From positions 1,408,001-1,472,000 of the forward strand of contig NZ_AP027142.1 in NCBI RefSeq assembly GCF_027925385.1: a stretch of 64,000 nt of DNA, in the 5' to 3' direction. The notes under the pieces are model-generated. The model did no database searches and was not told the origin of the DNA. It was given only the letters and a program-made list of their open reading frames with translations. This stretch comes from Methylocystis iwaonis (GTDB lineage: Bacteria; Pseudomonadota; Alphaproteobacteria; Rhizobiales; Beijerinckiaceae). Positions 1 to 64,000 of this stretch are shown here, one piece after another; the stretch's first letter is position 1; every line of letters starts with the position of its first letter. The translations under genes and the position numbers were made by a program.

Positions 1-398
1 CATGCTGCGGCGGCACCTACTCTCTCGATGTCTGCGACGAGGGCGTATTCGATGAGCATCCGATCGAGGATCACCGTCTCGATCTCGACAGGCAGCTCAG
101 CAAAGCGCCGGGCATAGGCGATGATCCGCGAGGCCTCCGGATGCGTCGCCGGAACGGGGTCAACTCGCACTTTGCCTCCGAAATCGGGAATCCTGCCAGC
201 TCGGCGAAGATCGAAGACCTTGAGCACGACTTCTCGGCTTTTTCGGCTTGTCACGATCCGAATGACCCAATCGACATCGTCCTCATCGGAAACGACCTTG
301 ATCAGGTAGACGCCCTCAACTCCGATGCCTTCCGCCCTAAGCGCTTCCGCGATCCTGCGGAGCCCCTCGGCGCCCCCTATGGTTGTGACCGGATCCAT
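1..398 (-). CDS. hypothetical protein, partial (runs off left edge)
   Basis: Minus-strand reading frame that opens with ATG at 398 (MDPVTTIGGAEGLRRI) and stays open for about 132 codons to the window edge, so the C-terminus is missing. It overlaps the last 22 bases of the upstream HEPN-like gene, which suggests a coupled two-gene unit. The visible part has an alternating strand/helix composition with an acidic DEDDVDWVIRI segment and an IPDFGG turn. I do not recognise the family. HEPN genes are often paired with nucleotidyltransferase partners, but I see no GSxAxG-type nucleotidyltransferase motif here, so no function is assigned. Confidence 0.6.
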   Translation of the reverse strand, partial: MDPVTTIGGAEGLRRIAEALRAEGIGVEGVYLIKVVSDEDDVDWVIRIVTSRKSREVVLKVFDLRRAGRIPDFGGKVRVDPVPATHPEASRIIAYARRFAELPVEIETVILDRMLIEYALVADIERVGAAAA

Positions 399-790
399 GC
401 GAAAATCCCTTCTGTCGGGTCGCTTATGGCCTCGAGTAGCGCTCGAGCCTCTGTCTCTTCAATTCTCCTATAACGCGCCGACTCATTCCAGCCCATTACA
501 GTGTTCCAGTTGGCCACGAACTGAGAAGAACGCCTGGACCGCTCCTGCAAAGCTGGCTTGAGCTGCGCCAAGCTCAAAAGGTCCTCGAGGTCGTGGGTGT
601 AGATATTCTTTACCAAGTTCTTGTCCGGGATTTCGTTCGCCCTGAACTGACCGGCGATAACGGCTTTAAGCGCGAGCTCGATTGCATATCCGGAAAGGTA
701 GAAAGCGCCGGACCACCTCTGAACGCCCAATAGCGCCAGCGCTTCTCGCAACCGTTCCTCGGCGAGCGCTTCCAGCTCCTCGAGCCGCAT
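377..790 (-). CDS. HEPN-domain-like protein
   Basis: A 137-residue helical protein starting MRLEELEALAEERLREA. The GAFYLSGYAIELALKAVIA segment followed by a YTHDLEDLL segment is typical of HEPN-type four-helix proteins. ATG at 790 is chosen over an upstream ATG at 913 because a GAGGTG ribosome site lies 4 bases before it, and because the longer frame would run through the 3' end of thyA. It lies 31 bases downstream of thyA on the same strand and overlaps the next gene. HEPN proteins are commonly toxin, RNase or nucleotide-signalling components. The exact role here is an inference. Confidence 0.6.
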   Translation of the reverse strand: MRLEELEALAEERLREALALLGVQRWSGAFYLSGYAIELALKAVIAGQFRANEIPDKNLVKNIYTHDLEDLLSLAQLKPALQERSRRSSQFVANWNTVMGWNESARYRRIEETEARALLEAISDPTEGIFAWIRSQP

Positions 791-821
791 GTTCACCTCA
801 AATAGCCAGAGTGAAAAACAA

Positions 822-1628
822 TCAAACCGCAATGGGCGCGGCGATGGCCGGCCAGGGGTCGTAGCCTTCGACCGCAATGTCTTCATAGCGGAAATCGAGC
901 AGCGAGGCTGCATCGGGGTTCAGCGCGAGGCGAGGCAGGGGCCGGGGCGCGCGCGAGAGCTGGAGGCGGGCCTGCTCGATGTGGTTCAGATAGAGATGCG
1001 CGTCGCCGAGACTGTGGATGAAATCGCCGGCGACGCAGCCGGTGGCCTGCGCCACCATGTGAGTCAGCAGAGCATAGCTCGCAATATTGAAGGGCACGCC
1101 GAGGAACACGTCCCCCGAGCGCTGATAGAGCTGGCAGGACAGGCGCTTTCGTCCGTCCACCTCCGCCACATGGAATTGGAAAAGGCAGTGGCAGGGCGCG
1201 AGCGCCATTTTGTCGATCTCGGCTGGGTTCCAGGCCGTGACGACGAGGCGGCGCGAGAAGGGGTTTCGCTTTATTTCCTCGATCAGCCAGCCGATCTGGT
1301 CGATCGTTTCCCCGCCGGGCGCGGGCCAGGCGCGCCACTGCGCGCCATAGACGGGCCCGAGATCGCCCTTCTCATCGGCCCATTCGTCCCAGATGGTGAC
1401 GCCGTTTTCCTTGAGATAGCGGATATTGGTCTCGCCCGCGAGGAACCAGAGCAGCTCGTGGATCACGGATTTCAGATGCACCCGCTTGGTGGTGACGAGC
1501 GGGAAGCCCTCCGAGAGATCGAAGCGCATCTGATGGCCGAAGATGGAGAGCGTGCCCGTCCCCGTGCGGTCCTCCTTGCGGACGCCCTCGCGCAGGATTT
1601 TGTCGAGAAGGTCGAGATATTGGCGCAT
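822..1628 (-). CDS. thyA: thymidylate synthase
   Basis: Converts dUMP and methylenetetrahydrofolate to dTMP and dihydrofolate in the cytoplasm. The 268-residue product matches the usual length of bacterial ThyA (about 264). The nucleophile is Cys146 in the [10 protein letters not shown] motif. Other conserved blocks are RTGTGT near residue 21, [11 protein letters not shown] near 58, the [17 protein letters not shown] dUMP site, and HLYLNH near the C-terminus. It is followed on the same strand by the HEPN-like gene with a 31-base gap. Upstream lies a large palindromic repeat. Confidence 0.98.
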
Positions 1629-1676
1629 GGGGCTCTCGGGGCGGGAGTCATGGAGTTGCGGGCGATTTGCGCCGCG

Positions 1677-1844
1677 CCCTCATCCGACCCTCGCTTACGC
1701 GAGGGCCACCTTCTCCCGCAAGTGCGATCGCGCGCGGGAGAAGGAAAGAGCCCCTTGGTTGCCGATTAATCCAGAAATTCGCCGCAGCGACTCCTTCTCC
1801 CGCTTGCGGGAGAAGGTGGCCGTCGAAGGCGGTCGGATGAGGGC
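1677..1844. repeat. large interspersed palindromic repeat
   Basis: Two arms of about 40 bases face each other. The left arm starts GCCCTCATCCGACC at 1677 and the right arm ends GGTCGGATGAGGGC at 1844. Inner matching segments read CACCTTCTCCCGC and GCGGGAGAAGGTG. This architecture is typical of interspersed palindromes in alphaproteobacterial intergenic regions. It sits between the divergent thyA and Tim44-domain genes. Confidence 0.8.
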
Positions 1845-1947
1845 GGTCCCCCGATTCCCTCGCCCCTGCCTTTGCAGCCCCGTCATCCTCTCCCTATATT
1901 CTCTCCCCGAGGGGAGCGACGCTCTCCGCGAAAGAGGGAAAACTCAT

Positions 1948-2949
1948 ATGCTGCGGTTTCTTGCGCAAAAGCGCGGATCGCTGATTTCATTGGCTCTCGC
2001 GGCGCTGTTGGCGCTCGCGCCGGCGATCGCCGAGGCGCGCATGGGCGGCGGCGGGAGCTTCGGCTCGCGCGGCTCCAGGACCTGGTCGGCGCCGCCGTCG
2101 ACCCGCACGGCGCCCGGAACGGCCTCGCCATTCGAGCGCAGCGAGACGGCGCGTCCAAGCTTTAATCCGAGCCAGCCGGGCTTCAATCGGCCTGCCTTCG
2201 GCGGCTCTTCCTTTGGCCGCGGCCTGCTCGGCGGTCTCGCCGGCGGCCTGCTCGGCGCGGGGCTTTTCGGGCTGCTGACCGGCAACGGCTTCTTCGGCGG
2301 CATTGGCGGCTTCATGTCGATCATCGGCTTCCTGCTGCAGATCGCGCTGGTCGTTTTCCTGGCCCGCATGGCCTTCGTCTGGTGGCAGCGTCGCAATGCG
2401 CCGGCCGGCGTCGGCCCTCAGGGCTCGACCTTCGGCTTCACGGGCGGCGCGCCCTTCGGCGGGCGTCCGACAGGCGGCTTCGGGGCCGGGCCCATGGGCT
2501 TCGGCGGCGAGGCGCCGCAGCGTCCGCGCGCGACGCCGATCCAGATCGCAGCCGGGGACTTCAACGCCTTCGAGCGCCTGCTCGGCCAGTCGCAGGCCGC
2601 CTATAGCCGCGAGGACGTCAGCGCGCTGGGTCAGGTGGCCACGCCGGAAATGGTCCGCCATTTCGACGAGGAGCTGGAGACGAACCGCCGCAAGGGCGTC
2701 GTCAACCGCGTGACCGACGTCAAGCTTCTGCAGGGCGACCTTTCGGAAGCCTGGCGCGAGGGCTCGGACGAATATGCGAGCGTCGCCATGCGCTTCTCGC
2801 TGAACGACGTCCTGGAGGACCGCGCCACCGGCAAGCCGGCGCCCGGCTCCGCTGGGGCAAGCGAGGCGACCGAGGTCTGGACGTTCCGCCGCCCGGCGGG
2901 AGCTGGCCCCGACGCCTGGAAGCTTTCGGCGATTCAGCAGGCGGCGTAA
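1948..2949 (+). CDS. Tim44-like domain membrane protein
   Basis: A 333-residue protein. It has an N-terminal signal peptide or anchor (MLRFLAQKRGSLISLALAAL ending near APAIAEA), a Gly/Pro/Phe-rich low-complexity region, a Gly-rich transmembrane segment around residues 95-130 (GGFMSIIGFLLQIALVVFLA), and a C-terminal Tim44-like domain (residues about 195-333: FERLLGQSQAAYSREDVSAL and EVWTFRRP). The family fold is related to mitochondrial Tim44, and bacterial members are associated with the inner membrane; their role is poorly defined. ATG at 1948 is preferred because of the AAAGAGGG site upstream and the clean signal peptide. It is followed by a strong terminator. Confidence 0.85.
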   Translation: MLRFLAQKRGSLISLALAALLALAPAIAEARMGGGGSFGSRGSRTWSAPPSTRTAPGTASPFERSETARPSFNPSQPGFNRPAFGGSSFGRGLLGGLAGGLLGAGLFGLLTGNGFFGGIGGFMSIIGFLLQIALVVFLARMAFVWWQRRNAPAGVGPQGSTFGFTGGAPFGGRPTGGFGAGPMGFGGEAPQRPRATPIQIAAGDFNAFERLLGQSQAAYSREDVSALGQVATPEMVRHFDEELETNRRKGVVNRVTDVKLLQGDLSEAWREGSDEYASVAMRFSLNDVLEDRATGKPAPGSAGASEATEVWTFRRPAGAGPDAWKLSAIQQAA

Positions 2950-2968
2950 CGCGAAGCCTGCTATTGAG

Positions 2969-3003
2969 AGGCGCTCCCTCCGTGAGGAGGGGGCGCCTTT
3001 TTT
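2969..3003 (+). terminator. rho-independent terminator after the Tim44-domain gene
   Basis: GC-rich hairpin with arms AGGCGCTCCCTCC and GGAGGGGGCGCCT, followed by a run of T. It lies 20 bases after the stop codon of the Tim44-domain gene. Confidence 0.85.
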
Positions 3004-3053
3004 GCGATCTGAGATCGGGCGAGTAGCAGTTCGGCGGCGTGAGCCACTGATAT

Positions 3054-3180
3054 ACCTCCCCTTTACGGGGAGGTCGGCGGTCGAAGACCGACGGGTGGGG
3101 CTCTCGCCGCTATGACTCGGGTTGGGACGGACCCCACCCGTCGCGCCGCGCGCGCCACCCTCCCCGTAAAGGGGAGGGAT
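3054..3180. repeat. interspersed palindromic repeat upstream of hrpB
   Basis: Inverted repeat with outer arms CCTCCCCTTTACGGGGAGG and CCTCCCCGTAAAGGGGAGG-like at 3055-3073 and 3160-3178, and inner arms CGACGGGTGGGG and CCCCACCCGTCG. It occupies nearly all the DNA between the Tim44 gene terminator and hrpB, so the hrpB promoter must lie in or upstream of it. Confidence 0.8.
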
Positions 3181-3225
3181 GGGCTCGCGCCCGGCGTCCG
3201 CCCGGCTGCTTCGGTTTGAGCAAAG

Positions 3226-5790
3226 TTGACACGCCCACAGGACGCCCTCCCCATCGACGCCGTGCTGCCCGACATCCAGGCGGCGCTCTCGGCTTCTCCC
3301 AATCTCGTGATCGTCGCGCCGCCCGGCGCCGGCAAGACGACGCGCGTACCGCTCGCGCTGCTGGATGCACCGTGGGCGAGGGGCGGCAAGCTCATCCTGC
3401 TGGAGCCGCGCCGCCTTGCCGCCCGCGCCGCCGCGAGCCGCATGGCGACAACGCTTGGCGAGCAGATCGGCGAGACGGTGGGTCTGCGCATGCGGCTCGA
3501 GTCCAGGGTCTCGGCCAGGACCCGCATCGAGGTCGTCACCGAGGGCGTCTTCGCGCGCATGATCCTCGACGATCCGGCGCTCGATGGCGTCGCGGGCGTG
3601 CTCTTCGACGAATATCACGAGCGTTCGCTCGACGCGGACCTCGGCCTCGCTCTGGCGCTCGACGCCCAATCGGGGCTGCGCGACGATCTGCGCCTTATCG
3701 CCATGTCGGCGACGCTCGACGGCGCGCGCGTCTCGGCTTTGATGGGCGACGCGCGGACGGTCGTCTCCGAGGGCCGCGCCTTCGATGTCGAAACCCGCTA
3801 TCTCGGCCGCGACCCCAATGAGCGCATAGAGGACGCCGTCGCCCGCGCCGTGCTGCGCGCCCTGCGCGAGGAGAAAGGCTCGGTGCTGGCCTTTCTGCCG
3901 GGGCAGGGCGAAATCCTGCGGACCGCCTCCCGCCTTGCAGAGGCGCGATTGGAGGGCGTCGATATTGCGCCGCTCTATGGCGCGCTCGATCGCGGCGAGC
4001 AGGACCGCGCTATTTCGCCCGCGCCACAGGGGCGCCGCAAGGTGGTGCTCGCGACCTCCATCGCCGAGACGTCGCTGACCATCGAAGGCGTGCGCGTCGT
4101 GGTCGATAGCGGCCTGTCGCGCGTGCAGCTTTACGAGCCGGATCTGGGCCTCTCGCGCCTCGAGACGGTGCGCGCCGCGCGGGCGAGCGTCGACCAGCGG
4201 CGCGGCCGCGCCGGGCGCACGGAGCCCGGCGTCTGTTACCGCCTTTGGGACGAGCCGCAGACGGCGTCGCTCCCCGCTTTCGCGGCGCCGGAGATATTGG
4301 CGGCGGACTTGTCGAGCCTTGCGCTCGATCTTGCCGCCTGGGGCGTAACCGATCCTGGCCAGCTCGCCTGGCTCGACCCGCCGCCGGCGCCGGCCTGGAA
4401 GGAGGCCGTGGCGCTGGACCAGGAACTCGGGGCGCTGGGCGCCGATGGGCGGCTCACGGAAGAAGGCAGAGCGTTGCGCGCGCTTCCGCTGCCGCCGCGT
4501 CTCGCCCGCATGGTGCTGGAGGCCGCGCGCTGCGGGGAAGCGGAGCGGGCGGCGGAGCTTGCCATGCTGCTTTCCGAGCGCGGACTTGGGGGGAATGACG
4601 CGGATCTGTCGCATCGGCTGGACCGGCTGCAGTCGGATGGGTCGAAGCGGGCGAAGGATGCGAGGAGGCTGGCGGGGAATTGGGCGAGGATGGCGATGGC
4701 GGCGTTGCCCCCTCCCTGTCCCTCCCCCGCTAAAGCGGGAGAGGGGACGCTCGCGATCAGCATTGCCGATGAAGGCCACGCTCTGCCCCCTCTCCCGCGC
4801 AGCGGGGGAGGGCTGGGGAGGGGGCTCTCCGACGGCGCCCTCATCGCGCTCGCTTATCCCGACCGCATCGCCAAATCGCGCGGGGCCAATGGCGACTTCC
4901 TCATGGCCAATGGCCGCGCCGCGAGCCTTCCTGTGGAAGACCCGCTGTCGCGCGCCCCCTTTCTCGCCGTCGCGGAGCTGACGGGCCGCGCGGCGCAGGC
5001 GCGCATTCTAGCGGCCTGCGCCCTCGCCGCCGAGGAAGTGGAGAGAATCGCCGGCGCGCGGATCGAGGCGCGCGATGAGACTGTTTTCGACCCCGCGACC
5101 GTCAGCCTGCGGCGCCGGCGCTTTCGGCGCCTCGGCGCGATCCGCCTGAGCGAGCAAAACCTCTCCGTCGAGGCCGACGCGGAGAGCGCGCAGGCGCTGG
5201 CGCGGGGGATCGCCGCGCTCGGCGTCGCGCGCCTGCCCTGGACCAAGGGCCAGGCGCAGCTTCGCGACCGCGCGGCTTTCCTGCGCCGGGCGGAGGGCGA
5301 TGAATGGCCCGATCTCTCCGACGCGGCGCTGGCCGAAAGCGTCGAGGAGTGGCTCGCGCCTTATATTGTCGGCCGCGCCAGGCTGGGCGACATCGCCCCG
5401 GGCGATCTCGACGCGGCGCTCGCCCATCTCTTGCCCTACGACCTCATGCGCCGCCTCGACGCCGAGGCGCCCACGCATTTCGAAACGCCGGCCGGCTCCC
5501 GCCATGCGCTCGATTACGCCGCGCCCAACGGGCCGCTGCTCTCCGTGCGGGTGCAGGAGCTTTACGGCCTTTCGCAGCATCCGGCGCTGGCGCGCGGCAA
5601 GGTTCCGCTGACGTTGGAGCTGCTCTCGCCGGCGCATCGGCCGATCCAGACCACCCGCGACCTGCCGAGCTTTTGGTCAGGCTCCTGGAACGACGTCAAA
5701 AAAGAGATGAAGGGTCGCTATCCACGCCACCTCTGGCCGGACGAGCCGGCCAAAGCCTTGCCAACCACGCGAGCGAAGCCGCGAGGGTGA
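3226..5790 (+). CDS. hrpB: ATP-dependent helicase HrpB
   Basis: DEAH/RHA-family superfamily 2 helicase of 854 residues. Walker A is PPGAGKTT (residues 32-39), the DExH box is DEYH (128-131), motif III is MSATLDG, and motif VI is DQRRGRAGR. The C-terminal HrpB-specific domain ends with the RPIQTTRDLPSFW and YPRHLWPDEP segments. The start is a TTG at 3226, as no ATG gives an N-terminus of family length. Residues about 494-533 (bases 4707-4825) are encoded by an inserted GC-rich palindrome that keeps the frame open. The family is usually slightly shorter, consistent with an in-frame insertion. The cellular role in alphaproteobacteria is probably RNA-related but not defined here. Confidence 0.93.
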   Translation: MTRPQDALPIDAVLPDIQAALSASPNLVIVAPPGAGKTTRVPLALLDAPWARGGKLILLEPRRLAARAAASRMATTLGEQIGETVGLRMRLESRVSARTRIEVVTEGVFARMILDDPALDGVAGVLFDEYHERSLDADLGLALALDAQSGLRDDLRLIAMSATLDGARVSALMGDARTVVSEGRAFDVETRYLGRDPNERIEDAVARAVLRALREEKGSVLAFLPGQGEILRTASRLAEARLEGVDIAPLYGALDRGEQDRAISPAPQGRRKVVLATSIAETSLTIEGVRVVVDSGLSRVQLYEPDLGLSRLETVRAARASVDQRRGRAGRTEPGVCYRLWDEPQTASLPAFAAPEILAADLSSLALDLAAWGVTDPGQLAWLDPPPAPAWKEAVALDQELGALGADGRLTEEGRALRALPLPPRLARMVLEAARCGEAERAAELAMLLSERGLGGNDADLSHRLDRLQSDGSKRAKDARRLAGNWARMAMAALPPPCPSPAKAGEGTLAISIADEGHALPPLPRSGGGLGRGLSDGALIALAYPDRIAKSRGANGDFLMANGRAASLPVEDPLSRAPFLAVAELTGRAAQARILAACALAAEEVERIAGARIEARDETVFDPATVSLRRRRFRRLGAIRLSEQNLSVEADAESAQALARGIAALGVARLPWTKGQAQLRDRAAFLRRAEGDEWPDLSDAALAESVEEWLAPYIVGRARLGDIAPGDLDAALAHLLPYDLMRRLDAEAPTHFETPAGSRHALDYAAPNGPLLSVRVQELYGLSQHPALARGKVPLTLELLSPAHRPIQTTRDLPSFWSGSWNDVKKEMKGRYPRHLWPDEPAKALPTTRAKPRG
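4707..4825. repeat. palindromic repeat inserted in frame within hrpB
   Basis: Outer arms GCCCCCTCCCTGTCCCTCCC and its near-complement ending GGCTGGGGAGGGGGC at 4825, with inner CCCCCGCTAAAGCGGGAGAGG. It has the same style as the intergenic palindromes at 1677 and 3054 but lies inside the hrpB reading frame. It encodes a Pro/Gly-rich segment between two conserved helicase regions. Confidence 0.8.
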
Positions 5791-5860
5791 GTTAGCTGGT
5801 TTTCCGAGTGTGCCTTAAGATCCCCGCAAACTTTTCTCGCGAGGATCGCGCCGGGGCCGC

Positions 5861-6418
5861 ATGCCAGGAAGCGTCATGCTCGGAAAGCAAATCTCATTTG
5901 CAGTGATCGCCGTGGTCGTCAGCGTGATCGCCGCGAAAGAGCTCATGCGCCTTGCGCCGCGTCCCGACGCTGCGCCACAGACCGCGCAGATCCGGCCCGC
6001 CGCGCAGCCTGTTGCGCCTGTGCGCGCGGCGCTCCCTGCGCGCATGGGGGAGACGCGTATTTCCGCCGATCAGAGGGGACAATTCTCGACCGACGCTGAA
6101 ATCAACGGCGCCCGCATCTCGGGCATGCTGGTCGATACGGGCGCGACGCTTGTGGCGCTTTCTTATGAGGACGCCTCGGCTGCCGGTCTCTTTCCGGCGC
6201 CGGCGGACTATAAGTATCAGGTCAACACCGCCAATGGCGTCGCCCATGTCGCGCGCGCGACGCTCAACGACGTGCGGATCGGCAATATTGTCGTTCACAA
6301 TGTCGAGGCGGTGGTCGGCGAGCGCGGCGCGCTGTCGGGGAGCCTCTTGGGCATGGCTTTCCTCTCGAAGCTGTCGCGCTTCTCGGTGGAATCGGGAGCC
6401 CTCGTGCTGAAACAATAG
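5861..6418 (+). CDS. retropepsin-like aspartic protease, TIGR02281-type
   Basis: A 185-residue membrane-anchored protein. It has one N-terminal transmembrane helix (ISFAVIAVVVSVIAAKEL, residues 11-28), a Pro/Ala-rich linker, then a single retropepsin fold with the catalytic LVDTGATLVALS motif (Asp92) and the C-terminal LLGMAFLSKL strand. The family forms dimers to build one active site. ATG at 5861 is used; an internal ATG at 5876 (MLGKQ) is an alternative. The gene stands alone between hrpB and the phosphomutase gene. Substrate unknown. Confidence 0.85.
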   Translation: MPGSVMLGKQISFAVIAVVVSVIAAKELMRLAPRPDAAPQTAQIRPAAQPVAPVRAALPARMGETRISADQRGQFSTDAEINGARISGMLVDTGATLVALSYEDASAAGLFPAPADYKYQVNTANGVAHVARATLNDVRIGNIVVHNVEAVVGERGALSGSLLGMAFLSKLSRFSVESGALVLKQ

Positions 6419-6511
6419 GATAGCTTGCGTGGTTTAGCGGTCGAGGCAAATTTGGCCGGCGCGGCGGGACGGTGTAAAGGGAGCCCGTCGTTTAGCTCGC
6501 AAGGACCGCCC

Positions 6512-8011
6512 ATGCTGCCCAAGCCCGTTTCAATATTGACTCCCAATACTTTCGAGTATGAACAAAAGCCGCTCGTGAAGCCGACGGGCTTTCGCGAATA
6601 TGACGCGCGTTGGCTCTTTGGGCCGGAACTCAATCTGATGGGCGTGCAGGCGCTCGGCATGGGTCTGGGCACGCTGATCCATGAAATGGGCGTCGCGCCG
6701 GACATTGTCACCGGCCATGATTATCGCGCCTATTCTTCCTCCATCAAGCTCGCTCTGGTCGCCGGCCTCATGGCCTCTGGCGTGCGCGTGCGCGACATCG
6801 GCCTCGCCCTGTCGCCCATGGCCTATTTCGCGCAATTCGAGCTCGACGCCCCCGCCGTCGCCATGGTCACGGCGTCGCATAACGACAATGGCTGGACCGG
6901 CGTGAAGATGGGCGCGCAGCGGCCCGTGACCTTCGGGCCCGACGAAATGAGCCGCCTGAAAGAGATCGTGCTGTCCGGCAAATACCGCCAGGCCGGCGGC
7001 GGCGCGTATCACTTCATCGAGAATTTCGGCGCGCGCTATCTCGACGATCTGACCCGCCGCCCGGCCTTTGGGCGCAAGATGAAGGTCGTCGCGGCTTGCG
7101 GAAACGGCACGGCCGGCGCCTTCGCGCCGCAGATGCTCGAGCGTCTCAGCTGCGAGGTGATCCCGCTCGACGTCGAGCCCGACTATAATTTCCCGCGCTA
7201 CAACCCGAATCCCGAAGATCTGGAGATGCTGCACGCCATCGCGCATAAGGTGCGCGAGACGGGCGCCGACGTCGGGCTTGGCTTCGACGGCGATGGCGAC
7301 CGCTGCGGCGTCGTCGACAACAATGGCGAGGAGATTTTCGCCGACAAGATCGGCGTGATGCTCGCGCGCGATCTCTCCAAGGTCTATCCGGGCGCGAAAT
7401 TCGTCGTGGACGTGAAGTCGACGGGTCTCTTCGCAACCGACCCCGAGCTGGTCTCGCGCGGCGTTCATACGGATTATTGGAAGACCGGCCACTCTTATAT
7501 CAAGCGCCGCGTGAACGACCTCAACGCGCTCGCAGGATTCGAGAAGTCGGGTCACTTCTTCTTCAACGCGCCGATCGGGCGCGGCTATGACGACGGCCTG
7601 CTGACGGCGGTGCATGTTCTGGAAATGCTGGATCGCAATCCCCAGAAGAGCATGGCCGATCTCTACAATGATCTGCCGAAGACATGGGGCTCGCCGACCA
7701 TGTCGCCGCATTGCGACGACGAAAAGAAATATGAGGTCGTGAAGAAGGTGATCGCGCGCATCGAGGGCATGAAAACGCGCGGCGAAACACTCATCGGTCA
7801 GCCGATCCGCGACGTCGTGACGGTCAATGGCGTGCGCGTGACCGTCGCCGACGGCACATGGGGGCTGGTGCGCGCCTCGTCCAACAAGCCCGAGCTGGTC
7901 GTCGTCGTCGAGAGTCCGGTGTCAGAAGCGCGCCTGCGCGAGATGTTCGGCGCAGTGGACGCGATCCTGCGCGAAAATCCTGAAGTCGGCGCCTATAATC
8001 AGACGATCTGA
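6512..8011 (+). CDS. phosphomannomutase/phosphoglucomutase
   Basis: Alpha-D-phosphohexomutase of 499 residues. It interconverts hexose 6- and 1-phosphates to supply sugar nucleotides. The catalytic phosphoserine is Ser122 in TASHNDNGWTG, the Mg-binding loop is DGDGDR (residues 259-264), the sugar-binding loop is EKSGHFFF, and the phosphate-binding C-terminal region is RASSNKPELVVVVES. ATG at 6512 is chosen because AAGGA lies 6 bases upstream. ManB, AlgC and Pgm cannot be told apart by sequence alone, so no symbol is given. Confidence 0.93.
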   Translation: MLPKPVSILTPNTFEYEQKPLVKPTGFREYDARWLFGPELNLMGVQALGMGLGTLIHEMGVAPDIVTGHDYRAYSSSIKLALVAGLMASGVRVRDIGLALSPMAYFAQFELDAPAVAMVTASHNDNGWTGVKMGAQRPVTFGPDEMSRLKEIVLSGKYRQAGGGAYHFIENFGARYLDDLTRRPAFGRKMKVVAACGNGTAGAFAPQMLERLSCEVIPLDVEPDYNFPRYNPNPEDLEMLHAIAHKVRETGADVGLGFDGDGDRCGVVDNNGEEIFADKIGVMLARDLSKVYPGAKFVVDVKSTGLFATDPELVSRGVHTDYWKTGHSYIKRRVNDLNALAGFEKSGHFFFNAPIGRGYDDGLLTAVHVLEMLDRNPQKSMADLYNDLPKTWGSPTMSPHCDDEKKYEVVKKVIARIEGMKTRGETLIGQPIRDVVTVNGVRVTVADGTWGLVRASSNKPELVVVVESPVSEARLREMFGAVDAILRENPEVGAYNQTI

Positions 8012-8027
8012 TGAACGCATAGGAAAT

Positions 8028-8123
8028 CACCGCCGTCCTTGCGAGGAGGCGGAGCCGACGAAGCAATCCAGCGCCGCATCGCCGCCCTGGATTGCTTCGC
8101 TTTGCTCGCAATGACGGCGGTGA
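8028..8123. repeat. interspersed palindrome, TCACCGCCGT...ACGGCGGTGA type
   Basis: Terminal arms TCACCGCCGT and ACGGCGGTGA enclose internal arms GAAGCAATCCAG and CTGGATTGCTTC. A second copy lies at 63768-63855. The sequence between this repeat and the TonB receptor gene (8136-8190) holds part of another repeat, with GGGCTTTCAGCCCGCCGGG and GGAATGACA. Confidence 0.85.
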
Positions 8124-8202
8124 ATAAAATCAGCGCTTTTGTGGCTCTGCATTCAGGGTCGGGCTTTCAGCCCGCCGGGAATGACACGCGCCGCGAGGAT
8201 GA

Positions 8203-10482
8203 TCAGAACACGATAGTCGCAAAGGCGCGCAGATTGGCGCCGGGCAGCAGCACCTCATCCTTTCGGAAAGAGACGCTGTTACGGATGTCGTCGTTCAGAA
8301 GATTATTGCCGACGAGGCCAAGGGTCATCTCGCTTCCCCAAGGATTGCTCGGCGCAAATTTCATGCGGTAGCTCAGCTCGGCGCGCAGCAGATTGTAGCC
8401 CTTGGTCGGCGTTTCGCCGGTCTGCGCAATATCGTTCTGGGCGAAGGCATGGAGCAGATTGGCGCGCGCGAGCCAATTGGCGTCGCGCCAGTAGAGACCG
8501 CCGCCGAGCCGGACAGGTGGGATGCGGGGCACATTGCCGCCGCTCGTAAAGCTCGCGCGCACGACGTCGAACTGGTTTTCGACGCCGATCGTTCCGCCCA
8601 TCAGCGGGGCGACGTCGAGCTGGCTCTGGAACTCCGCGCCACGGAAGACGGCGTTGCGTTGCGAATAAAGCGCAAGCGCCAGATCGCCCGCGCCACCGAT
8701 GGCGCAACTTGCGAAATCCCTCTGACAGACCGGGCCGGTGAGATTGCGGAAGATGAAGCCGTCGAAGCGCGTGATGTAAAGCGCAGCCTCGAAGCGCAAC
8801 GGACCCTCCGCACGACGTAGGCCCAGCTCGAGCGTCTTCGCTTTCTCGATCCGCAAATTCGGGTTGCCGACATCGAAGGTGCCGGTGGCTTCGTGGATGC
8901 CGCGCGAGAGCAGTTCCGGCGCGCGCGGCGCGCGCTCGACATATTGCGCGGAGAGGCTGGCGACGAGTCCATATGGCAGATCGTGGAGCAGGCCGAAAGC
9001 GCCGCTGACCGGCGTGAAGTTCCTGTAGCGGCCGATTGGCGTTGTCGGATCGAGGAAGAGATCGGGCAAGGAGCCTGTCACCTGCACATTCTCGATCCGC
9101 TCGGCAAGCTGCGCCTTGAGAGCGTCCGTCAGTTTGAGTTCGTTGAAGAGATAGCCCGCAACGGCTTGGGTCCGGTTCGGATCGTAGAGCCCGCCTTCCA
9201 GCCCCGGGGAGGTGAGGAATTGATGATTGCCCTGCACGCCGGCGGCGCTCGTCAACACGCCGAACGGAAGCGCGATCGGCATGAACTGCATCTCGACCCG
9301 CACCTCGAGATCCTTGTTGGTGAAGGACTGCTGCACGCCGTTGAAACCACCCTCGTCGGCGCGTTCGTGGTGCTTGTAGTCGGTGAGCCCCGCCCAGAAG
9401 CGTATGGCGTCGACATAGGCCGAGCCGATGTGGAGCTCGCCCTTACCGGTGACCCGGGTCTGACGCATCTCGATGCGGGTGTCGGTCGCCGTCGGCTCGA
9501 CGCCCGGAACGCGGTAGCGACTGTTGTATTGCGTCACCGCGAAGCCGACGAAGCCGCCGGTGGGGATCAGATAGCTCGCGCCGAGCGAGGCGCCGCCGGA
9601 GCGGTTCGACGAATTGGGCTGGCGGCCGGCAAAATAGGGCGGCGGCTCCGCGGCGAAGGGATCGACGTCGAGATAGGGGTAGCCGGGAATACGATAGTCG
9701 CTCGCGCGACGGCCATGCGCGTCGGCATGCACGACAACATTGCCGCGCCCCGCGTCGAGCAGCGTCGCGTTTTCGAGCAGATTGTCGACAGTCGCGACAG
9801 CGGCGCGCGTCTCGACCCGCGCGCAGCCGGTTTCGCGGAATGCGGCGTCGAGCGCGCAGGGCGGCGCCTCGGGAATGCGGTTGTTGGCGACGTTCACCAC
9901 GCCGCCGATCGCCTGCGAGCCCCAGCGGAGCGTGGCGGGGCCGCGCACGACCTCCATCTGGCTCGCGCCGATCGGGTCGAGCGGCACGGCGTGATCCTCG
10001 CCCATTTCCGAGACGCCGCTCGCGCCGACGCCGTTCTCTTGTATGCGCACGCGGTAGTTGTTGAGGCCGCGCACGATCGGCCGGCTGGCCGCGCCGGGTG
10101 CAAAGCTCGAGCTCGTGAGGCCCGGACGGGAAAAGACGACGTCTCCCAGAGTTGTCCCGGTGGTGGACCGCAGTTCCTCATTCGTGACGACCGTGACGGC
10201 GGCGAATTGATCCGGCGCGATTGCCAATACGCCGCGCGGAGCCGTCTGCGCGGCCGCAGCCGAGGCAGGCTCGTCCGGCGTGGGCGCGCTCCGCCGGATA
10301 GGCGGGGCGCCTGGAGCGCGGGCTTGCGCCACCGGCGCGCTCGGACGCCGCTTGATGGGGCTTGTAGCGCCGACCTCGATCGTCGGGAGCGTCTGTTGCG
10401 CGGCGGCTGGCGCGGACATTGCGCAAATGCCGACAACCAGCGCGGAAGCGCCCATCGATTCGCCCAAGCCCTTTGATCTCAC
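8203..10482 (-). CDS. znuD: ZnuD-like TonB-dependent zinc receptor
   Basis: Outer-membrane TonB-dependent receptor of 759 residues. It has a signal peptide ending SAPAAAQ, a plug domain (residues about 90-200: VVTNEELRSTTGTTLGDV, then MEVVRGPATLRWGSQAIGGVVNV), and a 22-strand barrel ending in aromatic ATIVF. The DYRIPGYPYLD and RQPNSSNRSGGASLG segments are characteristic of ZnuD-type receptors. The start is GTG at 10482 with GGAGG 5 bases upstream. A perfect 12-base palindrome resembling an alphaproteobacterial Zur box lies 28 bases before the start. It therefore probably imports zinc or a zinc chelate under zinc limitation, energised by TonB-ExbBD encoded elsewhere. Confidence 0.88.
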   Translation of the reverse strand: MRSKGLGESMGASALVVGICAMSAPAAAQQTLPTIEVGATSPIKRRPSAPVAQARAPGAPPIRRSAPTPDEPASAAAAQTAPRGVLAIAPDQFAAVTVVTNEELRSTTGTTLGDVVFSRPGLTSSSFAPGAASRPIVRGLNNYRVRIQENGVGASGVSEMGEDHAVPLDPIGASQMEVVRGPATLRWGSQAIGGVVNVANNRIPEAPPCALDAAFRETGCARVETRAAVATVDNLLENATLLDAGRGNVVVHADAHGRRASDYRIPGYPYLDVDPFAAEPPPYFAGRQPNSSNRSGGASLGASYLIPTGGFVGFAVTQYNSRYRVPGVEPTATDTRIEMRQTRVTGKGELHIGSAYVDAIRFWAGLTDYKHHERADEGGFNGVQQSFTNKDLEVRVEMQFMPIALPFGVLTSAAGVQGNHQFLTSPGLEGGLYDPNRTQAVAGYLFNELKLTDALKAQLAERIENVQVTGSLPDLFLDPTTPIGRYRNFTPVSGAFGLLHDLPYGLVASLSAQYVERAPRAPELLSRGIHEATGTFDVGNPNLRIEKAKTLELGLRRAEGPLRFEAALYITRFDGFIFRNLTGPVCQRDFASCAIGGAGDLALALYSQRNAVFRGAEFQSQLDVAPLMGGTIGVENQFDVVRASFTSGGNVPRIPPVRLGGGLYWRDANWLARANLLHAFAQNDIAQTGETPTKGYNLLRAELSYRMKFAPSNPWGSEMTLGLVGNNLLNDDIRNSVSFRKDEVLLPGANLRAFATIVF

Positions 10483-10509
10483 CGAAGCCTCCGCGCCGGA
10501 TTTGCGCCT

Positions 10510-10521
10510 ATGTTATAACAT
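10510..10521 (-). promoter_or_regulatory. probable Zur box
   Basis: Perfect palindrome ATGTTATAACAT, which matches the core of alphaproteobacterial Zur operators. It lies 28 bases upstream of the ZnuD-like receptor start. Zur with zinc would occlude this promoter. Confidence 0.8.
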
Positions 10522-10640
10522 TACAGTCTTCGGTTGGATCAATACGGGATGTCGCGGCCGAACGAACTTTCCGACCGCTGTTGCGCTACAGCCACACATG
10601 GGCCGCAGCAGAGGCGTTGGAGGCGAATGATACGAGATCC

Positions 10641-10757
10641 GCTGGATTGGTTCCCCGACGCTCGCGCAGCGAGTGATTGGGAATCCAGAGCAAAACCTGC
10701 GCTTTTGTGACTCTGGATCCCCGATCGGGCCTTTGGCCCGTCGGGAATGACAAGCGC
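10641..10757. repeat. interspersed repeat with inverted arms
   Basis: Contains GGGAATCCAGAG facing CTCTGGATCCCC, then GATCGGGCCTTTGGCCCGTC and GGGAATGACA. The end resembles the element at 8136-8190. It lies in the gap between the ZnuD-like gene and the tad pseudopilin gene. The rest of that gap (10522-10949) shows no convincing gene. Confidence 0.7.
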
Positions 10758-10949
10758 CAATGCGAGCTATTCAAACGGAAACGGTATGAATATTCCCGAA
10801 CGATCAGACAGGCGCTGCGGCGTCTGCCTCCAGTTTATGCGGGAGACCGATAAGGTGAGGCATATTTTAGAAGTCGTCGCCGTCGGGCTTAGCCCCTGTC
10901 GCAGCAGCGATTTGCTTGAGACGTATCGGATTACTCGAACGCTCGATGA

Positions 10950-11681
10950 TCACGGCGTAGAGCCGTTACAATTCGCTCCAGAGGTCATGTAATATTGAAT
11001 ATGGGGAGGCGAATATGTGTTGCGGACCGGGGCATAGCTCGTCCGCTGCATGCTCCAGGTCGGCGACGAGCTCCATTTGAACATTTCGAAATGGAAGCCC
11101 GGCGTGTAGTTGTAGACGACGTCGGCGATGATCATCGGCCCCGTGGGCGGATTGACGCCATTCGTGATGTTGACATAGCTCATGGGGATCGTTGTGACCG
11201 ACACCGGCGTCGCATCCGAGGGCGTGAGAACTTGGCAGGGGCGCGCCGATGCGCCGTTGCGGGTGACCGACCAGCTTGTTTTCGCCTGCCACGAAGTTGC
11301 CGTCACCGCTGTGATGTTCACCTCGGAAATGGTCATTTTCATCGACGTGTCTGTGGTCGGCAGCCCCATCAGCACATTCGCCGCTGAAAAGATGGACGTG
11401 ATCTCCGCTTCGCTCAACCCCGCTTGCCCGGTTGCGCATTTGGTAGAGGAGACGCCCGCTGGAGGATTGGGGCAGTCGATCTTTTGCGCCGTCAGATCGG
11501 CGAGCGTGTGCGCGACGAGATCGAGCCTCTGCGACGTCCGCATGCCGCGAGACAATTCGACGAGCCCCATATAAATCACGAGCATCAGAGGCAAGATCAA
11601 CGCAAATTCGACGGCCGCCATGCCTCTGTCGTCGAGATACGGCCGGCCGCTGTGTCCGACAAAGCGCATCGTCGTTCTCAT
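10950..11681 (-). CDS. TadE/TadG-like pilus assembly pseudopilin
   Basis: A 243-residue protein with an N-terminal RGMAAVEFALILPLMLVIYMGLVELSRG segment: a TadE-type processing site (G before MAAVEFAL, with Glu at +5) and one transmembrane helix. The remainder is an extracytoplasmic domain rich in Ser/Thr with a few Cys. The start overlaps the stop of the upstream TadE-like gene by 4 bases (ATGA), so the two are translationally coupled. Probably a minor pilin or pseudopilin of the adjacent tad locus. Confidence 0.85.
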   Translation of the reverse strand: MRTTMRFVGHSGRPYLDDRGMAAVEFALILPLMLVIYMGLVELSRGMRTSQRLDLVAHTLADLTAQKIDCPNPPAGVSSTKCATGQAGLSEAEITSIFSAANVLMGLPTTDTSMKMTISEVNITAVTATSWQAKTSWSVTRNGASARPCQVLTPSDATPVSVTTIPMSYVNITNGVNPPTGPMIIADVVYNYTPGFHFEMFKWSSSPTWSMQRTSYAPVRNTYSPPHIQYYMTSGANCNGSTP

Positions 11682-12292
11682 GGCTCCACACGAAAGGCGG
11701 CAATGCCCATGATCATATAGCTCCAGGCGCCGTTATTCTGGGTCTGCCCACTGCGGACTTGCGAGAAGCCGCTGCCGCCCGCGAGCGTGCTGCCGCCCAG
11801 GAAGCCCATGATCACGGAAGTCGGGTAGGCGACACGGACGATCGCAATTTTACCCGCCGCCGGCATGGCGATGTTGGTCGCGCGAGGGGCCGCCGTAAAG
11901 GAGTTGCCAGTGCTCGCCGACGTCCAATCCGAGGGGCTGCTGATGTCGACCAAAAGTTGCGAGCAGTCGAACATGGTCGATAAAGTGCCCCGCTGGACCG
12001 CGCCACTGGCCTGCCACGTACAAAGATACTTATCGACGAATTGCTGATAGGTCAGATTGGCGTCGGTGCTGTGTGTCAGCACAGCGCGGCTCGCCATTTC
12101 CGTCGCCATCTGCAGTTGAGCCGAGCGAAAATATACCGTGCCGGTTTCGAAGATGGCGCCGATGAGCCCGATGAAGGGCACGCTGATCATCGCAAATTCG
12201 ACGGCGGTCACGCCGTTGCGATCCGCGAGGAAGCGTCTTGGCGTCAGTTGCTTTACGAATCGTCGCAGTCTGTTCGTCACGCGAGCCGCCAT
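11678..12292 (-). CDS. TadE-like pilus assembly pseudopilin
   Basis: A 204-residue protein starting MAARVTNRLRRF. The RNGVTAVEFAMISVPFIGLIGAIFETG segment is the TadE processing site and transmembrane helix; the C-terminal part is extracytoplasmic and contains a Cys pair. ATG at 12292 is used because the longer frame runs into the upstream gene. It forms an operon with the overlapping downstream TadE/TadG gene and the upstream secretin N-domain gene (61-base overlap with that gene's 3' end if the longer frame is taken, none here). Confidence 0.85.
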   Translation of the reverse strand: MAARVTNRLRRFVKQLTPRRFLADRNGVTAVEFAMISVPFIGLIGAIFETGTVYFRSAQLQMATEMASRAVLTHSTDANLTYQQFVDKYLCTWQASGAVQRGTLSTMFDCSQLLVDISSPSDWTSASTGNSFTAAPRATNIAMPAAGKIAIVRVAYPTSVIMGFLGGSTLAGGSGFSQVRSGQTQNNGAWSYMIMGIAAFRVEP

Positions 12293-12351
12293 GTTCGATT
12301 CGAGCTGTATTCTTACTGTTCGCGAAACAAGCTGGCCGGAGACCCCGGGAG

Positions 12352-12843
12352 CTAGCGTCGCGCCGACGAGGCGGCCGAGTCGTAGGCCTTGGCAGCGTCG
12401 ATGGTGGTGTTCATATATTGCACGTCGTCCGCCAGATCGACGGCTTTCGCGCATTTGGGATTGCAGGAAAGCGATTCGCGATGAAAGCCGCGCTGAACGA
12501 CGACCTTGCTTTCTGACGGGACGACGGTGACGATCGACTCGCCAACTTGCGCGCCGCTTCGATCCAGAACGATCAAATTCGTCGACCCGAAGCTCTTCCC
12601 CGTGATGACCATGAGCTGGCTGTTCTTGAGCATCGTCACGTCGGCGACGAGCGGATTGCCGATCACGAGCGTCTGCGCGCCCTGCGGAATCTTCACGATA
12701 CGCGCATAGTCGATATCCACGCGGATTGCGCGGTCGTCGGCGGGCGCGGCCGATGCCGCCGCCGCGTGAAATCCAGCGACGCTGGCAATTACAAGCAAAG
12801 CCTCGCGGAAAAGAGGCAGAGACAGATTCATTCGGTTCACCAT
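12352..12843 (-). CDS. stand-alone secretin N-domain (pilus assembly N-terminal) protein
   Basis: A 163-residue secreted protein with a signal peptide (VIASVAGFHAAAASA). It then carries a domain like the N-terminus of CpaC-type secretins: RIVKIPQGAQTLVIGNPLVADVTML and STNLIVLDRSG, which parallels the N-domain of CpaC at 15124 (SMIVDLPRDVSEVIIGNPKVADAV). It lacks the secretin barrel. It is the first gene of a minus-strand operon with the two TadE-like genes, divergent from flp. Probably an accessory periplasmic part of the tad apparatus. Confidence 0.8.
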   Translation of the reverse strand: MVNRMNLSLPLFREALLVIASVAGFHAAAASAAPADDRAIRVDIDYARIVKIPQGAQTLVIGNPLVADVTMLKNSQLMVITGKSFGSTNLIVLDRSGAQVGESIVTVVPSESKVVVQRGFHRESLSCNPKCAKAVDLADDVQYMNTTIDAAKAYDSAASSARR

Positions 12844-13230
12844 GCAGCGCGCCTGATGCGGCGAGTTCCCGCGGGCTGGAGGCTTGCCGAGCGTTTCGGG
12901 TGGACGAAAAAAGCGTGGCTGCTCCGCTGACCGACTAAAGCAGCCAATGGTGAAGGGATCGCTAAAAATGTCTCGAATCTCTGGCGTATGATTTGGGGTT
13001 CAGAGAGGATGGGCCAGAGGAGCGGCAACGGGAAAAGGTAGAATTTTCTCGAACATACAAGCGAATGGATCGGCCGCCTTCGCGGCGGATGACGCGAATA
13101 AAAACATCAAGCTACGCTGCGAAAACGGTCAACGAACTTGAAAGGTTTGGGCGTTAGTTTGCGGACATTCGCTTGAGCCAAGACACACGGAGCGGCTCGA
13201 CGGATCGTGAACTCAATTCGGAGCAGGAAT
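12844..13230. other. divergent intergenic region between the two tad blocks
   Basis: No convincing gene. It must hold the promoters for the minus-strand TadE operon and for flp. AT-rich segments are visible around 12960-13000 and 13040-13050, but I do not see a confident operator. Confidence 0.5.
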
Positions 13231-13395
13231 ATGAACCAGATCTTCGCGCGTTTCGTGAGAGACGAATCCGGCGCCACCGCGATCGAATACGGCCTGATTG
13301 CGTCGCTCATCGGCATCGCCATCATCGCGGCGATAACGGCCCTCGGCACCAAGCTCTCGGGAACTTTTTCAAAGGTTGCCGGCAACCTGATCTGA
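13231..13395 (+). CDS. flp: Flp-type major pilin
   Basis: A 54-residue prepilin starting MNQIFARFVRDESGATAIEY. The class IVb processing site is G|ATAIEYGLIASLIG, with Glu at +5 and Tyr at +6 as in Flp pilins, followed by one hydrophobic helix and a short C-terminus. ATG at 13231 has AGGAA close upstream; an in-frame ATG 24 bases earlier lacks one. It heads the tad/cpa locus and is followed by a hairpin, which would separate abundant pilin mRNA from the assembly genes. Confidence 0.95.
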   Translation: MNQIFARFVRDESGATAIEYGLIASLIGIAIIAAITALGTKLSGTFSKVAGNLI

Positions 13396-13422
13396 CCGAC
13401 CTCCTTCTTATGGAAGCCTGGA

Positions 13423-13445
13423 GACGGCCCCTCGATGGGGCCGTC
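13423..13445 (+). terminator. hairpin after flp
   Basis: Perfect 9-base stem GACGGCCCC / GGGGCCGTC with a 5-base loop, followed by a weak CCTCGTTT tract. Likely an attenuating terminator or mRNA-stabilising hairpin between flp and cpaA. Confidence 0.6.
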
Positions 13446-13562
13446 CTCGTTTCCAAGCGGATATTTCAGCGCGCCTGCTTAACGGCGGGTTAATCGTTTC
13501 ATTTTAATTAGCCAACTAGCGCCTTTATGCGCCCTCCCATGCTTTTCCAGGCAGCATCTTAA

Positions 13563-14069
13563 ATGATCGAGTCAGCCGCGCTCATCGTCTTCCCGGCCGC
13601 CATGGTTTTTGCGGCCTTCTCCGATCTTTTCACGATGACGATACCCAACCGCGTCTCGCTCATTCTCATTGTCGTCTTTTTCGCGCTCGCGGCCTATATC
13701 CCGCTTTCCTGGAACGTGATTGTAACGCATGTCTCCTGCGGGCTCGCCGTTCTTGCGCTGACTTTCGTGCTTTTCCAACGCGGCTGGGTCGGCGGCGGCG
13801 ACGCCAAGCTCGCCTCTGCGACAGCGCTTTGGCTCGGCTGGGAGAATCTCCTCGATTACGGCCTGGTCGCGTCCATCGCCGGCGGCGCGCTCACCCTCGT
13901 GATCCTGATGATGCGTTGGAACGAGTTGCCCAGCCGCTTGCTCTCCGTAAAATTCATCGCGCGTCTCGCCGAGAAGACGAATGGCGTGCCTTATGGAATT
14001 GCGTTGGCGATCGCCGGTCTGCTCATCTACCCGCAGACGGGCCTCTGGAGCCGCCTCGGCGGGCTCTGA
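13563..14069 (+). CDS. cpaA: prepilin peptidase CpaA
   Basis: A 168-residue polytopic membrane protein of the A24 aspartyl prepilin peptidase family, short form without the methylase domain. The catalytic aspartates are in FSDLFTMTIPN (near residue 20) and GGGDAKL (near residue 80). It processes Flp and probably the TadE-like pseudopilins. Followed after 194 bases by cpaB. Confidence 0.93.
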   Translation: MIESAALIVFPAAMVFAAFSDLFTMTIPNRVSLILIVVFFALAAYIPLSWNVIVTHVSCGLAVLALTFVLFQRGWVGGGDAKLASATALWLGWENLLDYGLVASIAGGALTLVILMMRWNELPSRLLSVKFIARLAEKTNGVPYGIALAIAGLLIYPQTGLWSRLGGL

Positions 14070-14263
14070 CCGACCGCGACCCGCGCGGGAACGATAATGA
14101 AAAGCAACCTCGCACAATCTGCCGAAGGTAGGGGCAGATCGTTGCGGGCGCGGCTGCACCTTATGAAAATACATTACTTGTAAGAACTAATTAACCCTAA
14201 TTTGACTTTTCTGCGCTTGAATTTCGATCGACCGCCGTGTGGCGGGCCTTGGATTCGGGCACG

Positions 14264-15070
14264 ATGAATAAAGCACAAATGGCAGTTCTGGGCGTTGCGG
14301 TCGCCGCTGGCGGCGCTGCGTTCTTGATGATGAACACATCCAGTCCGCCGCCCTCGCCCGTAGAGGTCGCAGCGCCTCAGCCGCCGGTCAATGTCGATCA
14401 GGTGCTCGTCGCCGCCCGTGATCTTCCTTACGGCACGGAGATCGCCGACGCCGACACGAATTGGGTCGATTGGCCGTCCGCAGCGCTTCCGCCGGGGGCG
14501 CTGACGAAGAGCACGGCGCCAAACGCCAAAGAGGACGTGAAGTCCTCATATGTGCGCATCCCGATTTCCGCGAATGAGCCAGTGCGTAAGGAACGCTTGG
14601 TCAAGGGCGTTACCGCCGGCCTGATGTCGACCATGGTGTCGCCGGGCAAACGCGCTGTCGCCATCGATGTGACGCTCAACAACACGGCGGGCGGATTCAT
14701 CCTTCCCAACGATCGCGTCGACGTCATTCGCACGTACCGCGATCCGGAGGCCACGAAAGATCTCGGGCATGAGGTCTATGGCTCCGAGGTCGTTCTTTCG
14801 AATGTGCGCGTCCTCGCGATGGGGCAGACGATCGAGAAAAAAGGCGCGGAGCCCGTTGTGACCGGTTCGACCGCCACTCTCGAGCTCGATCCCCGTCAAG
14901 CCGAACTCATCGTTCTCGCCCAGCGCACCGGACAGCTCGTCCTTTCCCTGCGACCCATCACCGACGCGATCGCAAAGGATGCCTCCGCCGAGGCGCCCAA
15001 TGACGGTTCCGGCGAGGACACGCTGACCGTCGTCAAGCATGGCGTGCCCGCAAATCTTCGAACGAAGTGA
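14264..15070 (+). CDS. cpaB: Flp pilus assembly protein CpaB (RcpC)
   Basis: A 268-residue protein with one N-terminal transmembrane segment (AVLGVAVAAGGAAFLMM), a SAF-type domain (VLVAARDLPYGTEI) and a RcpC/CpaB domain (MVSPGKRAVAIDVT and GFILPNDRVDVIRT). ATG at 14264 (MNKAQMAV) is preferred over GTG at 14237. Its stop overlaps a GTG of the next frame. CpaB supports secretin assembly in the periplasm. Confidence 0.93.
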   Translation: MNKAQMAVLGVAVAAGGAAFLMMNTSSPPPSPVEVAAPQPPVNVDQVLVAARDLPYGTEIADADTNWVDWPSAALPPGALTKSTAPNAKEDVKSSYVRIPISANEPVRKERLVKGVTAGLMSTMVSPGKRAVAIDVTLNNTAGGFILPNDRVDVIRTYRDPEATKDLGHEVYGSEVVLSNVRVLAMGQTIEKKGAEPVVTGSTATLELDPRQAELIVLAQRTGQLVLSLRPITDAIAKDASAEAPNDGSGEDTLTVVKHGVPANLRTK

Positions 15071-15123
15071 GCGCCTCGATGCGATCCGCGACCCTGTTTC
15101 CCCCGTTTTTCCGAAGGCCGCCC

Positions 15124-16605
15124 ATGAGCCGTTTGACCCATAATCTGATCGGCGCGGCCGTGGCGGCGCTTGCGATCGCCGCCGCGGTGACCGCGCCGGC
15201 CAAGGCGCAGGGGCCATTCCCCGGCGGAATCGAAGCGGACGCCAGCGCGACGCTTGCTCGACGCATCATGATGGGCGTCGGCAAATCCATGATCGTCGAT
15301 TTGCCGCGCGACGTCTCCGAAGTGATCATCGGCAATCCGAAGGTCGCCGACGCTGTCGTTCGCACGCCGCGCAAGCTTTATTTGATCGGCGGCGAGAACG
15401 GCCAGACAACTGTTATCGGGCTCGATGCGAATGGGCGGCAGGTCGCCAATCTCGAAATCAGCGTCGGCCGCGACGTCGGCGAATTGATGCCGCTTCTGAG
15501 AGCCGCGCTGCCGAAATCGAACATCATCGCCCGCACGGTCAATGACGTCATTATCCTCACCGGCAATGTCAGCTCCGCTGGCGAGGCTCAGCGCGCCGTG
15601 GACATCGCCAAGGGCTTCGCCTCGCGAGTCATGAATTCCGCGGGCGCGGGGGGCGCAGCTTCGACCAGCGCGCAGGGCGGCGCCGCGGGCGCCGATGGAT
15701 ATGTCGTCAACGCGATGACGATCCGCGGCGAAGAACAGGTGATGCTGAAGGTCACGGTCGCGGAAGTCGACCGAAACATCATCAAGCAGCTCGGTTTCTC
15801 TCCGCAGTCTGGCGGCGATCTGCTGTTGAACGGCGGCTGGGGTAAATTCGTCCAGGAAAATCCCTTCGCCGTGAACGGGGGATTGAGCGCCACTGCGCTC
15901 ACGATCAACGGTCCCAACAACACCGCCGCGACGCTGAAGGCTTTCGAACGGTACGGCGTTTCGCGCGTGCTCGCTGAACCAACGGTCACGGCCATTTCGG
16001 GCGAGCAGGCGAAGATGCTTGTCGGCGGCGAAATCCCCGTGCCAGGTTCCTGCGGCGCGACGTCGAGCGGCTTTTGCGTGAACCCGGGCATCGTGTTCAA
16101 GCCATATGGCGTCTCGTTGAACTTCATTCCGGTCGTTCTATCCGAGGGCCGCATCTCGTTGCGCCTGTCGACCGAAGTCACCGAGGTCGACAAGCAGAAT
16201 TCCTACACTTACGCCAATGTGACCGTTCCCGGCTTCAAGAGCCGCAAGAACGAAACGACGGTCGAGCTTCCCTCGGGAGGCTCGATCGCCACGGCGGGAT
16301 TGCTCACGCATACGACCCAGCAAGCAATCAACGGCGTTCCGGGTCTGCTCAATCTGCCGATTCTCGGCTCCTTGTTCAGATCGCGGGACTATCAGCGCAA
16401 CGAGTCGGAGCTGCTCATCATCGTCACGCCTTATGCGGCGCGAGCGCTCACGCAACAGGAGATTTCGCGGCCTGATGACGGCTTCGCGGACGCTTCGGAC
16501 CCGCAGGCCTGGTTGCTGGGGCGCGTGAACCGCATTTATTCGACCCGCAGCAATCCGCAAATGATGCAGAACTTCAAAGGTCGTATCGGATTCATTCACG
16601 ACTGA
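15124..16605 (+). CDS. cpaC: Flp pilus secretin CpaC (RcpA)
   Basis: Outer-membrane secretin of 493 residues from ATG at 15124. That start has GAAGG 6 bases upstream and gives a clean signal peptide (ending TAPAKAQ); a longer frame starts at GTG 15067 overlapping cpaB. The order is a pilus-assembly N-domain (SMIVDLPRDVSEVIIGNPKV), a BON-like domain, then the secretin domain (VLAEPTVTAISGEQAKMLVGGEIPVP and the C-terminal LPILGSLFRSRDYQRNESEL). It forms the channel for the pilus. Confidence 0.95.
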   Translation: MSRLTHNLIGAAVAALAIAAAVTAPAKAQGPFPGGIEADASATLARRIMMGVGKSMIVDLPRDVSEVIIGNPKVADAVVRTPRKLYLIGGENGQTTVIGLDANGRQVANLEISVGRDVGELMPLLRAALPKSNIIARTVNDVIILTGNVSSAGEAQRAVDIAKGFASRVMNSAGAGGAASTSAQGGAAGADGYVVNAMTIRGEEQVMLKVTVAEVDRNIIKQLGFSPQSGGDLLLNGGWGKFVQENPFAVNGGLSATALTINGPNNTAATLKAFERYGVSRVLAEPTVTAISGEQAKMLVGGEIPVPGSCGATSSGFCVNPGIVFKPYGVSLNFIPVVLSEGRISLRLSTEVTEVDKQNSYTYANVTVPGFKSRKNETTVELPSGGSIATAGLLTHTTQQAINGVPGLLNLPILGSLFRSRDYQRNESELLIIVTPYAARALTQQEISRPDDGFADASDPQAWLLGRVNRIYSTRSNPQMMQNFKGRIGFIHD

Positions 16606-16635
16606 CGCGCGCGACGGCCGCGAAGGATGAGAAAT

Positions 16636-17403
16636 ATGCCCACGCAAATGCAGATAGCGGAGCCGCTCGGCGTCTTCGCAAAGAAAACCAGGCCCCGAAC
16701 GCGACGTCTCGCCAGAGTTTTGGCCGCAGCTCTCCTGGCGCCGCTCGGAGCATGCGGCGTCCAGAGAACTCTGCCGCCGCCCGCGACGCCTCACGACTAT
16801 CATGATCGCCACCCGGTCGTGCTGAGCGACGCGCCGCAGGTGCTCGATGTGTTCCCGTCGTCTTTTCGCGGGCGCATCGACAACGACACGCAGGGACGCA
16901 TCAACGAGTTTGTGGCGCGTTACAGGGAATTTGGCCACGGCCAGATCACCATGTTGACCCCGGTTGGAAGCCCGGCTGCTGCGGCGAGCGCCGCGGAGGC
17001 GAATGCCGTGCGCCGTGCGCTTGCCTATGCCGGAATTGGCGGAAACATCATCGGCGGAACGTATCCGGTAACCGATCCCAAGCTCGCCGCGCCCATTCGT
17101 CTGTCTTTCCAATCCTTGAAGGCGAAAGTGGCTGGTCGCTGCGGCGAATGGCCGAGGGACCTTGCCTCCGGCTCGTCCGTCGATGGCTGGGAGAATCAGA
17201 CCTATTGGAATTTTGGCTGCGCCTCGCAGGCGACGCTGTCCGCGCAGGTCGCCGATCCGCGTGACCTTGCGAATCCGCGCGGCGAAACGCCGTCCGACAT
17301 CGAGCTGCGCATGCGCAATATCAACAAAATGCGTCGCGGCGAAGAACCGAGCACGATGTGGCGGCTCAAGGCGAGCGACATCAGCCAGGTCGGGGGAAGC
17401 TGA
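16636..17403 (+). CDS. cpaD: pilus assembly lipoprotein CpaD
   Basis: A 255-residue lipoprotein with the lipobox LGAC after a basic and hydrophobic N-terminus. The CpaD-type core includes FRGRIDNDTQGRINEFVARY and the C-terminal DPRDLANPRGETPSD. ATG at 16636 is chosen because AAGG sits 9 bases upstream; it is flush against the alternative ATG at 16627. It lies 2 bases before cpaE. CpaD probably assists the secretin. Confidence 0.88.
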   Translation: MPTQMQIAEPLGVFAKKTRPRTRRLARVLAAALLAPLGACGVQRTLPPPATPHDYHDRHPVVLSDAPQVLDVFPSSFRGRIDNDTQGRINEFVARYREFGHGQITMLTPVGSPAAAASAAEANAVRRALAYAGIGGNIIGGTYPVTDPKLAAPIRLSFQSLKAKVAGRCGEWPRDLASGSSVDGWENQTYWNFGCASQATLSAQVADPRDLANPRGETPSDIELRMRNINKMRRGEEPSTMWRLKASDISQVGGS

Positions 17404-17405
17404 TC

Positions 17406-18656
17406 ATGTCCGACAAGCACGGCGAACGCGATGCTGCGGTTCAGATCGCGCCGGTTCCACGGATTTCGGTGCAGGGCTTCTGCGAGTCTCAGGACGTCGC
17501 GCAGGTGATCGAAAACGCGGCAACAGACCGGCGCATGAGCAAGGCGCATGTGAAGGTTCACATGGGCGGGATTGCCGCGGCCGTCGAAGCCTATCGTACC
17601 GCGCCGACGCCTAATCTCATCGTCCTCGAGACCTATGCGGATCGGACGGTGCTGATGGAGCAGCTCGATAGTCTGGCCGAGTTTTGCGACTCGGGGACCA
17701 AGGTGATGGTCATCGGCCATGAAAACGACATCGCGCTCTATCGCGAGTTGACGGCGCGCGGCGTCAGCGATTATGTCGTCGCGCCGCTCGACGTTCTCAC
17801 TTTCATCGGGCAGGTGTCTCACCTTTATAATGGTCCGCACGCCGAGGTGATCGGCAAATTGATCGCGGTGGTCGGCGCCAAGGGCGGCGTCGGCGCTTCG
17901 ACGATCTGCCACAACCTTGCCTGGTCGATCTCGCGCCAGCTCGAGTGCCAGACGGTGATCGTCGATCTCGATCTGCCGTTCGGCACAGCGGGTCTCGATT
18001 TCAACCAGGACCCGCCGCAGGGCGTCGCGGACGCAGTCTTCTCGCCCGAGCGATTGGACACGGCTTTCGTCGATCGCCTTCTGTCGAAATGCAGCGACAC
18101 CCTCAGCATTCTTGCCGCGCCGGCGACGGTGGAGCGGCTTTACGATCTTCAGGAGCAGGCTTTCGACGCAACGCTCGACATTCTACGCTCCACGACGCCG
18201 TGCTCCATTTTGGATGTCCCCCATCAATGGACGGCCTGGACGAAGCGCGTCCTGGTCGCGGCCGACGAGGTGGTTTTGGTCGCTTCGCCTGATCTCGCCA
18301 ATTTGCGAAACGCGAAGACGCTGATGGATGCGCTTCGCGCCCAGCGCGTCAATGATCCGGCGCCTCGGCTCGTGCTCAACATGGTCGGCGTGCCGCGCCG
18401 CCCGGAAATCGCCCTTCCAGAATTTGCGAAGGCGATCGAGGTGGAGCCTGTCGGAGTCGTGCCATTCGAGCCGAAGCTGTTCGGGACCGCGGCGAATAAC
18501 GGTCAGATGCTCGCGGAGGTGGAGGCGGGCTCCAAGATCGTCGAAGCGCTCGACGACATCGCGCGGCAATTGATGGGGCGCGTCGTGGTGCGGCGCGCCA
18601 AGAAGACTCTGCTTTCGCCGCTCCTCGATCATTTCGTGCGTAAGAAGGCGAGCTGA
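17406..18656 (+). CDS. cpaE: pilus assembly ATPase CpaE (TadZ-like)
   Basis: A 416-residue cytoplasmic MinD/ParA-like ATPase. Residues about 15-145 form a degenerate receiver-like domain. The ATPase domain follows, with a deviant Walker A GAKGGVGAST and a VIVDLDLPFGTAGLDF segment. TadZ/CpaE proteins place the pilus machinery at the pole. A GGGGAA site precedes the ATG. It is the fifth gene of the plus-strand cpa block and is followed by cpaF after 43 bases. Confidence 0.93.
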   Translation: MSDKHGERDAAVQIAPVPRISVQGFCESQDVAQVIENAATDRRMSKAHVKVHMGGIAAAVEAYRTAPTPNLIVLETYADRTVLMEQLDSLAEFCDSGTKVMVIGHENDIALYRELTARGVSDYVVAPLDVLTFIGQVSHLYNGPHAEVIGKLIAVVGAKGGVGASTICHNLAWSISRQLECQTVIVDLDLPFGTAGLDFNQDPPQGVADAVFSPERLDTAFVDRLLSKCSDTLSILAAPATVERLYDLQEQAFDATLDILRSTTPCSILDVPHQWTAWTKRVLVAADEVVLVASPDLANLRNAKTLMDALRAQRVNDPAPRLVLNMVGVPRRPEIALPEFAKAIEVEPVGVVPFEPKLFGTAANNGQMLAEVEAGSKIVEALDDIARQLMGRVVVRRAKKTLLSPLLDHFVRKKAS

Positions 18657-18699
18657 AGACCGTCGCAGCATCTACCGCATCGGCCAGGGATAATCGGCA

Positions 18700-20142
18700 A
18701 TGTTCGGAAAGCGTACGAGTGTCGGCGATATGGCGCAGCGGCCCCGGGGACCGGCTGCAGCGACCATGGTCAAGCCGCAACTGCCTTTGCCTGTGGCGCC
18801 GAGTTACGAGCCAGCGGTCCCGGCGCCGGCGCCAGCGCCCGAGCAAAAGAAGTCCGAAGAATATTATCTGACGAAGAGCGTCATCTTCGGCGCGCTGATC
18901 GAGGCGATCGACCTCGCGCAGCTCTCGAAGCTCGACCCCGAAAACGCCCGCGAAGAAATTCGCGACATCGTCAACGAAATCGTCGCCATCAAAAATGTCG
19001 TGATGTCGATCGCCGAGCAGGAGGAGCTGCTCGACGATATCTGTAACGACGTTCTCGGATATGGCCCGCTCGAGCCTTTGCTCGCGCGCGACGATATTGC
19101 GGACATCATGGTCAATGGCGCGTTCAAGACCTATATCGAAGTCGGCGGCAAGATTCAGCTTACGAACATTCGCTTCCGGGACAATGCGCAACTGATGAAC
19201 ATCTGTCAGCGTATCGTGTCCCAGGTCGGCCGTCGCGTCGACGAGGCGTCGCCGATCTGTGATGCGCGTCTGCTCGACGGCTCGCGCGTCAATGTGATTG
19301 CGCCGCCGCTTGCGATCGACGGTCCGGCGCTCACCATTCGTAAGTTCAAGAAGGACAAGCTGACCCTCGACCAGCTAATGCGCTTTGGCGCGATTTCGCC
19401 AGAGGGCGGCGAGGTGCTCAAGATTATCGGCCGCGTTCGCTGCAACGTGCTCATCTCTGGCGGCACCGGCTCGGGTAAAACGACTCTGCTGAACTGCCTT
19501 ACCAATTACATCGACGTCGACGAGCGGGTCATTACCTGTGAGGACGCGGCGGAGCTGCAACTCCAACAACCGCACGTCGTGCGTCTTGAAACGCGACCGC
19601 CGAACCTCGAGGGGCAGGGCGCGGTGACGATGCGCGATTTGGTCAAGAACTGCCTGCGTATGCGTCCGGAACGCATCATCGTGGGCGAGGTGCGCGGACC
19701 GGAGGCTTTCGATCTGTTGCAGGCGATGAACACCGGCCACGACGGCTCGATGGGGACGCTCCACGCCAACTCGCCGCGCGAAGCGCTCGGCCGCCTCGAG
19801 TCGATGATCACCATGGGCGGTTTCGCGCTGCCGGGGAAAACCATCCGCGACATGATCGTGTCGTCGATCGACGTAATCATTCAGGCCGCCCGCCTGCGCG
19901 ACGGCTCTCGCCGGATCACGCACATTAGTGAAGTTCTCGGACTCGAAGGCGATGTCGTGACCATGCAGGATCTCTTTGTTTACGAGATCCTCGGCGAGGA
20001 TGCGAATGGGAAGATCGTCGGCCGGCACCGTTCGACCGGCATCGGCCGTCCAAGATTCTGGGAGCGTGCGCGCTACTATGGCGAAGACGAGCGTCTCGCT
20101 GCAGCGCTCGACGCCGCGGATGTGGGCGATCTGGAAAAATAA
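18700..20142 (+). CDS. cpaF: pilus assembly secretion ATPase CpaF (TadA)
   Basis: A 480-residue hexameric secretion ATPase powering pilus assembly. Walker A is GGTGSGKTTLL near residue 252, Walker B is RIIVGEVRGPEAFDLL, and the His box is TGHDGSMGTLHAN. A proline-rich N-terminal linker (residues 15-50) precedes the N-terminal domain. It is placed directly before tadB. Confidence 0.97.
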   Translation: MFGKRTSVGDMAQRPRGPAAATMVKPQLPLPVAPSYEPAVPAPAPAPEQKKSEEYYLTKSVIFGALIEAIDLAQLSKLDPENAREEIRDIVNEIVAIKNVVMSIAEQEELLDDICNDVLGYGPLEPLLARDDIADIMVNGAFKTYIEVGGKIQLTNIRFRDNAQLMNICQRIVSQVGRRVDEASPICDARLLDGSRVNVIAPPLAIDGPALTIRKFKKDKLTLDQLMRFGAISPEGGEVLKIIGRVRCNVLISGGTGSGKTTLLNCLTNYIDVDERVITCEDAAELQLQQPHVVRLETRPPNLEGQGAVTMRDLVKNCLRMRPERIIVGEVRGPEAFDLLQAMNTGHDGSMGTLHANSPREALGRLESMITMGGFALPGKTIRDMIVSSIDVIIQAARLRDGSRRITHISEVLGLEGDVVTMQDLFVYEILGEDANGKIVGRHRSTGIGRPRFWERARYYGEDERLAAALDAADVGDLEK

Positions 20143-20160
20143 GAGGTCGAGGGCCAGGGT

Positions 20161-21135
20161 ATGGATCGGCAGATTATTGTCGTGGCGTTGATCGTGCTCG
20201 CTGTTGCGGCGCTGATGTACGTCTTCGTCTATCCCTATCTCTCGGGCGACATCAAAGCCCAGAAGCGCCAAGCGGCGCTGATGACTGGTCCCGCCGAACG
20301 GTCGAGCAATGCGAGAGGCGGCGATCCGGCGAAGCGTCGCAAAGCCATCGCGGACAGCCTGAAGGAAGTCGAGGAAAAGAACAAAAAGCAGCGGGTCACG
20401 CTCGAGCAGAGCATCGCTCAAGCCGGATTGACCTGGTCCAAGGAGGCCTTTCTCGGGGCCTCGGTGGGGTTCGGGCTGTTTATTGGATTTCTCGTCTTCG
20501 TCGTCAACGGCGACATGCTGGTGGCGTTAGGCGCCGCTGCTGTCGGCATGTTCGGATTGCCGAACTGGATTTTGTCTTTCTTACGCAAGCGTCGTATCGC
20601 AAAGTTCATCGACGAATTTCCGGGCGCCATCGAAGTGATCATCCGCGGCGTCAAGGCTGGCTTGCCGGTCGGAGATTGCTTTCGCGTGATCGCTGCGGAA
20701 GGGCAGGAGCCTGTGCGCGGCGAATTCAAACGTATCGTCGAATCGCAGGCGATCGGCCTTTCGATCGGCGAAGCGTCCGAGCGCTTCGCCGAGCGCGTGC
20801 CGGTGCCCGAGGTTTCGTTCTTTTCCATCGTGATCAACATTCAGCAGAAATCCGGCGGCAATCTTTCCGAAGCTTTGTCCAATCTTTCGGCGGTTCTTCG
20901 TGACCGCAAAAAGATGAAGGGAAAGGTGCAGGCGATGTCCTCCGAAGCAAAGGCGTCCGCCGGCATCATCGGCAGTCTGCCTTTCCTCGTCGGCGGCGCA
21001 GTGTTTTTCACCACCCCCTCCTACATGATGATCCTGTTCACCTCGACGCTCGGCAAGATCATTATCGCCGGATGCCTTTTGTGGATGGCGATCGGCGTGT
21101 TCATCATGCGTAAGATGATCAACTTCGACATATAG
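20161..21135 (+). CDS. tadB: type II secretion F-domain protein TadB (CpaG)
   Basis: A 324-residue inner-membrane protein with an N-terminal helix, two central helices, the T2SSF domain (FPGAIEVIIRGVKAGLPVGD and IQQKSGGNLSEALSNLS), and C-terminal helices. It forms the platform with TadC. It lies 18 bases after cpaF. Confidence 0.95.
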   Translation: MDRQIIVVALIVLAVAALMYVFVYPYLSGDIKAQKRQAALMTGPAERSSNARGGDPAKRRKAIADSLKEVEEKNKKQRVTLEQSIAQAGLTWSKEAFLGASVGFGLFIGFLVFVVNGDMLVALGAAAVGMFGLPNWILSFLRKRRIAKFIDEFPGAIEVIIRGVKAGLPVGDCFRVIAAEGQEPVRGEFKRIVESQAIGLSIGEASERFAERVPVPEVSFFSIVINIQQKSGGNLSEALSNLSAVLRDRKKMKGKVQAMSSEAKASAGIIGSLPFLVGGAVFFTTPSYMMILFTSTLGKIIIAGCLLWMAIGVFIMRKMINFDI

Positions 21136-21176
21136 AAATACTGAGCGGTAAAGGCGGGGTTGGCGAGGCCGGCGAA

Positions 21177-22154
21177 ATGGACGAGCTAGTAGAGAAGATC
21201 ACAAACACGCATTTCGTCGTCAGCGCATTGACCGCGATTGCCGTGATCGCGACGATCATAACGCTGGCTATGCCGCTGTTGAGCGACGACTCCCTCGCCA
21301 AGCGAATGAAAAGCGTCTCCAGCGAGCGCGAGAGAATTCGTCAGCGTGAACGCGCGCTCGCAAAAAGCCAGCAGCAGGTCAAGGGGCTTCGCCACGAGTC
21401 GAAGACCTATATGAAGAATATCGTCGAGAAATTTTCGTTGTCGACGTGGCTGAACACGGAGGACGCGAAAATGAAGCTCGCGTCGGCGGGCTTCCGTGGG
21501 CCGCAGGCGGAAATTGCTTTTCTGTTCTTCCGATTGGTGACGCCGATCGGATTTTTCCTTGCTGCGCTTCTCTGGGTTGTTGTTTTCAGCGACCCTGAGA
21601 CGGGCATGCTGTTCAAGGCCGGCGCCGTGATCGCCGCGACCTATCTCGGCATCAAGGCGCCCGAAGTGTTCATCAGCAATACGATCGCCAACCGTCAGCA
21701 GTCGATGCAAAGGGCCTTTCCGGACGCCCTCGATTTGATGCTGATCTGCGTCGAATCGGGCATGTCGATCGAGCATGCATTTCGCAAGGTCGGCCAGGAG
21801 ATCGGCGTTCAGTCGCTTCCGCTCGCCGAGGAGTTCGCGCTGGCGACGGCCGAGCTTTCTTATCTTCCCGACCGGCGCACCGCCTATATCAATCTTGCGG
21901 CGCGCACGGGCCTCGACGGCGTGAAGCAGATCTCGACCGTTCTGATCCAAGCCGAGAAATATGGCACGCCGCTCGGTCAGGCGCTGCGCATCACGGCGCA
22001 GGAAAGCCGCGACAATCGCCTGATGGAGGCCGAGAAGAAAGCCGCAGCCTTGCCGCCCAAGCTGACCGTGCCGATGATCATCTTCTTTCTGCCGGTGCTG
22101 ATGGTTGTCGTTCTGGCGCCCGCCGCCATTCAGGTGATGCAGACCACCGGTTGA
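21177..22154 (+). CDS. tadC: type II secretion F-domain protein TadC (CpaH)
   Basis: A 325-residue inner-membrane protein with a T2SSF domain (FPDALDLMLICVESGMSIEHA, then QAEKYGTPLGQALRITAQESR) and hydrophobic ends. It is the last gene of the plus-strand tad block. No tadD-type TPR gene follows; the next gene is cobS. Confidence 0.95.
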   Translation: MDELVEKITNTHFVVSALTAIAVIATIITLAMPLLSDDSLAKRMKSVSSERERIRQRERALAKSQQQVKGLRHESKTYMKNIVEKFSLSTWLNTEDAKMKLASAGFRGPQAEIAFLFFRLVTPIGFFLAALLWVVVFSDPETGMLFKAGAVIAATYLGIKAPEVFISNTIANRQQSMQRAFPDALDLMLICVESGMSIEHAFRKVGQEIGVQSLPLAEEFALATAELSYLPDRRTAYINLAARTGLDGVKQISTVLIQAEKYGTPLGQALRITAQESRDNRLMEAEKKAAALPPKLTVPMIIFFLPVLMVVVLAPAAIQVMQTTG

Positions 22155-22209
22155 CGTTCGACAACGTGAGGCGCTCGACAAAGCGCGGCGCCTCGTCCAT
22201 GAAGCCCTC

Positions 22210-22983
22210 ATGGTCTCGACCTTTGCCCGCGATATTCGCGCTTGTCTGCGGTTCTATTCCCGTCTTCCGGTTCCGCCGGGAGACGACGGCCATGCGATGC
22301 CTGATTTCGCGCGTGTGAGCTGGGCGGCGCCTCTGGCGGGCGGCGTCATCGGCGCGATCGGCGCCGGCGTCGTCTTGATCGGGGGCTTTTTGCATCTGCC
22401 GAGCTTCGTCGTTGCGGCCTGTGCAGTGGGCGCGCTGACTCTGGCGACGGGCGGGTTGCATGAGGACGGTCTCGCGGATCTCGCCGATGGTTTCGGCGGC
22501 GGCGCAACGCGTGAACAGAAACTCGCCATCATGCGCGACAGTCGCCTCGGCGCCTATGGCGCGCTCGCGCTCTGCCTCACGGCGTTGCTGCGCGTCGCGG
22601 CGGTGGCGGCGACGTTCGAGAGAAGCGTTCTGCTGGCGGCTCTCGCCATCGTCTCGGCGTCGGCGCTCTCGCGGGCCGTGGGGCTCATTCCGATGATGAT
22701 GCTTCTGCCCGCACGCGGCGACGGCGCCGGCGCATCGGCTCCGACGCCGTCGCCCTCGGCCATGCGTCTGGCGCTTATCATCGGGGGCGTGATCGCGCTT
22801 GCGCCATGGCTTTGCGGCGCCTCTTTGGCGCAGACGGTCGTCGCGCAAACGGCCGCGATGGCGGGGGCGCTCGGCGTGTCGAATCTGGCCCGGCGGCAGA
22901 TTGGCGGCTATACGGGCGACGTGCTGGGCGCATCGCAACAGGTTGCAGAAATCGCGCTGCTCATCGCTGTTTCGGCGGCTTGA
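22210..22983 (+). CDS. cobS: adenosylcobinamide-GDP ribazoletransferase
   Basis: A 257-residue polytopic membrane enzyme that joins adenosylcobinamide-GDP and alpha-ribazole in the last steps of cobalamin synthesis. Signature segments are FYSRLPVP, GGLHEDGLADLADGFGGG (acidic metal site) and MRDSRLGAYG. It sits alone: no other cob genes are next to it, and it converges with dusA with a 3-base gap. Confidence 0.95.
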   Translation: MVSTFARDIRACLRFYSRLPVPPGDDGHAMPDFARVSWAAPLAGGVIGAIGAGVVLIGGFLHLPSFVVAACAVGALTLATGGLHEDGLADLADGFGGGATREQKLAIMRDSRLGAYGALALCLTALLRVAAVAATFERSVLLAALAIVSASALSRAVGLIPMMMLLPARGDGAGASAPTPSPSAMRLALIIGGVIALAPWLCGASLAQTVVAQTAAMAGALGVSNLARRQIGGYTGDVLGASQQVAEIALLIAVSAA

Positions 22984-22986
22984 AAA

Positions 22987-24012
22987 TCAGGCCGCGGCGT
23001 CGCGCAGTCGCGCCATGGCGCTTCGGACTTCAGAAATCGCGCCGGTCAGAACTTCGACGCCGGCTCCCGGCCGCACGGCTTCCAGCGCCAGGCGTCGGCG
23101 GAAGGCGCGGGCGCCGGGAAGACCGGTGAAAAGACCGAGCATGTGGCGGGTCATATTCGACAGCTTTTCTCCTTTGCCGAGCTCGCGCTCGATGTAGGGG
23201 ATATAGGCGTCGACGGCCGCGAACATATCCGGATAGGGCGCGTCCTCCTGGAAGAACTCGGGATCGACTCGCAGGAGGAGGCCAGGGTCGTGATAAGCGG
23301 CGCGGCCGATCATCACGCCATCCATTCTCTCGAGCTGCGCGTGCATCTGGGGAAGCGTGGTCAATCCGCCATTGATCGCCATGGGCGTCTGGGGGAATGC
23401 GCGCTTGAGCTTGTGCACGAGGGCGTAATCGAGCGGCGGAACGTCGCGGTTCTCTTTGGGTGAGAGCCCCTTGAGCCAGGCTTTGCGCGCATGGACGACA
23501 AGCGCGTCGACGCCTGCCTCGATGCAGTGTCGCGCCATCGCGAAGAGCGCGGGCTCTGGTTCCTGGTCGTCGACGCCAATGCGGCATTTCACGGTCACTG
23601 GCGCGGCGATGACGTCTTTCATCGCCTTCACGCAATCGGCGACGAGGGCAGGGCGCAGCATGAGGCAGGCGCCGAAGGCTCCGTTCTGCACGCGATCGGA
23701 TGGGCACCCGACGTTGAGATTGACCTCGCAGTAGCCGAAGTCTTCGACAATCTTCGCCGCGCGCGCCAGCTCCGCCGGATCGGAGCCGCCGAGCTGAAAG
23801 GCGACCGGCTGCTCGAAGGGGTCGAAACGCATGAGACGCGCGCGATCGCCGTGGATGACGGCGCCGGTCGTCAGCATTTCGGTGTAAAGGCGCGCGCGGC
23901 GCGTCAGCAGCCGATGGAAGAAGCGGCAATGGCGATCCGTCCAATCCATCATCGGCGCGACAGAGAAGCGGATGTCGCTGTTTTTAATTTTTTTTTGTTT
24001 TGCTTCAGTCAC
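22987..24012 (-). CDS. dusA: tRNA-dihydrouridine synthase A
   Basis: An FMN-dependent enzyme that reduces uridines in the tRNA D-loop. It has 341 residues from GTG at 24012 (GAGAG just upstream); a TTG at 24036 would add 8 residues. Signatures are FSVAPMMDWTDRHCRFF, the catalytic Cys in NLNVGCPSDRVQNGAFGACL, and ARKAWLKGLSPKENRDVPPL, which is specific to DusA. An integrase remnant starts about 100 bases upstream of its 5' end, at a position used by dusA-specific integrative elements. Confidence 0.95.
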   Translation of the reverse strand: MTEAKQKKIKNSDIRFSVAPMMDWTDRHCRFFHRLLTRRARLYTEMLTTGAVIHGDRARLMRFDPFEQPVAFQLGGSDPAELARAAKIVEDFGYCEVNLNVGCPSDRVQNGAFGACLMLRPALVADCVKAMKDVIAAPVTVKCRIGVDDQEPEPALFAMARHCIEAGVDALVVHARKAWLKGLSPKENRDVPPLDYALVHKLKRAFPQTPMAINGGLTTLPQMHAQLERMDGVMIGRAAYHDPGLLLRVDPEFFQEDAPYPDMFAAVDAYIPYIERELGKGEKLSNMTRHMLGLFTGLPGARAFRRRLALEAVRPGAGVEVLTGAISEVRSAMARLRDAAA

Positions 24013-24082
24013 TTGTCTCTCTCGGAAATCATCCAATTTGTTCCGGTTTTATTCCGATTCTGCATCATTTTGAGCCCCAGGC

Positions 24083-24118
24083 TACAGCATTGCTGTAACT
24101 TTGGTGCTCATGCTGTAA
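24083..24118. promoter_or_regulatory. TACAGCA/TGCTGTA inverted repeat before the integrase remnant
   Basis: TACAGCA-T-TGCTGTA at 24083-24097, plus a third half-site TGCTGTA at 24111, directly before the integrase ATG. It could be an autoregulatory operator or part of an attachment region left by an integrated element. Confidence 0.45.
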
Positions 24119-24385
24119 ATGGGAACCATCATTCCGCGAAGGCGCAAGGACGGCTCGACTGGCTATATGGCCCAAATCTCGATGCGACGCGACGGCCATG
24201 TGCATCCTGAGACAAAGACCTTCGATCGCAATCAGGCCGCATCAGCGTGGCTCGAAAAGCGCGAGCGCGAGCTTGAAAGGCCGGGCGCCATAAATTTTGA
24301 CCGCAAAATTCACATTTTGCCCGAGGTCATCCGTGGTGGAGCGGCCACGAGCTGCTCATCTGAGAAGCCGAAAATGGATCTTTAA
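24119..24385 (+). pseudogene. truncated tyrosine integrase (N-terminal fragment)
   Basis: An 88-codon frame. Its first 55 residues (MGTIIPRRRKDGSTGYMAQI, then RDGHVHPETKTFDRNQAASAWLEKRERELERPG) match the N-terminal DNA-binding arm of phage/island tyrosine integrases. The core-binding and catalytic domains are absent. The last 30 residues are not integrase-like and overlap the 3' end of the lipoprotein gene on the other strand. It lies beside the 5' end of dusA and points away from it. Interpreted as the relic of a dusA-targeting mobile element. Confidence 0.75.
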
Positions 24386-24627
24386 TGGTGGTGTCCCCCG
24401 CCACCGCTCAGACCGGGGCCGTTAGTCGCGTCTTCGTCGGTAGGCAATTGCCCGACGCGCTTGAGGAACGCCGCATGTTGTTCCGGCGTGTGATGAGCGT
24501 GAACGCCGCCGAGCTTGGTGTAGACGGCGGGATCCAGCGAATTGGCGGGGTTGGCCGAGCTGGTGGAATTGCAGCCCGACATAGCAGGCAGACTAGCGAG
24601 CGAGAAGATGAGCATTCGTATTTTCAC
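24382..24627 (-). CDS. small His-rich lipoprotein, copy 1
   Basis: An 81-residue lipoprotein. The signal peptide has lipobox MSGC at Cys18. The mature part holds HAHHTPEQHAAFLKRVGQLP and the C-terminus GLSGGGGHHH. It lies 49 bases downstream of the TonB receptor gene on the same strand, so it is co-transcribed. A paralogue at 47896-48117, also directly after a TonB receptor, shares the lipid-anchor CNST, the HTPEQHAAFLKRV core and the GGGGHHH tail. The His clusters suggest metal or haem binding in the periplasm. I do not recognise a named family. Confidence 0.85.
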   Translation of the reverse strand: MKIRMLIFSLASLPAMSGCNSTSSANPANSLDPAVYTKLGGVHAHHTPEQHAAFLKRVGQLPTDEDATNGPGLSGGGGHHH

Positions 24628-24676
24628 TGCGTTTTCTCCTCAAAAGATGGCGCGTCGGAGCCGCGGCAGGTCCGGC

Positions 24677-27184
24677 TTAAAACGTAATCGACGAGGTGAC
24701 GCCGAAAGTTCGCGGTCCCTGAGTCGAGATGCCCACTGTTGTCGGGGCCGTAGAGCTTCCTTGAGCCCACGTCGTCCAGGGACGATTGTTGAAAAGGTTC
24801 TTGCCCCATAGGGTCAAACTGTATTTGCGATCATCCGTGCGCACGCCAAGGCCGGCGTCGAACATCACATAGGCGCTCTGCCAATATTGGATCAAGGAAA
24901 GCGGGTTCGTATATTGCGCCTTGCTGAACCAGGCCGCGTTTGCATAAATAAATCCGTTCAGCGGCTTGCCTTTCCAATCGGTCGAACTCGCGAAAGCGCC
25001 GCCAAGCGGGCGCTCGTAGTTGAACCCGCCATTGATTTGCCACCAGGGCAAGCCGGTGATGCGCGTATTGCTGAGGGACATCGTCGAAGGCCCCCCTTTG
25101 TAGCTCCAATCCGGCGGCGCGGGCGCGTCCTTGTAGTTGACGTAGCGCGCTTCCGTATATGCCCCCGAGAGGTTTAGAGCGAGGCCCTCGAAGGGAACCC
25201 AGCGCTGCACGAACTCGATGCCTCGAAGGCGCACATGCGGCGCATTGCCAAGATAGGTCACATTCGATGTGACGCCATTGCTGTCAGCATAGGTTTTCTG
25301 CTGGCTGATCTGGAAGTCATAGAGGTCGTTCCAATACAAGTTGACGTTAGATATCAGCGAGCCATCGAACCAGTTCGTTTTTGCCCCGATCTCATAGTCC
25401 CATGAGGTTTCGGGCTTATTGAACGGGGGTTTGAAGCCCTGCGCAACGCCGCCGATGTAAATTGGCGTGTTCTGCGTGTTTACAGCCGGCTGCTTGTCCC
25501 CGCGCCCAAGCAGGCCGTAAAGCAAAATGTTCTCGTTGAGCTGATACTGCGGATTGATAATTCCGATGACGCCATTGTGATGGTTCGTTGCGCCGCCTGT
25601 GTCGGACCAACCATATCCACCCGACGCCGAGACGAGAGCGGCGTCCTGCTGAAGGACGCTGTAGGGCACGCCATAGAAATAATTCGGGCGAAATTTATTC
25701 GAGCCATAACGGATATCGTAACTGTCGCGCAGGCCGAACGTGATCGACGCCTGCTCGTCGATGTGCCAGGTTCCTTGTCCATATGCCGCGATTTGGAAAT
25801 CCCCGGCATTGTTGAGCCACCAAGTGGTGAGACCGGGCAACGCCGCCGGCCTCCCGAGCCAAGCCGCCGAGTCGACGCCGAAGGTTTCGTGGTGCATGCG
25901 ATCCTGCGCGATCTCATAATAACCGTAAAGGCCAGTCGTCCATTCGAAATCCTGTTCCTTGGGCGACGACAGCCGCAGCTCTTGCGAACTCTGCAACACA
26001 TAAGTGTCCATGCCGCCGGAGCCGAACCCGAGCTGCAGCAATTGGTTATCGGAGAACCCGTTGTTGCGGAACGAACCGTAGCCGATCGCAGAGATCGAGG
26101 TCAGCATATTGTCGCCGAACTGGTAGTTCAGCTCGTTCGAGAGCATCAGCACATGCGTGGGGTCGCGACCGTTTCGGGCGATGTACGGCGTATTCGGGTC
26201 GATGGTCCAGATGGGCTTTTTGAGTTTCGACCATACCTGCTGAAAGAATGTCGGCGTGAGTCGTGCGCCATTGGCATATATCAGGCTCGTATCGCCGATC
26301 GTTCCGGTGAGATAATCATTGTGCTCATTCGACGCATTGTAGATGAAACTGACACGGTCGCTCCATCCGTCGCCGACGCCGAGAAGCTGAAAGTGCAGTC
26401 CGAGACGATTCGTGTCGAGATAGGTCGATCCGGTTTTCGCGTCCTTGATCCAGCCGTCGCCACGATCGAGATAAACAGAGGCGCGATAGGCGAGCTGATC
26501 TTCAATGAGCGTGCCCGTAGAGTTGAATGTCTGCTTGAAGTGATTGTAGTTCCCGTAAGTCGTCCGCACCGTGGTCTTCGGCTCGAATGAGGGCGGCTGA
26601 GTATGAAATATTATAGAACCGACGTTCGTGTTTTTGCCGCCGGCAGTGCCGGTCGGACCGAGAAGAAGTTCGACCGAGCTCAGATCCACGAGGTCGCCCC
26701 ATTGGAAGCCAGCGAAGCTCCAATAGACGTTATCGACAATATACCCGGTGTCGGACGGCGAGCCGGTTCCTGCTGACCCTGCCGCGACGCCGACGCCTCT
26801 GATCGCCATACGCGACTGGCGGGGCTGCGCGATGTTCGGACGATAATTTGGCACCCGCCTCGAGAGGTCGGTCACATTGTCGACCTGCTGCTCTTCGATC
26901 GTCGTCCCCGTGACGACGCTGCCGGAGCGCGGGGTTCGCGTCAGCACTTTCTCCTGTAGTTTTTCACCGGCGCCATTGGGGCCGCTCACCTGGATATCAT
27001 TCACATGCAATGTTTCATTCGGCGCCTCGCTCGGATTTTGAGCGCCTGAGTGTTGGGATGGCGTCGATTTTGGGGATTGAGCAAGCGCTTCATTACGCGG
27101 GATGCTTATCGACAAGCTGACCAGGATTGACGCCAGAGACGCTCCAGAGAACAGGCGCGATCTAATAGAAACTTGCCCCACCAT
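24677..27184 (-). CDS. TonB-dependent receptor, copy 1 of lipoprotein-linked pair
   Basis: An 835-residue outer-membrane receptor from ATG at 27184 (MVGQVSIRSRLFSG), with AGAGGG 7 bases upstream; the promoter at 27249-27277 rules out the longer frame. It has a signal peptide, a plug (GTTIEEQQVDNVTDLSRRVPNYRP, then VELLLGPTGTAGGKNTNVGSI) and a barrel ending TFGVTSSITF. It is homologous to the receptor at 48188-50704 along its length (for example FRFSSPKE/LRLSSPKE, NYEHPVG/NYERPLG, SLSNTR). The substrate is unknown. Pairing with a His-rich lipoprotein suggests a metal or metal chelate. Confidence 0.92.
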   Translation of the reverse strand: MVGQVSIRSRLFSGASLASILVSLSISIPRNEALAQSPKSTPSQHSGAQNPSEAPNETLHVNDIQVSGPNGAGEKLQEKVLTRTPRSGSVVTGTTIEEQQVDNVTDLSRRVPNYRPNIAQPRQSRMAIRGVGVAAGSAGTGSPSDTGYIVDNVYWSFAGFQWGDLVDLSSVELLLGPTGTAGGKNTNVGSIIFHTQPPSFEPKTTVRTTYGNYNHFKQTFNSTGTLIEDQLAYRASVYLDRGDGWIKDAKTGSTYLDTNRLGLHFQLLGVGDGWSDRVSFIYNASNEHNDYLTGTIGDTSLIYANGARLTPTFFQQVWSKLKKPIWTIDPNTPYIARNGRDPTHVLMLSNELNYQFGDNMLTSISAIGYGSFRNNGFSDNQLLQLGFGSGGMDTYVLQSSQELRLSSPKEQDFEWTTGLYGYYEIAQDRMHHETFGVDSAAWLGRPAALPGLTTWWLNNAGDFQIAAYGQGTWHIDEQASITFGLRDSYDIRYGSNKFRPNYFYGVPYSVLQQDAALVSASGGYGWSDTGGATNHHNGVIGIINPQYQLNENILLYGLLGRGDKQPAVNTQNTPIYIGGVAQGFKPPFNKPETSWDYEIGAKTNWFDGSLISNVNLYWNDLYDFQISQQKTYADSNGVTSNVTYLGNAPHVRLRGIEFVQRWVPFEGLALNLSGAYTEARYVNYKDAPAPPDWSYKGGPSTMSLSNTRITGLPWWQINGGFNYERPLGGAFASSTDWKGKPLNGFIYANAAWFSKAQYTNPLSLIQYWQSAYVMFDAGLGVRTDDRKYSLTLWGKNLFNNRPWTTWAQGSSTAPTTVGISTQGPRTFGVTSSITF

Positions 27185-27248
27185 GTCGGACCCTCTCGTT
27201 AACACCCGGATGCGCATCGAGCGCGGGTTCAGCATCGTCCATATAAAT

Positions 27249-27277
27249 ATATAAAATAGGTAGAGTTTATAGGTCAA
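27249..27277 (-). promoter_or_regulatory. promoter with inverted-repeat operator for TonB receptor copy 1
   Basis: On the minus strand: -35 TTGACC, 17-base spacer, -10 TTATAT. TACCTATTTTATA (27250-27262) overlaps the spacer end and -10. Nearly the same arrangement lies before the second receptor (50738-50767) and the DUF1549/DUF1501 operon (55344-55372). Confidence 0.7.
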
Positions 27278-27863
27278 TCGAATTTGAAGAGGTTGGCGTT
27301 CAGCCACGGGTGGTGGGGATGAGCCGAGTGGCGGCTGACGGTGTCGGTGCAATTCATCTATATGATTGTAAAACGATTTGGTACGTTGTGTTGTTAGTCA
27401 TGGCGGCCTTCGGGTAGATTCGCGCCGAACAGCCTGACCAGCTCAAGCGGCTGTCTGATTCTGTTATTAAGCTATTTGTATGGTATGGTTATGCCTTACC
27501 AGGCGCCATCGGTTCTTCGCGCCAGCCACTCAATGAGCTTCAAAGAAAGCGCGCGCCGCCATTCTCGGATGCCGACGCGCACTCAATGAGCTCAAAGAAA
27601 GCGCGGCGCGTGCGACATCTTTTGGAAGGGGATAACGCGACCGCTTTCAATCAACGTGGCATGACGGTTACGAACCCCGAGCGCCAGATTCTGAAATGCG
27701 CCAAGGGCCATCGCTTATCCTCACGGGCGGAATGCTCTGTGCTGCAGCAACGCCTCCGGATCGATCCGGCTAATAATCCACTTGTTCGGTAGGATATATG
27801 GAGTAGTATGCCTGTGCGGGCTCTTCCTAAACCCGCGGAGATCCCGACGAATAGGAAAGACAC
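27278..27863. other. intergenic region with 53-bp-period direct repeat
   Basis: No convincing gene; a 68-codon frame at 27586-27792 shows no protein-like features. Two copies of CACTCAATGAGCTCAAAG-type sequence continuing into AAAGCGCG lie at 27527-27560 and 27580-27610. The fae promoter must lie in the right-hand part. AGGAAAG precedes the fae start. Confidence 0.6.
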
Positions 27864-28373
27864 ATGGCGAAGATCACAAAGCTTCTGGTCGGCGAGTCGC
27901 TGGTGGGCGAAGGCAATGAAGTCGCGCATATCGATCTGATCATCGGGCCGCGCGGCTCGGCGGCGGAACTGGCTTTCGCCAATGCGCTTGTCAACAATAA
28001 GGATGGCTTCACGACCCTGCTCGCGGTTATCGCGCCGAATCTTCTGGCGAAACCGAATACCATCCTCTTCAACAAGGTGACGATCAAGGGCGCAAAGCAA
28101 GCTGTCCAGCTCTTTGGTCCCGCCCAGCATGGCGTCGCAAAAGCTGTCGCGGACTCTGTCGCCGAGGGCGTCATTCCGATCGAGGAGGCCGACGATCTCT
28201 TCATTTCGGTCGGCGTTTTTATCCATTGGGAAGCCAACGACGACAAGAAGATTCAAGACTACAACTATCAGGCTACGAAAGAGGCCATCGCGCGCGCCGT
28301 GGCAGGCGAACCCAAAGCGTCCGACGTCGTCGCCAGCCGCAACGAGGTAAAGCATCCTTTCGCCGCGAACTGA
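27864..28373 (+). CDS. fae: formaldehyde-activating enzyme
   Basis: A 169-residue enzyme that condenses formaldehyde with tetrahydromethanopterin, the entry to the H4MPT C1-oxidation pathway of methylotrophs. Full-length match to the Fae family pattern: [77 protein letters not shown] and EVKHPFAAN. His22 corresponds to the conserved catalytic His. An AGGAAAG site lies 5 bases before ATG. It stands alone here: no mch, mtd or fhc genes are adjacent, and a decayed cytochrome c follows. It may be the main Fae or an extra copy. Confidence 0.96.
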
Positions 28374-28388
28374 CCACCCCGCGGCGGC

Positions 28389-28425
28389 GGGCGACTGCTG
28401 GTGTTCTCCAAGCTGGCAGTCGCCC
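28389..28425 (+). terminator. hairpin after fae
   Basis: Perfect 10-base stem GGGCGACTGC / GCAGTCGCCC with a 17-base loop, starting 16 bases after the fae stop. No T-tract follows, so it may stabilise the mRNA or be a weak terminator. Confidence 0.45.
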
Positions 28426-28670
28426 AACATCCGAGACAATAATGCCACGACGCGCGCGGCGCTGCTCGCCCGGCGGGGCGCGCGCGCTTTATCATTTCAA
28501 CCATCACGAATTGGAAAGTCGGCGATAGAGGCGAGGTGACGCATGTCTACGCCTAGGCGTCTCTTCTTCGCCGCATCATCATTCTTAGCCGCTGCCCCGG
28601 TCGCCGCCGAGAGCCCTGGGCTGGCTGTCGCCTATGTTCGAAGTGATCGCGCCCTATCAGCGTCATGCTA

Positions 28671-29535
28671 GAGGGTGTTATGCACTCTGTATTACGAAGT
28701 CGGCTGCGCGTTTGAGCATGAGGCAGGCAAAAGCGACGACGTGGAGGCCAGCGAGTGTGTCGGCGTAGCGTTCGTAGTCTTTGACCAGCCGCCTGCATCG
28801 GGTCGCCCAAGCGAAGGATCGTTCGACAACCCAGCGTTTGGGCAACAGCACGAAGCCTTTTTTCGCTTCGGAGAGTTTGACCACGCAGAGTTCGACGCCC
28901 TGCGCTTTGGCCGCCTCCGTGGCTTTCTCGCCGGTATAACCTTGATCGACATAAATAAGCTCGACGTTCTCGCCTGTGGCGTCCTGCACAGCGGCGGCGA
29001 GCTTGCCGACCTCGGCGCGGTCGTCGACATTCGCTGGCGTAACGTGCAGCGCCAGCAAGTGCCCCAGCGTGTCGACCGCCATGTGCAGCTTGGAGCCGCG
29101 CTTGCGCTTGGCGCCGTCATAGCCGGCCCGTGGACCGCTTTCCGGCGTCGAACGCAGCGTGCGGCTGTCGATGATCGCCGCGGTTGGCTCCTCGGCGCGA
29201 CCGGAGGCGACGCGCAACAAGGCGCGCAGGTCCTGCGCAAGCTCTTCGAACACGCCCGCCGCCAGCCAGCGCTGCGATTGCTGATACACTGCGGACCAGG
29301 GCGGCAGATCGTTGGGCATGGCGCGCCATGCTATGCCGTAACGCAGAACGTAGCGCAGGCCGTTGAATAGCTCACGAAGCAAATGCTGACGTTGCGGAGC
29401 GCCCTCGTCCATCAGCGTCAGATACGGCGCAACCAGCGACCATTCCTCGTCGCTGACATCAGACGGATACGGTTTGCGAATCGGAGACATCCGATTCCAT
29501 TAAGATAATCAACTACCAAAGTACATAACACCCTC
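28671..29535 (-). mobile_element. IS5-family insertion sequence
   Basis: An element of about 865 bp with terminal inverted repeats: the left end GAGGGTGTTATGCACTCTG matches the complement of the right end, GAGGGTGTTATGTACTTTG, with two mismatches. CTAG is present at both junctions (28668-28671 and 29535-29538), consistent with the YTAR-type target duplication of IS5-family elements. It carries one transposase gene and splits a cytochrome c gene. Confidence 0.92.
28678..29490 (-). CDS. IS5-family transposase
   Basis: A 270-residue DDE transposase that appears complete. The N-terminal DUF4096-like part reads VSDEEWSLVAPYL. The catalytic triad lies in AAIIDSRTLRST (Asp), IYVDQGYTG (Asp) and RWVVERSFAW (Glu, Y/R-type context). 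It is a single uninterrupted frame spanning the IS, so it may be active. Confidence 0.95.
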   Translation of the reverse strand: MSPIRKPYPSDVSDEEWSLVAPYLTLMDEGAPQRQHLLRELFNGLRYVLRYGIAWRAMPNDLPPWSAVYQQSQRWLAAGVFEELAQDLRALLRVASGRAEEPTAAIIDSRTLRSTPESGPRAGYDGAKRKRGSKLHMAVDTLGHLLALHVTPANVDDRAEVGKLAAAVQDATGENVELIYVDQGYTGEKATEAAKAQGVELCVVKLSEAKKGFVLLPKRWVVERSFAWATRCRRLVKDYERYADTLAGLHVVAFACLMLKRAADFVIQSA

Positions 29536-29893
29536 TAGACGGCTCAGGCCTTCCGCTAGGTAGCGCAACGGCATTGCTTGGGCAAATCCATCTATGAAGC
29601 CAAATGCCTTGCTGCTATGGCGAGAAGGGCGCCGGAAAGCCAAATGACCAAGCTCGTCGGTGGCTTCGGCACGCTCAAAAGAGACCAGCCTGCGGTCGAA
29701 CCACTTGGCAGCTATTGGCCGTACCTCGACGACGTTTTTCGACTACGTGCGCCGCGCCATGCCGTCGAGCGCGCTCGCTACCGAAGATCGAAATACCAAA
29801 CAGAAACGGTTTCGTCCCCTTCGTCGCGAAACGCTGTCGTCTGGGTCTGGCGCAGCTTCGCAGGGCCGAGCCCGCCTATCGCGGTTGCGAAGA

Positions 29894-30148
29894 TCAAAGC
29901 GACACGAGAAAGGCCAAAGCGATGCCACGATCATTGCCCACCCAAGCGACAATGGCTTCGGTAAGCATATAGACAAGAAGGACTGCTGAAGCCGCAAATC
30001 CCGCCGTCGCCATTATTTGCAGAGTTAAAGATGGCGGCTCGGGGCAGTGTCGGTGGGCGGCCGCCATCCAAATCACAGTGCCTCGGGAATGGCTTGAACG
30101 ATCGTTTGGTCTCATGCCCGGCATCCCCGTCGGCGGCCTCATCAGCAT
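29894..30148 (-). CDS. possible small membrane protein
   Basis: An 84-codon frame from ATG at 30148. The C-terminal half (MATAGFAASAVLLVYMLTEA then IVAWVGNDRGIALAFLVSL) forms two hydrophobic segments and looks protein-like; the N-terminal half does not. A TAC-N7-GTA repeat (30154-30166) and a TATAGT -10-like sequence lie just before the start, so a downstream start such as ATG 30115 may be the true one. It shares no recognised family. It may be a remnant in the accessory region. Confidence 0.35.
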   Translation of the reverse strand: MLMRPPTGMPGMRPNDRSSHSRGTVIWMAAAHRHCPEPPSLTLQIMATAGFAASAVLLVYMLTEAIVAWVGNDRGIALAFLVSL

Positions 30149-30153
30149 AACTA

Positions 30154-30166
30154 TACCAAAATAGTA
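30154..30166. promoter_or_regulatory. TAC-N7-GTA repeat
   Basis: TACCAAAATAGTA, flanked to give CTATACCAAAATAGTAG. It resembles the operator-like repeats before the two lipoprotein-linked TonB receptors. It lies between the mdoH stop codon and a small leftward frame, so its target is unclear. Confidence 0.4.
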
Positions 30167-30182
30167 GGAAATAGAAAGCCTT

Positions 30183-31961
30183 TTATTCGGCAGGAACTGA
30201 AGCTTCGGACCGTTCCGGAGCCCCATCCAGATCGAGAGCCGGCTCAGGATCATCGACGAGTTCTTCGGGGATCGAAAACAATCCAGTTCGGACAAAGAAA
30301 GCGCCAAGGCTTGTGGAGGCCGTGACCATCGCAAAAGGCACAGCCGCCACATAGCCAAGCGTGACTGGCAAAGACCAAAGCAGGAGCGTCGGCGCTAGAT
30401 GCGCCCCAACGGCAAATAATACGACGCCGAACAGCGTATGCGGCCAAAATGCCCGCGTTGCATCGCTGAATGATAGACCGTAGGCGTCTCGCCGTTGTCC
30501 GCTCCAGTCGTATGAATGCCCGAAAGGCAAGGCAATCAGGAGCAAGCTAACATTCAATGACGTTACAGCACCGATGACGAAGGAGCTGAAAGTCTCGACG
30601 ACGGCCGCCAGAAGGAATCGAAACGCCCCGCCATAGCGCCTCAGACCTCCGCTTCCGCGCGTCATGGCGACATCCAGGAAACCGGCAAGTTTCGGGGCAA
30701 AATGCAACGTCAGAAACAAGGCGTAAAACGCTTTCAAAGACCCGCTCGGGAATCCATCGGCTGCTCCGGCCGCTGCGACTGGCGCAAGCGATATAATTGC
30801 TGTCCAGGCGGGAGCTCCGATGAACATGCTGACCGCCCAAAAGAGCTGGAAACGACTCACCGGCAGAAGGCCGCGCAGTCCCCAGAGACGGACATATTGC
30901 ATATTGCCTCTGCACCACCGCAATTCGCGCGCGACGAAATCAGAAAGGGTCGGTGGGTTTTCCTCGAAGCTGCCGCCTTCGATCGGCAGCACGCGCACTT
31001 CAAATCCTGCGCGGCGCATGAAGGCGGCCTCGATCTGATCGTGGGACAGAATATTGCCGCCGTTATTCAGCTTCGGCAGCTCGCAGTAACGGGTAAAGGG
31101 CGCGACCCGCACTACAGCGTTGTGCCCCCAATAGGGCCCGCAATCGGCGCCCCACCAGCTCGCGCCCATCGTGTAGCTTCGCATGCCGTGACGCATGCCG
31201 AACTGGAAAATTCGCGCGAAAGCCGAGCGTGACGGCGCGCCGACGACGAGGCTTTGAAGAATGCCGATAGCAGGATAGGCCTCGCAGATTCGCAACATCA
31301 GCAGGATTGTCTCGCCATCCATGAGGCTGTCAGCATCGAGGGGGATCATGAACTCGAAGGCGGCGCCAAAGCGCTCGCAGAAATCGCGGATGTTTCCCGC
31401 CTTGTAACCGAGGTTTTGAAGGCGACGTCGATAATGCAACCGATCGGCGTCGACGCCGGAATCGGCGCGCCATGCCGCAAACGCTTCCTCTTCCCGCGAG
31501 ATAATTGACGGCTCACAGCTATCGCTGAGTATGAACCAATCGAACAGATCTCCGCTTCCCGTGCGGTCGACGCTCGCCTTCACAGCGCGCAAACGCACGA
31601 TCGCTCTGTTGGCGTCCTCATTGCGGATCGTCATCAGTACGGCGACGCGATTCTTCAAAGGCTGTCCATTCCGTGAAGCCGCGACAAACGGTGCAGCCTG
31701 TTCTAACCCGTCACGACGCAGGTGGAGGAGCCAATAACCGAGCGCGGCGTTGCAAGCGCCAAGAACAGTCCACGGCGCCGCAACTGCGAATGCTATCAGA
31801 ATGGCCAGTTTGGGGGCGTCCCATCCGCCGTGGGACAGGATCCATCCAAGCCAGAGCAGAAGCCCCACATAGACGATCAAATTAAGCACAGCGACAAATA
31901 GACGGCGCCGAAAGAGTTCTACGGGGCTTTGGAGCCTGGCGGGAGTGTCCTGTACAACCAT
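30183..31961 (-). CDS. opgH: glucans biosynthesis glucosyltransferase MdoH/OpgH-like
   Basis: A 592-residue inner-membrane GT2 family glucosyltransferase for osmoregulated periplasmic glucan backbone synthesis. It has N-terminal helices, the GT2 domain (VLMTIRNEDANRAIVRLRA, FILSDSCEP, IPLDADSLMDGE, HDQIEAAFMRRAGFEVR) and the RELRWCRGNMQY motif (Q/RxxRW type), then several C-terminal helices. It is shorter than E. coli OpgH (about 850), as in many alphaproteobacteria. No opgG gene is adjacent. Confidence 0.9.
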   Translation of the reverse strand: MVVQDTPARLQSPVELFRRRLFVAVLNLIVYVGLLLWLGWILSHGGWDAPKLAILIAFAVAAPWTVLGACNAALGYWLLHLRRDGLEQAAPFVAASRNGQPLKNRVAVLMTIRNEDANRAIVRLRAVKASVDRTGSGDLFDWFILSDSCEPSIISREEEAFAAWRADSGVDADRLHYRRRLQNLGYKAGNIRDFCERFGAAFEFMIPLDADSLMDGETILLMLRICEAYPAIGILQSLVVGAPSRSAFARIFQFGMRHGMRSYTMGASWWGADCGPYWGHNAVVRVAPFTRYCELPKLNNGGNILSHDQIEAAFMRRAGFEVRVLPIEGGSFEENPPTLSDFVARELRWCRGNMQYVRLWGLRGLLPVSRFQLFWAVSMFIGAPAWTAIISLAPVAAAGAADGFPSGSLKAFYALFLTLHFAPKLAGFLDVAMTRGSGGLRRYGGAFRFLLAAVVETFSSFVIGAVTSLNVSLLLIALPFGHSYDWSGQRRDAYGLSFSDATRAFWPHTLFGVVLFAVGAHLAPTLLLWSLPVTLGYVAAVPFAMVTASTSLGAFFVRTGLFSIPEELVDDPEPALDLDGAPERSEASVPAE

Positions 31962-32050
31962 GCGATTTCCTACTGGATGAAGCGGATACGTGCTGGCAAG
32001 ACTGGCAGGGATCGGCTAGATTTAGCTGTACAGTAACGATTGAGTGCGCG

Positions 32051-33058
32051 ATGGTCGAGGGAATTCCCTACTCACAAAGTCGGAAAAGTGCGAGAGCCTT
32101 GTGGGCTGAAGAAGCGCGGGTCGCGCGGATTCGCGCCGCGCCGATACGCGCCCCCCGCGCAGATGAGGCCCTCGTCGCGACGCTATGGAGCGGCATCAGC
32201 CGAGGCACGGAGCGTCTGGTTTTCGAAGGCCGCGTCCCGCCTTCCGAATATGACCGCATGCGTGCGCCGATGCAGGAAGGCAATTTCCCTTTTCCGGTGA
32301 AATACGGCTATTGCGCCGTCGGCCAGGTGGAAGAGGGCCCGGCGGATTGGCTCGGCAAGATCGTGTTCTGCCTGCATCCGCACCAAGACCGCTTCGTCGC
32401 GCCGACTGCAATGCTGCGATCCGTGCCGGCTTCAACGCCGGCGCGACGCGCAACGCTTGCTGCGAACATGGAAACGGCGCTGAACGCCATCTGGGACTCG
32501 GGCGCAGGGCCGGGCGATCGCATCATTGTCATTGGCGCCGGCGTTCTCGGCCTGTTGATTTCGGCCGTCGCCGCGCGGCTTCCAGGCGCGGAGGTTAGCG
32601 TTGTGGATGTCGAGCCGTCGCGCGAAGGCATTGCGAGCCGCCTTGGCGCCACGTTTATCTCGCCGAGCCAGCTACGCGACTCGAAAATACAGGCGGATGT
32701 CGTTTTTCACACGAGTGCGAGCGCGCAAGGCTTGGCGCTCGCGCTCGAAAGCGCGGGGCTCGAGGCGGCGGTCGTGGAGGTGAGCTGGTTTGGCGCCGCC
32801 GCGCCTGCGATTCCGCTTGGCGCGGCCTTTCACGCGAACCGGCTGCGCCTCCTTTCTTCACAAGTCGGTCAGGTCTCGCCCTCACGTCGCCCGCGCTGGT
32901 CTTACGCGCGCCGGCTCGATAAGGCGCTGGAGCTGCTCGCCGACCCCCGCTTCGACGATCTCCTCAGCAGGGAAATCGCATTCGAGGATCTACCCCAAGA
33001 GCTGCCGTCAATCCTGGCGCCCGACGCGAAGGGTCTTGGCGCCGTCGTGCGCTACTGA
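32051..33058 (+). CDS. zinc-type alcohol dehydrogenase-like protein of pterin-like cluster
   Basis: A 335-residue medium-chain dehydrogenase/reductase-like protein. It has a GroES-like N-terminal part (ATLWSGISRGTERLVFEGRV, FPVKYGYCAVG) and a Rossmann fold (IIVIGAGVLGLLISAVAARL, with acidic VVDVEPSR). The classic catalytic zinc cysteine triad is not evident. It is the first of four plus-strand genes (ADH-like, PTPS-like, GT4, methyltransferase) that are tightly spaced or overlap. It probably oxidises or reduces a side-chain alcohol on the cluster product; this is inference from context. The start is ATG 32051, with only a weak ribosome site. Confidence 0.85.
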   Translation: MVEGIPYSQSRKSARALWAEEARVARIRAAPIRAPRADEALVATLWSGISRGTERLVFEGRVPPSEYDRMRAPMQEGNFPFPVKYGYCAVGQVEEGPADWLGKIVFCLHPHQDRFVAPTAMLRSVPASTPARRATLAANMETALNAIWDSGAGPGDRIIVIGAGVLGLLISAVAARLPGAEVSVVDVEPSREGIASRLGATFISPSQLRDSKIQADVVFHTSASAQGLALALESAGLEAAVVEVSWFGAAAPAIPLGAAFHANRLRLLSSQVGQVSPSRRPRWSYARRLDKALELLADPRFDDLLSREIAFEDLPQELPSILAPDAKGLGAVVRY

Positions 33059-33084
33059 AAATTCAACCACCTTTGGAGATGCAA

Positions 33085-33489
33085 ATGTACGCCGTCGAAG
33101 TTCGCGACCACATCATGATTGCTCACAGTTTCCGTGGCGAACTGTTCGGCCCCGCGCAGCGGCTACATGGCGCGACTTTCGTCGTCGACGTCGCCTTTTT
33201 CCGGGAAACGCTGACTACTGACGCCGTTGTCGTCGATATCGGCCGCGCGCACGATGCGCTGAAGGCGACGCTCGCCCCGCTCAACTATCAGAATCTGGAC
33301 GCGCTGGAGATCTTCAATGGGCGGCAGACAACAACGGAGTTTCTGTCACGGCATATTTTCGACGCCATGGCGGCGGCGGCGCGCTCGGGCGAGCTGGGCC
33401 CCGGAGGAGAGGGGATAACGAAGATTCGAGTGACCCTGCATGAGTCGCATGTCGCCCGCGCCTGGTTCGAAGGACCCGTGGCCTCGTGA
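33085..33489 (+). CDS. 6-pyruvoyl-tetrahydropterin synthase/QueD-like protein with altered active site
   Basis: A 134-residue T-fold protein. ATG at 33085 is chosen because GGAG lies 7 bases upstream; TTG 33073 and ATG 33079 are alternatives. Recognisable family blocks are AHSFRG, RLHGATFVVDV, VVVDIGRAHDALKATLAPLN, LDALEIFNGRQTTTEFLSRH and VTLHESHVARAWFEG. The usual CxxLHGH motif reads PAQRLHGA, so the catalytic Cys and the third zinc-ligand His are both missing. It sits between the ADH-like gene and a glycosyltransferase whose GTG start overlaps its stop. It probably acts on a different substrate from QueD. Confidence 0.85.
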   Translation: MYAVEVRDHIMIAHSFRGELFGPAQRLHGATFVVDVAFFRETLTTDAVVVDIGRAHDALKATLAPLNYQNLDALEIFNGRQTTTEFLSRHIFDAMAAAARSGELGPGGEGITKIRVTLHESHVARAWFEGPVAS

Positions 33490-34544
33490 GGCGTATCCTG
33501 TTCGCCATCCCGGGCGATCTCGGCGCGCGTACGGGCGGCTATGAATATGACCGACGCATTCTGCAAGCGGTTCCCGCTTTGGGCGTCGATATCGTTCATC
33601 TGGCGATGCCGGGTTCCTTCCCAGAGCCATCCGCGCAGGACGTCGCCGACGCGGTCGAAAGCCTCGATCGGGCGGTCGAGCCCGGCGACGTCGTTCTCAT
33701 GGATGGGCTGGCGTGTGGCGCATTGCCGGAAAGCGCCCTGCGGCGCATTCGCATGCCGTTGATCGAGCTTTGCCATCACCCACTGTGTCTCGAAGCCGGA
33801 TTGGCGCCCGCGCGCGCTGCGACCTTGCGCGAAAACGAAACGCGCAATCTCGCCCTCGTCGCGCATATCCTCGTGACAAGCCCGCACACGGCGGGAACGC
33901 TCGTGGAGGATTTCAGCGCGCCGCCAGCGAAAATTTCAGTCGCGCTCCCAGGGACCGATCCTGCCGCGCGGGCGCAGGGATCAGGAACTCCTTTGGCGCT
34001 TCTCGCGGTCGGGTCGATCATTCCGCGTAAAGGCTTCGACATTCTCGTCGAAGCGCTTGCGGGCCTCGATGATCTCGATTGGCGCCTGAACATCGTGGGG
34101 AGTCACGAGCATGCCCCGGCGACGGCGCTCGCGCTCCGGGAGAGAGTTGCGTCGCTCGGTCTGGCGCCGCGCGTCGAGTTCGCTGGAGAGCGCTCGAGTA
34201 ACGCGCTTTCCTCCTTATATGATGGCGCCGAACTTTTCGTTTCATCTTCGCATTATGAGGGCTATGGAATGGCGCTCGCCGAGGCGCTGGCCCGAGGCTT
34301 ACCGATCGTGATGACCAAAGGGGGCGCCGCCGGTGAGACCGTTCCGGAGGGTGCGGCGCTGAAGGTCCCACCCGGCGACATCCCGGCGCTACGGTCAGCC
34401 CTGCGGCTTGCGATGACGGATCGCGGTTTGCGCCTACGCCTGTCGGACGAGGCCTGGCGCGCCGGCCAGCAATTACCACGCTGGGAGGACGCCGCGCGGA
34501 TCGTCGTCGAAGCCGCGAGACGCGTCGGAGCGCCTGCGATATGA
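33486..34544 (+). CDS. glycosyltransferase family 4 protein
   Basis: A 352-residue GT-B fold retaining glycosyltransferase. The C-terminal nucleotide-sugar domain has LLAVGSIIPRKGFDILVEAL and the E-x7-E motif in SSSHYEGYGMALAEALARGLP. The start GTG overlaps the PTPS-like stop (GTGA), and its stop overlaps the methyltransferase start (ATGA), so translation is coupled. Within this cluster it probably glycosylates the small-molecule product; sugar and acceptor are unknown. Confidence 0.88.
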   Translation: MRRILFAIPGDLGARTGGYEYDRRILQAVPALGVDIVHLAMPGSFPEPSAQDVADAVESLDRAVEPGDVVLMDGLACGALPESALRRIRMPLIELCHHPLCLEAGLAPARAATLRENETRNLALVAHILVTSPHTAGTLVEDFSAPPAKISVALPGTDPAARAQGSGTPLALLAVGSIIPRKGFDILVEALAGLDDLDWRLNIVGSHEHAPATALALRERVASLGLAPRVEFAGERSSNALSSLYDGAELFVSSSHYEGYGMALAEALARGLPIVMTKGGAAGETVPEGAALKVPPGDIPALRSALRLAMTDRGLRLRLSDEAWRAGQQLPRWEDAARIVVEAARRVGAPAI

Positions 34545-35344
34545 GCGGTTTTTCCAAAGAATGGCTGTCCCTCCGTGAATCTGCCGACCATCGCGCTCGC
34601 GATCCGGTTTTGCGCGACGCTGTCGTGGCCCATCTCGCGGGTCGCGAACATGTGCGGATCGTCGACCTTGCCAGCGGCTCCGGCTCGAACTTACGAGGCT
34701 TGTCGCCTTTCATCGCTGCGCGCCAAAGCTGGCGGCTCATCGATAATGATCCTTTTTTGCTGGCCGTGGTGCAGGAGACGCTCGCCCAATTCCGCCAGCG
34801 CGAAGCCGAAATCGACGTCGCCTTACAGCTTCTCGATCTTGCGGCGGCGCCCCACGCCGCGCTGGAAGGGGAGATCGATCTTGTCACGGCATCGGCATTT
34901 TTTGACTTGGTTTCGGAAGACTGGATCGCGCGTTTCTGCACAGAACTGGCGCGGCGTCGGCTGCCGCTCTATGCCGTGCTTACCTATTCAGGCGAAGAAA
35001 TTTGGAAGCGCGCACATCCGACCGACGCAGCGGCGCACGCCGCATTTCATGCCCATCAAGCGCGAGACAAAGGCTTTGGCCCCGCCGCGGGTCCAAGAGC
35101 GGCGGCATTGCTGGAAGGACAACTGAAATCTTTTGGCTATCGCGTTTCGACCGCCTATTCGCCCTGGCGACTGGGAGATAACGACGCCGATCTCATTGCA
35201 GCGCTCGCTGACGGAGCAGCGCGAGCAATCGAAGAGACGGGCTGTGTGGCGGCCGAAATCGTCGAGGATTGGCGGTGCGCGCGCCGGCATGCGATTTCCT
35301 GCGAAATAGGCCACATCGACCTATTCGCACGAATGCCTGCTTAG
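34541..35344 (+). CDS. class I SAM-dependent methyltransferase
   Basis: A 267-residue protein with the SAM-binding motif I VDLASGSGSN and the acidic WRLIDNDP motif II. Residues 90-135 carry LDLAAAPHAALEGEIDLVTASAFFDLV. The start overlaps the glycosyltransferase stop. It ends 4 bases into the convergent RibD-C gene. It presumably methylates the pathway product or the attached sugar. Confidence 0.85.
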   Translation: MSGFSKEWLSLRESADHRARDPVLRDAVVAHLAGREHVRIVDLASGSGSNLRGLSPFIAARQSWRLIDNDPFLLAVVQETLAQFRQREAEIDVALQLLDLAAAPHAALEGEIDLVTASAFFDLVSEDWIARFCTELARRRLPLYAVLTYSGEEIWKRAHPTDAAAHAAFHAHQARDKGFGPAAGPRAAALLEGQLKSFGYRVSTAYSPWRLGDNDADLIAALADGAARAIEETGCVAAEIVEDWRCARRHAISCEIGHIDLFARMPA

Positions 35345-36084
35345 TTCGAGCGCTTACGGCATGCGGTGAGATCGCAATCGAAAAGTACGTCGCCGCCGCC
35401 GAGGACATGAACTTCAGCGCGTGGCCGTAGCGCCATATCAAGCCGTTCGATGGGCGAGAGGTCGAGCCCGGTCCGTCCCGAGCCGATGATGACAGGCGCG
35501 ACCAGCACATGCAGACGATCGACGCAGCCGCTATCGATGAAGTTCGAAATCGTCCGCGCGCCGCCTTCGACGAGGATGCGACGCAGGCCTCTCGCAAAGA
35601 GCGCCTCTATGATTGCGGCGGGGGGAATAAGGCCCTGATGCGCGTCGATCCGGACGATTTCGGCGCCTTCTCCCCTCGCAACCGCGGAGGCGGTAATAAG
35701 AATGCGTTGCGATCCATCGCGGGCCAGCCATTTGCCCCGCGCGCCAATTCTCCCACATGGATCGATCACGACACGCGCGGGGTTTTTTCCAGCAATGCGT
35801 CGCACGGTGAGCTGCGGATCGTCGGCGAGGATCGTGCCCGCGCCCACGACAACGGCGTCGACATGCGAGCGAATCCGATGCAGGTGGTCCAGCGCCGCCC
35901 CGCCGCTGATGTCTCGGGATTCCCCGCTCACGGTCGCAATACGGCCGTCGAGCGATTGCCCGAGTTGGGCCACGACGAAGGAACGCTCCGGCGATGCCGC
36001 GCGGAAGGGCGCGAAAATGGCTCTGGCCTGGGGCCCCGACTCGAACGGGACAGGGAAACGAATGACAGATCCCGTCTGCTCCAA
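35341..36084 (-). CDS. RibD C-terminal (reductase-like) protein
   Basis: A 247-residue protein of the RibD-C/dihydrofolate reductase-like fold. Motifs are VAQLGQSLDGRIA, DISGGAALDHLHRIRSHVDAVVVGAGTILADDPQLTVR, LVEGGARTISNFI and LHVLVAPVIIGSG. It has no deaminase domain, so it is not a full RibD. It is divergent from the RibA-like gene and convergent with the methyltransferase. In riboflavin synthesis this fold reduces the ribosylaminopyrimidine sugar; an analogous step on a pterin-like intermediate is inferred. Confidence 0.88.
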   Translation of the reverse strand: MEQTGSVIRFPVPFESGPQARAIFAPFRAASPERSFVVAQLGQSLDGRIATVSGESRDISGGAALDHLHRIRSHVDAVVVGAGTILADDPQLTVRRIAGKNPARVVIDPCGRIGARGKWLARDGSQRILITASAVARGEGAEIVRIDAHQGLIPPAAIIEALFARGLRRILVEGGARTISNFIDSGCVDRLHVLVAPVIIGSGRTGLDLSPIERLDMALRPRAEVHVLGGGDVLFDCDLTACRKRSN

Positions 36085-36112
36085 GCGTCCCTCCGAGACT
36101 TGAGCTTGACCC

Positions 36113-36153
36113 TATTTATCCGACCATTTTTATAGTATATGACCCCGATAAAA
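36113..36153. promoter_or_regulatory. divergent promoter region with TTTATCCG/CCGATAAA arms
   Basis: The 91-base gap between the divergent RibD-C and RibA-like genes is AT-rich. It contains TTTATCCG and CGATAAAA in inverted orientation about 25 bases apart, with TATAGTATATG between. This could be a shared operator; low confidence. Confidence 0.35.
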
Positions 36154-36175
36154 TCGCAACGGCTGGCGGCAACAA

Positions 36176-37246
36176 ATGATCGAAAAATTCTCAGGCGAAG
36201 CAACTGCGAACGTCGAGGTCGAGCGCGCGATCGCCGAGGTTCGGGCCGGAAGGCCTGTCCTCTTGAGCGAGGACTCGCGTTGCGCGCTTGTCCTTTCCGT
36301 CGAAGCGCTCGACGCTGGAGAGATAGAGCCCTTTAAACAAGTTTCGAGCGGCGCCGCGCACCTCGCGCTTACGCCGACGCGCCTGCGACGCCTCGGGGCG
36401 GACCGTCAAAGCGCCGGGTTCATTACGCTGCCGTCGATCGACGTCAAACGGATCATGACCCTGGCCGCCGACGCCCAGGCCCGTCTCGATGCGCCGGTCG
36501 CGGTCGCGCCGTCTCTTTATGAAAGCGCCTTGCAGCTTCTCCGTCTGGCCCATGTCCTGCCGGCGGCGCTCATCGTTCCAATCGAGGACCAGACGCCACC
36601 GGGGTTGCTGACAGCGCGGGCAGCAAATGTGAATGCTTTCCGAGGCGAACGGAATGGGCGTTTACGTATCGTCAACCGGGCGCCCGTTCCGTTGGAAGGC
36701 GCGCCGGACTCAGAGTTTGTGGTTTTTCGTGGCGGCGAGGGCCTGCGGGATCAAGTGGCGATCGTCATCGGCCAGCCAAATATCAGAGAACCGGTCACTG
36801 TCAGGCTGCATTCGGCATGCCTTACGGGCGATCTTTTCGGCAGCTTGAAATGCGACTGCGGCGACCAGTTGCGCCGCGCCGCGCGCCATATGGCGGAAAA
36901 TGGGGGCGGCGTGCTGCTTTACCTCGACCAGGAGGGCCGCGGAAACGGGCTGGCAAACAAGATCCACGCCTATAGCCTTCAATCGCGTGGGTTCGACACA
37001 TTCGACGCCGACGAAATCCTGGGTTTCGAGGAGGACGGACGCACTTTCGGCTTCGCAGGAGAAATGCTGAAGCTTCTCGGCGTGACGCAGATCCGCGTGA
37101 TGACCAACAATCCCACTAAGCTGAGCGCTCTGGAGGCGGCGGGGCTGGTTCTCGTTTCGGACCATCGGATCGTCGGCCGCAAAAACAATCACAACATTCG
37201 CTACCTCGCCACAAAACGAGACCGGGCGGGGCATCTGCTCGATTAA
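36176..37246 (+). CDS. ribA: GTP cyclohydrolase II-like protein
   Basis: A 356-residue protein. Residues about 165-356 form a GTP cyclohydrolase II domain: zinc cysteines in SACLTGDLFGSLKCDCGDQL (C-x10-C-x-C), GGGVLLYLDQEGRGNGL, and RVMTNNPTKLSALEAAGL. The N-terminal 160 residues look like a degenerate RibB-type domain (VRAGRPVLLSEDSRC). The family opens the GTP imidazole ring to give the diaminopyrimidine precursor of riboflavin. Its location beside the PTPS-like, GT4 and methyltransferase genes suggests it may feed that pathway. Confidence 0.88.
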   Translation: MIEKFSGEATANVEVERAIAEVRAGRPVLLSEDSRCALVLSVEALDAGEIEPFKQVSSGAAHLALTPTRLRRLGADRQSAGFITLPSIDVKRIMTLAADAQARLDAPVAVAPSLYESALQLLRLAHVLPAALIVPIEDQTPPGLLTARAANVNAFRGERNGRLRIVNRAPVPLEGAPDSEFVVFRGGEGLRDQVAIVIGQPNIREPVTVRLHSACLTGDLFGSLKCDCGDQLRRAARHMAENGGGVLLYLDQEGRGNGLANKIHAYSLQSRGFDTFDADEILGFEEDGRTFGFAGEMLKLLGVTQIRVMTNNPTKLSALEAAGLVLVSDHRIVGRKNNHNIRYLATKRDRAGHLLD

Positions 37247-37293
37247 GCCCCGGGCGGCTTCGGCTTTTCAACTGGGCGCGCGTCGGTACTCCA

Positions 37294-37322
37294 TTGCTAT
37301 TTATCTACCCTCTTTGTAGATT
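37294..37322 (+). promoter_or_regulatory. promoter with TAC-N7-GTA repeat before the RND operon
   Basis: TTGCTA, 17-base spacer, TAGATT, with CTACCCTCTTTGTAG (37305-37319) overlapping the spacer end and -10. It resembles the operator arrangement of the two TonB receptor promoters. The coding start at 37368 follows 46 bases later. Confidence 0.5.
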
Positions 37323-37367
37323 GAATTTCAATCCCGGCCAATGCGGCAGACGAGGTCTTAAAGAGTC

Positions 37368-38618
37368 ATGAGTTCGGACATCACCGCGCCTCGGCCGCGC
37401 CAGGACTTGCTTCGCCCGCCCTTGCGCCGATACCTCGCTGGCGCCGCGCTCGCCCTTTTTCTGGGGGTCGGGTTTATCTATGGCTACTCCGCTGTTTTTC
37501 GGAACGGAGCTGCGCCCTCTGCGGCCGGGAAAGGACCGGGGCGAGGCCAAGCGACACGGGTCGCCGCAGCGGAGATATCGCAAGGTAGCTTCCCGGTGGT
37601 TCTGAGTGGCCTCGGCACGGTGACGCCATCGGCGACAGCCGTCGTGAAGACGCGCATTTCCGGCCATCTCGTCGAGGTCAATTTTAAAGAATCGCAATAT
37701 GTGAAGGCGGGCGACGAGCTCGCGAGCGTCGATCCCAGGCCGTACCAACTCGCCCTGGCCCAGGCGGAAGGCCAGTTGCAAAAGGACCAGGCGCTGCTAC
37801 AGAACGCCGAGCGCGACCTTGCCCGCTACGAGGCGCTCATCCGCAAGATGAAGGACGTCATTTCTGGGCAACAGGTTGATACGCAGCGCGCCCTTATCAA
37901 CCAATACAAGGGAACGGTCGCAATCGACCGCGCGCTCGTGGATCAGGCGCGACTCAATCTTGCCTACTGCAAGATCGTGTCCCCTATCGATGGCCGCGTG
38001 GGGTTGCGCCAAGTCGATCAGGGCAATTATGTCCAGCCGGGCGACGCCAGCGGCGTCGCTGTCGTCACGCGGCTCTCGCCCATCACGGTCGTCTTCACGC
38101 TTCCGGAAAGCCGGCTTCCCGCAGTATTGAAAAAGGCGCGCGCCGGCGAAAAGCTGACCGTCGTCGCCTACGACCACGAGCGCGTGACGGAACTCGCGCG
38201 CGGCCACCTTATTGCAGTCGATAATCAGATTGACGCCTCCTCGGGGACGGTGAAGCTTCGGGCCGAATTCCCCAATGAAGACGAAAGATTGTTTCCCAAC
38301 CAGTTCGTCAACGCCGATCTCCTTGTCGAGACCTTGCATGATGTGGCTCTCGCGCCTTCTGCAGCGGTGCAGCAGGGCGCAAAGGGCCCCTTCGTCTATG
38401 CAATCAAGGACGACGCCACCGTCCAGACGCGCGCCGTGAAGCTCGGGCCCTCGGGTGGAGAGCAGGTCGTCGTGCTGGAAGGCTTGAACCCGGGCGAGAA
38501 AGTCGTCGTCGAGGGCGCTGACCGACTTCGGGAAGGCGCGGCAATTAGCCTTCCGGGCGCGGAGCGGGCGCCAGTTGGGCCAGGGCGCGGGCCTGTGGCG
38601 AAGAACGACGCGTCGTGA
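37368..38618 (+). CDS. RND efflux periplasmic adaptor (MdtA-like)
   Basis: A 416-residue membrane fusion protein. It has an N-terminal transmembrane anchor ([19 protein letters not shown]), a lipoyl/barrel-sandwich domain ([26 protein letters not shown]), an alpha-hairpin ([20 protein letters not shown]), and beta-barrel and C-terminal domains ([19 protein letters not shown]). It is followed by two RND pump genes with overlapping ends, an MdtABC-like arrangement. No TolC-type gene is adjacent, so the outer-membrane channel is encoded elsewhere. Confidence 0.93.
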
Positions 38619-41600
38619 GCGCGATCGACCTTTCCCGCCCTTTCATCCTTCGGCCGGTGGCGACCTCGCTGCTGATGGCGGCAATACTCCTCGCGGGGGC
38701 TATCGCCTATCGCCTCCTGCCAATTTCGGCATTGCCGCAAATCGACTTCCCAACGATCGAAGTCCGAACCTTCTACCCCGGCGCCAGTCCGGAGGTGATG
38801 GCGTCCGCCATCACCGCGCCGCTCGAACGCCAACTCGGCCAGATGCCCGGCCTTGCGCAGATTGCTTCGACAAGCTCCGGCGGCGCATCGGTTATAACGC
38901 TGCAGTTCAGCCTGAAGCTGACGCTCGACGTCGCCGAACAGGAGGTGCAGGCGGCGATCAACGCCGCGGCAAGCTTCCTTCCCACCGACCTTCCCGCGCC
39001 GCCTGTTTACGCAAAAATCAATCCGGCCGACGCCCCAGTTCTGACGCTCGCCCTGGTTTCCAAAACGCTTCCGCTCACCGAGGTTCAGCAATTCGCCGAC
39101 ACGCGAATAGCGCAGAAAATTTCCCAGCTCTCGGGCGTCGGCCTTGTCAGCGTCAGCGGCGGCAACCGCCCGGCGGTGGTTGTGCGCGCCAATGTGGCGG
39201 CGCTCGCCTCCTATGGCATGTCGCTTGAAGACCTGCGGACGGCGATCTCGAGCGCCAATGTCAATTTGCCTAAGGGCAACATCGACAGCCGATCGCAAGA
39301 ATTCGCGATCGACTCCAACGATCAGCTTAAAAGCCCTAAGGATTACGACCAGCTTATCGTGGCGAATCGAAACGGCGGGCCGGTGCGTCTGCGCGATGTC
39401 GCCAAAGTCCTCAACGGCGCGGAAAACAGCGAGCTGGGAGCGTGGAGCAATCTAACTCCCGCGATCATCGTCAATATCCAACGGCAACCCGGCGCCAATG
39501 TCATCGCCGTCGTCGATCGGATCAAGGCCCTGTTGCCGACCTTGCAGGCGTCGCTGCCGGGTTCCATCGAGGTGGCGATTTTATCCGACCGCACGACGAC
39601 CATTCGCGCATCGATCGAAGATGTGCAATTCGAGCTTTTCTTCGCCGTGCTCCTCGTCGTCGGCGTGATTTATCTTTTTCTCGGCAATCTGCGCGCGACG
39701 CTCGTGCCCAGCGTCGCCGTGCCGCTCTCGCTCGTCGGCGGCTTCGCCGTCATGTATCTCTTGGGCTACAGCCTCAACAATCTGACGCTGATGGCGTTGA
39801 CCATTGCGACAGGCTTCGTCGTCGACGACGCCATTGTCATGGTCGAAAATATTGCACGCTATTTGGAAAAGGGCCGCACGCCCATCGACGCCGCCCTGGA
39901 AGGCGCGCGAGAGATCGGCTTCACGATCGTCTCGCTGACGATTTCGCTCATCGCCGTGTTAATTCCCTTGCTTTTCATGGGAGAAATCGTTGGCCGGCTG
40001 TTCCGGGAGTTCGCCGTCACCCTTGCAGCGACGATCATTTTGTCAGCCGTCGTGTCTCTTACATTGGCCCCCATGCTTTGCAGCAAGCTGCTCGCGCAGG
40101 GCGACATGCATAGCCATGTCGACAGCCACGCCAAGGGGGCGACCTGGTTCGACGCGATCATCGACTCTTATGGTCGCCTGCTGACGCTGGCTCTCGATCA
40201 CGCCAGAACGACTCTCGCCGTGTTTCTCGGCGCGCTTTGCCTGACCGGCGTCTTGTACGTGGTCATTCCAAAAGGCTTCTTCCCCGTTCAAGATACGGGG
40301 CTGATCCAGGGCGCGACAATCGGAGAACAGAGCGCCTCTTACTCGACGATGTCAAAGCGGCAACTCGCGCTCGTGAAGCGCCTGCTGGACAACGACGCGG
40401 TCGAGTCAGTTACCTCCACGCTCGGCGTCGATGGCGAGAACAAGACGCTCAACAGCGGCCGCGTCCTGATCAAATTGAAAGACAGAGCGGAGCGCAAGGC
40501 GACGGCGACGGAAGTTGTTCGCCGGTTGCAAGCGGCGGCAAAAGACGTCGGCGGCATTTCGCTCTTCTTGGAGCCCGTACAGGATCTCACCATCGATTCA
40601 GGCGGAGGCCGCGGCGCCTATCATTTCGCTTTGCAGGACGCCAATCCGGATGAGCTTGCGCATTATGCGCCGCAACTCGTCGAGCGGCTCGCCAGCCTGC
40701 CGCCTTTCGAGGATGTTTCCAGTAGCGCCCAAACCTCGGGGCGGGCCCTTTACGTGGAGATCGATCGCGACGCGGCCGCGCGCTATGGGGTCACGGTCTC
40801 GACAATCGATAACACGCTGTATGACGCCTTCGGTCAACGGATCGTGTCCACGATTTTCACGCAGACGAGCCAATATCGCGTCATACTCGTAGCCGACGGC
40901 CGCAGCGTTCCGAGCCTCGATGCGCTCGGTTCTCTCCGAGTGCCTGGCGCGGGCGGCTCTGAAGTTCCGCTCGCTTCGCTCGTCACAATCCGCGAAACGA
41001 AAGCGCCGCTCTCATTCGACCATCTCTCGCAATTCCCGGCGGTGACAATTTCTTTCAATCTCGCGCCCGGTTTCGCGCTCAGCGACGCCATTGCCGCCTT
41101 GAAACAGGCGCAGAGCGACCTTGGCGCGCCGCAGAGCGTCATCACGGTTTTCCAGGGCGCGACGCAGGCGTTCGCCTCGTCGACGACAAGCACGCTGCTG
41201 CTCATTCTCGCCGCGATCGTCACCGTCTACATCGTGCTCGGCATCCTGTACGAAAGCTACATCCATCCGATCACCATCCTCTCCACATTGCCGTCCGCCG
41301 GCATAGGCGCCCTTTTCGCGCTCATGATCACGGGGAACGATTTCGGGATCATCGGCGTGATCGCCATCATCCTTCTGATCGGCATCGTGAAGAAGAACGC
41401 CATCATGATGATCGATTTCGCCTTGCAGGCGGAACGCGACGAAGGTCTCTCTCCGCGTGAGGCGATCTATCAGGCGTGTCTCCTGCGGTTTCGTCCGATC
41501 CTCATGACGACGCTCGCAGCCTTGCTCGGCGCAGTCCCGATGATCGTCGGCGGGGGCGAAGGTTCGGAGCTTCGGCTTCCGCTTGGCGTCAGCATCGCCG

Positions 41601-41743
41601 GCGGCCTGATCCTGAGCCAGATTCTGACGCTCTTTACGACGCCGGTCATTTACCTTGCGTTCGACAAGCTGGCGAAACGGTTGCCGATCGGGCAGGGGCG
41701 CGACGCGACAGCCTCCTCGGCGGCGGAGGAAAAATGCGCCTGA
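38615..41743 (+). CDS. RND multidrug efflux pump subunit (MdtB-like)
   Basis: A 1042-residue HAE1-family proton-driven pump with two sets of transmembrane helices and large periplasmic loops. Signatures are [19 protein letters not shown] at the N-terminus, [18 protein letters not shown] (TM4 Asp pair), [15 protein letters not shown] and [19 protein letters not shown]. The start overlaps the adaptor stop by 4 bases. Paired with a second pump gene, it probably forms a heterotrimer as MdtB and MdtC do. Drug or substrate range unknown. Confidence 0.93.
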
Positions 41744-44700
41744 TCGACCGCGCGATCGACCGCCCGGTCGCAACCAGCCTTCTAATGCTGGGCCTCTGCC
41801 TCGCGGGTCTTGTGTCTTTCTTTGTGCTGCCGGCGGCCCCGGTTCCACAAATCGACTATCCGGTCATCAGCATCGGGGCCAATATGCCCGGCGCAAGCCC
41901 CGAGATTATGGCTTCCTCCGTCGCTACGCCGCTCGAGCGACGCCTCGGTCAGATCGCCGGCGTCACGGAAATGACGTCGGCGAGCTACCTCGGCTCGACC
42001 CGCATCAATCTTCAATTCGATCTGGATCGCAACGTCGATGGCGCGCAAAGAGACATTCAGGCGGCGATAGCCGCCGCGCGTGCGGACATGCCCGCCAATC
42101 TGCGCAGCAACCCGACGTTCAGGAGCGCCAATCCCGCCGAGGTCCCGGTGGTCATCATCGCGCTCACCTCTGATCGGCTGTCGCAAGGGGCGCTTTTCGA
42201 GGTCGCGTCAAACATCCTGCAGCAGAAGTTTTCGCAAGTGGAAGGCGTCGGGCAGGTCACCGTCGGCGGCGGCGCCCTCCCGGCCGTCCGCGTCGAAGTC
42301 AATCCGCGCACGCTTTTCCAATATGGACTGTCGCTCGAAAGCGTGCGCACAGCGCTCGGCGCGACGAATTACAATGGCCCCAAGGGCGCGTTCGACTCCG
42401 GCGACCAGCGCTACCAGATCTACGCCAACGATCAGTCCCGCAAGGCGCGGGACTATGACGGCGTCATTGTCGGCTATCGGAACGGCGCGGCGGTCAAGCT
42501 CCACGATGTCGCAGAGGTGATCGACTCTGTGGAAGATGATCGAAATTTCGGCGTCAGCAATGGACGCCCTGGCGTTCAGGTTCAAATTTACCGCCAGCCC
42601 GGCGCCAATTTCATCGAGCTCGTCGATCGCATCAAGGCGCTCATGGGGCCGCTTTCCGCAGCGCTTCCTGCCGAAGCCGAGATGCGCATCGTGCAAGACA
42701 GAACTTTGACGATCAGAACCTCGCTGCGTGAGATCGAGACGACGCTGGCGTTGAGCGTCATGCTCGTCATCGCCGTCGTCTTCGTCTTTCTGCGCGATCC
42801 GCGTGCGACCGTCGTCCCCGGCGTCTGTGTCGTCGTCTCCTTGCTCGGCGCGCTCGTCGGCATGTATCTACTCGACTATAGTCTCAACAATCTCTCCTTG
42901 ATGGCGCTGACGATCGCGACGGGATTCATCGTCGATGACGCCATCGTCGTCGTGGAAAATGTCACGCGGCTGATAGAAAGCGGCATGCCATCGAGGCGGG
43001 CCGCGCTTCTCGGCGCGCGGCAGGTCGCCTTTACAGTCCTCTCGATGACGCTTTCGCTGATCGCGGTTTTTCTCCCGATCATGTTCATGGGCGGGATCGT
43101 GGGCCGCATGATGCGAGAATTCGCCGCAACGCTTTCGATCGCTGTCCTCGTCTCGCTGCTCTTGTCCCTCACGACCGCGCCGATGCTTTGCGCGCATCTT
43201 CTCGAGGATGTGACGCACGCCGCAAGAGCGCGCCTTTTCGAGGCGACCGAAGTTGGTCTCGCCGTCCTTCATCGCCTCTATTTGGCGAGCCTAGGCTATG
43301 TTCTCGATCATCGCCGTCTCGTCCTTTTCGCGCTCCTGGCGCTCGTCGGAGTGAATCAGCACCTCTTCACGATCATACCGAAGGGCTTCTTTCCGGTGCA
43401 GGATACGGGGCGCATGCGCGGCGCGATGATTGCCGACCAGAGCGCGTCTTTTACCGTCACGAAGAAGAAGCTCGAGCAAGTTGTCGCAATCCTGCAAAAC
43501 GATCCCGGAATTGAGTCTGCGACGGGTTGGATCACAAGCTCCGCGAATTTCGCTGACTTGCTCGTGACATTGAAGCCGCTCAAAGAGCGTGGGATTTCAG
43601 CCGAAAAAATCTTGGCGCGACTGCGGCCGAAATTCGCTCAAGTCCCCGGCGTCCAGCTTTTCCTGCAATCCACGCAGGATATTCGCATTGGCGGCCGATC
43701 GAGCAATGCCCTTTTTCAATACACGCTCCTGGCCGATTCCCTCGAAGAGCTGCGGCTCTGGGGACCGCGTATTACCGAGGCGCTAAAGCGCCATCCGACG
43801 CTGGCCGACGTGAATTCCGATCAGATGGAGAAAGGCTTGCGCTCGGATGTCGTCGTCGATCGCGAAACGGCCGCGCGCCTGAATGTCTCCTCAAGCCAGA
43901 TAGACAACACGCTTTATGACGCCTTCGGCCAGCGTCAGGTGTCGACGATCTTCGAACCGTTGAATCAGTACCATGTGGTGCTCGAGCTGGCGCCGAAATT
44001 CAGGGAGTCGCCTAACGCGCTGGCTGAACTCTATATTGGCGCGCGCGGCGGCCAGCCTCCCGTCATCACGACAAGCCGAACGCCGATCAACGGTCTTCGC
44101 GCTCTGTCGCTCCCCGCAAACGCATCGGAACGCATGATTCCCTTCGCGTCCTTCAGCTCGCTGAACGCCGGCCCGACTCCGATGCAGGTGAATCATCAGG
44201 GACATTTCGCGGCGGTCACCGTCTCCTTCAATCTCTCAGAGGGGAAAGCTCTGAGCGACGCGGCCACGGCCATCTCGGAGACAATCGCGAAAATCGGCGC
44301 TCCCGCCACGATCCAAGGGGCTTTCGCCGGGACCGCCGCGAGCTATCAGGAGACGCTCGCGAACCAGCCCTTCATGGTCGCCGCGGCTCTCGCAGCCGTC
44401 TATATCGTTCTTGGAATCCTTTACGAGAGTTTCTTTCACCCGCTTACCATTCTATCGACTCTGCCTTCCGCGGGACTCGGCGCGCTCGCCGCGCTGCTTT
44501 TGTGCGGGACGGATTTCAGCATCGTTGCGATGATCGGGGTCTTGCTCCTCATCGGCGTGGTGATGAAGAACGCCATCATCCTTGTCGATTTCGCCATCGA
44601 CGCCGAGCGCACGCGGGCCGCCCCGGCGCGCGACGCGATCATCGAGGCCTGTGCGATGCGTTTTCGCCCGATTCTGATGACGACGTTCGTTTCGATCATG

Positions 44701-44916
44701 GGCGCCGCGCCGCTTGCAATCGCGTCCGGCGAGGGCGCCGAAACGCGGCAACCCCTTGGCGTCGCAATTATCGGCGGGCTGGTCGTCAGCCAGCTACTGA
44801 CGCTCTACACGACGCCCGTCGTGTTCCTCTACGTCGACAAAGCCGAACGGCTGATAAAAAGCTGGCGTATCGGGCTCTCGCGGCCCTCCGAGCTGAAGAC
44901 GCTCTTTCGGGGTTAA
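41734..44916 (+). CDS. RND multidrug efflux pump subunit (MdtC-like)
   Basis: A 1060-residue HAE1-family pump. ATG at 41734 is used because GGAGGA precedes it; the frame extends further upstream inside the preceding gene but lacks family similarity there. Signatures are [57 protein letters not shown] and [19 protein letters not shown]. It overlaps the preceding pump by 10 bases. Confidence 0.93.
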
Positions 44917-44997
44917 ATACTATCGTTGGAGTAGGTAAGTAATCGCGATTGCGTGAAATGTGGCTTGACTAGCAGGCTCAATGGAGCAATAAATCTA

Positions 44998-45016
44998 CTT
45001 ATCCACTATGGATAAG
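44998..45016 (+). promoter_or_regulatory. CTTATCC-N5-GGATAAG palindrome before the MBL-fold gene
   Basis: A perfect 7-base-arm palindrome just upstream of the start at 45030 that overlaps the AAGGAA ribosome site. An upstream TTGACT-N17-AATAAA promoter lies at about 44965-44993. The palindrome is either an operator or an mRNA hairpin covering the ribosome site. Confidence 0.5.
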
Positions 45017-45029
45017 GAATATCGCCCAC

Positions 45030-46505
45030 ATGCGGATCCCATCGGTTGCCCTCTGCGGTTTCACCGCCGCCTTCGTTTTCCTCCCTATCGCTGCTGACGC
45101 CGCCTCTCTTCAGGAAGCGGCTGCGGCGCTCGGCGCCGTCGACGCCAAATCCCTTGAATTCTCTGGCGCCGGCCACTGGTATCAATTCGGCCAGGCGCCT
45201 GTGCCCGGCGGCCCATGGCCACAATTCGAAGTCAGCAGCTATTCTGCGAGCGTGAATTTCAACGCGCCCGCCCAACGCGTATTACTCACCCGCATCCAAA
45301 CGGTCGAGCCCGGCCGCCAGCGCCCAACGCCGACCGAGCAGAAGCTCTCCTGGCTCGTGAGCGGCGACAAGGCATGGAATGTCGCCCCGCCCGCCAACGC
45401 GTCCCCTGACGCCGCGCCGGTCGCGACCCCGCAACCCGCCTTGGTCGAGGAGAGGACGGCGGAAATCTGGACGACGCCACAGGGCTTTCTGAAGGCGGCT
45501 CTCGCCAATGGCGCAAAGTCGAGCGCTTCGGGCGCCGGCGTGCAAATCTCCTTCACGAGCGCCGGCCATAAATATGAGGGCTATATCAACGCCGCCAACC
45601 AGCTCGAATGGGTGCGGAGCTGGATCGATAGCCCGGTGCTCGGCGATACGCTCGTCGAGACAAAGTTCTCCGGTTACAAAGATTTCGGCGGCATTCAATT
45701 CCCGGCCGAACTGACCCGTAGCCAGGGCGGCTTTCCCGTTCTGCATGTGAAGGTCGCCTCGGCGAAGCTCAACCAGGCCGTCGACATCCCCGTCCCGGAA
45801 AATATCGCAAGCTCCAAGGCGGCGGCGCCGACTGTGACCGCGAACAAGCTGGCCGAGGGCGTCTATTGGCTCACGGGCGGCACGCATCACAGCGTCGCGA
45901 TCGAGCAGAAGGACCACGTGGTGCTCGTCGAAGCGCCGCTCAACGAAGAGCGCTCACTCGCGCTCATCGCCAAGATTGCCGAGATCGCGCCCAACAAGCC
46001 GATCAAATATGTCTTGAACAGCCATGTTCACTTCGACCACTCCGGCGGGTTGCGCACTTTCGTGGATGCTGGCGCGACGCTCGTGACTCACGAACTCGAC
46101 AAGCCTTATTACGAGCAGGCGTGGTCGGCCCCGCATACGCTTCGCCCGGACCGCCTCGCGCAGTCGAAGAAGGCTGCGAAGTTCGAGACCTATGCGGACA
46201 AACATGTTCTTTCGGACGGCGCGCGGCAGATCGAAGTGCATCGCATCGCCGGCAATGGGCACAGTGACGAACTAGCGCTCGTCTATTTGCCGGCGGAGAA
46301 AATTCTCATCGAGGCCGACGCTTTCACGCCGCAGGCAAAGGATGCGCCGCCCCCGAAGAGCCCCAATCCCTACTCGGTGAATCTCTATGAGAATATCCAG
46401 AAGCTGAAACTGGATGTCGCGCAGATCGCCGGCCTCCACGGTCCGCGCGTCGGGGCTCTGGCGGACCTGCGCGCTGCGATCGGGCAACCTCCGCTCGCGC
46501 AATAG
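45030..46505 (+). CDS. secreted metallo-beta-lactamase-fold hydrolase
   Basis: A 491-residue protein with a signal peptide (FTAAFVFLPIAADA). An N-terminal domain of about 260 residues carries beta-rich repeats (FEVSSYSASVNFNAPAQRVLLTRIQ). The C-terminal metallo-beta-lactamase domain has the zinc motif SHVHFDHSGG (HxHxDH), plus IAGNGHSDELALVYLPAEKILIEADAF and GLHGPR. Substrate unknown; the family includes hydrolases and alkylsulfatase-like enzymes. It stands alone, with a strong terminator after it. Confidence 0.9.
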   Translation: MRIPSVALCGFTAAFVFLPIAADAASLQEAAAALGAVDAKSLEFSGAGHWYQFGQAPVPGGPWPQFEVSSYSASVNFNAPAQRVLLTRIQTVEPGRQRPTPTEQKLSWLVSGDKAWNVAPPANASPDAAPVATPQPALVEERTAEIWTTPQGFLKAALANGAKSSASGAGVQISFTSAGHKYEGYINAANQLEWVRSWIDSPVLGDTLVETKFSGYKDFGGIQFPAELTRSQGGFPVLHVKVASAKLNQAVDIPVPENIASSKAAAPTVTANKLAEGVYWLTGGTHHSVAIEQKDHVVLVEAPLNEERSLALIAKIAEIAPNKPIKYVLNSHVHFDHSGGLRTFVDAGATLVTHELDKPYYEQAWSAPHTLRPDRLAQSKKAAKFETYADKHVLSDGARQIEVHRIAGNGHSDELALVYLPAEKILIEADAFTPQAKDAPPPKSPNPYSVNLYENIQKLKLDVAQIAGLHGPRVGALADLRAAIGQPPLAQ

Positions 46506-46554
46506 GCCACGACGCGCGAACTTCCCCTTGCTTTCATTCCTCTCCCTCAACTTG

Positions 46555-46581
46555 AAGCCGCCCCCTGGGCGGCTTTTTTTT
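46555..46581 (+). terminator. rho-independent terminator after the MBL-fold gene
   Basis: AAGCCGCCC-CCT-GGGCGGCTT stem-loop followed by at least seven T, 49 bases after the stop codon. Confidence 0.92.
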
Positions 46582-46661
46582 GCGAAGCGCGGGTTGAGTG
46601 TTTCGAGTGCGGGCGCGCGGCGGAATTGCCTCCAGGGAATTTTGCGTCGGGGAGCGGCCGC

Positions 46662-47282
46662 TCAACTGGCCGCGCATTGGTCGAGCCAGACATCCGAAAG
46701 CCCACGTCTCTCGCATTTCCCGGCGAGGTACTTTTTGATCCGCGCGACTCTTTCACCGTTCTCTTTTGAGCCCGGCGCAATCTTCGGGGTGTTGTTGGTG
46801 GCGATCAGCGAGAGAAATTCCTCGTCGCTCAGTGACTGGAGCGGCTTACCGAACCACTTCGCCGACAAGGCCTCGAAACCATTTACGTCCAGGAACGCCG
46901 CCAACTGCGCGTTTTTGGATGAGAGAGGCGCAACCGCGAAATAGGCGATCAAAGTCTGTTTGATTTTCCCGAAGCCCGGACGGAAATCCTCGAAATAGAG
47001 CTTCTTGACGACCGACTGCGTCACGGTTGTCGAAAGCGGATAGCTCCAGTCGACGCCGCTATGCGACCAGAAACGCGGATCCTGCACCTTGACAAGAATG
47101 TCCTGTCTCTCTTGCGACAGAACCGATGGCCCCTTCGTCCCATTTGCGGTCTCCGCCTCATATTTTGCGAACTTCTCTTTCGTGACGTTGCGAGCGGCTG
47201 CAACCTCGTAGGTTTCGTAGGCGAGAACCGCCAGAACCGCAGTAGCCAATGCCAAAACAAGAAATTTGCTCATGCGCTGCAT
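46662..47282 (-). CDS. degenerate GT51 (peptidoglycan transglycosylase-like) protein
   Basis: A 206-residue protein with an N-terminal transmembrane segment (MSKFLVLALATAVLAVLAYE). The GT51-like domain has KVQDPRFWSHSGVDW and TTVTQSVVKKLYFEDF, then LAAFLDVNGFEALSAKWFGK and SLSDEEFLSLIATNNTPKIAPG. The usual catalytic Glu of the EDRRF motif is Gln67 here (VQDPRF), so it is probably inactive as a transferase. ATG at 47282 has GAGG 5 bases upstream. It is monocistronic. Confidence 0.75.
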   Translation of the reverse strand: MQRMSKFLVLALATAVLAVLAYETYEVAAARNVTKEKFAKYEAETANGTKGPSVLSQERQDILVKVQDPRFWSHSGVDWSYPLSTTVTQSVVKKLYFEDFRPGFGKIKQTLIAYFAVAPLSSKNAQLAAFLDVNGFEALSAKWFGKPLQSLSDEEFLSLIATNNTPKIAPGSKENGERVARIKKYLAGKCERRGLSDVWLDQCAAS

Positions 47283-47482
47283 CGCATCCTCTATATTCAT
47301 ACAAAGTCAGTGTGCTTTTTAATTGGTCCCGCAGCGTGGCGGGATCCCGCCGATTTATTGACGCGGTCGACAACCTGCGCTGTACACAGGAGTTGCAGAG
47401 TGCATCGTCGGCGGATTGGCGAAGGCGATGCTTGTCATGCGAAAACGGAGATCTTCAGCCAAGCGCGCCCGCGGCGCCGCGT

Positions 47483-47790
47483 TGCGGCTTCGACAGGCTC
47501 GCGCTTCGCTCGGCTACAGCTACAACAACAATCCGATCAACTCGCGAGACGTCACGCTGAATATCCTTGCGCCGGCCGTCGCCAAGCATCACATCAGCGG
47601 CGGCCTCAGCTATATGTGACGCCGTCGTCGTCTATCGATCTTGCGAAGGTGGTTTCGCCGCAGGGGACAGTTTCTGGAATCGAGCGCACACCCCTCAGAC
47701 CCAACCCGCTCCGGACGATCAACCTCTATCTCTCGACCTTCGAAATTACGGCGGCTGGACGCATCGCTTCGAGGCTGAGCCGCTCCGGTG
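47483..47790 (+). pseudogene. fadL-type porin remnant (C-terminal quarter)
   Basis: The sequence reads, across three frames, GFDRLALR / SLGYSYNNNPINSRDVTLNI, LAPAVAKHHISGGLSY / VTPSSSIDLAKVVSPQGTVS, GIERTPLRPNPLRTINLYLS, TFEIT / GWTHRFEAEP. It matches the C-terminus of the FadL protein at 58747-60057 almost residue for residue. Frameshifts and the absence of the first three quarters mark it as a relic. It lies beside the second lipoprotein/TonB receptor pair. Confidence 0.85.
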
Positions 47791-47895
47791 GTCGCAAAAT
47801 ATTGGTATACGGGCTTCGGGTCGGCATTCTTGCCGACCCGGCCCGACGCGCTCATTAAACCGCAAATCGCCAGCCGCGCGTGTGCTTCTCGACGT

Positions 47896-48117
47896 TTAGT
47901 GATGATGTCCGCCGCCGCCGCCCAGGCCTGACGGATCGGCCGATTCATCCGTTTCCAATTGCTTGACCCGCTTCAAAAACGCCGCGTGTTGTTCGGGCGT
48001 GTGGCGGGCATGGCAACTCGCATCACAGCTTTCGCTCAATTTCGTCGTCCTTGTAGAGTTACAGGATTCGAGTGCGGGCGCAAAGCACAGCACGGCGATT
48101 AGAAACGACGCCTTCAT
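47896..48117 (-). CDS. small His-rich lipoprotein, copy 2
   Basis: A 73-residue lipoprotein. The signal peptide MKASFLIAVLCFAPALESC has lipobox LESC at Cys19. The mature part has CDASCHARHTPEQHAAFLKR (an extra pair of Cys compared with copy 1), and the C-terminus is GLGGGGGHHH. It is 70 bases downstream of the TonB receptor gene and presumably co-transcribed. A paralogue of 24382-24627 with the same genomic arrangement. Confidence 0.88.
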   Translation of the reverse strand: MKASFLIAVLCFAPALESCNSTRTTKLSESCDASCHARHTPEQHAAFLKRVKQLETDESADPSGLGGGGGHHH

Positions 48118-48187
48118 TAGGTTCTCTCTTTCTTCACGACTGGAACTGGCTTTGGCGACGATCGCGTCCGATCTTGGCGCGTGTCGT

Positions 48188-50704
48188 TCAGAAGAGCTTT
48201 ACGCGGAGTGCGCCGCCCCAGGTGGCGTCCCAGCGCGCAAGGCCGACGCGCGCCGGCGTTCCGGGGGTTCCTTGATCCCAGGAGTTAAAGGGTCTCTCGT
48301 TTCCGATATTCTTGGCCCAAAAGCTGAGACTGTAGCGATCGTCTTCTGTGCGTAAGCCGACGCCGGCGTTCACATAAGCGAAACTTCCCTGCCAATACTG
48401 AGCAACGGACCAAGGGTTGGTCAGCCGTGTCTTGTCCTGCCAGCTTACGTTGACGTAGCCAAAAGCTTTGATCGGCTGCCCAGTCCAGGCGCCGAAACCT
48501 CCCAGGCTCGAGAAATCGCCGAGATTGGAAAACACGCGCCCGACCGGATGCTCGTAGTTTGCGCCAATATTGAAGGTCCACAGCGGAACGCCTTGCCAGC
48601 GCGTATTGGATAGCGACAATTGCCGAGGCGCGGGCACGGGCCCGCTGGGCCAACTCCAGTCCGGCGGCGGGCCGGCATCCGGCCAGCTCACCCAACGCGC
48701 GTCCGAGAAGGCGCCATTGAAAGTGATCCACAATCTGTCGATTGGGCTCCATCGCCCGTCGAATTCAATGCCGCGGATGCGCGCATGAGCGGCGTTCCCG
48801 AGCGTCGTCAGGCCGAGAGGCGCGCCATTGCTGTCGACCGAAACGCCGTCGATGACGTTCGTCTGGAAATTGAAAAAATCGTTCCAGTAGAGGTTCACAT
48901 TGAACAAGAGGTGGTTGTCGAACCAGTTGGACTTAAATCCGAGCTCATAATCCCATGAGTATTCCGGCTTGGTGATGACCGTCGGGAATGAGTCGAATTT
49001 GTAGACTCCCGACGCATTCTTGACATAGCGCGGGTTCGCGCTCGTGTTCACGGCCCCGGCTTTTTCCGCACGGCCAACCAGTGCGTATATTTGGACGTTA
49101 TCGTTGTACTTGTACTGTGGATTGAATATCCCAGTAAGAAAATTGTGAGGCTTTTCCTTGCCGCCCGTATCCGAGAGGCCGCGGCTCCCGGCGGCGATGA
49201 CCGCCTGATCCTGAGCAAAAACTGAAACGGTCGGATAATAGCGGTTGAGCTGGCTAACCGAACCTTGGCGAATTTCGTAGCTCTCGCGCAGACCGAGCGT
49301 AGCCGACAACTTCTCATCGAGGTGATATGTCGCCTGGCCGTAGGCGGCAGCCTGAAAGTCGCGCGCATGGGTGTAATCCCATACCGCTACGCCGGGAAGG
49401 GCGCCTGCACCGTAACGAGGTCCTAGCCATTTCGCAGCGTCGACCCCGAAAACGGTATGATGCATTTGGTTCGCTGCGTCGTCGTAAAAGAGATAGACGC
49501 CGGTCGTCCACTCGAGGTCGCGATCTTCTTTGGGTGAGCTGAAACGGAATTCCTGCGACGCCTGACCCACGTAGGTGTCCATGCCTCCCCGCCATAGCTG
49601 GAGCAATTGCGTGTCTTCGAAATAACGCTGCTCATTTCGCGTGAAGCCATAGGCCGAGATGGATGTAAAAAGATTTTCCCCAACGCCGATGTTGAGTTCG
49701 TTCGAGACGGTGACGGTTCTTACCGGATCGACGCCCTCGTTTGCGATGGACGGCTTGTATGGGTCCCAGGACAATATCGGCTTGCCGAGCTTGGTCGCCA
49801 CATTCTGCGCAAAGGTCGCCGCCGGACGCGTGCCGTTGGCGTAGGTCAAGAAGGAGTCCGAGTATGGCCCGAGCGTGTAGCCGTTGTATTCGGTTGACTT
49901 GCTGAAATTGACGATGAGGCGGTCGGTGACCTCGTCGCCGACGTAGAGCAACTGCCCACGCACGCCCCAGCGGTCAGTGTTCTTGTAACCGGCGCCGGTC
50001 ACTTGGTCGTGAATCCAGCCGCTGCCCTTATCCAGGAAAACGCTGACGCGATAGGCGAGCTTCTCATCGATGATCGGACCCGTGACGTACGCTTTCTCGA
50101 TGACGCGGCTGTGATTGGCGAAATGGGTCTCGAAACTCGCCTGCCGCGCGAAGGACGGCAGTCGGTTGTTGATGATGAGACTGCCAACCGCGGTATTCTT
50201 CCCTCCCGCCGTTCCTTGCGGGCCATAGGCGACCTCGAAGGATCTCACATCGAATTGGTCCATCCACTGGAAGCCCCAGTATTTCCAGAACACGTTGTCG
50301 ACCACGTAACCTGTGGGGGACTCCGTGCCGACGCCGGTGCCGGCCGCGCCGACGCCGACCCAGCGAATGGTCTGGCGGGAGGCCTGGCTCGCGCCGCTGT
50401 TGTTGGCGCGATAATTAGGGATCAACTGCTGCAATTCGTCGAGCCGATTGATGTTTTGATCTTCCATGGTCTTTTCGTCGACGACGACAATCGACCTCGG
50501 CTTTTCCTGGGCTTGTTGAACGGGGCGATCGATGCCGCCGTTTCCTTTGCCGCTCACGACGATGTTATCGACCTCTATCGGCCCTTGTGCGGACGCAGTG
50601 TCCTCAGCCTGGGCGGACGGCGCCGAGAAAAGCGCGGTGGCCGCCGCCAAAATCGAAACGCTGCTCATAAGCGCAGACCCAAATTGCCGGTTGGCGGCAC
50701 GCAT
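48188..50704 (-). CDS. TonB-dependent receptor, copy 2 of lipoprotein-linked pair
   Basis: An 838-residue outer-membrane receptor with a signal peptide ending SAPSAQA. The plug has IVVVDEKTMEDQNINRLDEL and VAYGPQGTAGGKNTAVGSL, and the barrel ends WGGALRVKLF. It is homologous throughout to the receptor at 24677-27184. ATG at 50704 has GGAGGGG 6 bases upstream. The promoter with inverted repeat lies 34 bases before it. The RQTIRWVGVG plug segment is well conserved between the copies. Substrate unknown. Confidence 0.93.
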   Translation of the reverse strand: MRAANRQFGSALMSSVSILAAATALFSAPSAQAEDTASAQGPIEVDNIVVSGKGNGGIDRPVQQAQEKPRSIVVVDEKTMEDQNINRLDELQQLIPNYRANNSGASQASRQTIRWVGVGAAGTGVGTESPTGYVVDNVFWKYWGFQWMDQFDVRSFEVAYGPQGTAGGKNTAVGSLIINNRLPSFARQASFETHFANHSRVIEKAYVTGPIIDEKLAYRVSVFLDKGSGWIHDQVTGAGYKNTDRWGVRGQLLYVGDEVTDRLIVNFSKSTEYNGYTLGPYSDSFLTYANGTRPAATFAQNVATKLGKPILSWDPYKPSIANEGVDPVRTVTVSNELNIGVGENLFTSISAYGFTRNEQRYFEDTQLLQLWRGGMDTYVGQASQEFRFSSPKEDRDLEWTTGVYLFYDDAANQMHHTVFGVDAAKWLGPRYGAGALPGVAVWDYTHARDFQAAAYGQATYHLDEKLSATLGLRESYEIRQGSVSQLNRYYPTVSVFAQDQAVIAAGSRGLSDTGGKEKPHNFLTGIFNPQYKYNDNVQIYALVGRAEKAGAVNTSANPRYVKNASGVYKFDSFPTVITKPEYSWDYELGFKSNWFDNHLLFNVNLYWNDFFNFQTNVIDGVSVDSNGAPLGLTTLGNAAHARIRGIEFDGRWSPIDRLWITFNGAFSDARWVSWPDAGPPPDWSWPSGPVPAPRQLSLSNTRWQGVPLWTFNIGANYEHPVGRVFSNLGDFSSLGGFGAWTGQPIKAFGYVNVSWQDKTRLTNPWSVAQYWQGSFAYVNAGVGLRTEDDRYSLSFWAKNIGNERPFNSWDQGTPGTPARVGLARWDATWGGALRVKLF

Positions 50705-50737
50705 TCATTCCCCTCCACCCTAAAAGCTGACTGAAAT

Positions 50738-50767
50738 ATACTAAATAGGTAGAAATAATAGAGTCAA
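50738..50767 (-). promoter_or_regulatory. promoter with inverted-repeat operator for TonB receptor copy 2
   Basis: On the minus strand: TTGACT, 18-base spacer, TAGTAT, with TACCTATTTAGTA (50739-50751) overlapping the spacer end and -10. It matches the copy 1 promoter at 27249-27277 in layout and in the repeat sequence. Confidence 0.72.
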
Positions 50768-51329
50768 GGCGGCGCATGTTTATTGTCTGCGGCGCCGATT
50801 TACGCGTTACGTCGACGTCGACGGGATAGTTGACATAGGGCGGTCGCATTCAAAGATTGATTTGAAGAAATAACGTCAATACATGATGATAAGCGCGTCA
50901 TGAGCGGGGCGTAGCAGGGTTCGCTTGACGTCTGTATCGGCGGGATGCGTCGACGTCACGGCGCATTGGTTCGGAGGCGAGAAAAGGCTGTCAAAGGAGT
51001 GTTAATCACACTCAAAAGGTATGATACATTGCAATTCTGGCTGGAGAAGCTTGAGGGCAACGGCCCGGCAGTTGGAGGAGGGCCGATCAAAGCGAAGGCC
51101 GTTGTCGCGGGCGGTCATCCGCGGCGACAAGGAGCAAGGGTTGGCTAAGTTGGCCGGAGGCCCGTTCGACACTCGCGCCGAGGATCCACGAATCGCTCCG
51201 GCATTAAAAGCACGCCCCGGGCCAGGGCCGGGGCGCGAAGTCTGTAGGTGGGAGTAGAAACAAAATTACGACCGTGCGCGACCTCCTTTCAAAATCGGCA
51301 GCTCAGGGCCGGGCGACGCCCCGCGGCGC
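50768..51329. other. intergenic region before the second TonB receptor
   Basis: No convincing gene. Short frames near 50945-51257 have no recognisable features. A hairpin (CGCCCCGG / CCGGGGCG, 51213-51235), followed on the minus strand by TGCTTTT, probably terminates the DUF1501 operon. Confidence 0.5.
51213..51235 (-). terminator. terminator after the DUF1501 gene
   Basis: An 8-base GC stem with a 7-base loop, followed on the minus strand by a short T run. It lies 95 bases downstream of the DUF1501 stop codon. Confidence 0.55.
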
Positions 51330-52781
51330 CTACGCGAGGACGTCATTCACGACTTTCCCGTAGACCACCGTCGGACGCTCGGCGCGGCCAGCGCGTTTGT
51401 AGATCGTCTTCAGATGATCGAGCCCGAGAAGTTGCAGCACCGTGGCGTGCAGATCATAGGTGTCGACAGGATTTTCGACTGTCTTCAGGCCAATCTCATC
51501 TGTCTGACCATAGGTGAAGCCGTGCTTCAGGCCCCCGCCGGCAAGCCATTGTGTATAGCCCCAAGGGTTATGGTCGCGTCCGTCGCCGCTTTGGCCGTAT
51601 GAGGTGCGCCCGAATTCCGACGTCCACACCACGAGCGTTTCGTCGAGCAGCCCGCGTGCTGCGAGATCCGCCAGCAAACCCGCGATCGGCTTATCCACCG
51701 CGCGCGCATTCGCGCCATGGTTCTCTTCAAGCTTGCGATGCGCGTCCCAGTTCTTGTTGTCTTCGTTGATCGAGTCAACCGGGCCGGAGACCACCTGAAC
51801 GAAGCGAACGCCGCGCTCGACGAGGCGGCGGGCGCGCAGCAGCACGGTGCCGTAGTCCTTGGTCGCCTCGTTGTCGAGGCCATAGAGGGACTTGGTCGCT
51901 GCGGTTTCCTTCGCAAGATCGACGGCTTCGGGGGCCGACGACTCCATACGATAGGCGAGCTCATAGGAGCGCGTGCGCGCCTGAAGCTCAGTATCCGCCG
52001 AGAAGTCCTCGGACTTGTGCGCGTTGAGCTTGGCGAGCAGATCGAGATTGTCGCGCTGTTGGGCGGCGGCGATCAGCTCCGGCCGGTCGAGATTGAGAAT
52101 GGGGGACGCCCCGGGACGGAACGCGGTTCCCTGAAAGACGGCCGGGAGGAATCCCGAATTCCAGTTCACGGAGCCGCCGCGCGGTTCACGCTTGCCCCCG
52201 TAGAGAACGACATAAGGCGGCAAGTCCGGATTGGCCGAGCCGAGCGCATAGGTGATCCATGCGCCGAGCGAGGGGCGACCGGGCGTTACGTCGCCCGTGT
52301 TGAGTTTCAGGATCGAAATGTCGTGAGTCGCGCCCACGGTCACGCTCGATTTGATAAAGGTGATCTTGTCCGCATGCTCTCCGAGATTCGGAAGAAGGTC
52401 GGAGAACCAGGCGCCGCTCTGGCCATACTGCTTCCATGTCCGGTTCGAGGCGAAGAGCTTGCCGGCGCCGCCCGAGGTAGTGACCTGAAGGCCTTTGCGG
52501 AACGATTCCGGAACCTCCTGCCCCGCGAGACGCACGAGTTCTGGCTTGTAGTCGAAAAGATCGAGCGTGCTCGGCGCCCCGTCCATATGTAGCCAAATGA
52601 CCGATTTCACTTTTGCGGCAAAATGCGGCTCCTTTTTCGCGAGCGGATCGATATAGCTCGGCGCCGCCTGCGCGAGCGGAACGGATAAAACTCCGCCGCC
52701 CGGCATGAGGCCATTCAGCGCCAGTCCGCTAACGCCATAGCCGGCGGAAAACAGCCAGTCGCGCCTCGATTTATTGCTCAT
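51330..52781 (-). CDS. DUF1501 domain protein, Tat-type signal
   Basis: A 483-residue protein with a twin-arginine N-terminus (SNKSRRDWLFSAGYG) and a DUF1501/sulfatase-like alkaline-phosphatase-fold body: IWLHMDGAPSTLDLFDYKPE, GATHDISILKLNTGDVTPGRPSLG, VVWTSEFGRTSYGQSGDGRDHNPWGY. These blocks carry His and Asp residues suited to metal binding. It is 33 bases downstream of the DUF1549/DUF1553 gene and is co-transcribed with it. These pairs are abundant in Planctomycetes and less usual in Alphaproteobacteria. Function unknown. Confidence 0.9.
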   Translation of the reverse strand: MSNKSRRDWLFSAGYGVSGLALNGLMPGGGVLSVPLAQAAPSYIDPLAKKEPHFAAKVKSVIWLHMDGAPSTLDLFDYKPELVRLAGQEVPESFRKGLQVTTSGGAGKLFASNRTWKQYGQSGAWFSDLLPNLGEHADKITFIKSSVTVGATHDISILKLNTGDVTPGRPSLGAWITYALGSANPDLPPYVVLYGGKREPRGGSVNWNSGFLPAVFQGTAFRPGASPILNLDRPELIAAAQQRDNLDLLAKLNAHKSEDFSADTELQARTRSYELAYRMESSAPEAVDLAKETAATKSLYGLDNEATKDYGTVLLRARRLVERGVRFVQVVSGPVDSINEDNKNWDAHRKLEENHGANARAVDKPIAGLLADLAARGLLDETLVVWTSEFGRTSYGQSGDGRDHNPWGYTQWLAGGGLKHGFTYGQTDEIGLKTVENPVDTYDLHATVLQLLGLDHLKTIYKRAGRAERPTVVYGKVVNDVLA

Positions 52782-52814
52782 GTCATGTTCCTTCTTTTTC
52801 AGTATGGCGATGTG

Positions 52815-55133
52815 TCAGAAGCGGTAGATGAACTCGTTCGAATTCGCGACCGTATGAACGAGATCGACGAAAGCCGACGTACGGATTGGGTCGGAAATTT
52901 TCACATCCTTGCCGGTCGGCTCGGCGATCGTGAATCTCCCCTCCGAGGCTTTGCTCGCGATCACTTTTTCGTGTTGGTCCAGAAAAACCTTCAGCACGCC
53001 CTTTTCGTAATCGTCCGGATGGCGGGCGAAGAGGATTTGATACAGACGGTCGATCCGCGCCGACTCGTCGTCACCTCCCTCACGGATCACACGACCCGCC
53101 AGCGCTTGGGACCACTGAAAAACGAGATCATTGTTGACGAGCGTCAGCGCCTGCAACGGGGTCGTTGTGACGTCGCGCTTGCTATGCGCTTGCTGCGTAT
53201 TGTTGAGGTCGAAAGTTTCGAGCAGCGGATAGGGCACGCTGCGGCGCGCGAAGATATAGATACTGCGTCTATTGGTCTGACGGGGATCGTTGGACGCCTC
53301 CCAAGCAGGGCCGACGTTCAAATTGGCAGGCAACGGCGGAAACACGGCGGGCCCCCCGAGGGAGTCTTCGAGCTTGCCGGCTGCGACGAGGAGGGAATCC
53401 CTGATCTGCTCGGCGTCCAGACGCTTTCTCGGGAAGGAGGCGAGCAACTTGTTTTCTGGATCGGCGGCGGCAACTTCGTCACGCTGCGTCGATGATTGGC
53501 GGTAGACGCTGGAGAGCAAGATCTGGCGATGCAGCTTCTTGATGCTCCAGCCTTCCTTCACGAAGTTGTCGGCGAGATAATCCAGCAACTCGGGATGGGT
53601 GGGCTTATCGCCGGCTTTGCCGAAATCGCTTACTGTCCCGACGATCCCTTTGCCGAAATATTCATTCCAGACACGGTTGACCAGAACGCGCGCAGTCAAC
53701 GGATTGCTCGGGCTCGCCAGCCAGTTGGCGAGTGCGGTGCGGCGGCCGGAGGATGTCGCGCTTGGCCTGATCTCGGGCTTCTCTTTGCTGATTGCCTCCG
53801 GGAAGGCCGGCTGAACTTCGTCCAGCGGGCGCTCATGGTTGCCGCCGAAGAAAACATAGGTCGCAGGCGCGTCCGGATGGCCAAGTTCAGTCGCCGCCGT
53901 GAAAGTGTCCGACCCGCGCGTCGGCTTTAGTTTTTCGTATTTCTTCAACTCTTCATTGAGTTTTGAATATTCCCGCCACTTCGCGACGATCTCGGGCGTG
54001 CGGTCTGGATTCTTCTCGTCGTTCGCGATATCGCGCATATAATTGGAGAGCGCCGTCTGGTCGGTCACGGTCTCGGCGCGATAATTCACCCACCTGTCGA
54101 GGGCGTTCCACTCGGATTTTGCCTTTACGATCGACGCGCGGGCGTCCGGATTGAAGCGCTCTTTGTAGAACTGTGTGGCCTTGTCCCGGACCGACTCGAT
54201 GATCGCCTTCTGACGCTCGAGGATGTCTTTCGCGGCTGCCTCGTAGATCGCCTGCGCCTTGAGAAACTCTTCCTCTTGTGCGCCCTTGGCGGCAGGGAAT
54301 TTCGCATTGAAGGACGTGTTGGCGAAGAAGGCCTGGAGCGAAAAATAATCCTTCTGCGTCAGCTTGTCCGATTTGTGATCATGGCAGCGAGCGCATCCTA
54401 TCGTCGTGCCGAGAACCGCAGTCCCGATGGTGTCGACGATGTCCGTCGTGATCTGATATTTTCGATTGATAAGATCACGCGCGTTCGGATTGTCGGCGTA
54501 ACTTGCGAGGAATCCCGTCGCGACGAGTGCGTCCTGATCGCCGGGCGCAAGTTCATCGCCGGCGATCTGTTCTTGGATAAACCGCGAGTATGGCTTGTCG
54601 TTATTAAATGACTGGACGACCCAATCGCGATAGCGGAAAAAATTTGGACGTGTGATGTCGTTCTGAAACCCGCCGCTGTCCGCGTAGCGCGCGAGATCGA
54701 GCCAACGGCGCGCCTGACGCTCACCGTAATGCGGCGAGGCCAAGAGACGGTCGACTAGCTTTTCATAAGCGTCGGGCGACTCGTCGTTGACGAAAGCGGC
54801 GACTTCCTCGGGCTGGGGAATAAGGCCCCAAATGTCGAGCGTCGCTCGGCGAATGAAGGTCGCGCGGTCAGCATCCTGCGAGGGAGTCAGCTTTGCCGCT
54901 TCAATTTTTGATAAAATGAAAGCGTCGATTGGCGTGCGGACCCATTGCGCATTAGCGACCGCCGGCGCGCCGGCAATACGGATTGGCTGATAAGCCCAGT
55001 GCGGCGCGCGCGTGGGCGCGTTGGCGACGGGCGCGGCGTCGGGAAGGGGTTTCGAGTCGGCGCCTATCGCGAGCGCGGCGGTCGAGACGCTCAGCAGAAG
55101 AGCCAGTCCTACCTTTGTTGCCGGATGTTTCAT
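52815..55133 (-). CDS. DUF1549/DUF1553 domain protein with CxxCH motif
   Basis: A 772-residue secreted protein with a signal peptide (LALLLSVSTAALAIGA). The order is DUF1549 (residues about 60-265: WVRTPIDAFILSKIEAAKL, RRATLDIWGLIPQPEEVAAF, ASPHYGERQARRWLDLARYADSGG, then GCARCHDHKSDKLTQKDYF with a CxxCH), a linker, and DUF1553 (residues about 480-740: RTALANWLASPSNPLTARVLVNRVWNEYFGKG, TRRDVTTTPLQALTLVN-type). The N-terminal cytochrome domain common in planctomycete homologues is absent; the single CARCH may bind haem. It is the first gene of an operon with DUF1501, under a promoter shared in design with the TonB receptor genes. Confidence 0.9.
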   Translation of the reverse strand: MKHPATKVGLALLLSVSTAALAIGADSKPLPDAAPVANAPTRAPHWAYQPIRIAGAPAVANAQWVRTPIDAFILSKIEAAKLTPSQDADRATFIRRATLDIWGLIPQPEEVAAFVNDESPDAYEKLVDRLLASPHYGERQARRWLDLARYADSGGFQNDITRPNFFRYRDWVVQSFNNDKPYSRFIQEQIAGDELAPGDQDALVATGFLASYADNPNARDLINRKYQITTDIVDTIGTAVLGTTIGCARCHDHKSDKLTQKDYFSLQAFFANTSFNAKFPAAKGAQEEEFLKAQAIYEAAAKDILERQKAIIESVRDKATQFYKERFNPDARASIVKAKSEWNALDRWVNYRAETVTDQTALSNYMRDIANDEKNPDRTPEIVAKWREYSKLNEELKKYEKLKPTRGSDTFTAATELGHPDAPATYVFFGGNHERPLDEVQPAFPEAISKEKPEIRPSATSSGRRTALANWLASPSNPLTARVLVNRVWNEYFGKGIVGTVSDFGKAGDKPTHPELLDYLADNFVKEGWSIKKLHRQILLSSVYRQSSTQRDEVAAADPENKLLASFPRKRLDAEQIRDSLLVAAGKLEDSLGGPAVFPPLPANLNVGPAWEASNDPRQTNRRSIYIFARRSVPYPLLETFDLNNTQQAHSKRDVTTTPLQALTLVNNDLVFQWSQALAGRVIREGGDDESARIDRLYQILFARHPDDYEKGVLKVFLDQHEKVIASKASEGRFTIAEPTGKDVKISDPIRTSAFVDLVHTVANSNEFIYRF

Positions 55134-55343
55134 CTCTTCGATTTCCTTGATGATATTGGAAAGAACGGGCGGCCGAGGGCGTGCGTGTTTCGTTTCTCGG
55201 GAGAGCGATGGTGGGCAACGGCGCGATCAGCATCGTTTACTGCCAGACGGAGATACTTGAGCGCGTCCGCCTCTTTTGGTGCTTGCGACAGAAAGATCGT
55301 CTCTTCCCGACGAAACAGGAGCTGAGCGCTGCGGATGTAAATC

Positions 55344-55372
55344 ATACTAAAAAGGTACAGTTTACGAGTCAA
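55344..55372 (-). promoter_or_regulatory. promoter with inverted-repeat operator for the DUF1549/DUF1501 operon
   Basis: On the minus strand: TTGACT, 17-base spacer, TAGTAT, with TACCTTTTTAGTA (55345-55357) overlapping the -10. It has the same design as the promoters at 27249 and 50738. The coding start at 55133 is about 200 bases downstream; a short frame in that leader ends on the ATGA of the DUF1549 gene but lacks a clear start. Confidence 0.65.
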
Positions 55373-55727
55373 TTCCCCTTGCGGTGCAGGCTCTGCTGCC
55401 TCAATGTTATATTTAAATGTTTGAATCTAAAAATTTAATTCACTTTTCCGCGGCTGCGCTGACGAGGTCATGCATGTTGAATCCTACTTTAAAAATAGAC
55501 AATGGCCCGGCATTCAAACAGGGGTCTCCTGCTCCATCTCGAATCTCCTACCCGACGTAAGCTCGCAGTCGACGCTGCACTCTCGGTACCTGAGCGCTGG
55601 TCACTGCGACGTCCGACAACATGCTTTCGACCGCGTTCGGTATCCCAATGATGTTTTCGATGGGGGCATCGGTGGTTCAACATTTCCCTCTAAGGGAGGT
55701 CGGCGTCTATTCGGCCACTGATGAGCG
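55373..55727. other. intergenic region
   Basis: No convincing gene. An AT-rich stretch lies at 55410-55445. No repeat or RNA gene was recognised. Confidence 0.5.
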
Positions 55728-56227
55728 ATGAGGGGGTCACTTGAGCCCTTCGTGACCGAAGCGGGGTGCGCACCGCGGTCGACGGCCCCAGAGGATCATC
55801 ACCGCGTCCTCGACGGCGTTTTCTGGATCGCTGCAGCGGCGCCCTATACAGTGATCTATTGGCGGCTGGTCATCGGCCTGCGGCAGTTCCGCCGCCGGCG
55901 CGGGCGAGACGCTCAGCGTCTCGCTCAAGCGCTATCAAGAGGGTGCGGTGAGGTGACAACGCAGTCGGACGCCTTCGCCGCCCAGCGTCAAGCAATCGGA
56001 CGGGGCGGCCTCTGGCGGCGTTATCGCTTATGGCGGCGATCGGCGGCGGCTGGACTGCCCGAGTCTTTACGCCGCCCGTGTCGGGCGACTGTGCGCTTTG
56101 TGCGAATTAGCGACGCAGGAAGCGCGGAAGTCTGGCGCGTCCTTCTTGTTTCTTGCCGGCTTCGCTCGGCCTGATCAACATTCGGAATTGGCGTTGACGG
56201 CGACGCCTGGACTCCTGTCCTAGAGCG
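55728..56227 (+). pseudogene. possible transposase remnant
   Basis: Frames between 55728 and 56174 contain a DHHRVLDGVFWIAAAAPY segment resembling the RVLNGIFWVLRSGAPWRDL motif of IS5-family transposases, interrupted by frameshifts. Catalytic residues are not visible. The rest of the stretch shows no protein-like pattern. Confidence 0.35.
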
Positions 56228-56965
56228 CTACAGCGGGTATCCCGTGAGGGCGGAAGCGAATTGAAGCCATAGGGGCGCCGCATCCAAGCTGAAGAAAAGC
56301 ACAAGGAGCGTCAAGAACTGAACGCCGAGGGTGACCAGAGCCGCGCGCGATACTCTGCCCGAACGAACATCTTTGAGACCGCTGGCGCCGGCATAGAGCA
56401 GGATGGAAATCAGCAACGAACCATAGGTCACTCCGGGCCCAGCAGGAATGACGAAACGCAACGCGCGCGCGGTCGCGGGCGCGATGAAGGAAAAGAAACT
56501 GGCCAGTTGAAAGTGACGATGCCAATCCGGACGGCGGATCGAGACGAGAGCCCCGACACCAAAAAACGTGACCTCTACGAGCACCCAAAAAGGATAAGCG
56601 AGACCGGTCAAAGGCGCGAGCCCCGATATTTTCGGGTCCGCAGAAGAGACCCGAGCCACGGCAGTGACGAGCGACAATGCGACGACCAGTCCGAAAAGGA
56701 CTGCGCCGATGACGCCAACGGTCTTGTGTCTTTCCCGTGATCCGGCGCTTGCCGTGTAATATTGAAAAGCGAAAACGGCGATCCAGGCCGTCGTCGCCGC
56801 ACCGTGAGCGATTACGAGTAGCGTCAGCGGCTTCCCAGCCTCGAAAACGGGTTTCAGATAGAACGTCGGCGCAAAGCCAACGACCAAGAGAAGAAGAGCA
56901 AGACCGACGAGCCAATCCCCAACGCGTCGACCGCCTTCGGGAATAACCGCAGCAGCACTTGTCAT
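56228..56965 (-). CDS. hypothetical integral membrane protein
   Basis: A 245-residue protein with about seven hydrophobic helices. A conserved-looking block HGAATTAWIAVFAFQYYTAS then SRERHKTVGVIGAVLFG is shared with uncharacterised membrane proteins. AGGAGAAC lies 5 bases before the ATG. There is no close operon partner. Function not assigned. Confidence 0.8.
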   Translation of the reverse strand: MTSAAAVIPEGGRRVGDWLVGLALLLLVVGFAPTFYLKPVFEAGKPLTLLVIAHGAATTAWIAVFAFQYYTASAGSRERHKTVGVIGAVLFGLVVALSLVTAVARVSSADPKISGLAPLTGLAYPFWVLVEVTFFGVGALVSIRRPDWHRHFQLASFFSFIAPATARALRFVIPAGPGVTYGSLLISILLYAGASGLKDVRSGRVSRAALVTLGVQFLTLLVLFFSLDAAPLWLQFASALTGYPL

Positions 56966-57116
56966 GAGTGTTCTCCTAAATTGAAAGGGTATAGGCTCTT
57001 ATCGGATCGAGCATGAGACAACATGCGATCCGTCGAAACATAAAAGCGAGGTTCTTGGCGCAAGGGGAAAACGAAGTCGATATAACCCCGATGCTACAGC
57101 CGCGTGCGCGTTGCGC

Positions 57117-57542
57117 TCATATCAAATGCGCCGGCGGCTGCGGATTGTTGGCCGGGTTCGTGTCGTGCTTCGTTAATGCGAGAAGAAGTCCCGCCTCGAC
57201 TAAGGGGCGCAAATCTCGCTCGAGCGCATTGGCCCGAGCCTCGTCATAGACTTCATCGCCGCCGACATAGACAGCGAAAGCCGTGGAGTGCTTAGCTTTC
57301 TTTTCGGGATTTTCGATCGTCGCCTTGGTCCATTGGTAAAGCGGATATTCATCGACGCCATGCTTTTCGGCTTGGGCGACATAATTCGCGAAGGCGTCGA
57401 ACTGGCTGATCGCAGAGGCGTTGTGCCGCGCCAATACTTCGGCGATCGGCTTGAACCGTGCGTCATTAACGTCCCCGCGAGCGACTTCCGCCAACTCCGG
57501 CGATAGCTTGAAGCGCAACTGGTATTCCCATTTCTCAGGCAT
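57117..57542 (-). CDS. hypothetical cytoplasmic protein
   Basis: A 141-residue soluble protein starting MPEKWEYQLRFKLSPELAEV, with mixed charged and hydrophobic residues and a C-terminus TNPANNPQPPAHLI. No signal peptide or recognised domain. A promoter-like TTGACT-N17-TACCAT with a TAC-N7-GTA repeat at 57682-57694 lies about 140 bases upstream, resembling the TonB receptor promoters. Confidence 0.75.
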   Translation of the reverse strand: MPEKWEYQLRFKLSPELAEVARGDVNDARFKPIAEVLARHNASAISQFDAFANYVAQAEKHGVDEYPLYQWTKATIENPEKKAKHSTAFAVYVGGDEVYDEARANALERDLRPLVEAGLLLALTKHDTNPANNPQPPAHLI

Positions 57543-57681
57543 GGTGAACCCTCGGTATGGAGCAGATGGTGGCGAGAGAACGTGGCCTCCTCGCCTTCCA
57601 AGTCTCGGCTGATCGCACCCCTCACGATCGTGGGAGGGGGGTTGGACTCGGCGCCAAAACCGAGCCGCTGAATCTAAAGCC

Positions 57682-57717
57682 TACAATAATGGTAGGAAAA
57701 ACTGGAAGACGAGTCAA
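57682..57717 (-). promoter_or_regulatory. promoter with TAC-N7-GTA repeat before the 141-aa gene
   Basis: On the minus strand: TTGACTCGT is shared exactly with the DUF1549 promoter, then an N17 spacer and TACCAT. CTACCATTATTGTAG covers the -10, 8 bases further from the -35 than in the TonB receptor promoters. Likely the same regulon, less certain. Confidence 0.5.
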
Positions 57718-57942
57718 TCGCGACGATTGCGGTGAGGCTCGCGAGTTATCGGCCGATATAAACCGCGTCTGGCGCCGTTCAATCAATCATGGATTTGATA
57801 GCGCTTCGTTCGTTGGTGACGCATTAGCTTCGCCTCGCGGCCCTTGTCGCGCCATGCGTTCTTTCGAGAACGCCGGGCCGGAACAAAACGCAAACTACCG
57901 GCTTTGGAAAGAACCGGCCCATCCATTTAGCCAAGGGAGACG

Positions 57943-58290
57943 GTGTTGGAAACAGCGTTGCGACAAGTTCTCAAACTGGCGGCGGCCTTGGGGCTGGCGC
58001 TTGCCGGCGTCTCATCGGTCGCGGCGCAGAGCCCGGGCCGCACGCAAATCGCGGAGGCGGTAGAGAAGGCGACCGGACAAGGGGTCGTCGAGGCGGTGAA
58101 CGAGGAGGAGCGTCAGCTTCGGATTACGCATGATGCGATCCCCGCGCTAAAATGGCCGCCAATGACCATGGCGTTCAAAGTCGCGCCCGGGGTGAGGCTC
58201 GAAGGGCTTGGGCCCGGCGCCAAGGTTACCTTTACTCTCTCCAAATCCTCACAGGGCTATGTGATCGACCAGATTCAACGTGTGCAATAA
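57943..58290 (+). CDS. CusF-like copper/silver-binding periplasmic protein
   Basis: A 115-residue secreted protein with a signal peptide ending SSVAAQ and one CusF-type beta-barrel. The copper site residues of CusF are conserved: His63 (ITHDAIPALK), Trp71, Met74 and Met76 (WPPMTMAFKV). The start is GTG at 57943 with AGGGAG upstream; TTG 57946 is an alternative. It is near copA and the small His-rich protein gene. It probably chaperones Cu(I) in the periplasm. No CusCBA pump genes are next to it. Confidence 0.9.
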   Translation: MLETALRQVLKLAAALGLALAGVSSVAAQSPGRTQIAEAVEKATGQGVVEAVNEEERQLRITHDAIPALKWPPMTMAFKVAPGVRLEGLGPGAKVTFTLSKSSQGYVIDQIQRVQ

Positions 58291-58398
58291 ACCCGGCGGC
58301 GCCCAAGTTATAAGTGCGTCAATATTCATGGTTGAAGGCTGGTTCGCAAGCACCCATTATTCCCGCGAGCAGCAACGCTCGGATTGAAGGGGGATGAA

Positions 58399-58617
58399 AT
58401 GCGCAAGTTCATATTCTCTATCATAGCGTCCCTATTCGCCTTCACCGCTCCGGCGATGGCGCAGAGTGAGGAGCATCGAGAACATAGCGCGATGCAGCAT
58501 ATCGGCGGCCACTGGCGGCATGGGCACCGCGATTGGAGCCAGCAAACGGGCCACCATGTTCACAACGTCTGTTGGGACTGGGACGCAATTCAGGGCTGGG
58601 TCTGGAACTGCCGCTAA
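58399..58617 (+). CDS. small secreted His-rich protein
   Basis: A 72-residue protein from ATG 58399 (MRKFIFSIIASLFAFTAPAM) with a signal peptide ending APAMAQ. The mature part has many His and Trp (EEHREHSAMQHIGGHWRHGH, HHVHNVCWDWDAIQGWVWNC) and two Cys at the C-terminus. It is 108 bases after the CusF-like gene on the same strand. Probably a metal-binding periplasmic peptide; no named family. Confidence 0.75.
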   Translation: MRKFIFSIIASLFAFTAPAMAQSEEHREHSAMQHIGGHWRHGHRDWSQQTGHHVHNVCWDWDAIQGWVWNCR

Positions 58618-58746
58618 CGCGCTTTCGCGAAAGTCCATCACTTTGCGGAATGCGCTCTAGTGGCGCTTTCGAGAGAGCCTGCCAGCCAAGCTGGCAAGCT
58701 CTCAATACTGGGAATTGAGGACAGCAAAACGCCGCCCGACTGAGTT

Positions 58747-60057
58747 CTAAATTTTAGCAGCGACGGGCGCCGGAGCCACGTCGAAACGCTGCGTCCAGCC
58801 AGCGGTTATTTCGAACGTGGAAAGATAGATATTGATCGTCCGCAGCGGATTGGGCCCCAGCGGCGTTCGCTCAATTCCCGAAGCCGTCCCCTGGGGCGAC
58901 ACCACCGCTGCAAGATCGATGGATGACGACGGCGTCACGTAATAGCTGAGGCCGCCGCTGATGTGATGCTTGGTGACAGCCGGCGCGAGAATATTCAGCG
59001 TGACGTCTCGCGAGTTGATCGGGCTGTTGTTGTAGCTGTAGCCGACGCGAAGCGCGAGTTTTTCAAAGCCGCGATACTCCGCCCCGACTTTGACGACGTC
59101 GATGTCGCTCCAACCGAAGCCGGGCCCGTTCATCACGCCCATCGGCGCTTGCAACGTCGACCAATTTCCAACCGACGGAACCTGCGAATAGAAAATATGC
59201 TTCCAGTCGGCGAGCAAGGTAAGCATCGGCAGGGCGTCATAGGCGACGCCAGCCGTCACATTCGCCGGAATGTCGAAGTCGCCCTCGTTTGCAAATAAAC
59301 CCTTGTAGTTTTCGAAAGGCGACATCCAGATCGGCGAGGAACCTGCGACGCCGATGCGCAGCTTGTCGGTCAGCCGATATTGCAGGCCGGCGCGGACGCC
59401 TGCGCCGACAGACCAATTATAACTATGGTCGCTGAGTTCGTTTGGAGCCGAGGAGAACGGCCCAAATACCGCCAGCCCTCGCGCCTTGAAGATTTGTACC
59501 GCGAGCACGGGCGCGAAACCGATAGAGAGATTGCCGAAACGCTGCGCGTAGCCGGCGGTGAGGAACGCCTGGTTCAAATCGACTCCGGCGTTGCGGCCGC
59601 AATAGACGCCCGTCTGCCGGCACATCGGACTTCCATAGAAGAGGCTTGCGTAATTCGCGGAGTAGGTGGTGTTCATGCCGCCATTGCCATAGACGGCGAC
59701 ACCCCACGCGGATTTTTCGTCGATGGGTCTGCTGTAGCCGCCGTTCGGGATCGGGAAGAGGCCGCGTCCGCTCTGCACACGCCCAGGCGCGACGAAGCCT
59801 GGCCCTGAGGTCCGGTAACCGCGATCGGGCGAAAAAGCGGTGAGGCCGAGGGTATATTGATGCCCGACATCCACGAGCCCCGCCGGATTGATGGAGAGGG
59901 CGAGCGGATCGCGGGAGTCGGCTGCGCCCGCGCCGCCGACTCCCTTTTCGCGCGTCCCATAACCTTCGAGGAAATAGCCTTCCGTCGCGCCGACCTCGTG
60001 TGGCGTCATGGTTGCCGCCATGAGGGCAAATAGCAGAGGCCAGCCGAACCGTTTCAT
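58747..60057 (-). CDS. FadL/OmpP1-family outer-membrane transport protein
   Basis: A 436-residue outer-membrane barrel with a signal peptide (FALMAATMTPHEVGA) and the N-terminal hatch GYGTREKGVGGAGAADSRDPLALSINPAGL, typical of the FadL family. The C-terminal strand is TFEITAGWTQRFDV. FadL homologues move hydrophobic substrates such as fatty acids or aromatics. A remnant of a close paralogue lies at 47483-47790. A palindrome TCTATAAATATTATAGA lies 27 bases before the start. Confidence 0.9.
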   Translation of the reverse strand: MKRFGWPLLFALMAATMTPHEVGATEGYFLEGYGTREKGVGGAGAADSRDPLALSINPAGLVDVGHQYTLGLTAFSPDRGYRTSGPGFVAPGRVQSGRGLFPIPNGGYSRPIDEKSAWGVAVYGNGGMNTTYSANYASLFYGSPMCRQTGVYCGRNAGVDLNQAFLTAGYAQRFGNLSIGFAPVLAVQIFKARGLAVFGPFSSAPNELSDHSYNWSVGAGVRAGLQYRLTDKLRIGVAGSSPIWMSPFENYKGLFANEGDFDIPANVTAGVAYDALPMLTLLADWKHIFYSQVPSVGNWSTLQAPMGVMNGPGFGWSDIDVVKVGAEYRGFEKLALRVGYSYNNSPINSRDVTLNILAPAVTKHHISGGLSYYVTPSSSIDLAAVVSPQGTASGIERTPLGPNPLRTINIYLSTFEITAGWTQRFDVAPAPVAAKI

Positions 60058-60084
60058 CTCAACAGCCTTTCATTCGTGATTTGG

Positions 60085-60101
60085 TCTATAAATATTATAG
60101 A
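60085..60101. promoter_or_regulatory. TCTATAAATATTATAGA palindrome between fadL and yeeE-like genes
   Basis: A perfect palindrome with 7-base arms and a 3-base centre. On the minus strand TATAAT within it forms a -10 for fadL. It may regulate both divergent units. It resembles the TAC-N7-GTA elements elsewhere, but also sulfur-responsive ArsR-family operators, which suits a YeeE/YedE gene. Confidence 0.5.
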
Positions 60102-60183
60102 CTAAAAGCGCGATGTATGTAACATTTGGGCAACACCCGCACACTGACGCTCACGGTCGGTCCTTCAGAGGTTAGACAGACGG

Positions 60184-60615
60184 ATGCAAATTGACTGGGC
60201 GCATTTTTCACCGGCAAGCGGAGTTGCGGGCGGCGCGATGATTGGTCTTTCCGCGGGGCTGACGATTCTTTTGATCGGGCGGGTCGCAGGGATCAGCGGC
60301 GTGCTCGGGGGGCTTGTTCAGCCCAGGCGTGGAGACTGGGACTGGCGCGTCGCTTTCCTGCTCGGCCTCGTTGCGGCGCCGCTCATTATCGGCCTCGCCA
60401 AGGCGCCGACGCCCCCAGACTTTGATGCGGGTTACGGAACAATCGCAGCCGCCGGGCTTCTTGTGGGTTTTGGATCGCGTCTCGGCGCCGGCTGCACGAG
60501 CGGCCATGGCGTCTGCGGATTATCCAGACTGTCTCTGCGCTCGCTGGCGGCCACAATAATGTTCATGGCTTCCGCCATGGCCACGGTGTTCCTCATCCGC
60601 CATGTTTTCAACTGA
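60184..60615 (+). CDS. YeeE/YedE family (sulfur transport) membrane protein
   Basis: A 143-residue membrane protein with about four helices and the GAGCTSGHGVCGLSRLSLRS Cys motif of YeeE/YedE transport subunits. Members of this family import thiosulfate or related sulfur species. It pairs with the next gene, as the short YeeE halves usually do. A weak GAGG site precedes the start. Confidence 0.88.
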   Translation: MQIDWAHFSPASGVAGGAMIGLSAGLTILLIGRVAGISGVLGGLVQPRRGDWDWRVAFLLGLVAAPLIIGLAKAPTPPDFDAGYGTIAAAGLLVGFGSRLGAGCTSGHGVCGLSRLSLRSLAATIMFMASAMATVFLIRHVFN

Positions 60616-60625
60616 AAGGGAAACG

Positions 60626-61075
60626 ATGCGCCTTGCGATCACCTTTGCGCTTGGTCTGATCTTCGGTTGCGGCCTCTATTTGGCCGGCATGACAGACCCT
60701 GGAAAAGTGCTCGGCTTCCTGGACCTTGCTGGTCTTTGGGATCCATCCCTGGCTTTCGTCATGGGCGGAGCGATCTTGATCGCGCTGCCGGCTTTCCGGC
60801 TGGCGGCAAAACGCCGGCAGTCCTATCTGGGATGCGCAATCAGCGGGCCATCCTCTCGAAAAATCGATCCCGCGCTCCTCGCCGGGGCGGGTGTTTTCGG
60901 GGTCGGATGGGGGCTTGCGGGCGTCTGCCCGGGGCCGGCCGTGTTCAATCTTGGCTTTCTCGATCCAAAGGCGATCGTGTTCTTCGCCGCCATGGTTGCT
61001 GGCTTCGGGGTGGAGCGCATTCTGCTATTCTTGTCGCCGCCTGCTCGCCCTGCCGCCATTGTACAAGACGGCTGA
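60626..61075 (+). CDS. YeeE/YedE-type second subunit (DUF6691)
   Basis: A 149-residue membrane protein with the GVCPGPAVFNLGF Cys motif and an FGCGLYLAGMTDPGKVLGFLDL N-terminus. ATG 60626 has AAAGGGAA close upstream; a frame-start ATG at 60602 overlaps the preceding gene. It forms the two-gene sulfur transport module with the upstream gene. Confidence 0.88.
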   Translation: MRLAITFALGLIFGCGLYLAGMTDPGKVLGFLDLAGLWDPSLAFVMGGAILIALPAFRLAAKRRQSYLGCAISGPSSRKIDPALLAGAGVFGVGWGLAGVCPGPAVFNLGFLDPKAIVFFAAMVAGFGVERILLFLSPPARPAAIVQDG

Positions 61076-61107
61076 GCGGGATTAGTTAAAGACTTCGAAC
61101 GATCGCT

Positions 61108-63399
61108 TCACGCGCTTCCCGGGAAAGGCGGCATTTCCAACAGGCGCTGAGGTTCGATCTGCGTCTGGCGCAGGCGCAGCGAATTGGCGACGACGCTGAC
61201 CGACGAAAGCGCCATGGCGGCGGCGGCGATTGTCGGCGAGAGCAGCAAGCCAAATGCAGGATAAAGCGCGCCGGCTGCCAGCGGCACGCCGGCCGCGTTG
61301 TAAATGAAGGCGAAGAAGAGGTTCTGGCGGATATTCCGCATGGTGGCGCGCGACAGCCGGCGGCCGCGCACGATCCCGCCCAGGTCGCCTTTGAGCAGGG
61401 TCACGCCGGCGCTCTCGATGGCCACGTCGGTCCCGGTTCCCATGGCGATGCCGACATCCGCCGCAGCAAGGGCGGGCGCATCGTTCACCCCATCGCCCGC
61501 CATGGCGACGACGCGACCGGCCTGACGCAGGCGGGCGACCACCTTGCTTTTATCCTCGGGGAGAATTTCGGCCTCGACGTCCTTGATGCCGAGCCGCTTG
61601 GCGACAGCCCGCGCCGACGTCCAATTGTCGCCGGTGAGCATCACGACCGAGACGCCCTGGCGATAGAGCGCCTTCACCGCCTCGGGCGTCGTTTCCTTGA
61701 TGGGGTCGGCAATGGCGAGGATGCCTGACGTCTGGCCGTCGATCGCCACAAAAATCGCCGTGGCCCCGTCCTCGCGCAGACGCTCGGCGTCACGATCGAG
61801 CGCGCTCGTATCCACGCCGAGCTCGGCGAGGAAGCGCCGGTTGCCGATGATGACGAATTGCGCCCCGATGCGACCGGTGACGCCTTTACCGACCGGCGAA
61901 TTGAACTCAGTGGCCTCGCTCAGCGGCAGGCCGCGCGAGAGGGCGGCTTCCACGATGGCCTGCGCCAGCGGATGCTCACTCGCCCGTTCGAGGCTCGCCG
62001 CGACGGTCAAGAGTGCGTTCTCGCTCACGCCGGCGGCGGGACGAATGGCCGTGACCTTGGGTTTGCCTTCGGTCAGCGTGCCGGTCTTGTCGACGACAAG
62101 CGTATCGATCTTCTCGAAACGCTCCAAAGCCTCGGCGTTCTTGATGAGCACGCCATATTGCGCGCCGCGTCCGACGCCGACCATCACCGACATCGGCGTT
62201 GCCAGGCCAAGTGCGCAGGGGCAGGCGATGATCAACACCGAGACGGCGGCGACGAGGCCATAGCTCATGCGTGGCTCCGGCCCCCAAACCGCCCACGCGG
62301 CGAAAGCGAGAATTGCGATGAGGATCACAAGCGGCACGAACCAGCCGGAAATCTGATCCGCGAGCCGCTGAATGGGGGCGCGGCTCCGCTGGGCGGCGGC
62401 GACCATGTCGACGATGCGCGACAGCATCGTATCGGCGCCGACCCTCTCGGCCCGCATGATGAAGCTCCCCGTCCGGTTGAGCGTCCCGCCGATAACCTTG
62501 TCGCCGACGCTCTTCGTCACCGGCATGGACTCGCCAGTGACCATGGATTCGTCGACCGAGCTGCGGCCTTCGAGCAGCGCGCCGTCGACCGGCGCCTTCT
62601 CGCCGGGGCGCACGCGCAACCTGTCGCCGACGTGAACCTGGTCCAGCGTGATCTCCTCATCGGACCCATCCTCCTTGATCCGCTTCGCCGTAACGGGCGC
62701 GAGGTTGAGCAGCGCGCGGATGGCGCCCCCGGTCTGCTCGCGGGCGCGCAATTCGAGGACTTGGCCGAGCAACACCAGAACTGTGATGACGGCCGCCGCC
62801 TCGAAATAGATCGGCGCCGAACCGTCCGGATTCCGAAAGGCGGGCGGGAATAGCGACGGCGCAAAAGTGGCGACGACGCTGTAAACCCAGGCGACGCCCG
62901 TGCCCATGGCGATCAGGGTGAACATGTTGAGACTGCGCGTGACGAGCGATCTCGCGCCCCGCAGGAAGAACGGCCAACCGGCCCAGAGGACGACGGGCGT
63001 GGCGAGGACGAATTGGGCCCAGGTCGATATTTGTAGCGCGAGGTAGTGATGGAGATTTGAGAAATGGCCGCCCATTTCGAGAGCGACCACCGGGACGGTG
63101 AGGACGAGGCCAATCCAGAACCGCCGCGTCATATCGGTAAGCTCGGCGCTCGGGACGTCATCGGCCGTCGTCACAAGAGGCTCGAGCGTCATCCCGCAGA
63201 TCGGGCAATTGCCGGGACCAGCCTGGCGAATTTGCGGGTGCATCGGGCAGGTGTAGATGACGCCCGCTTCGGCCGCGGCGGGCGGCTCTAAACGCTCGCG
63301 GCTGGGCCCCTCGACGCCCGGCGGATGTTGGCGCCCCTGATGTCCGTGATGATTTCCATGCCCGGAATGATCGACAGGATGTTGGGGAGTCATCGCCAT
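61108..63399 (-). CDS. copA: copper-translocating P-type ATPase CopA
   Basis: A 763-residue P1B-type ATPase. The N-terminus is His-rich ([15 protein letters not shown]), followed by a heavy-metal-binding domain [20 protein letters not shown] rather than a CxxC HMA domain. It continues with the transmembrane CPC motif ([11 protein letters not shown]), phosphorylation motif [21 protein letters not shown], and hinge [23 protein letters not shown] 63399 (or 63393) has AGGAAGG just upstream; a TTG at 63429 abuts the preceding stop. It exports Cu(I) from the cytoplasm. It follows the DUF2933-type gene. Confidence 0.95.
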
Positions 63400-63429
63400 G
63401 CCTTCCTGACAAAGGGGCTCGTCGCTCAA

Positions 63430-63612
63430 TTAGACGTCATCATTTGGCCGCCTCTCGTGGTGGCTTCCATGGTTGTGATGCATGAAGAGATGCATGAGCG
63501 GGCAGGCCAGCACCACGAGGAACGGTAAGGCGTCGAGGACATGCCGCCAATGCCAATAAAGAAGAAAGGCCGCAGCCAAGGCGTAGATGGCGAGCAGGGG
63601 CGCTTTTGTCAT
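63430..63612 (-). CDS. DUF2933-like small membrane protein
   Basis: A 60-residue protein with one or two hydrophobic helices and a His-rich C-terminus (LMHLFMHHNHGSHHERRPND). Small DUF2933 proteins of this kind often precede copper ATPase genes. It lies upstream of copA on the same strand, 30 bases from the chosen copA start. Possibly a metal-binding accessory. Confidence 0.75.
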   Translation of the reverse strand: MTKAPLLAIYALAAAFLLYWHWRHVLDALPFLVVLACPLMHLFMHHNHGSHHERRPNDDV

Positions 63613-63767
63613 CGTTGGTCTCCACGATCGGTCGTTTCGATGAAAGAGGGCCTATTGTCGCGCCAAATCGGCTCGATTATCAAATAGCTGAGGTTGCGGA
63701 GCAAATCGGGCTGTTGCCGCTCGCCTTGCAACCTAGAGCCACGAAAGCGCTGGTTTTGCCCAGAGCC

Positions 63768-63855
63768 CGTCATTGCGAGCGAAGCGAAGCAATCCAGGGC
63801 GGCGGTGCGGCTCCGGATTGCTTCGTCGCTTCGCTCCTCGCAATGACGGCGGTGA
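63768..63855. repeat. interspersed palindrome, second copy of the 8028 type
   Basis: CGTCATTGCGAGCGAAGCGAAGCAATCC facing GGATTGCTTCGTCGCTTCGC then TCCTCGCAATGACGGCGGTGA. It shares the GAAGCAATCCAG core and GACGGCGGTGA end with 8028-8123. The rest of 63613-64000 shows no convincing gene; a 113-codon frame at 63606-63947 reads through this repeat and is rejected. Confidence 0.85.
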
Positions 63856-64000
63856 TTTCCTATGTGTCCAAACGGCGCGAGGTCGGGGATAGCGCCGAAC
63901 AAATCGAGCGGATTTCGTATGACATGCTGCGCGCTCAACACTCTTAACGGACCCCATGCGCGGTTCCCTACGATCCGCGCCGGCGCAAATTTATCACTTC

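Follow-up and report, generated by a model that had tools for sequence, protein, structure and literature searches.

Copper governs the chemistry of methane oxidation in many methanotrophs and, to our knowledge, little has been described in these bacteria of outer-membrane copper routes besides methanobactin. Outer-membrane transporters working with a lipoprotein are known from the pairs TbpA/TbpB, SusC/SusD and BtuB/BtuG, in which the partners are large and bind the ligand. OprC, the TonB-dependent transporter of ionic copper in Pseudomonas aeruginosa, has a CxxxM (plug)-HxM (barrel) site, given in an excerpt of the report as Cys143 and Met147 of the plug with His323 and Met325 (PMC8610252). 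The methanobactin receptor MbnT is encoded with the mbn genes, and excerpts of two papers attribute to the Methylosinus MbnT an N-terminal signalling domain together with FecIR-type genes (PMC3621798, PMC9601215). CrtA (BfrG), a copper-chelate TonB transporter of Bordetella, is presented in its paper as a scavenger-type copper importer with an invariant His as selectivity filter, and the text of that paper never uses the word lipoprotein.

We analysed a window of 64,000 nucleotides (the whole stretch of DNA under study) from the chromosome of Methylocystis iwaonis, in which an earlier note had pointed out two TonB receptors, each followed by a His-rich mini-lipoprotein. These receptors resemble OprC in having Met and His in the barrel, which OprC uses for its copper site, but the OprC site itself is not reproduced, because receptors A and B have no Cys and present the clade-specific residues M375, M414 and H415. 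With MbnT they share the genera, the TonB route and, if our reading holds, the copper biology; unlike the Methylosinus type of MbnT, they have no N-terminal STN domain; those window genes that were put through Pfam include neither mbnB nor mbnA (the latter too short for this method), and no mbn or FecIR-type genes came to notice in passing. The likeness to CrtA is one of description. Compared with the partners of TbpA, SusC and BtuB, the lipoprotein is small and His-tailed, and has no Pfam domain. FyuA, the yersiniabactin/pesticin receptor, has the same fold, with a sequence match in the plug region only; we know of no lipoprotein partner of comparable kind for it. What is new here is that the partnered receptors are confined to a single clade of 23 members with exclusive M375 and M414-H415; a second finding is an upstream palindrome linking the pairs to the genes of an island.

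Two receptor-lipoprotein pairs in the Methylocystis chromosome

Both pairs are present where the earlier note had placed them, in the same gene order and on the minus strand:

24382..24627, minus strand: lipoprotein A, 81 residues, GTG start, CNST after the lipobox, KLGGVHAHHTPEQHAAFLKRV, GGGGHHH tail
24677..27184, minus strand: TonB receptor A, 835 residues from ATG, plug PF07715 and barrel PF00593, clade I
47896..48117, minus strand: lipoprotein B, 73 residues, with CNST, two further Cys (SCDASCHARHTPEQH...) and a GGGGHHH tail
48188..50704, minus strand: TonB receptor B, 838 residues, PF07715 and PF00593, no Cys, clade III

The gap from receptor to lipoprotein is 49 bp in copy A and 70 bp in copy B, and for receptor A an alternative TTG start at 27352 is likewise open. 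Plug and barrel score above the curated Pfam cut-offs in both receptors, and neither lipoprotein matched any Pfam or NCBIfam family. As had been noticed, CNST, HTPEQHAAFLKRV and GGGGHHH are identical between the two lipoproteins; the codons of the tail are not the same in the two genes. CNST does follow the lipobox in both copies, but this lipobox is a relaxed one (..MSGC in A, ..LESC in B), outside the strict pattern [LVI][ASTVI][GAS]C. The description of the locus as a duplicated module proved too strong, because the receptors are 47% identical, sit in different subclades of the receptor tree and gave two short matches and nothing more in a DNA comparison; tree and DNA comparison together rule out a recent tandem duplication of the module. 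The pair matched no named system in family, solved-structure and literature searches, and no paper on a receptor with such a mini-lipoprotein was found in the openly licensed literature.

The mini-lipoprotein and its linkage to one receptor clade

The lipoprotein family (27 sequences aligned) has a central HTPxQHAA motif and a Gly-run with an HHH tail. Its members measure 73-92 residues in 25 of the 27 aligned, 94 and 128 in the remaining two, and 71 in M. heyeri; the strict lipobox occurs in 18/27. The genes are under purifying selection, with dN well below dS for pairs across species (e.g., 0.07/0.40). All 10 genomic copies found, from six species of Methylocystis and Methylosinus, lie directly downstream of a TonB receptor, and all these receptors come from one clade; homologues lying mostly away from such receptors, which would have spoken against a partnership, are not what we observed. 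A profile search of genomes from the family (298), the order (397) and the class (385), scoring the 13-18 top candidates in each genome, gave no further strong matches: at the family level, E <= 0.1 was reached in 50 of the 298 genomes, with strong matches in only six genomes (nine places), and the remaining weak matches (E >= 0.01) were taken as chance. An order-level match in G482 was rejected on reading, having no motif in common. The divergent M. heyeri form was missed by the profile and recovered with a GGGGHHH-stop DNA pattern. The linkage of the tail goes beyond chance, because nine of the 10 sites of this pattern in the 298 family genomes directly follow such a receptor, whereas the reversed pattern gave none among the matches listed. 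The tenth site (G314) belongs to an unrelated Gly/His-rich ORF and was rejected.

At the level of whole genomes, the lipoprotein is present in 7/7 of those with an intact signature-clade receptor and in 0/9 of those with other intact receptors only, a count that leaves out G009 and G034 (family receptors, absent from the DNA-pattern list) and includes G153, with a broken 58-residue signature-clade piece (93% identical to L097) without lipoprotein, and G280, with three additional pieces or weak receptor matches outside the tree. The receptor flanks of G009 and G034 (200 bp only for the latter) hold no lipoprotein, and G027 gave a weak receptor match only. That the small protein is a conserved partner, as the earlier note had argued, is well supported by the linkage, the co-occurrence and the dN/dS values.

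The tree and the signature counts were based on 77 receptors with at least 350 bits and at least 700 residues (receptors were listed at E <= 1e-20), a set including near-copies from Sn-Cys, which belongs to the window's species. The 23-member clade contains all 10 partnered receptors, and comparison of the alignment columns showed M375 and M414-H415 in 23/23 of its members vs 0/54 of the other receptors, a signature found post hoc by screening all columns for H, M or C. It reads M392 and M430-H431-H432 in receptor A, and M375 and M414-H415-H416 in receptor B; the same columns revealed no clade-conserved Met or His in the plug. Common ancestry by itself could account for this signature. Within the receptor family, which yields 15, 21 and 23 matches in three Methylosinus genomes (fragments counted), pairing with a lipoprotein is the exception (10/77): 13 of the 23 clade members lack an adjoining copy, and relatives of receptor B at 75-77% identity have none. 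A link to zinc and Zur by way of the COG0523 and DUF1826 genes seen near several Methylosinus loci was set aside, since unrelated genes intervene.

The AlphaFold2 model of receptor B (pLDDT 83.1, pTM 0.82) is a barrel with a plug. In a VIA-align structure search the closest solved fold was FyuA and the best matches were mostly ferric-siderophore receptors (FyuA, FoxA, Fiu, FhuA and FecA), in each case among the matches listed; the 50 listed include neither OprC nor CrtA, which excludes nothing. Sequence matches to solved structures were FyuA, Cir and an enantio-pyochelin receptor, in the plug region. The best NCBIfam match was the TonB-siderophore subfamily TIGR01783, whose scores of 106.4 and 73.7 bits stay below the cut-off of 223.5. 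Neither receptor contains an STN domain (PF07660), only plug and barrel being detected with Pfam, and the signalling role that had been considered for the pair thus finds no counterpart in them. In the model, the strand ends would, if directly paired, place M375 opposite residue 411, 3-5 residues from M414-H416, and for this reason a single ion held by M375 and M414-H416 cannot be claimed.

A palindrome linking the pairs to a 34-kb island

Most receptors of the family share an upstream palindrome. The model was trained on 73 receptor upstreams (near-duplicates removed, start codons assigned by script), of which 60 score at least 15; the palindrome is missing upstream of the clade II receptors L068 (lipoprotein-partnered), L105 and L130, and occurs upstream of receptors without the signature, some of them beside sulfur genes. 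The pairs sit in a 34-kb island that is putatively co-regulated, because the palindrome occurs 13 times between 27 and 60 kb of the window and not once in 400 kb of other chromosome; two of the 13 sites (receptors A and B) belong to the training set and 11 do not, and the palindrome is AT-rich, with an island GC of 0.60-0.62 vs 0.62-0.67 in the controls. Sites and main genes are:

27242..27270: operator-like palindrome in front of receptor A
27465..27492: operator-like site between receptor A and fae, score 16.5
27772..27799: operator-like site ahead of fae (64 bp), score 20.8
27864..28373, plus strand: fae paralogue (formaldehyde-activating enzyme), PF08714
30146..30173: operator-like site, no clear nearby gene start, score 23.2
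36114..36141: operator-like site in the gap between two divergent genes, RibD_C-type reductase and GTP cyclohydrolase II-like (36176-37246)
37298..37325: operator-like site ahead of the RND efflux genes (37368-44916)
44989..45016: operator-like site ahead of the MBL-fold gene (13 bp), score 21.5
45030..46505, plus strand: MBL-fold protein, 491 residues (Pfam)
47293..47320: operator-like site at the start of a transglycosylase-domain gene (46662-47300), score 18.8
50731..50759: operator-like palindrome in front of receptor B
51002..51029: operator-like site between the DUF1501 gene and receptor B, score 17.1
51330..52781, minus strand: DUF1501 protein (Pfam), homologues of which repeatedly adjoin receptors of the same family
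52815..55133, minus strand: PSCyt2-PSD1 protein (DUF1549/DUF1553; Pfam)
55477..55505: operator-like site ~345 bp upstream of PSCyt2-PSD1, score 16.8
57674..57701: operator-like site 241 bp before the cusF-like gene, with an unnamed opposite-strand gene (57117-57542) following it at 132 bp in the other direction
57943-58290: cusF-like gene, PF11604
60079..60106: operator-like palindrome flanked by a FadL-like gene (58747-60057) and a sulfur-transport-like gene (60184-60615)

Two of these arrangements recur: the fae gene on contig C2 is likewise preceded by an operator-like site (L189:8074-8101), and the receptor-lipoprotein locus of M. heyeri (L179) holds a similar MBL protein (N-terminal residues, compared by eye) with a site in front of its gene (score 17.6). 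Column-shuffled models gave a mean of 0.55 matches vs 21 with the real model (both strands, score of at least 16), and in Methylosinus loci rich in AT a palindrome-symmetrised model gave background matches averaging as many as 7.4. AT-rich repeats can fool the model, since at the second cysD-like locus of M. trichosporium OB3b (L240) one such repeat, ~4.8 kb from the cysD-like gene, scores up to 23.4. We infer that the palindrome is an operator, with a linked Rrf2-type protein (L073:3005-3439) as candidate regulator. A classical sulfur (cys) regulon was rejected: at a score of at least 14, the cysDN/cysH regions were free of the palindrome in 7/7 genomes.

Proposed function and alternatives

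An undescribed uptake route for a metal, for example copper, is suggested because the lipoprotein was found only with the branch carrying the Met-His signature. We propose, tentatively and with somewhat less than even confidence, that the pair is a bicistronic outer-membrane uptake unit whose substrate is a soft metal or its chelate (probably copper) and in which the lipoprotein serves as acceptor in the periplasm. Both genes would be transcribed from one palindrome-bearing promoter. The receptor, a TonB-dependent transporter of the methanotroph branch, would handle the metal or chelate near its extracellular rim, possibly helped by M414-H415-H416 and, on the adjacent strand, M375; the ligand would most likely be copper or a copper chelate. 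The lipoprotein would be tethered to the outer membrane on its periplasmic side, and its predicted His helix (H-x2-H-x4-H) and flexible Gly-run/HHH tail could accept the metal at receptor release and pass it onward. Copper is not the only metal that poly-His binds; Zn, Ni, Co and Fe are bound as well. The earlier idea that the lipoprotein receives a metal or chelate from the receptor gains indirect support from the clade-exclusive signature and from the fold of FyuA, itself a metal-chelate receptor. An exclusive Met/His receptor clade with a dedicated His-tailed lipoprotein makes a candidate open to direct testing; should the ligand turn out to be organosulfur or iron, the pairing would still be an undescribed one in a large receptor family.

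Import of organosulfur compounds (sulfonates, sulfate esters) at sulfur limitation, the lipoprotein being a non-binding accessory or an aid for a metal-containing sulfur compound, is a rather unlikely explanation that draws on the neighbours of unpartnered paralogues: an SsuA-family binding protein (above cut-off) and a rhodanese-like protein (under cut-offs) at L211, cysteine synthase A (above cut-off) at L072, an arylsulfotransferase-family gene at L073 and a family 2A encapsulin with its cysteine desulfurase, along with an Rrf2 regulator, in M. trichosporium OB3b. In Synechococcus, sulfate starvation induces an encapsulin of this type, according to an excerpt of the report (PMC8049743). The palindrome-bearing fae on the organism's own contig C2 has NMT1-type ABC genes in its vicinity, M. 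heyeri has a binding protein of the NMT1/NosL type ~6 kb away from its partnered receptor, and the window island itself has a Sulf_transp-domain gene. However, these neighbours were chosen by eye, without a random-gene background, no sulfur gene was seen to adjoin a lipoprotein-partnered receptor directly, the cysDN/cysH regions lack the palindrome, and the Met-His signature and HHH tail are left unexplained. Lower still we place ordinary ferric-siderophore receptors with a structural, assembly or iron-relay helper: the structural matches listed, the plug-region sequence matches, the top NCBIfam subfamily and a gene near receptor L198, presumably PepSY-type from its sequence, all lean that way, but likeness of fold proves no function, the family scores are far under the curated cut-off, and a general helper would be expected outside the signature clade too, where it was found in 0/54.

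Methanotrophs need lanthanides for XoxF, and uptake of a lanthanide or its chelate would be compatible with the organism, the TonB route and the fae paralogue bearing the same palindrome; it is nevertheless very improbable, Met and His being poor lanthanide ligands, and no lut gene came to notice nearby in passing. We give as little credence to the lipoprotein as a hitchhiker of unrelated function: 13/23 clade receptors do lack a neighbouring copy, but purifying selection, 10/10 linkage and genome-level co-occurrence argue against it.

Returning to the uptake of copper, a wider reading, speculative and improbable as a whole, would be an undescribed copper route of alphaproteobacterial methanotrophs in which Met-His receptors deliver to the dedicated Gly-run and HHH lipoprotein within the 34-kb island, which also has an RND exporter, fae, DUF1501/PSD1, CusF and the MBL protein, possibly with synthesis, export and re-uptake of a pterin- or flavin-like chelator. 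The palindrome-linked island provides a gene list for joint testing, and its small-molecule biosynthesis-like genes are those for GTP cyclohydrolase II, a RibD-type reductase, PTPS and a glycosyltransferase.

The two receptor and lipoprotein pairs

The earlier note had described two copies of a TonB receptor followed by a His-rich mini-lipoprotein, and both pairs were found as described on the minus strand of the window:

24382-24627, minus strand, lipoprotein A
24677-27184, minus strand, receptor A
47896-48117, minus strand, lipoprotein B
48188-50704, minus strand, receptor B

A Pfam scan assigned a plug and a barrel to both receptors, and neither lipoprotein matched any Pfam or NCBIfam family. 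A search of openly licensed literature found no description of such a pair. In the Methylocystis genome, which comprises 4.48 Mb spread over 7 contigs, the window lies at C1:1408001-1472000. Its receptor B shares 99% identity with its counterpart in a Methylocystis sp. Sn-Cys locus. At about 47850, Sn-Cys (L066, 8734-11372) carries an extra 2.6 kb absent from the window genome, encoding a third TonB receptor (837 aa) directly after lipoprotein B and outside the signature clade defined below. One source calls a lipoprotein (P0002) "cobalamin biosynthesis protein CobD/CbiB", probably a mislabel.

Distribution and linkage of the lipoprotein

A profile search gave 25 lipoprotein family proteins, many from short contigs on which the gene context is not visible. 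HTPxQHAA is present in 27 of 27 aligned lipoproteins, all of which end in H.H (exact HHH in 26), and dN is well under dS in pairwise comparisons of the lipoprotein genes. Among 298 family genomes, strong matches occurred at nine places in six genomes; with every candidate scored, 4 of 10 Methylosinus genomes had the lipoprotein. With scoring limited to the best 13-14 candidates of each genome, it appeared only in the window genome and as one false positive among 397 order-level genomes, and only in the window genome among 385 class-level genomes. The divergent M. heyeri form, which keeps CNS and the Gly-run with HHH and lacks HTPEQH, was overlooked by the profile searches and picked up by a DNA pattern. 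This GGGGHHH-stop pattern gave ten sites in the 298 genomes, nine after receptors of one family and one in an unrelated ORF.

All ten genomic copies (six species) sit at most 190 bp after a receptor of that family, but the converse fails, the lipoprotein lying beside only 10 of 77 compared receptors. On the midpoint-rooted receptor tree, one clade of 23 (SH-aLRT 100) holds all ten partnered receptors, those with the lipoprotein gene directly downstream: 7/8 in subclade I, which contains copy A, 1/4 in subclade II and 2/11 in subclade III, which contains copy B. Lipoprotein presence requires four changes on this tree versus 9.6 in shuffles, and the positions of the partnered receptors indicate that the window pairs stem from old receptor branches, the small gene having been lost or gained between. 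The lipoprotein occurs in all seven genomes with an intact receptor of this signature clade (G000, G223, G025, G201, G233, G257, G269; six species, since G000 and G223 are the same) and in none of nine with other intact receptors only (G002, G007, G021, G031, G280, G245, G218, G118, G153). G153 also holds a broken piece of a signature-clade receptor. Receptor family matches, fragments included, number 23, 21 and 15 in the Methylosinus genomes G269, G257 and G233. Broken or fragmentary genes, mostly on smaller contigs (G269:C3:226486-240104, locus L167; G257:C6-C8; G153:C4, locus L103), suggest fast turnover in Methylosinus.

A palindrome shared by receptors and neighboring genes

Motif discovery on 73 receptor upstreams yielded a single palindromic motif, scoring at least 15 in 60 of them; 43 of these palindromes begin 28-75 bp upstream of the assigned start codon. 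All 13 sites that this model gives in the window fall at 27.2-60.1 kb, and 11 of these were not used in training; 20 slightly GC-richer control stretches from the same chromosome, 400 kb in total, gave none. Sites precede receptors A and B, fae, the MBL gene, PSD1-DUF1501, the RND pump, CusF and others, and one separates the divergently oriented genes for RibD_C and GTP cyclohydrolase II. Elsewhere in the genome, one site precedes fae on contig C2 and another lies near the likely start of a second PSD1-DUF1501 array, 8.3 kb from the site of the paralogue L006. In M. heyeri, the MBL, DUF1501, PSD1, receptor and lipoprotein genes form a single cluster, with palindromes ahead of the MBL and receptor genes. 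Related receptors in locus L073 and in M. trichosporium OB3b are each linked to an Rrf2 regulator (53% identity between the two regulators), and none is present in the window; we infer that such a regulator may bind the palindrome. The palindrome-bearing genes constitute a candidate regulon.

The island of operator-like palindromes (27200-60150) spans PTPS, RibD_C, GTP cyclohydrolase II and a glycosyltransferase, resembling pterin or flavin biosynthesis, as well as the RND pump, fae, MBL, PSD1-DUF1501 and CusF. Other genes observed in the window and in related loci were:

Window 28678-29490, IS4/5-type transposase between fae and an MdoH-like gene (counterpart stretch in Sn-Cys, L065, about 0.9 kb shorter)
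Window 58384-58617, small His-rich exported-looking ORF near the CusF gene
Window 61108-63429, P-type ATPase with heavy-metal binding domain and His-rich N-terminus, near the CusF gene
L189 2401-3798, NMT1-type ABC substrate-binding protein with C-terminal NosL-like domain, near the C2 fae
L179 577-2037, the same architecture, in the M. heyeri receptor cluster
L067 12704-14386, gene of the methane/phenol hydroxylase family (PF02332) in Methylosinus sp. H3A, two to three genes upstream of the partnered receptor

Candidate function

All alignment columns were screened for clade-conserved His, Met or Cys. M375, M414 and H415 (receptor B numbering) occur in 23/23 signature-clade receptors versus 0/54 others, and H416 in 23/23 versus 43% of others; receptors A and B contain no Cys. 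This signature suggests a soft-metal site. What stays constant in the lipoprotein is its metal-binding-like tail, and M. heyeri signature-clade receptors carry His-rich N-terminal tails, including one without an adjoining lipoprotein. Together, these features favor a hand-over of metal by the pair, most likely copper, which we put tentatively at somewhat below an even chance, marginally lower than before the receptor model.

Unpartnered paralogues speak against this reading, since they lie next to sulfur genes: in L211 they adjoin an SsuA family protein together with a rhodanese-like protein, in L072 cysteine synthase A, in L073 an arylsulfotransferase family gene and in OB3b a family 2A encapsulin and its cysteine desulfurase; however, the palindrome is absent from the cys regions of 7/7 genomes. 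A siderophore-related role would fit the receptor model, for which ferric-siderophore receptors make up most of the nearest folds. The fold resembles that of FyuA, and the window receptors score under the cut-off of the NCBIfam siderophore-receptor subfamily. The window receptors differ from Methylosinus-type MbnT in having no STN domain and no mbn genes among the window genes scanned with Pfam, and from OprC in having no Cys and other residues.

On the OB3b plasmid pOB3b1 (L191), a family receptor adjoins an Rrf2 regulator and the encapsulin with its desulfurase cargo, with a nitrogenase-like protein and ExbB/TolR-type genes also among its neighbors.
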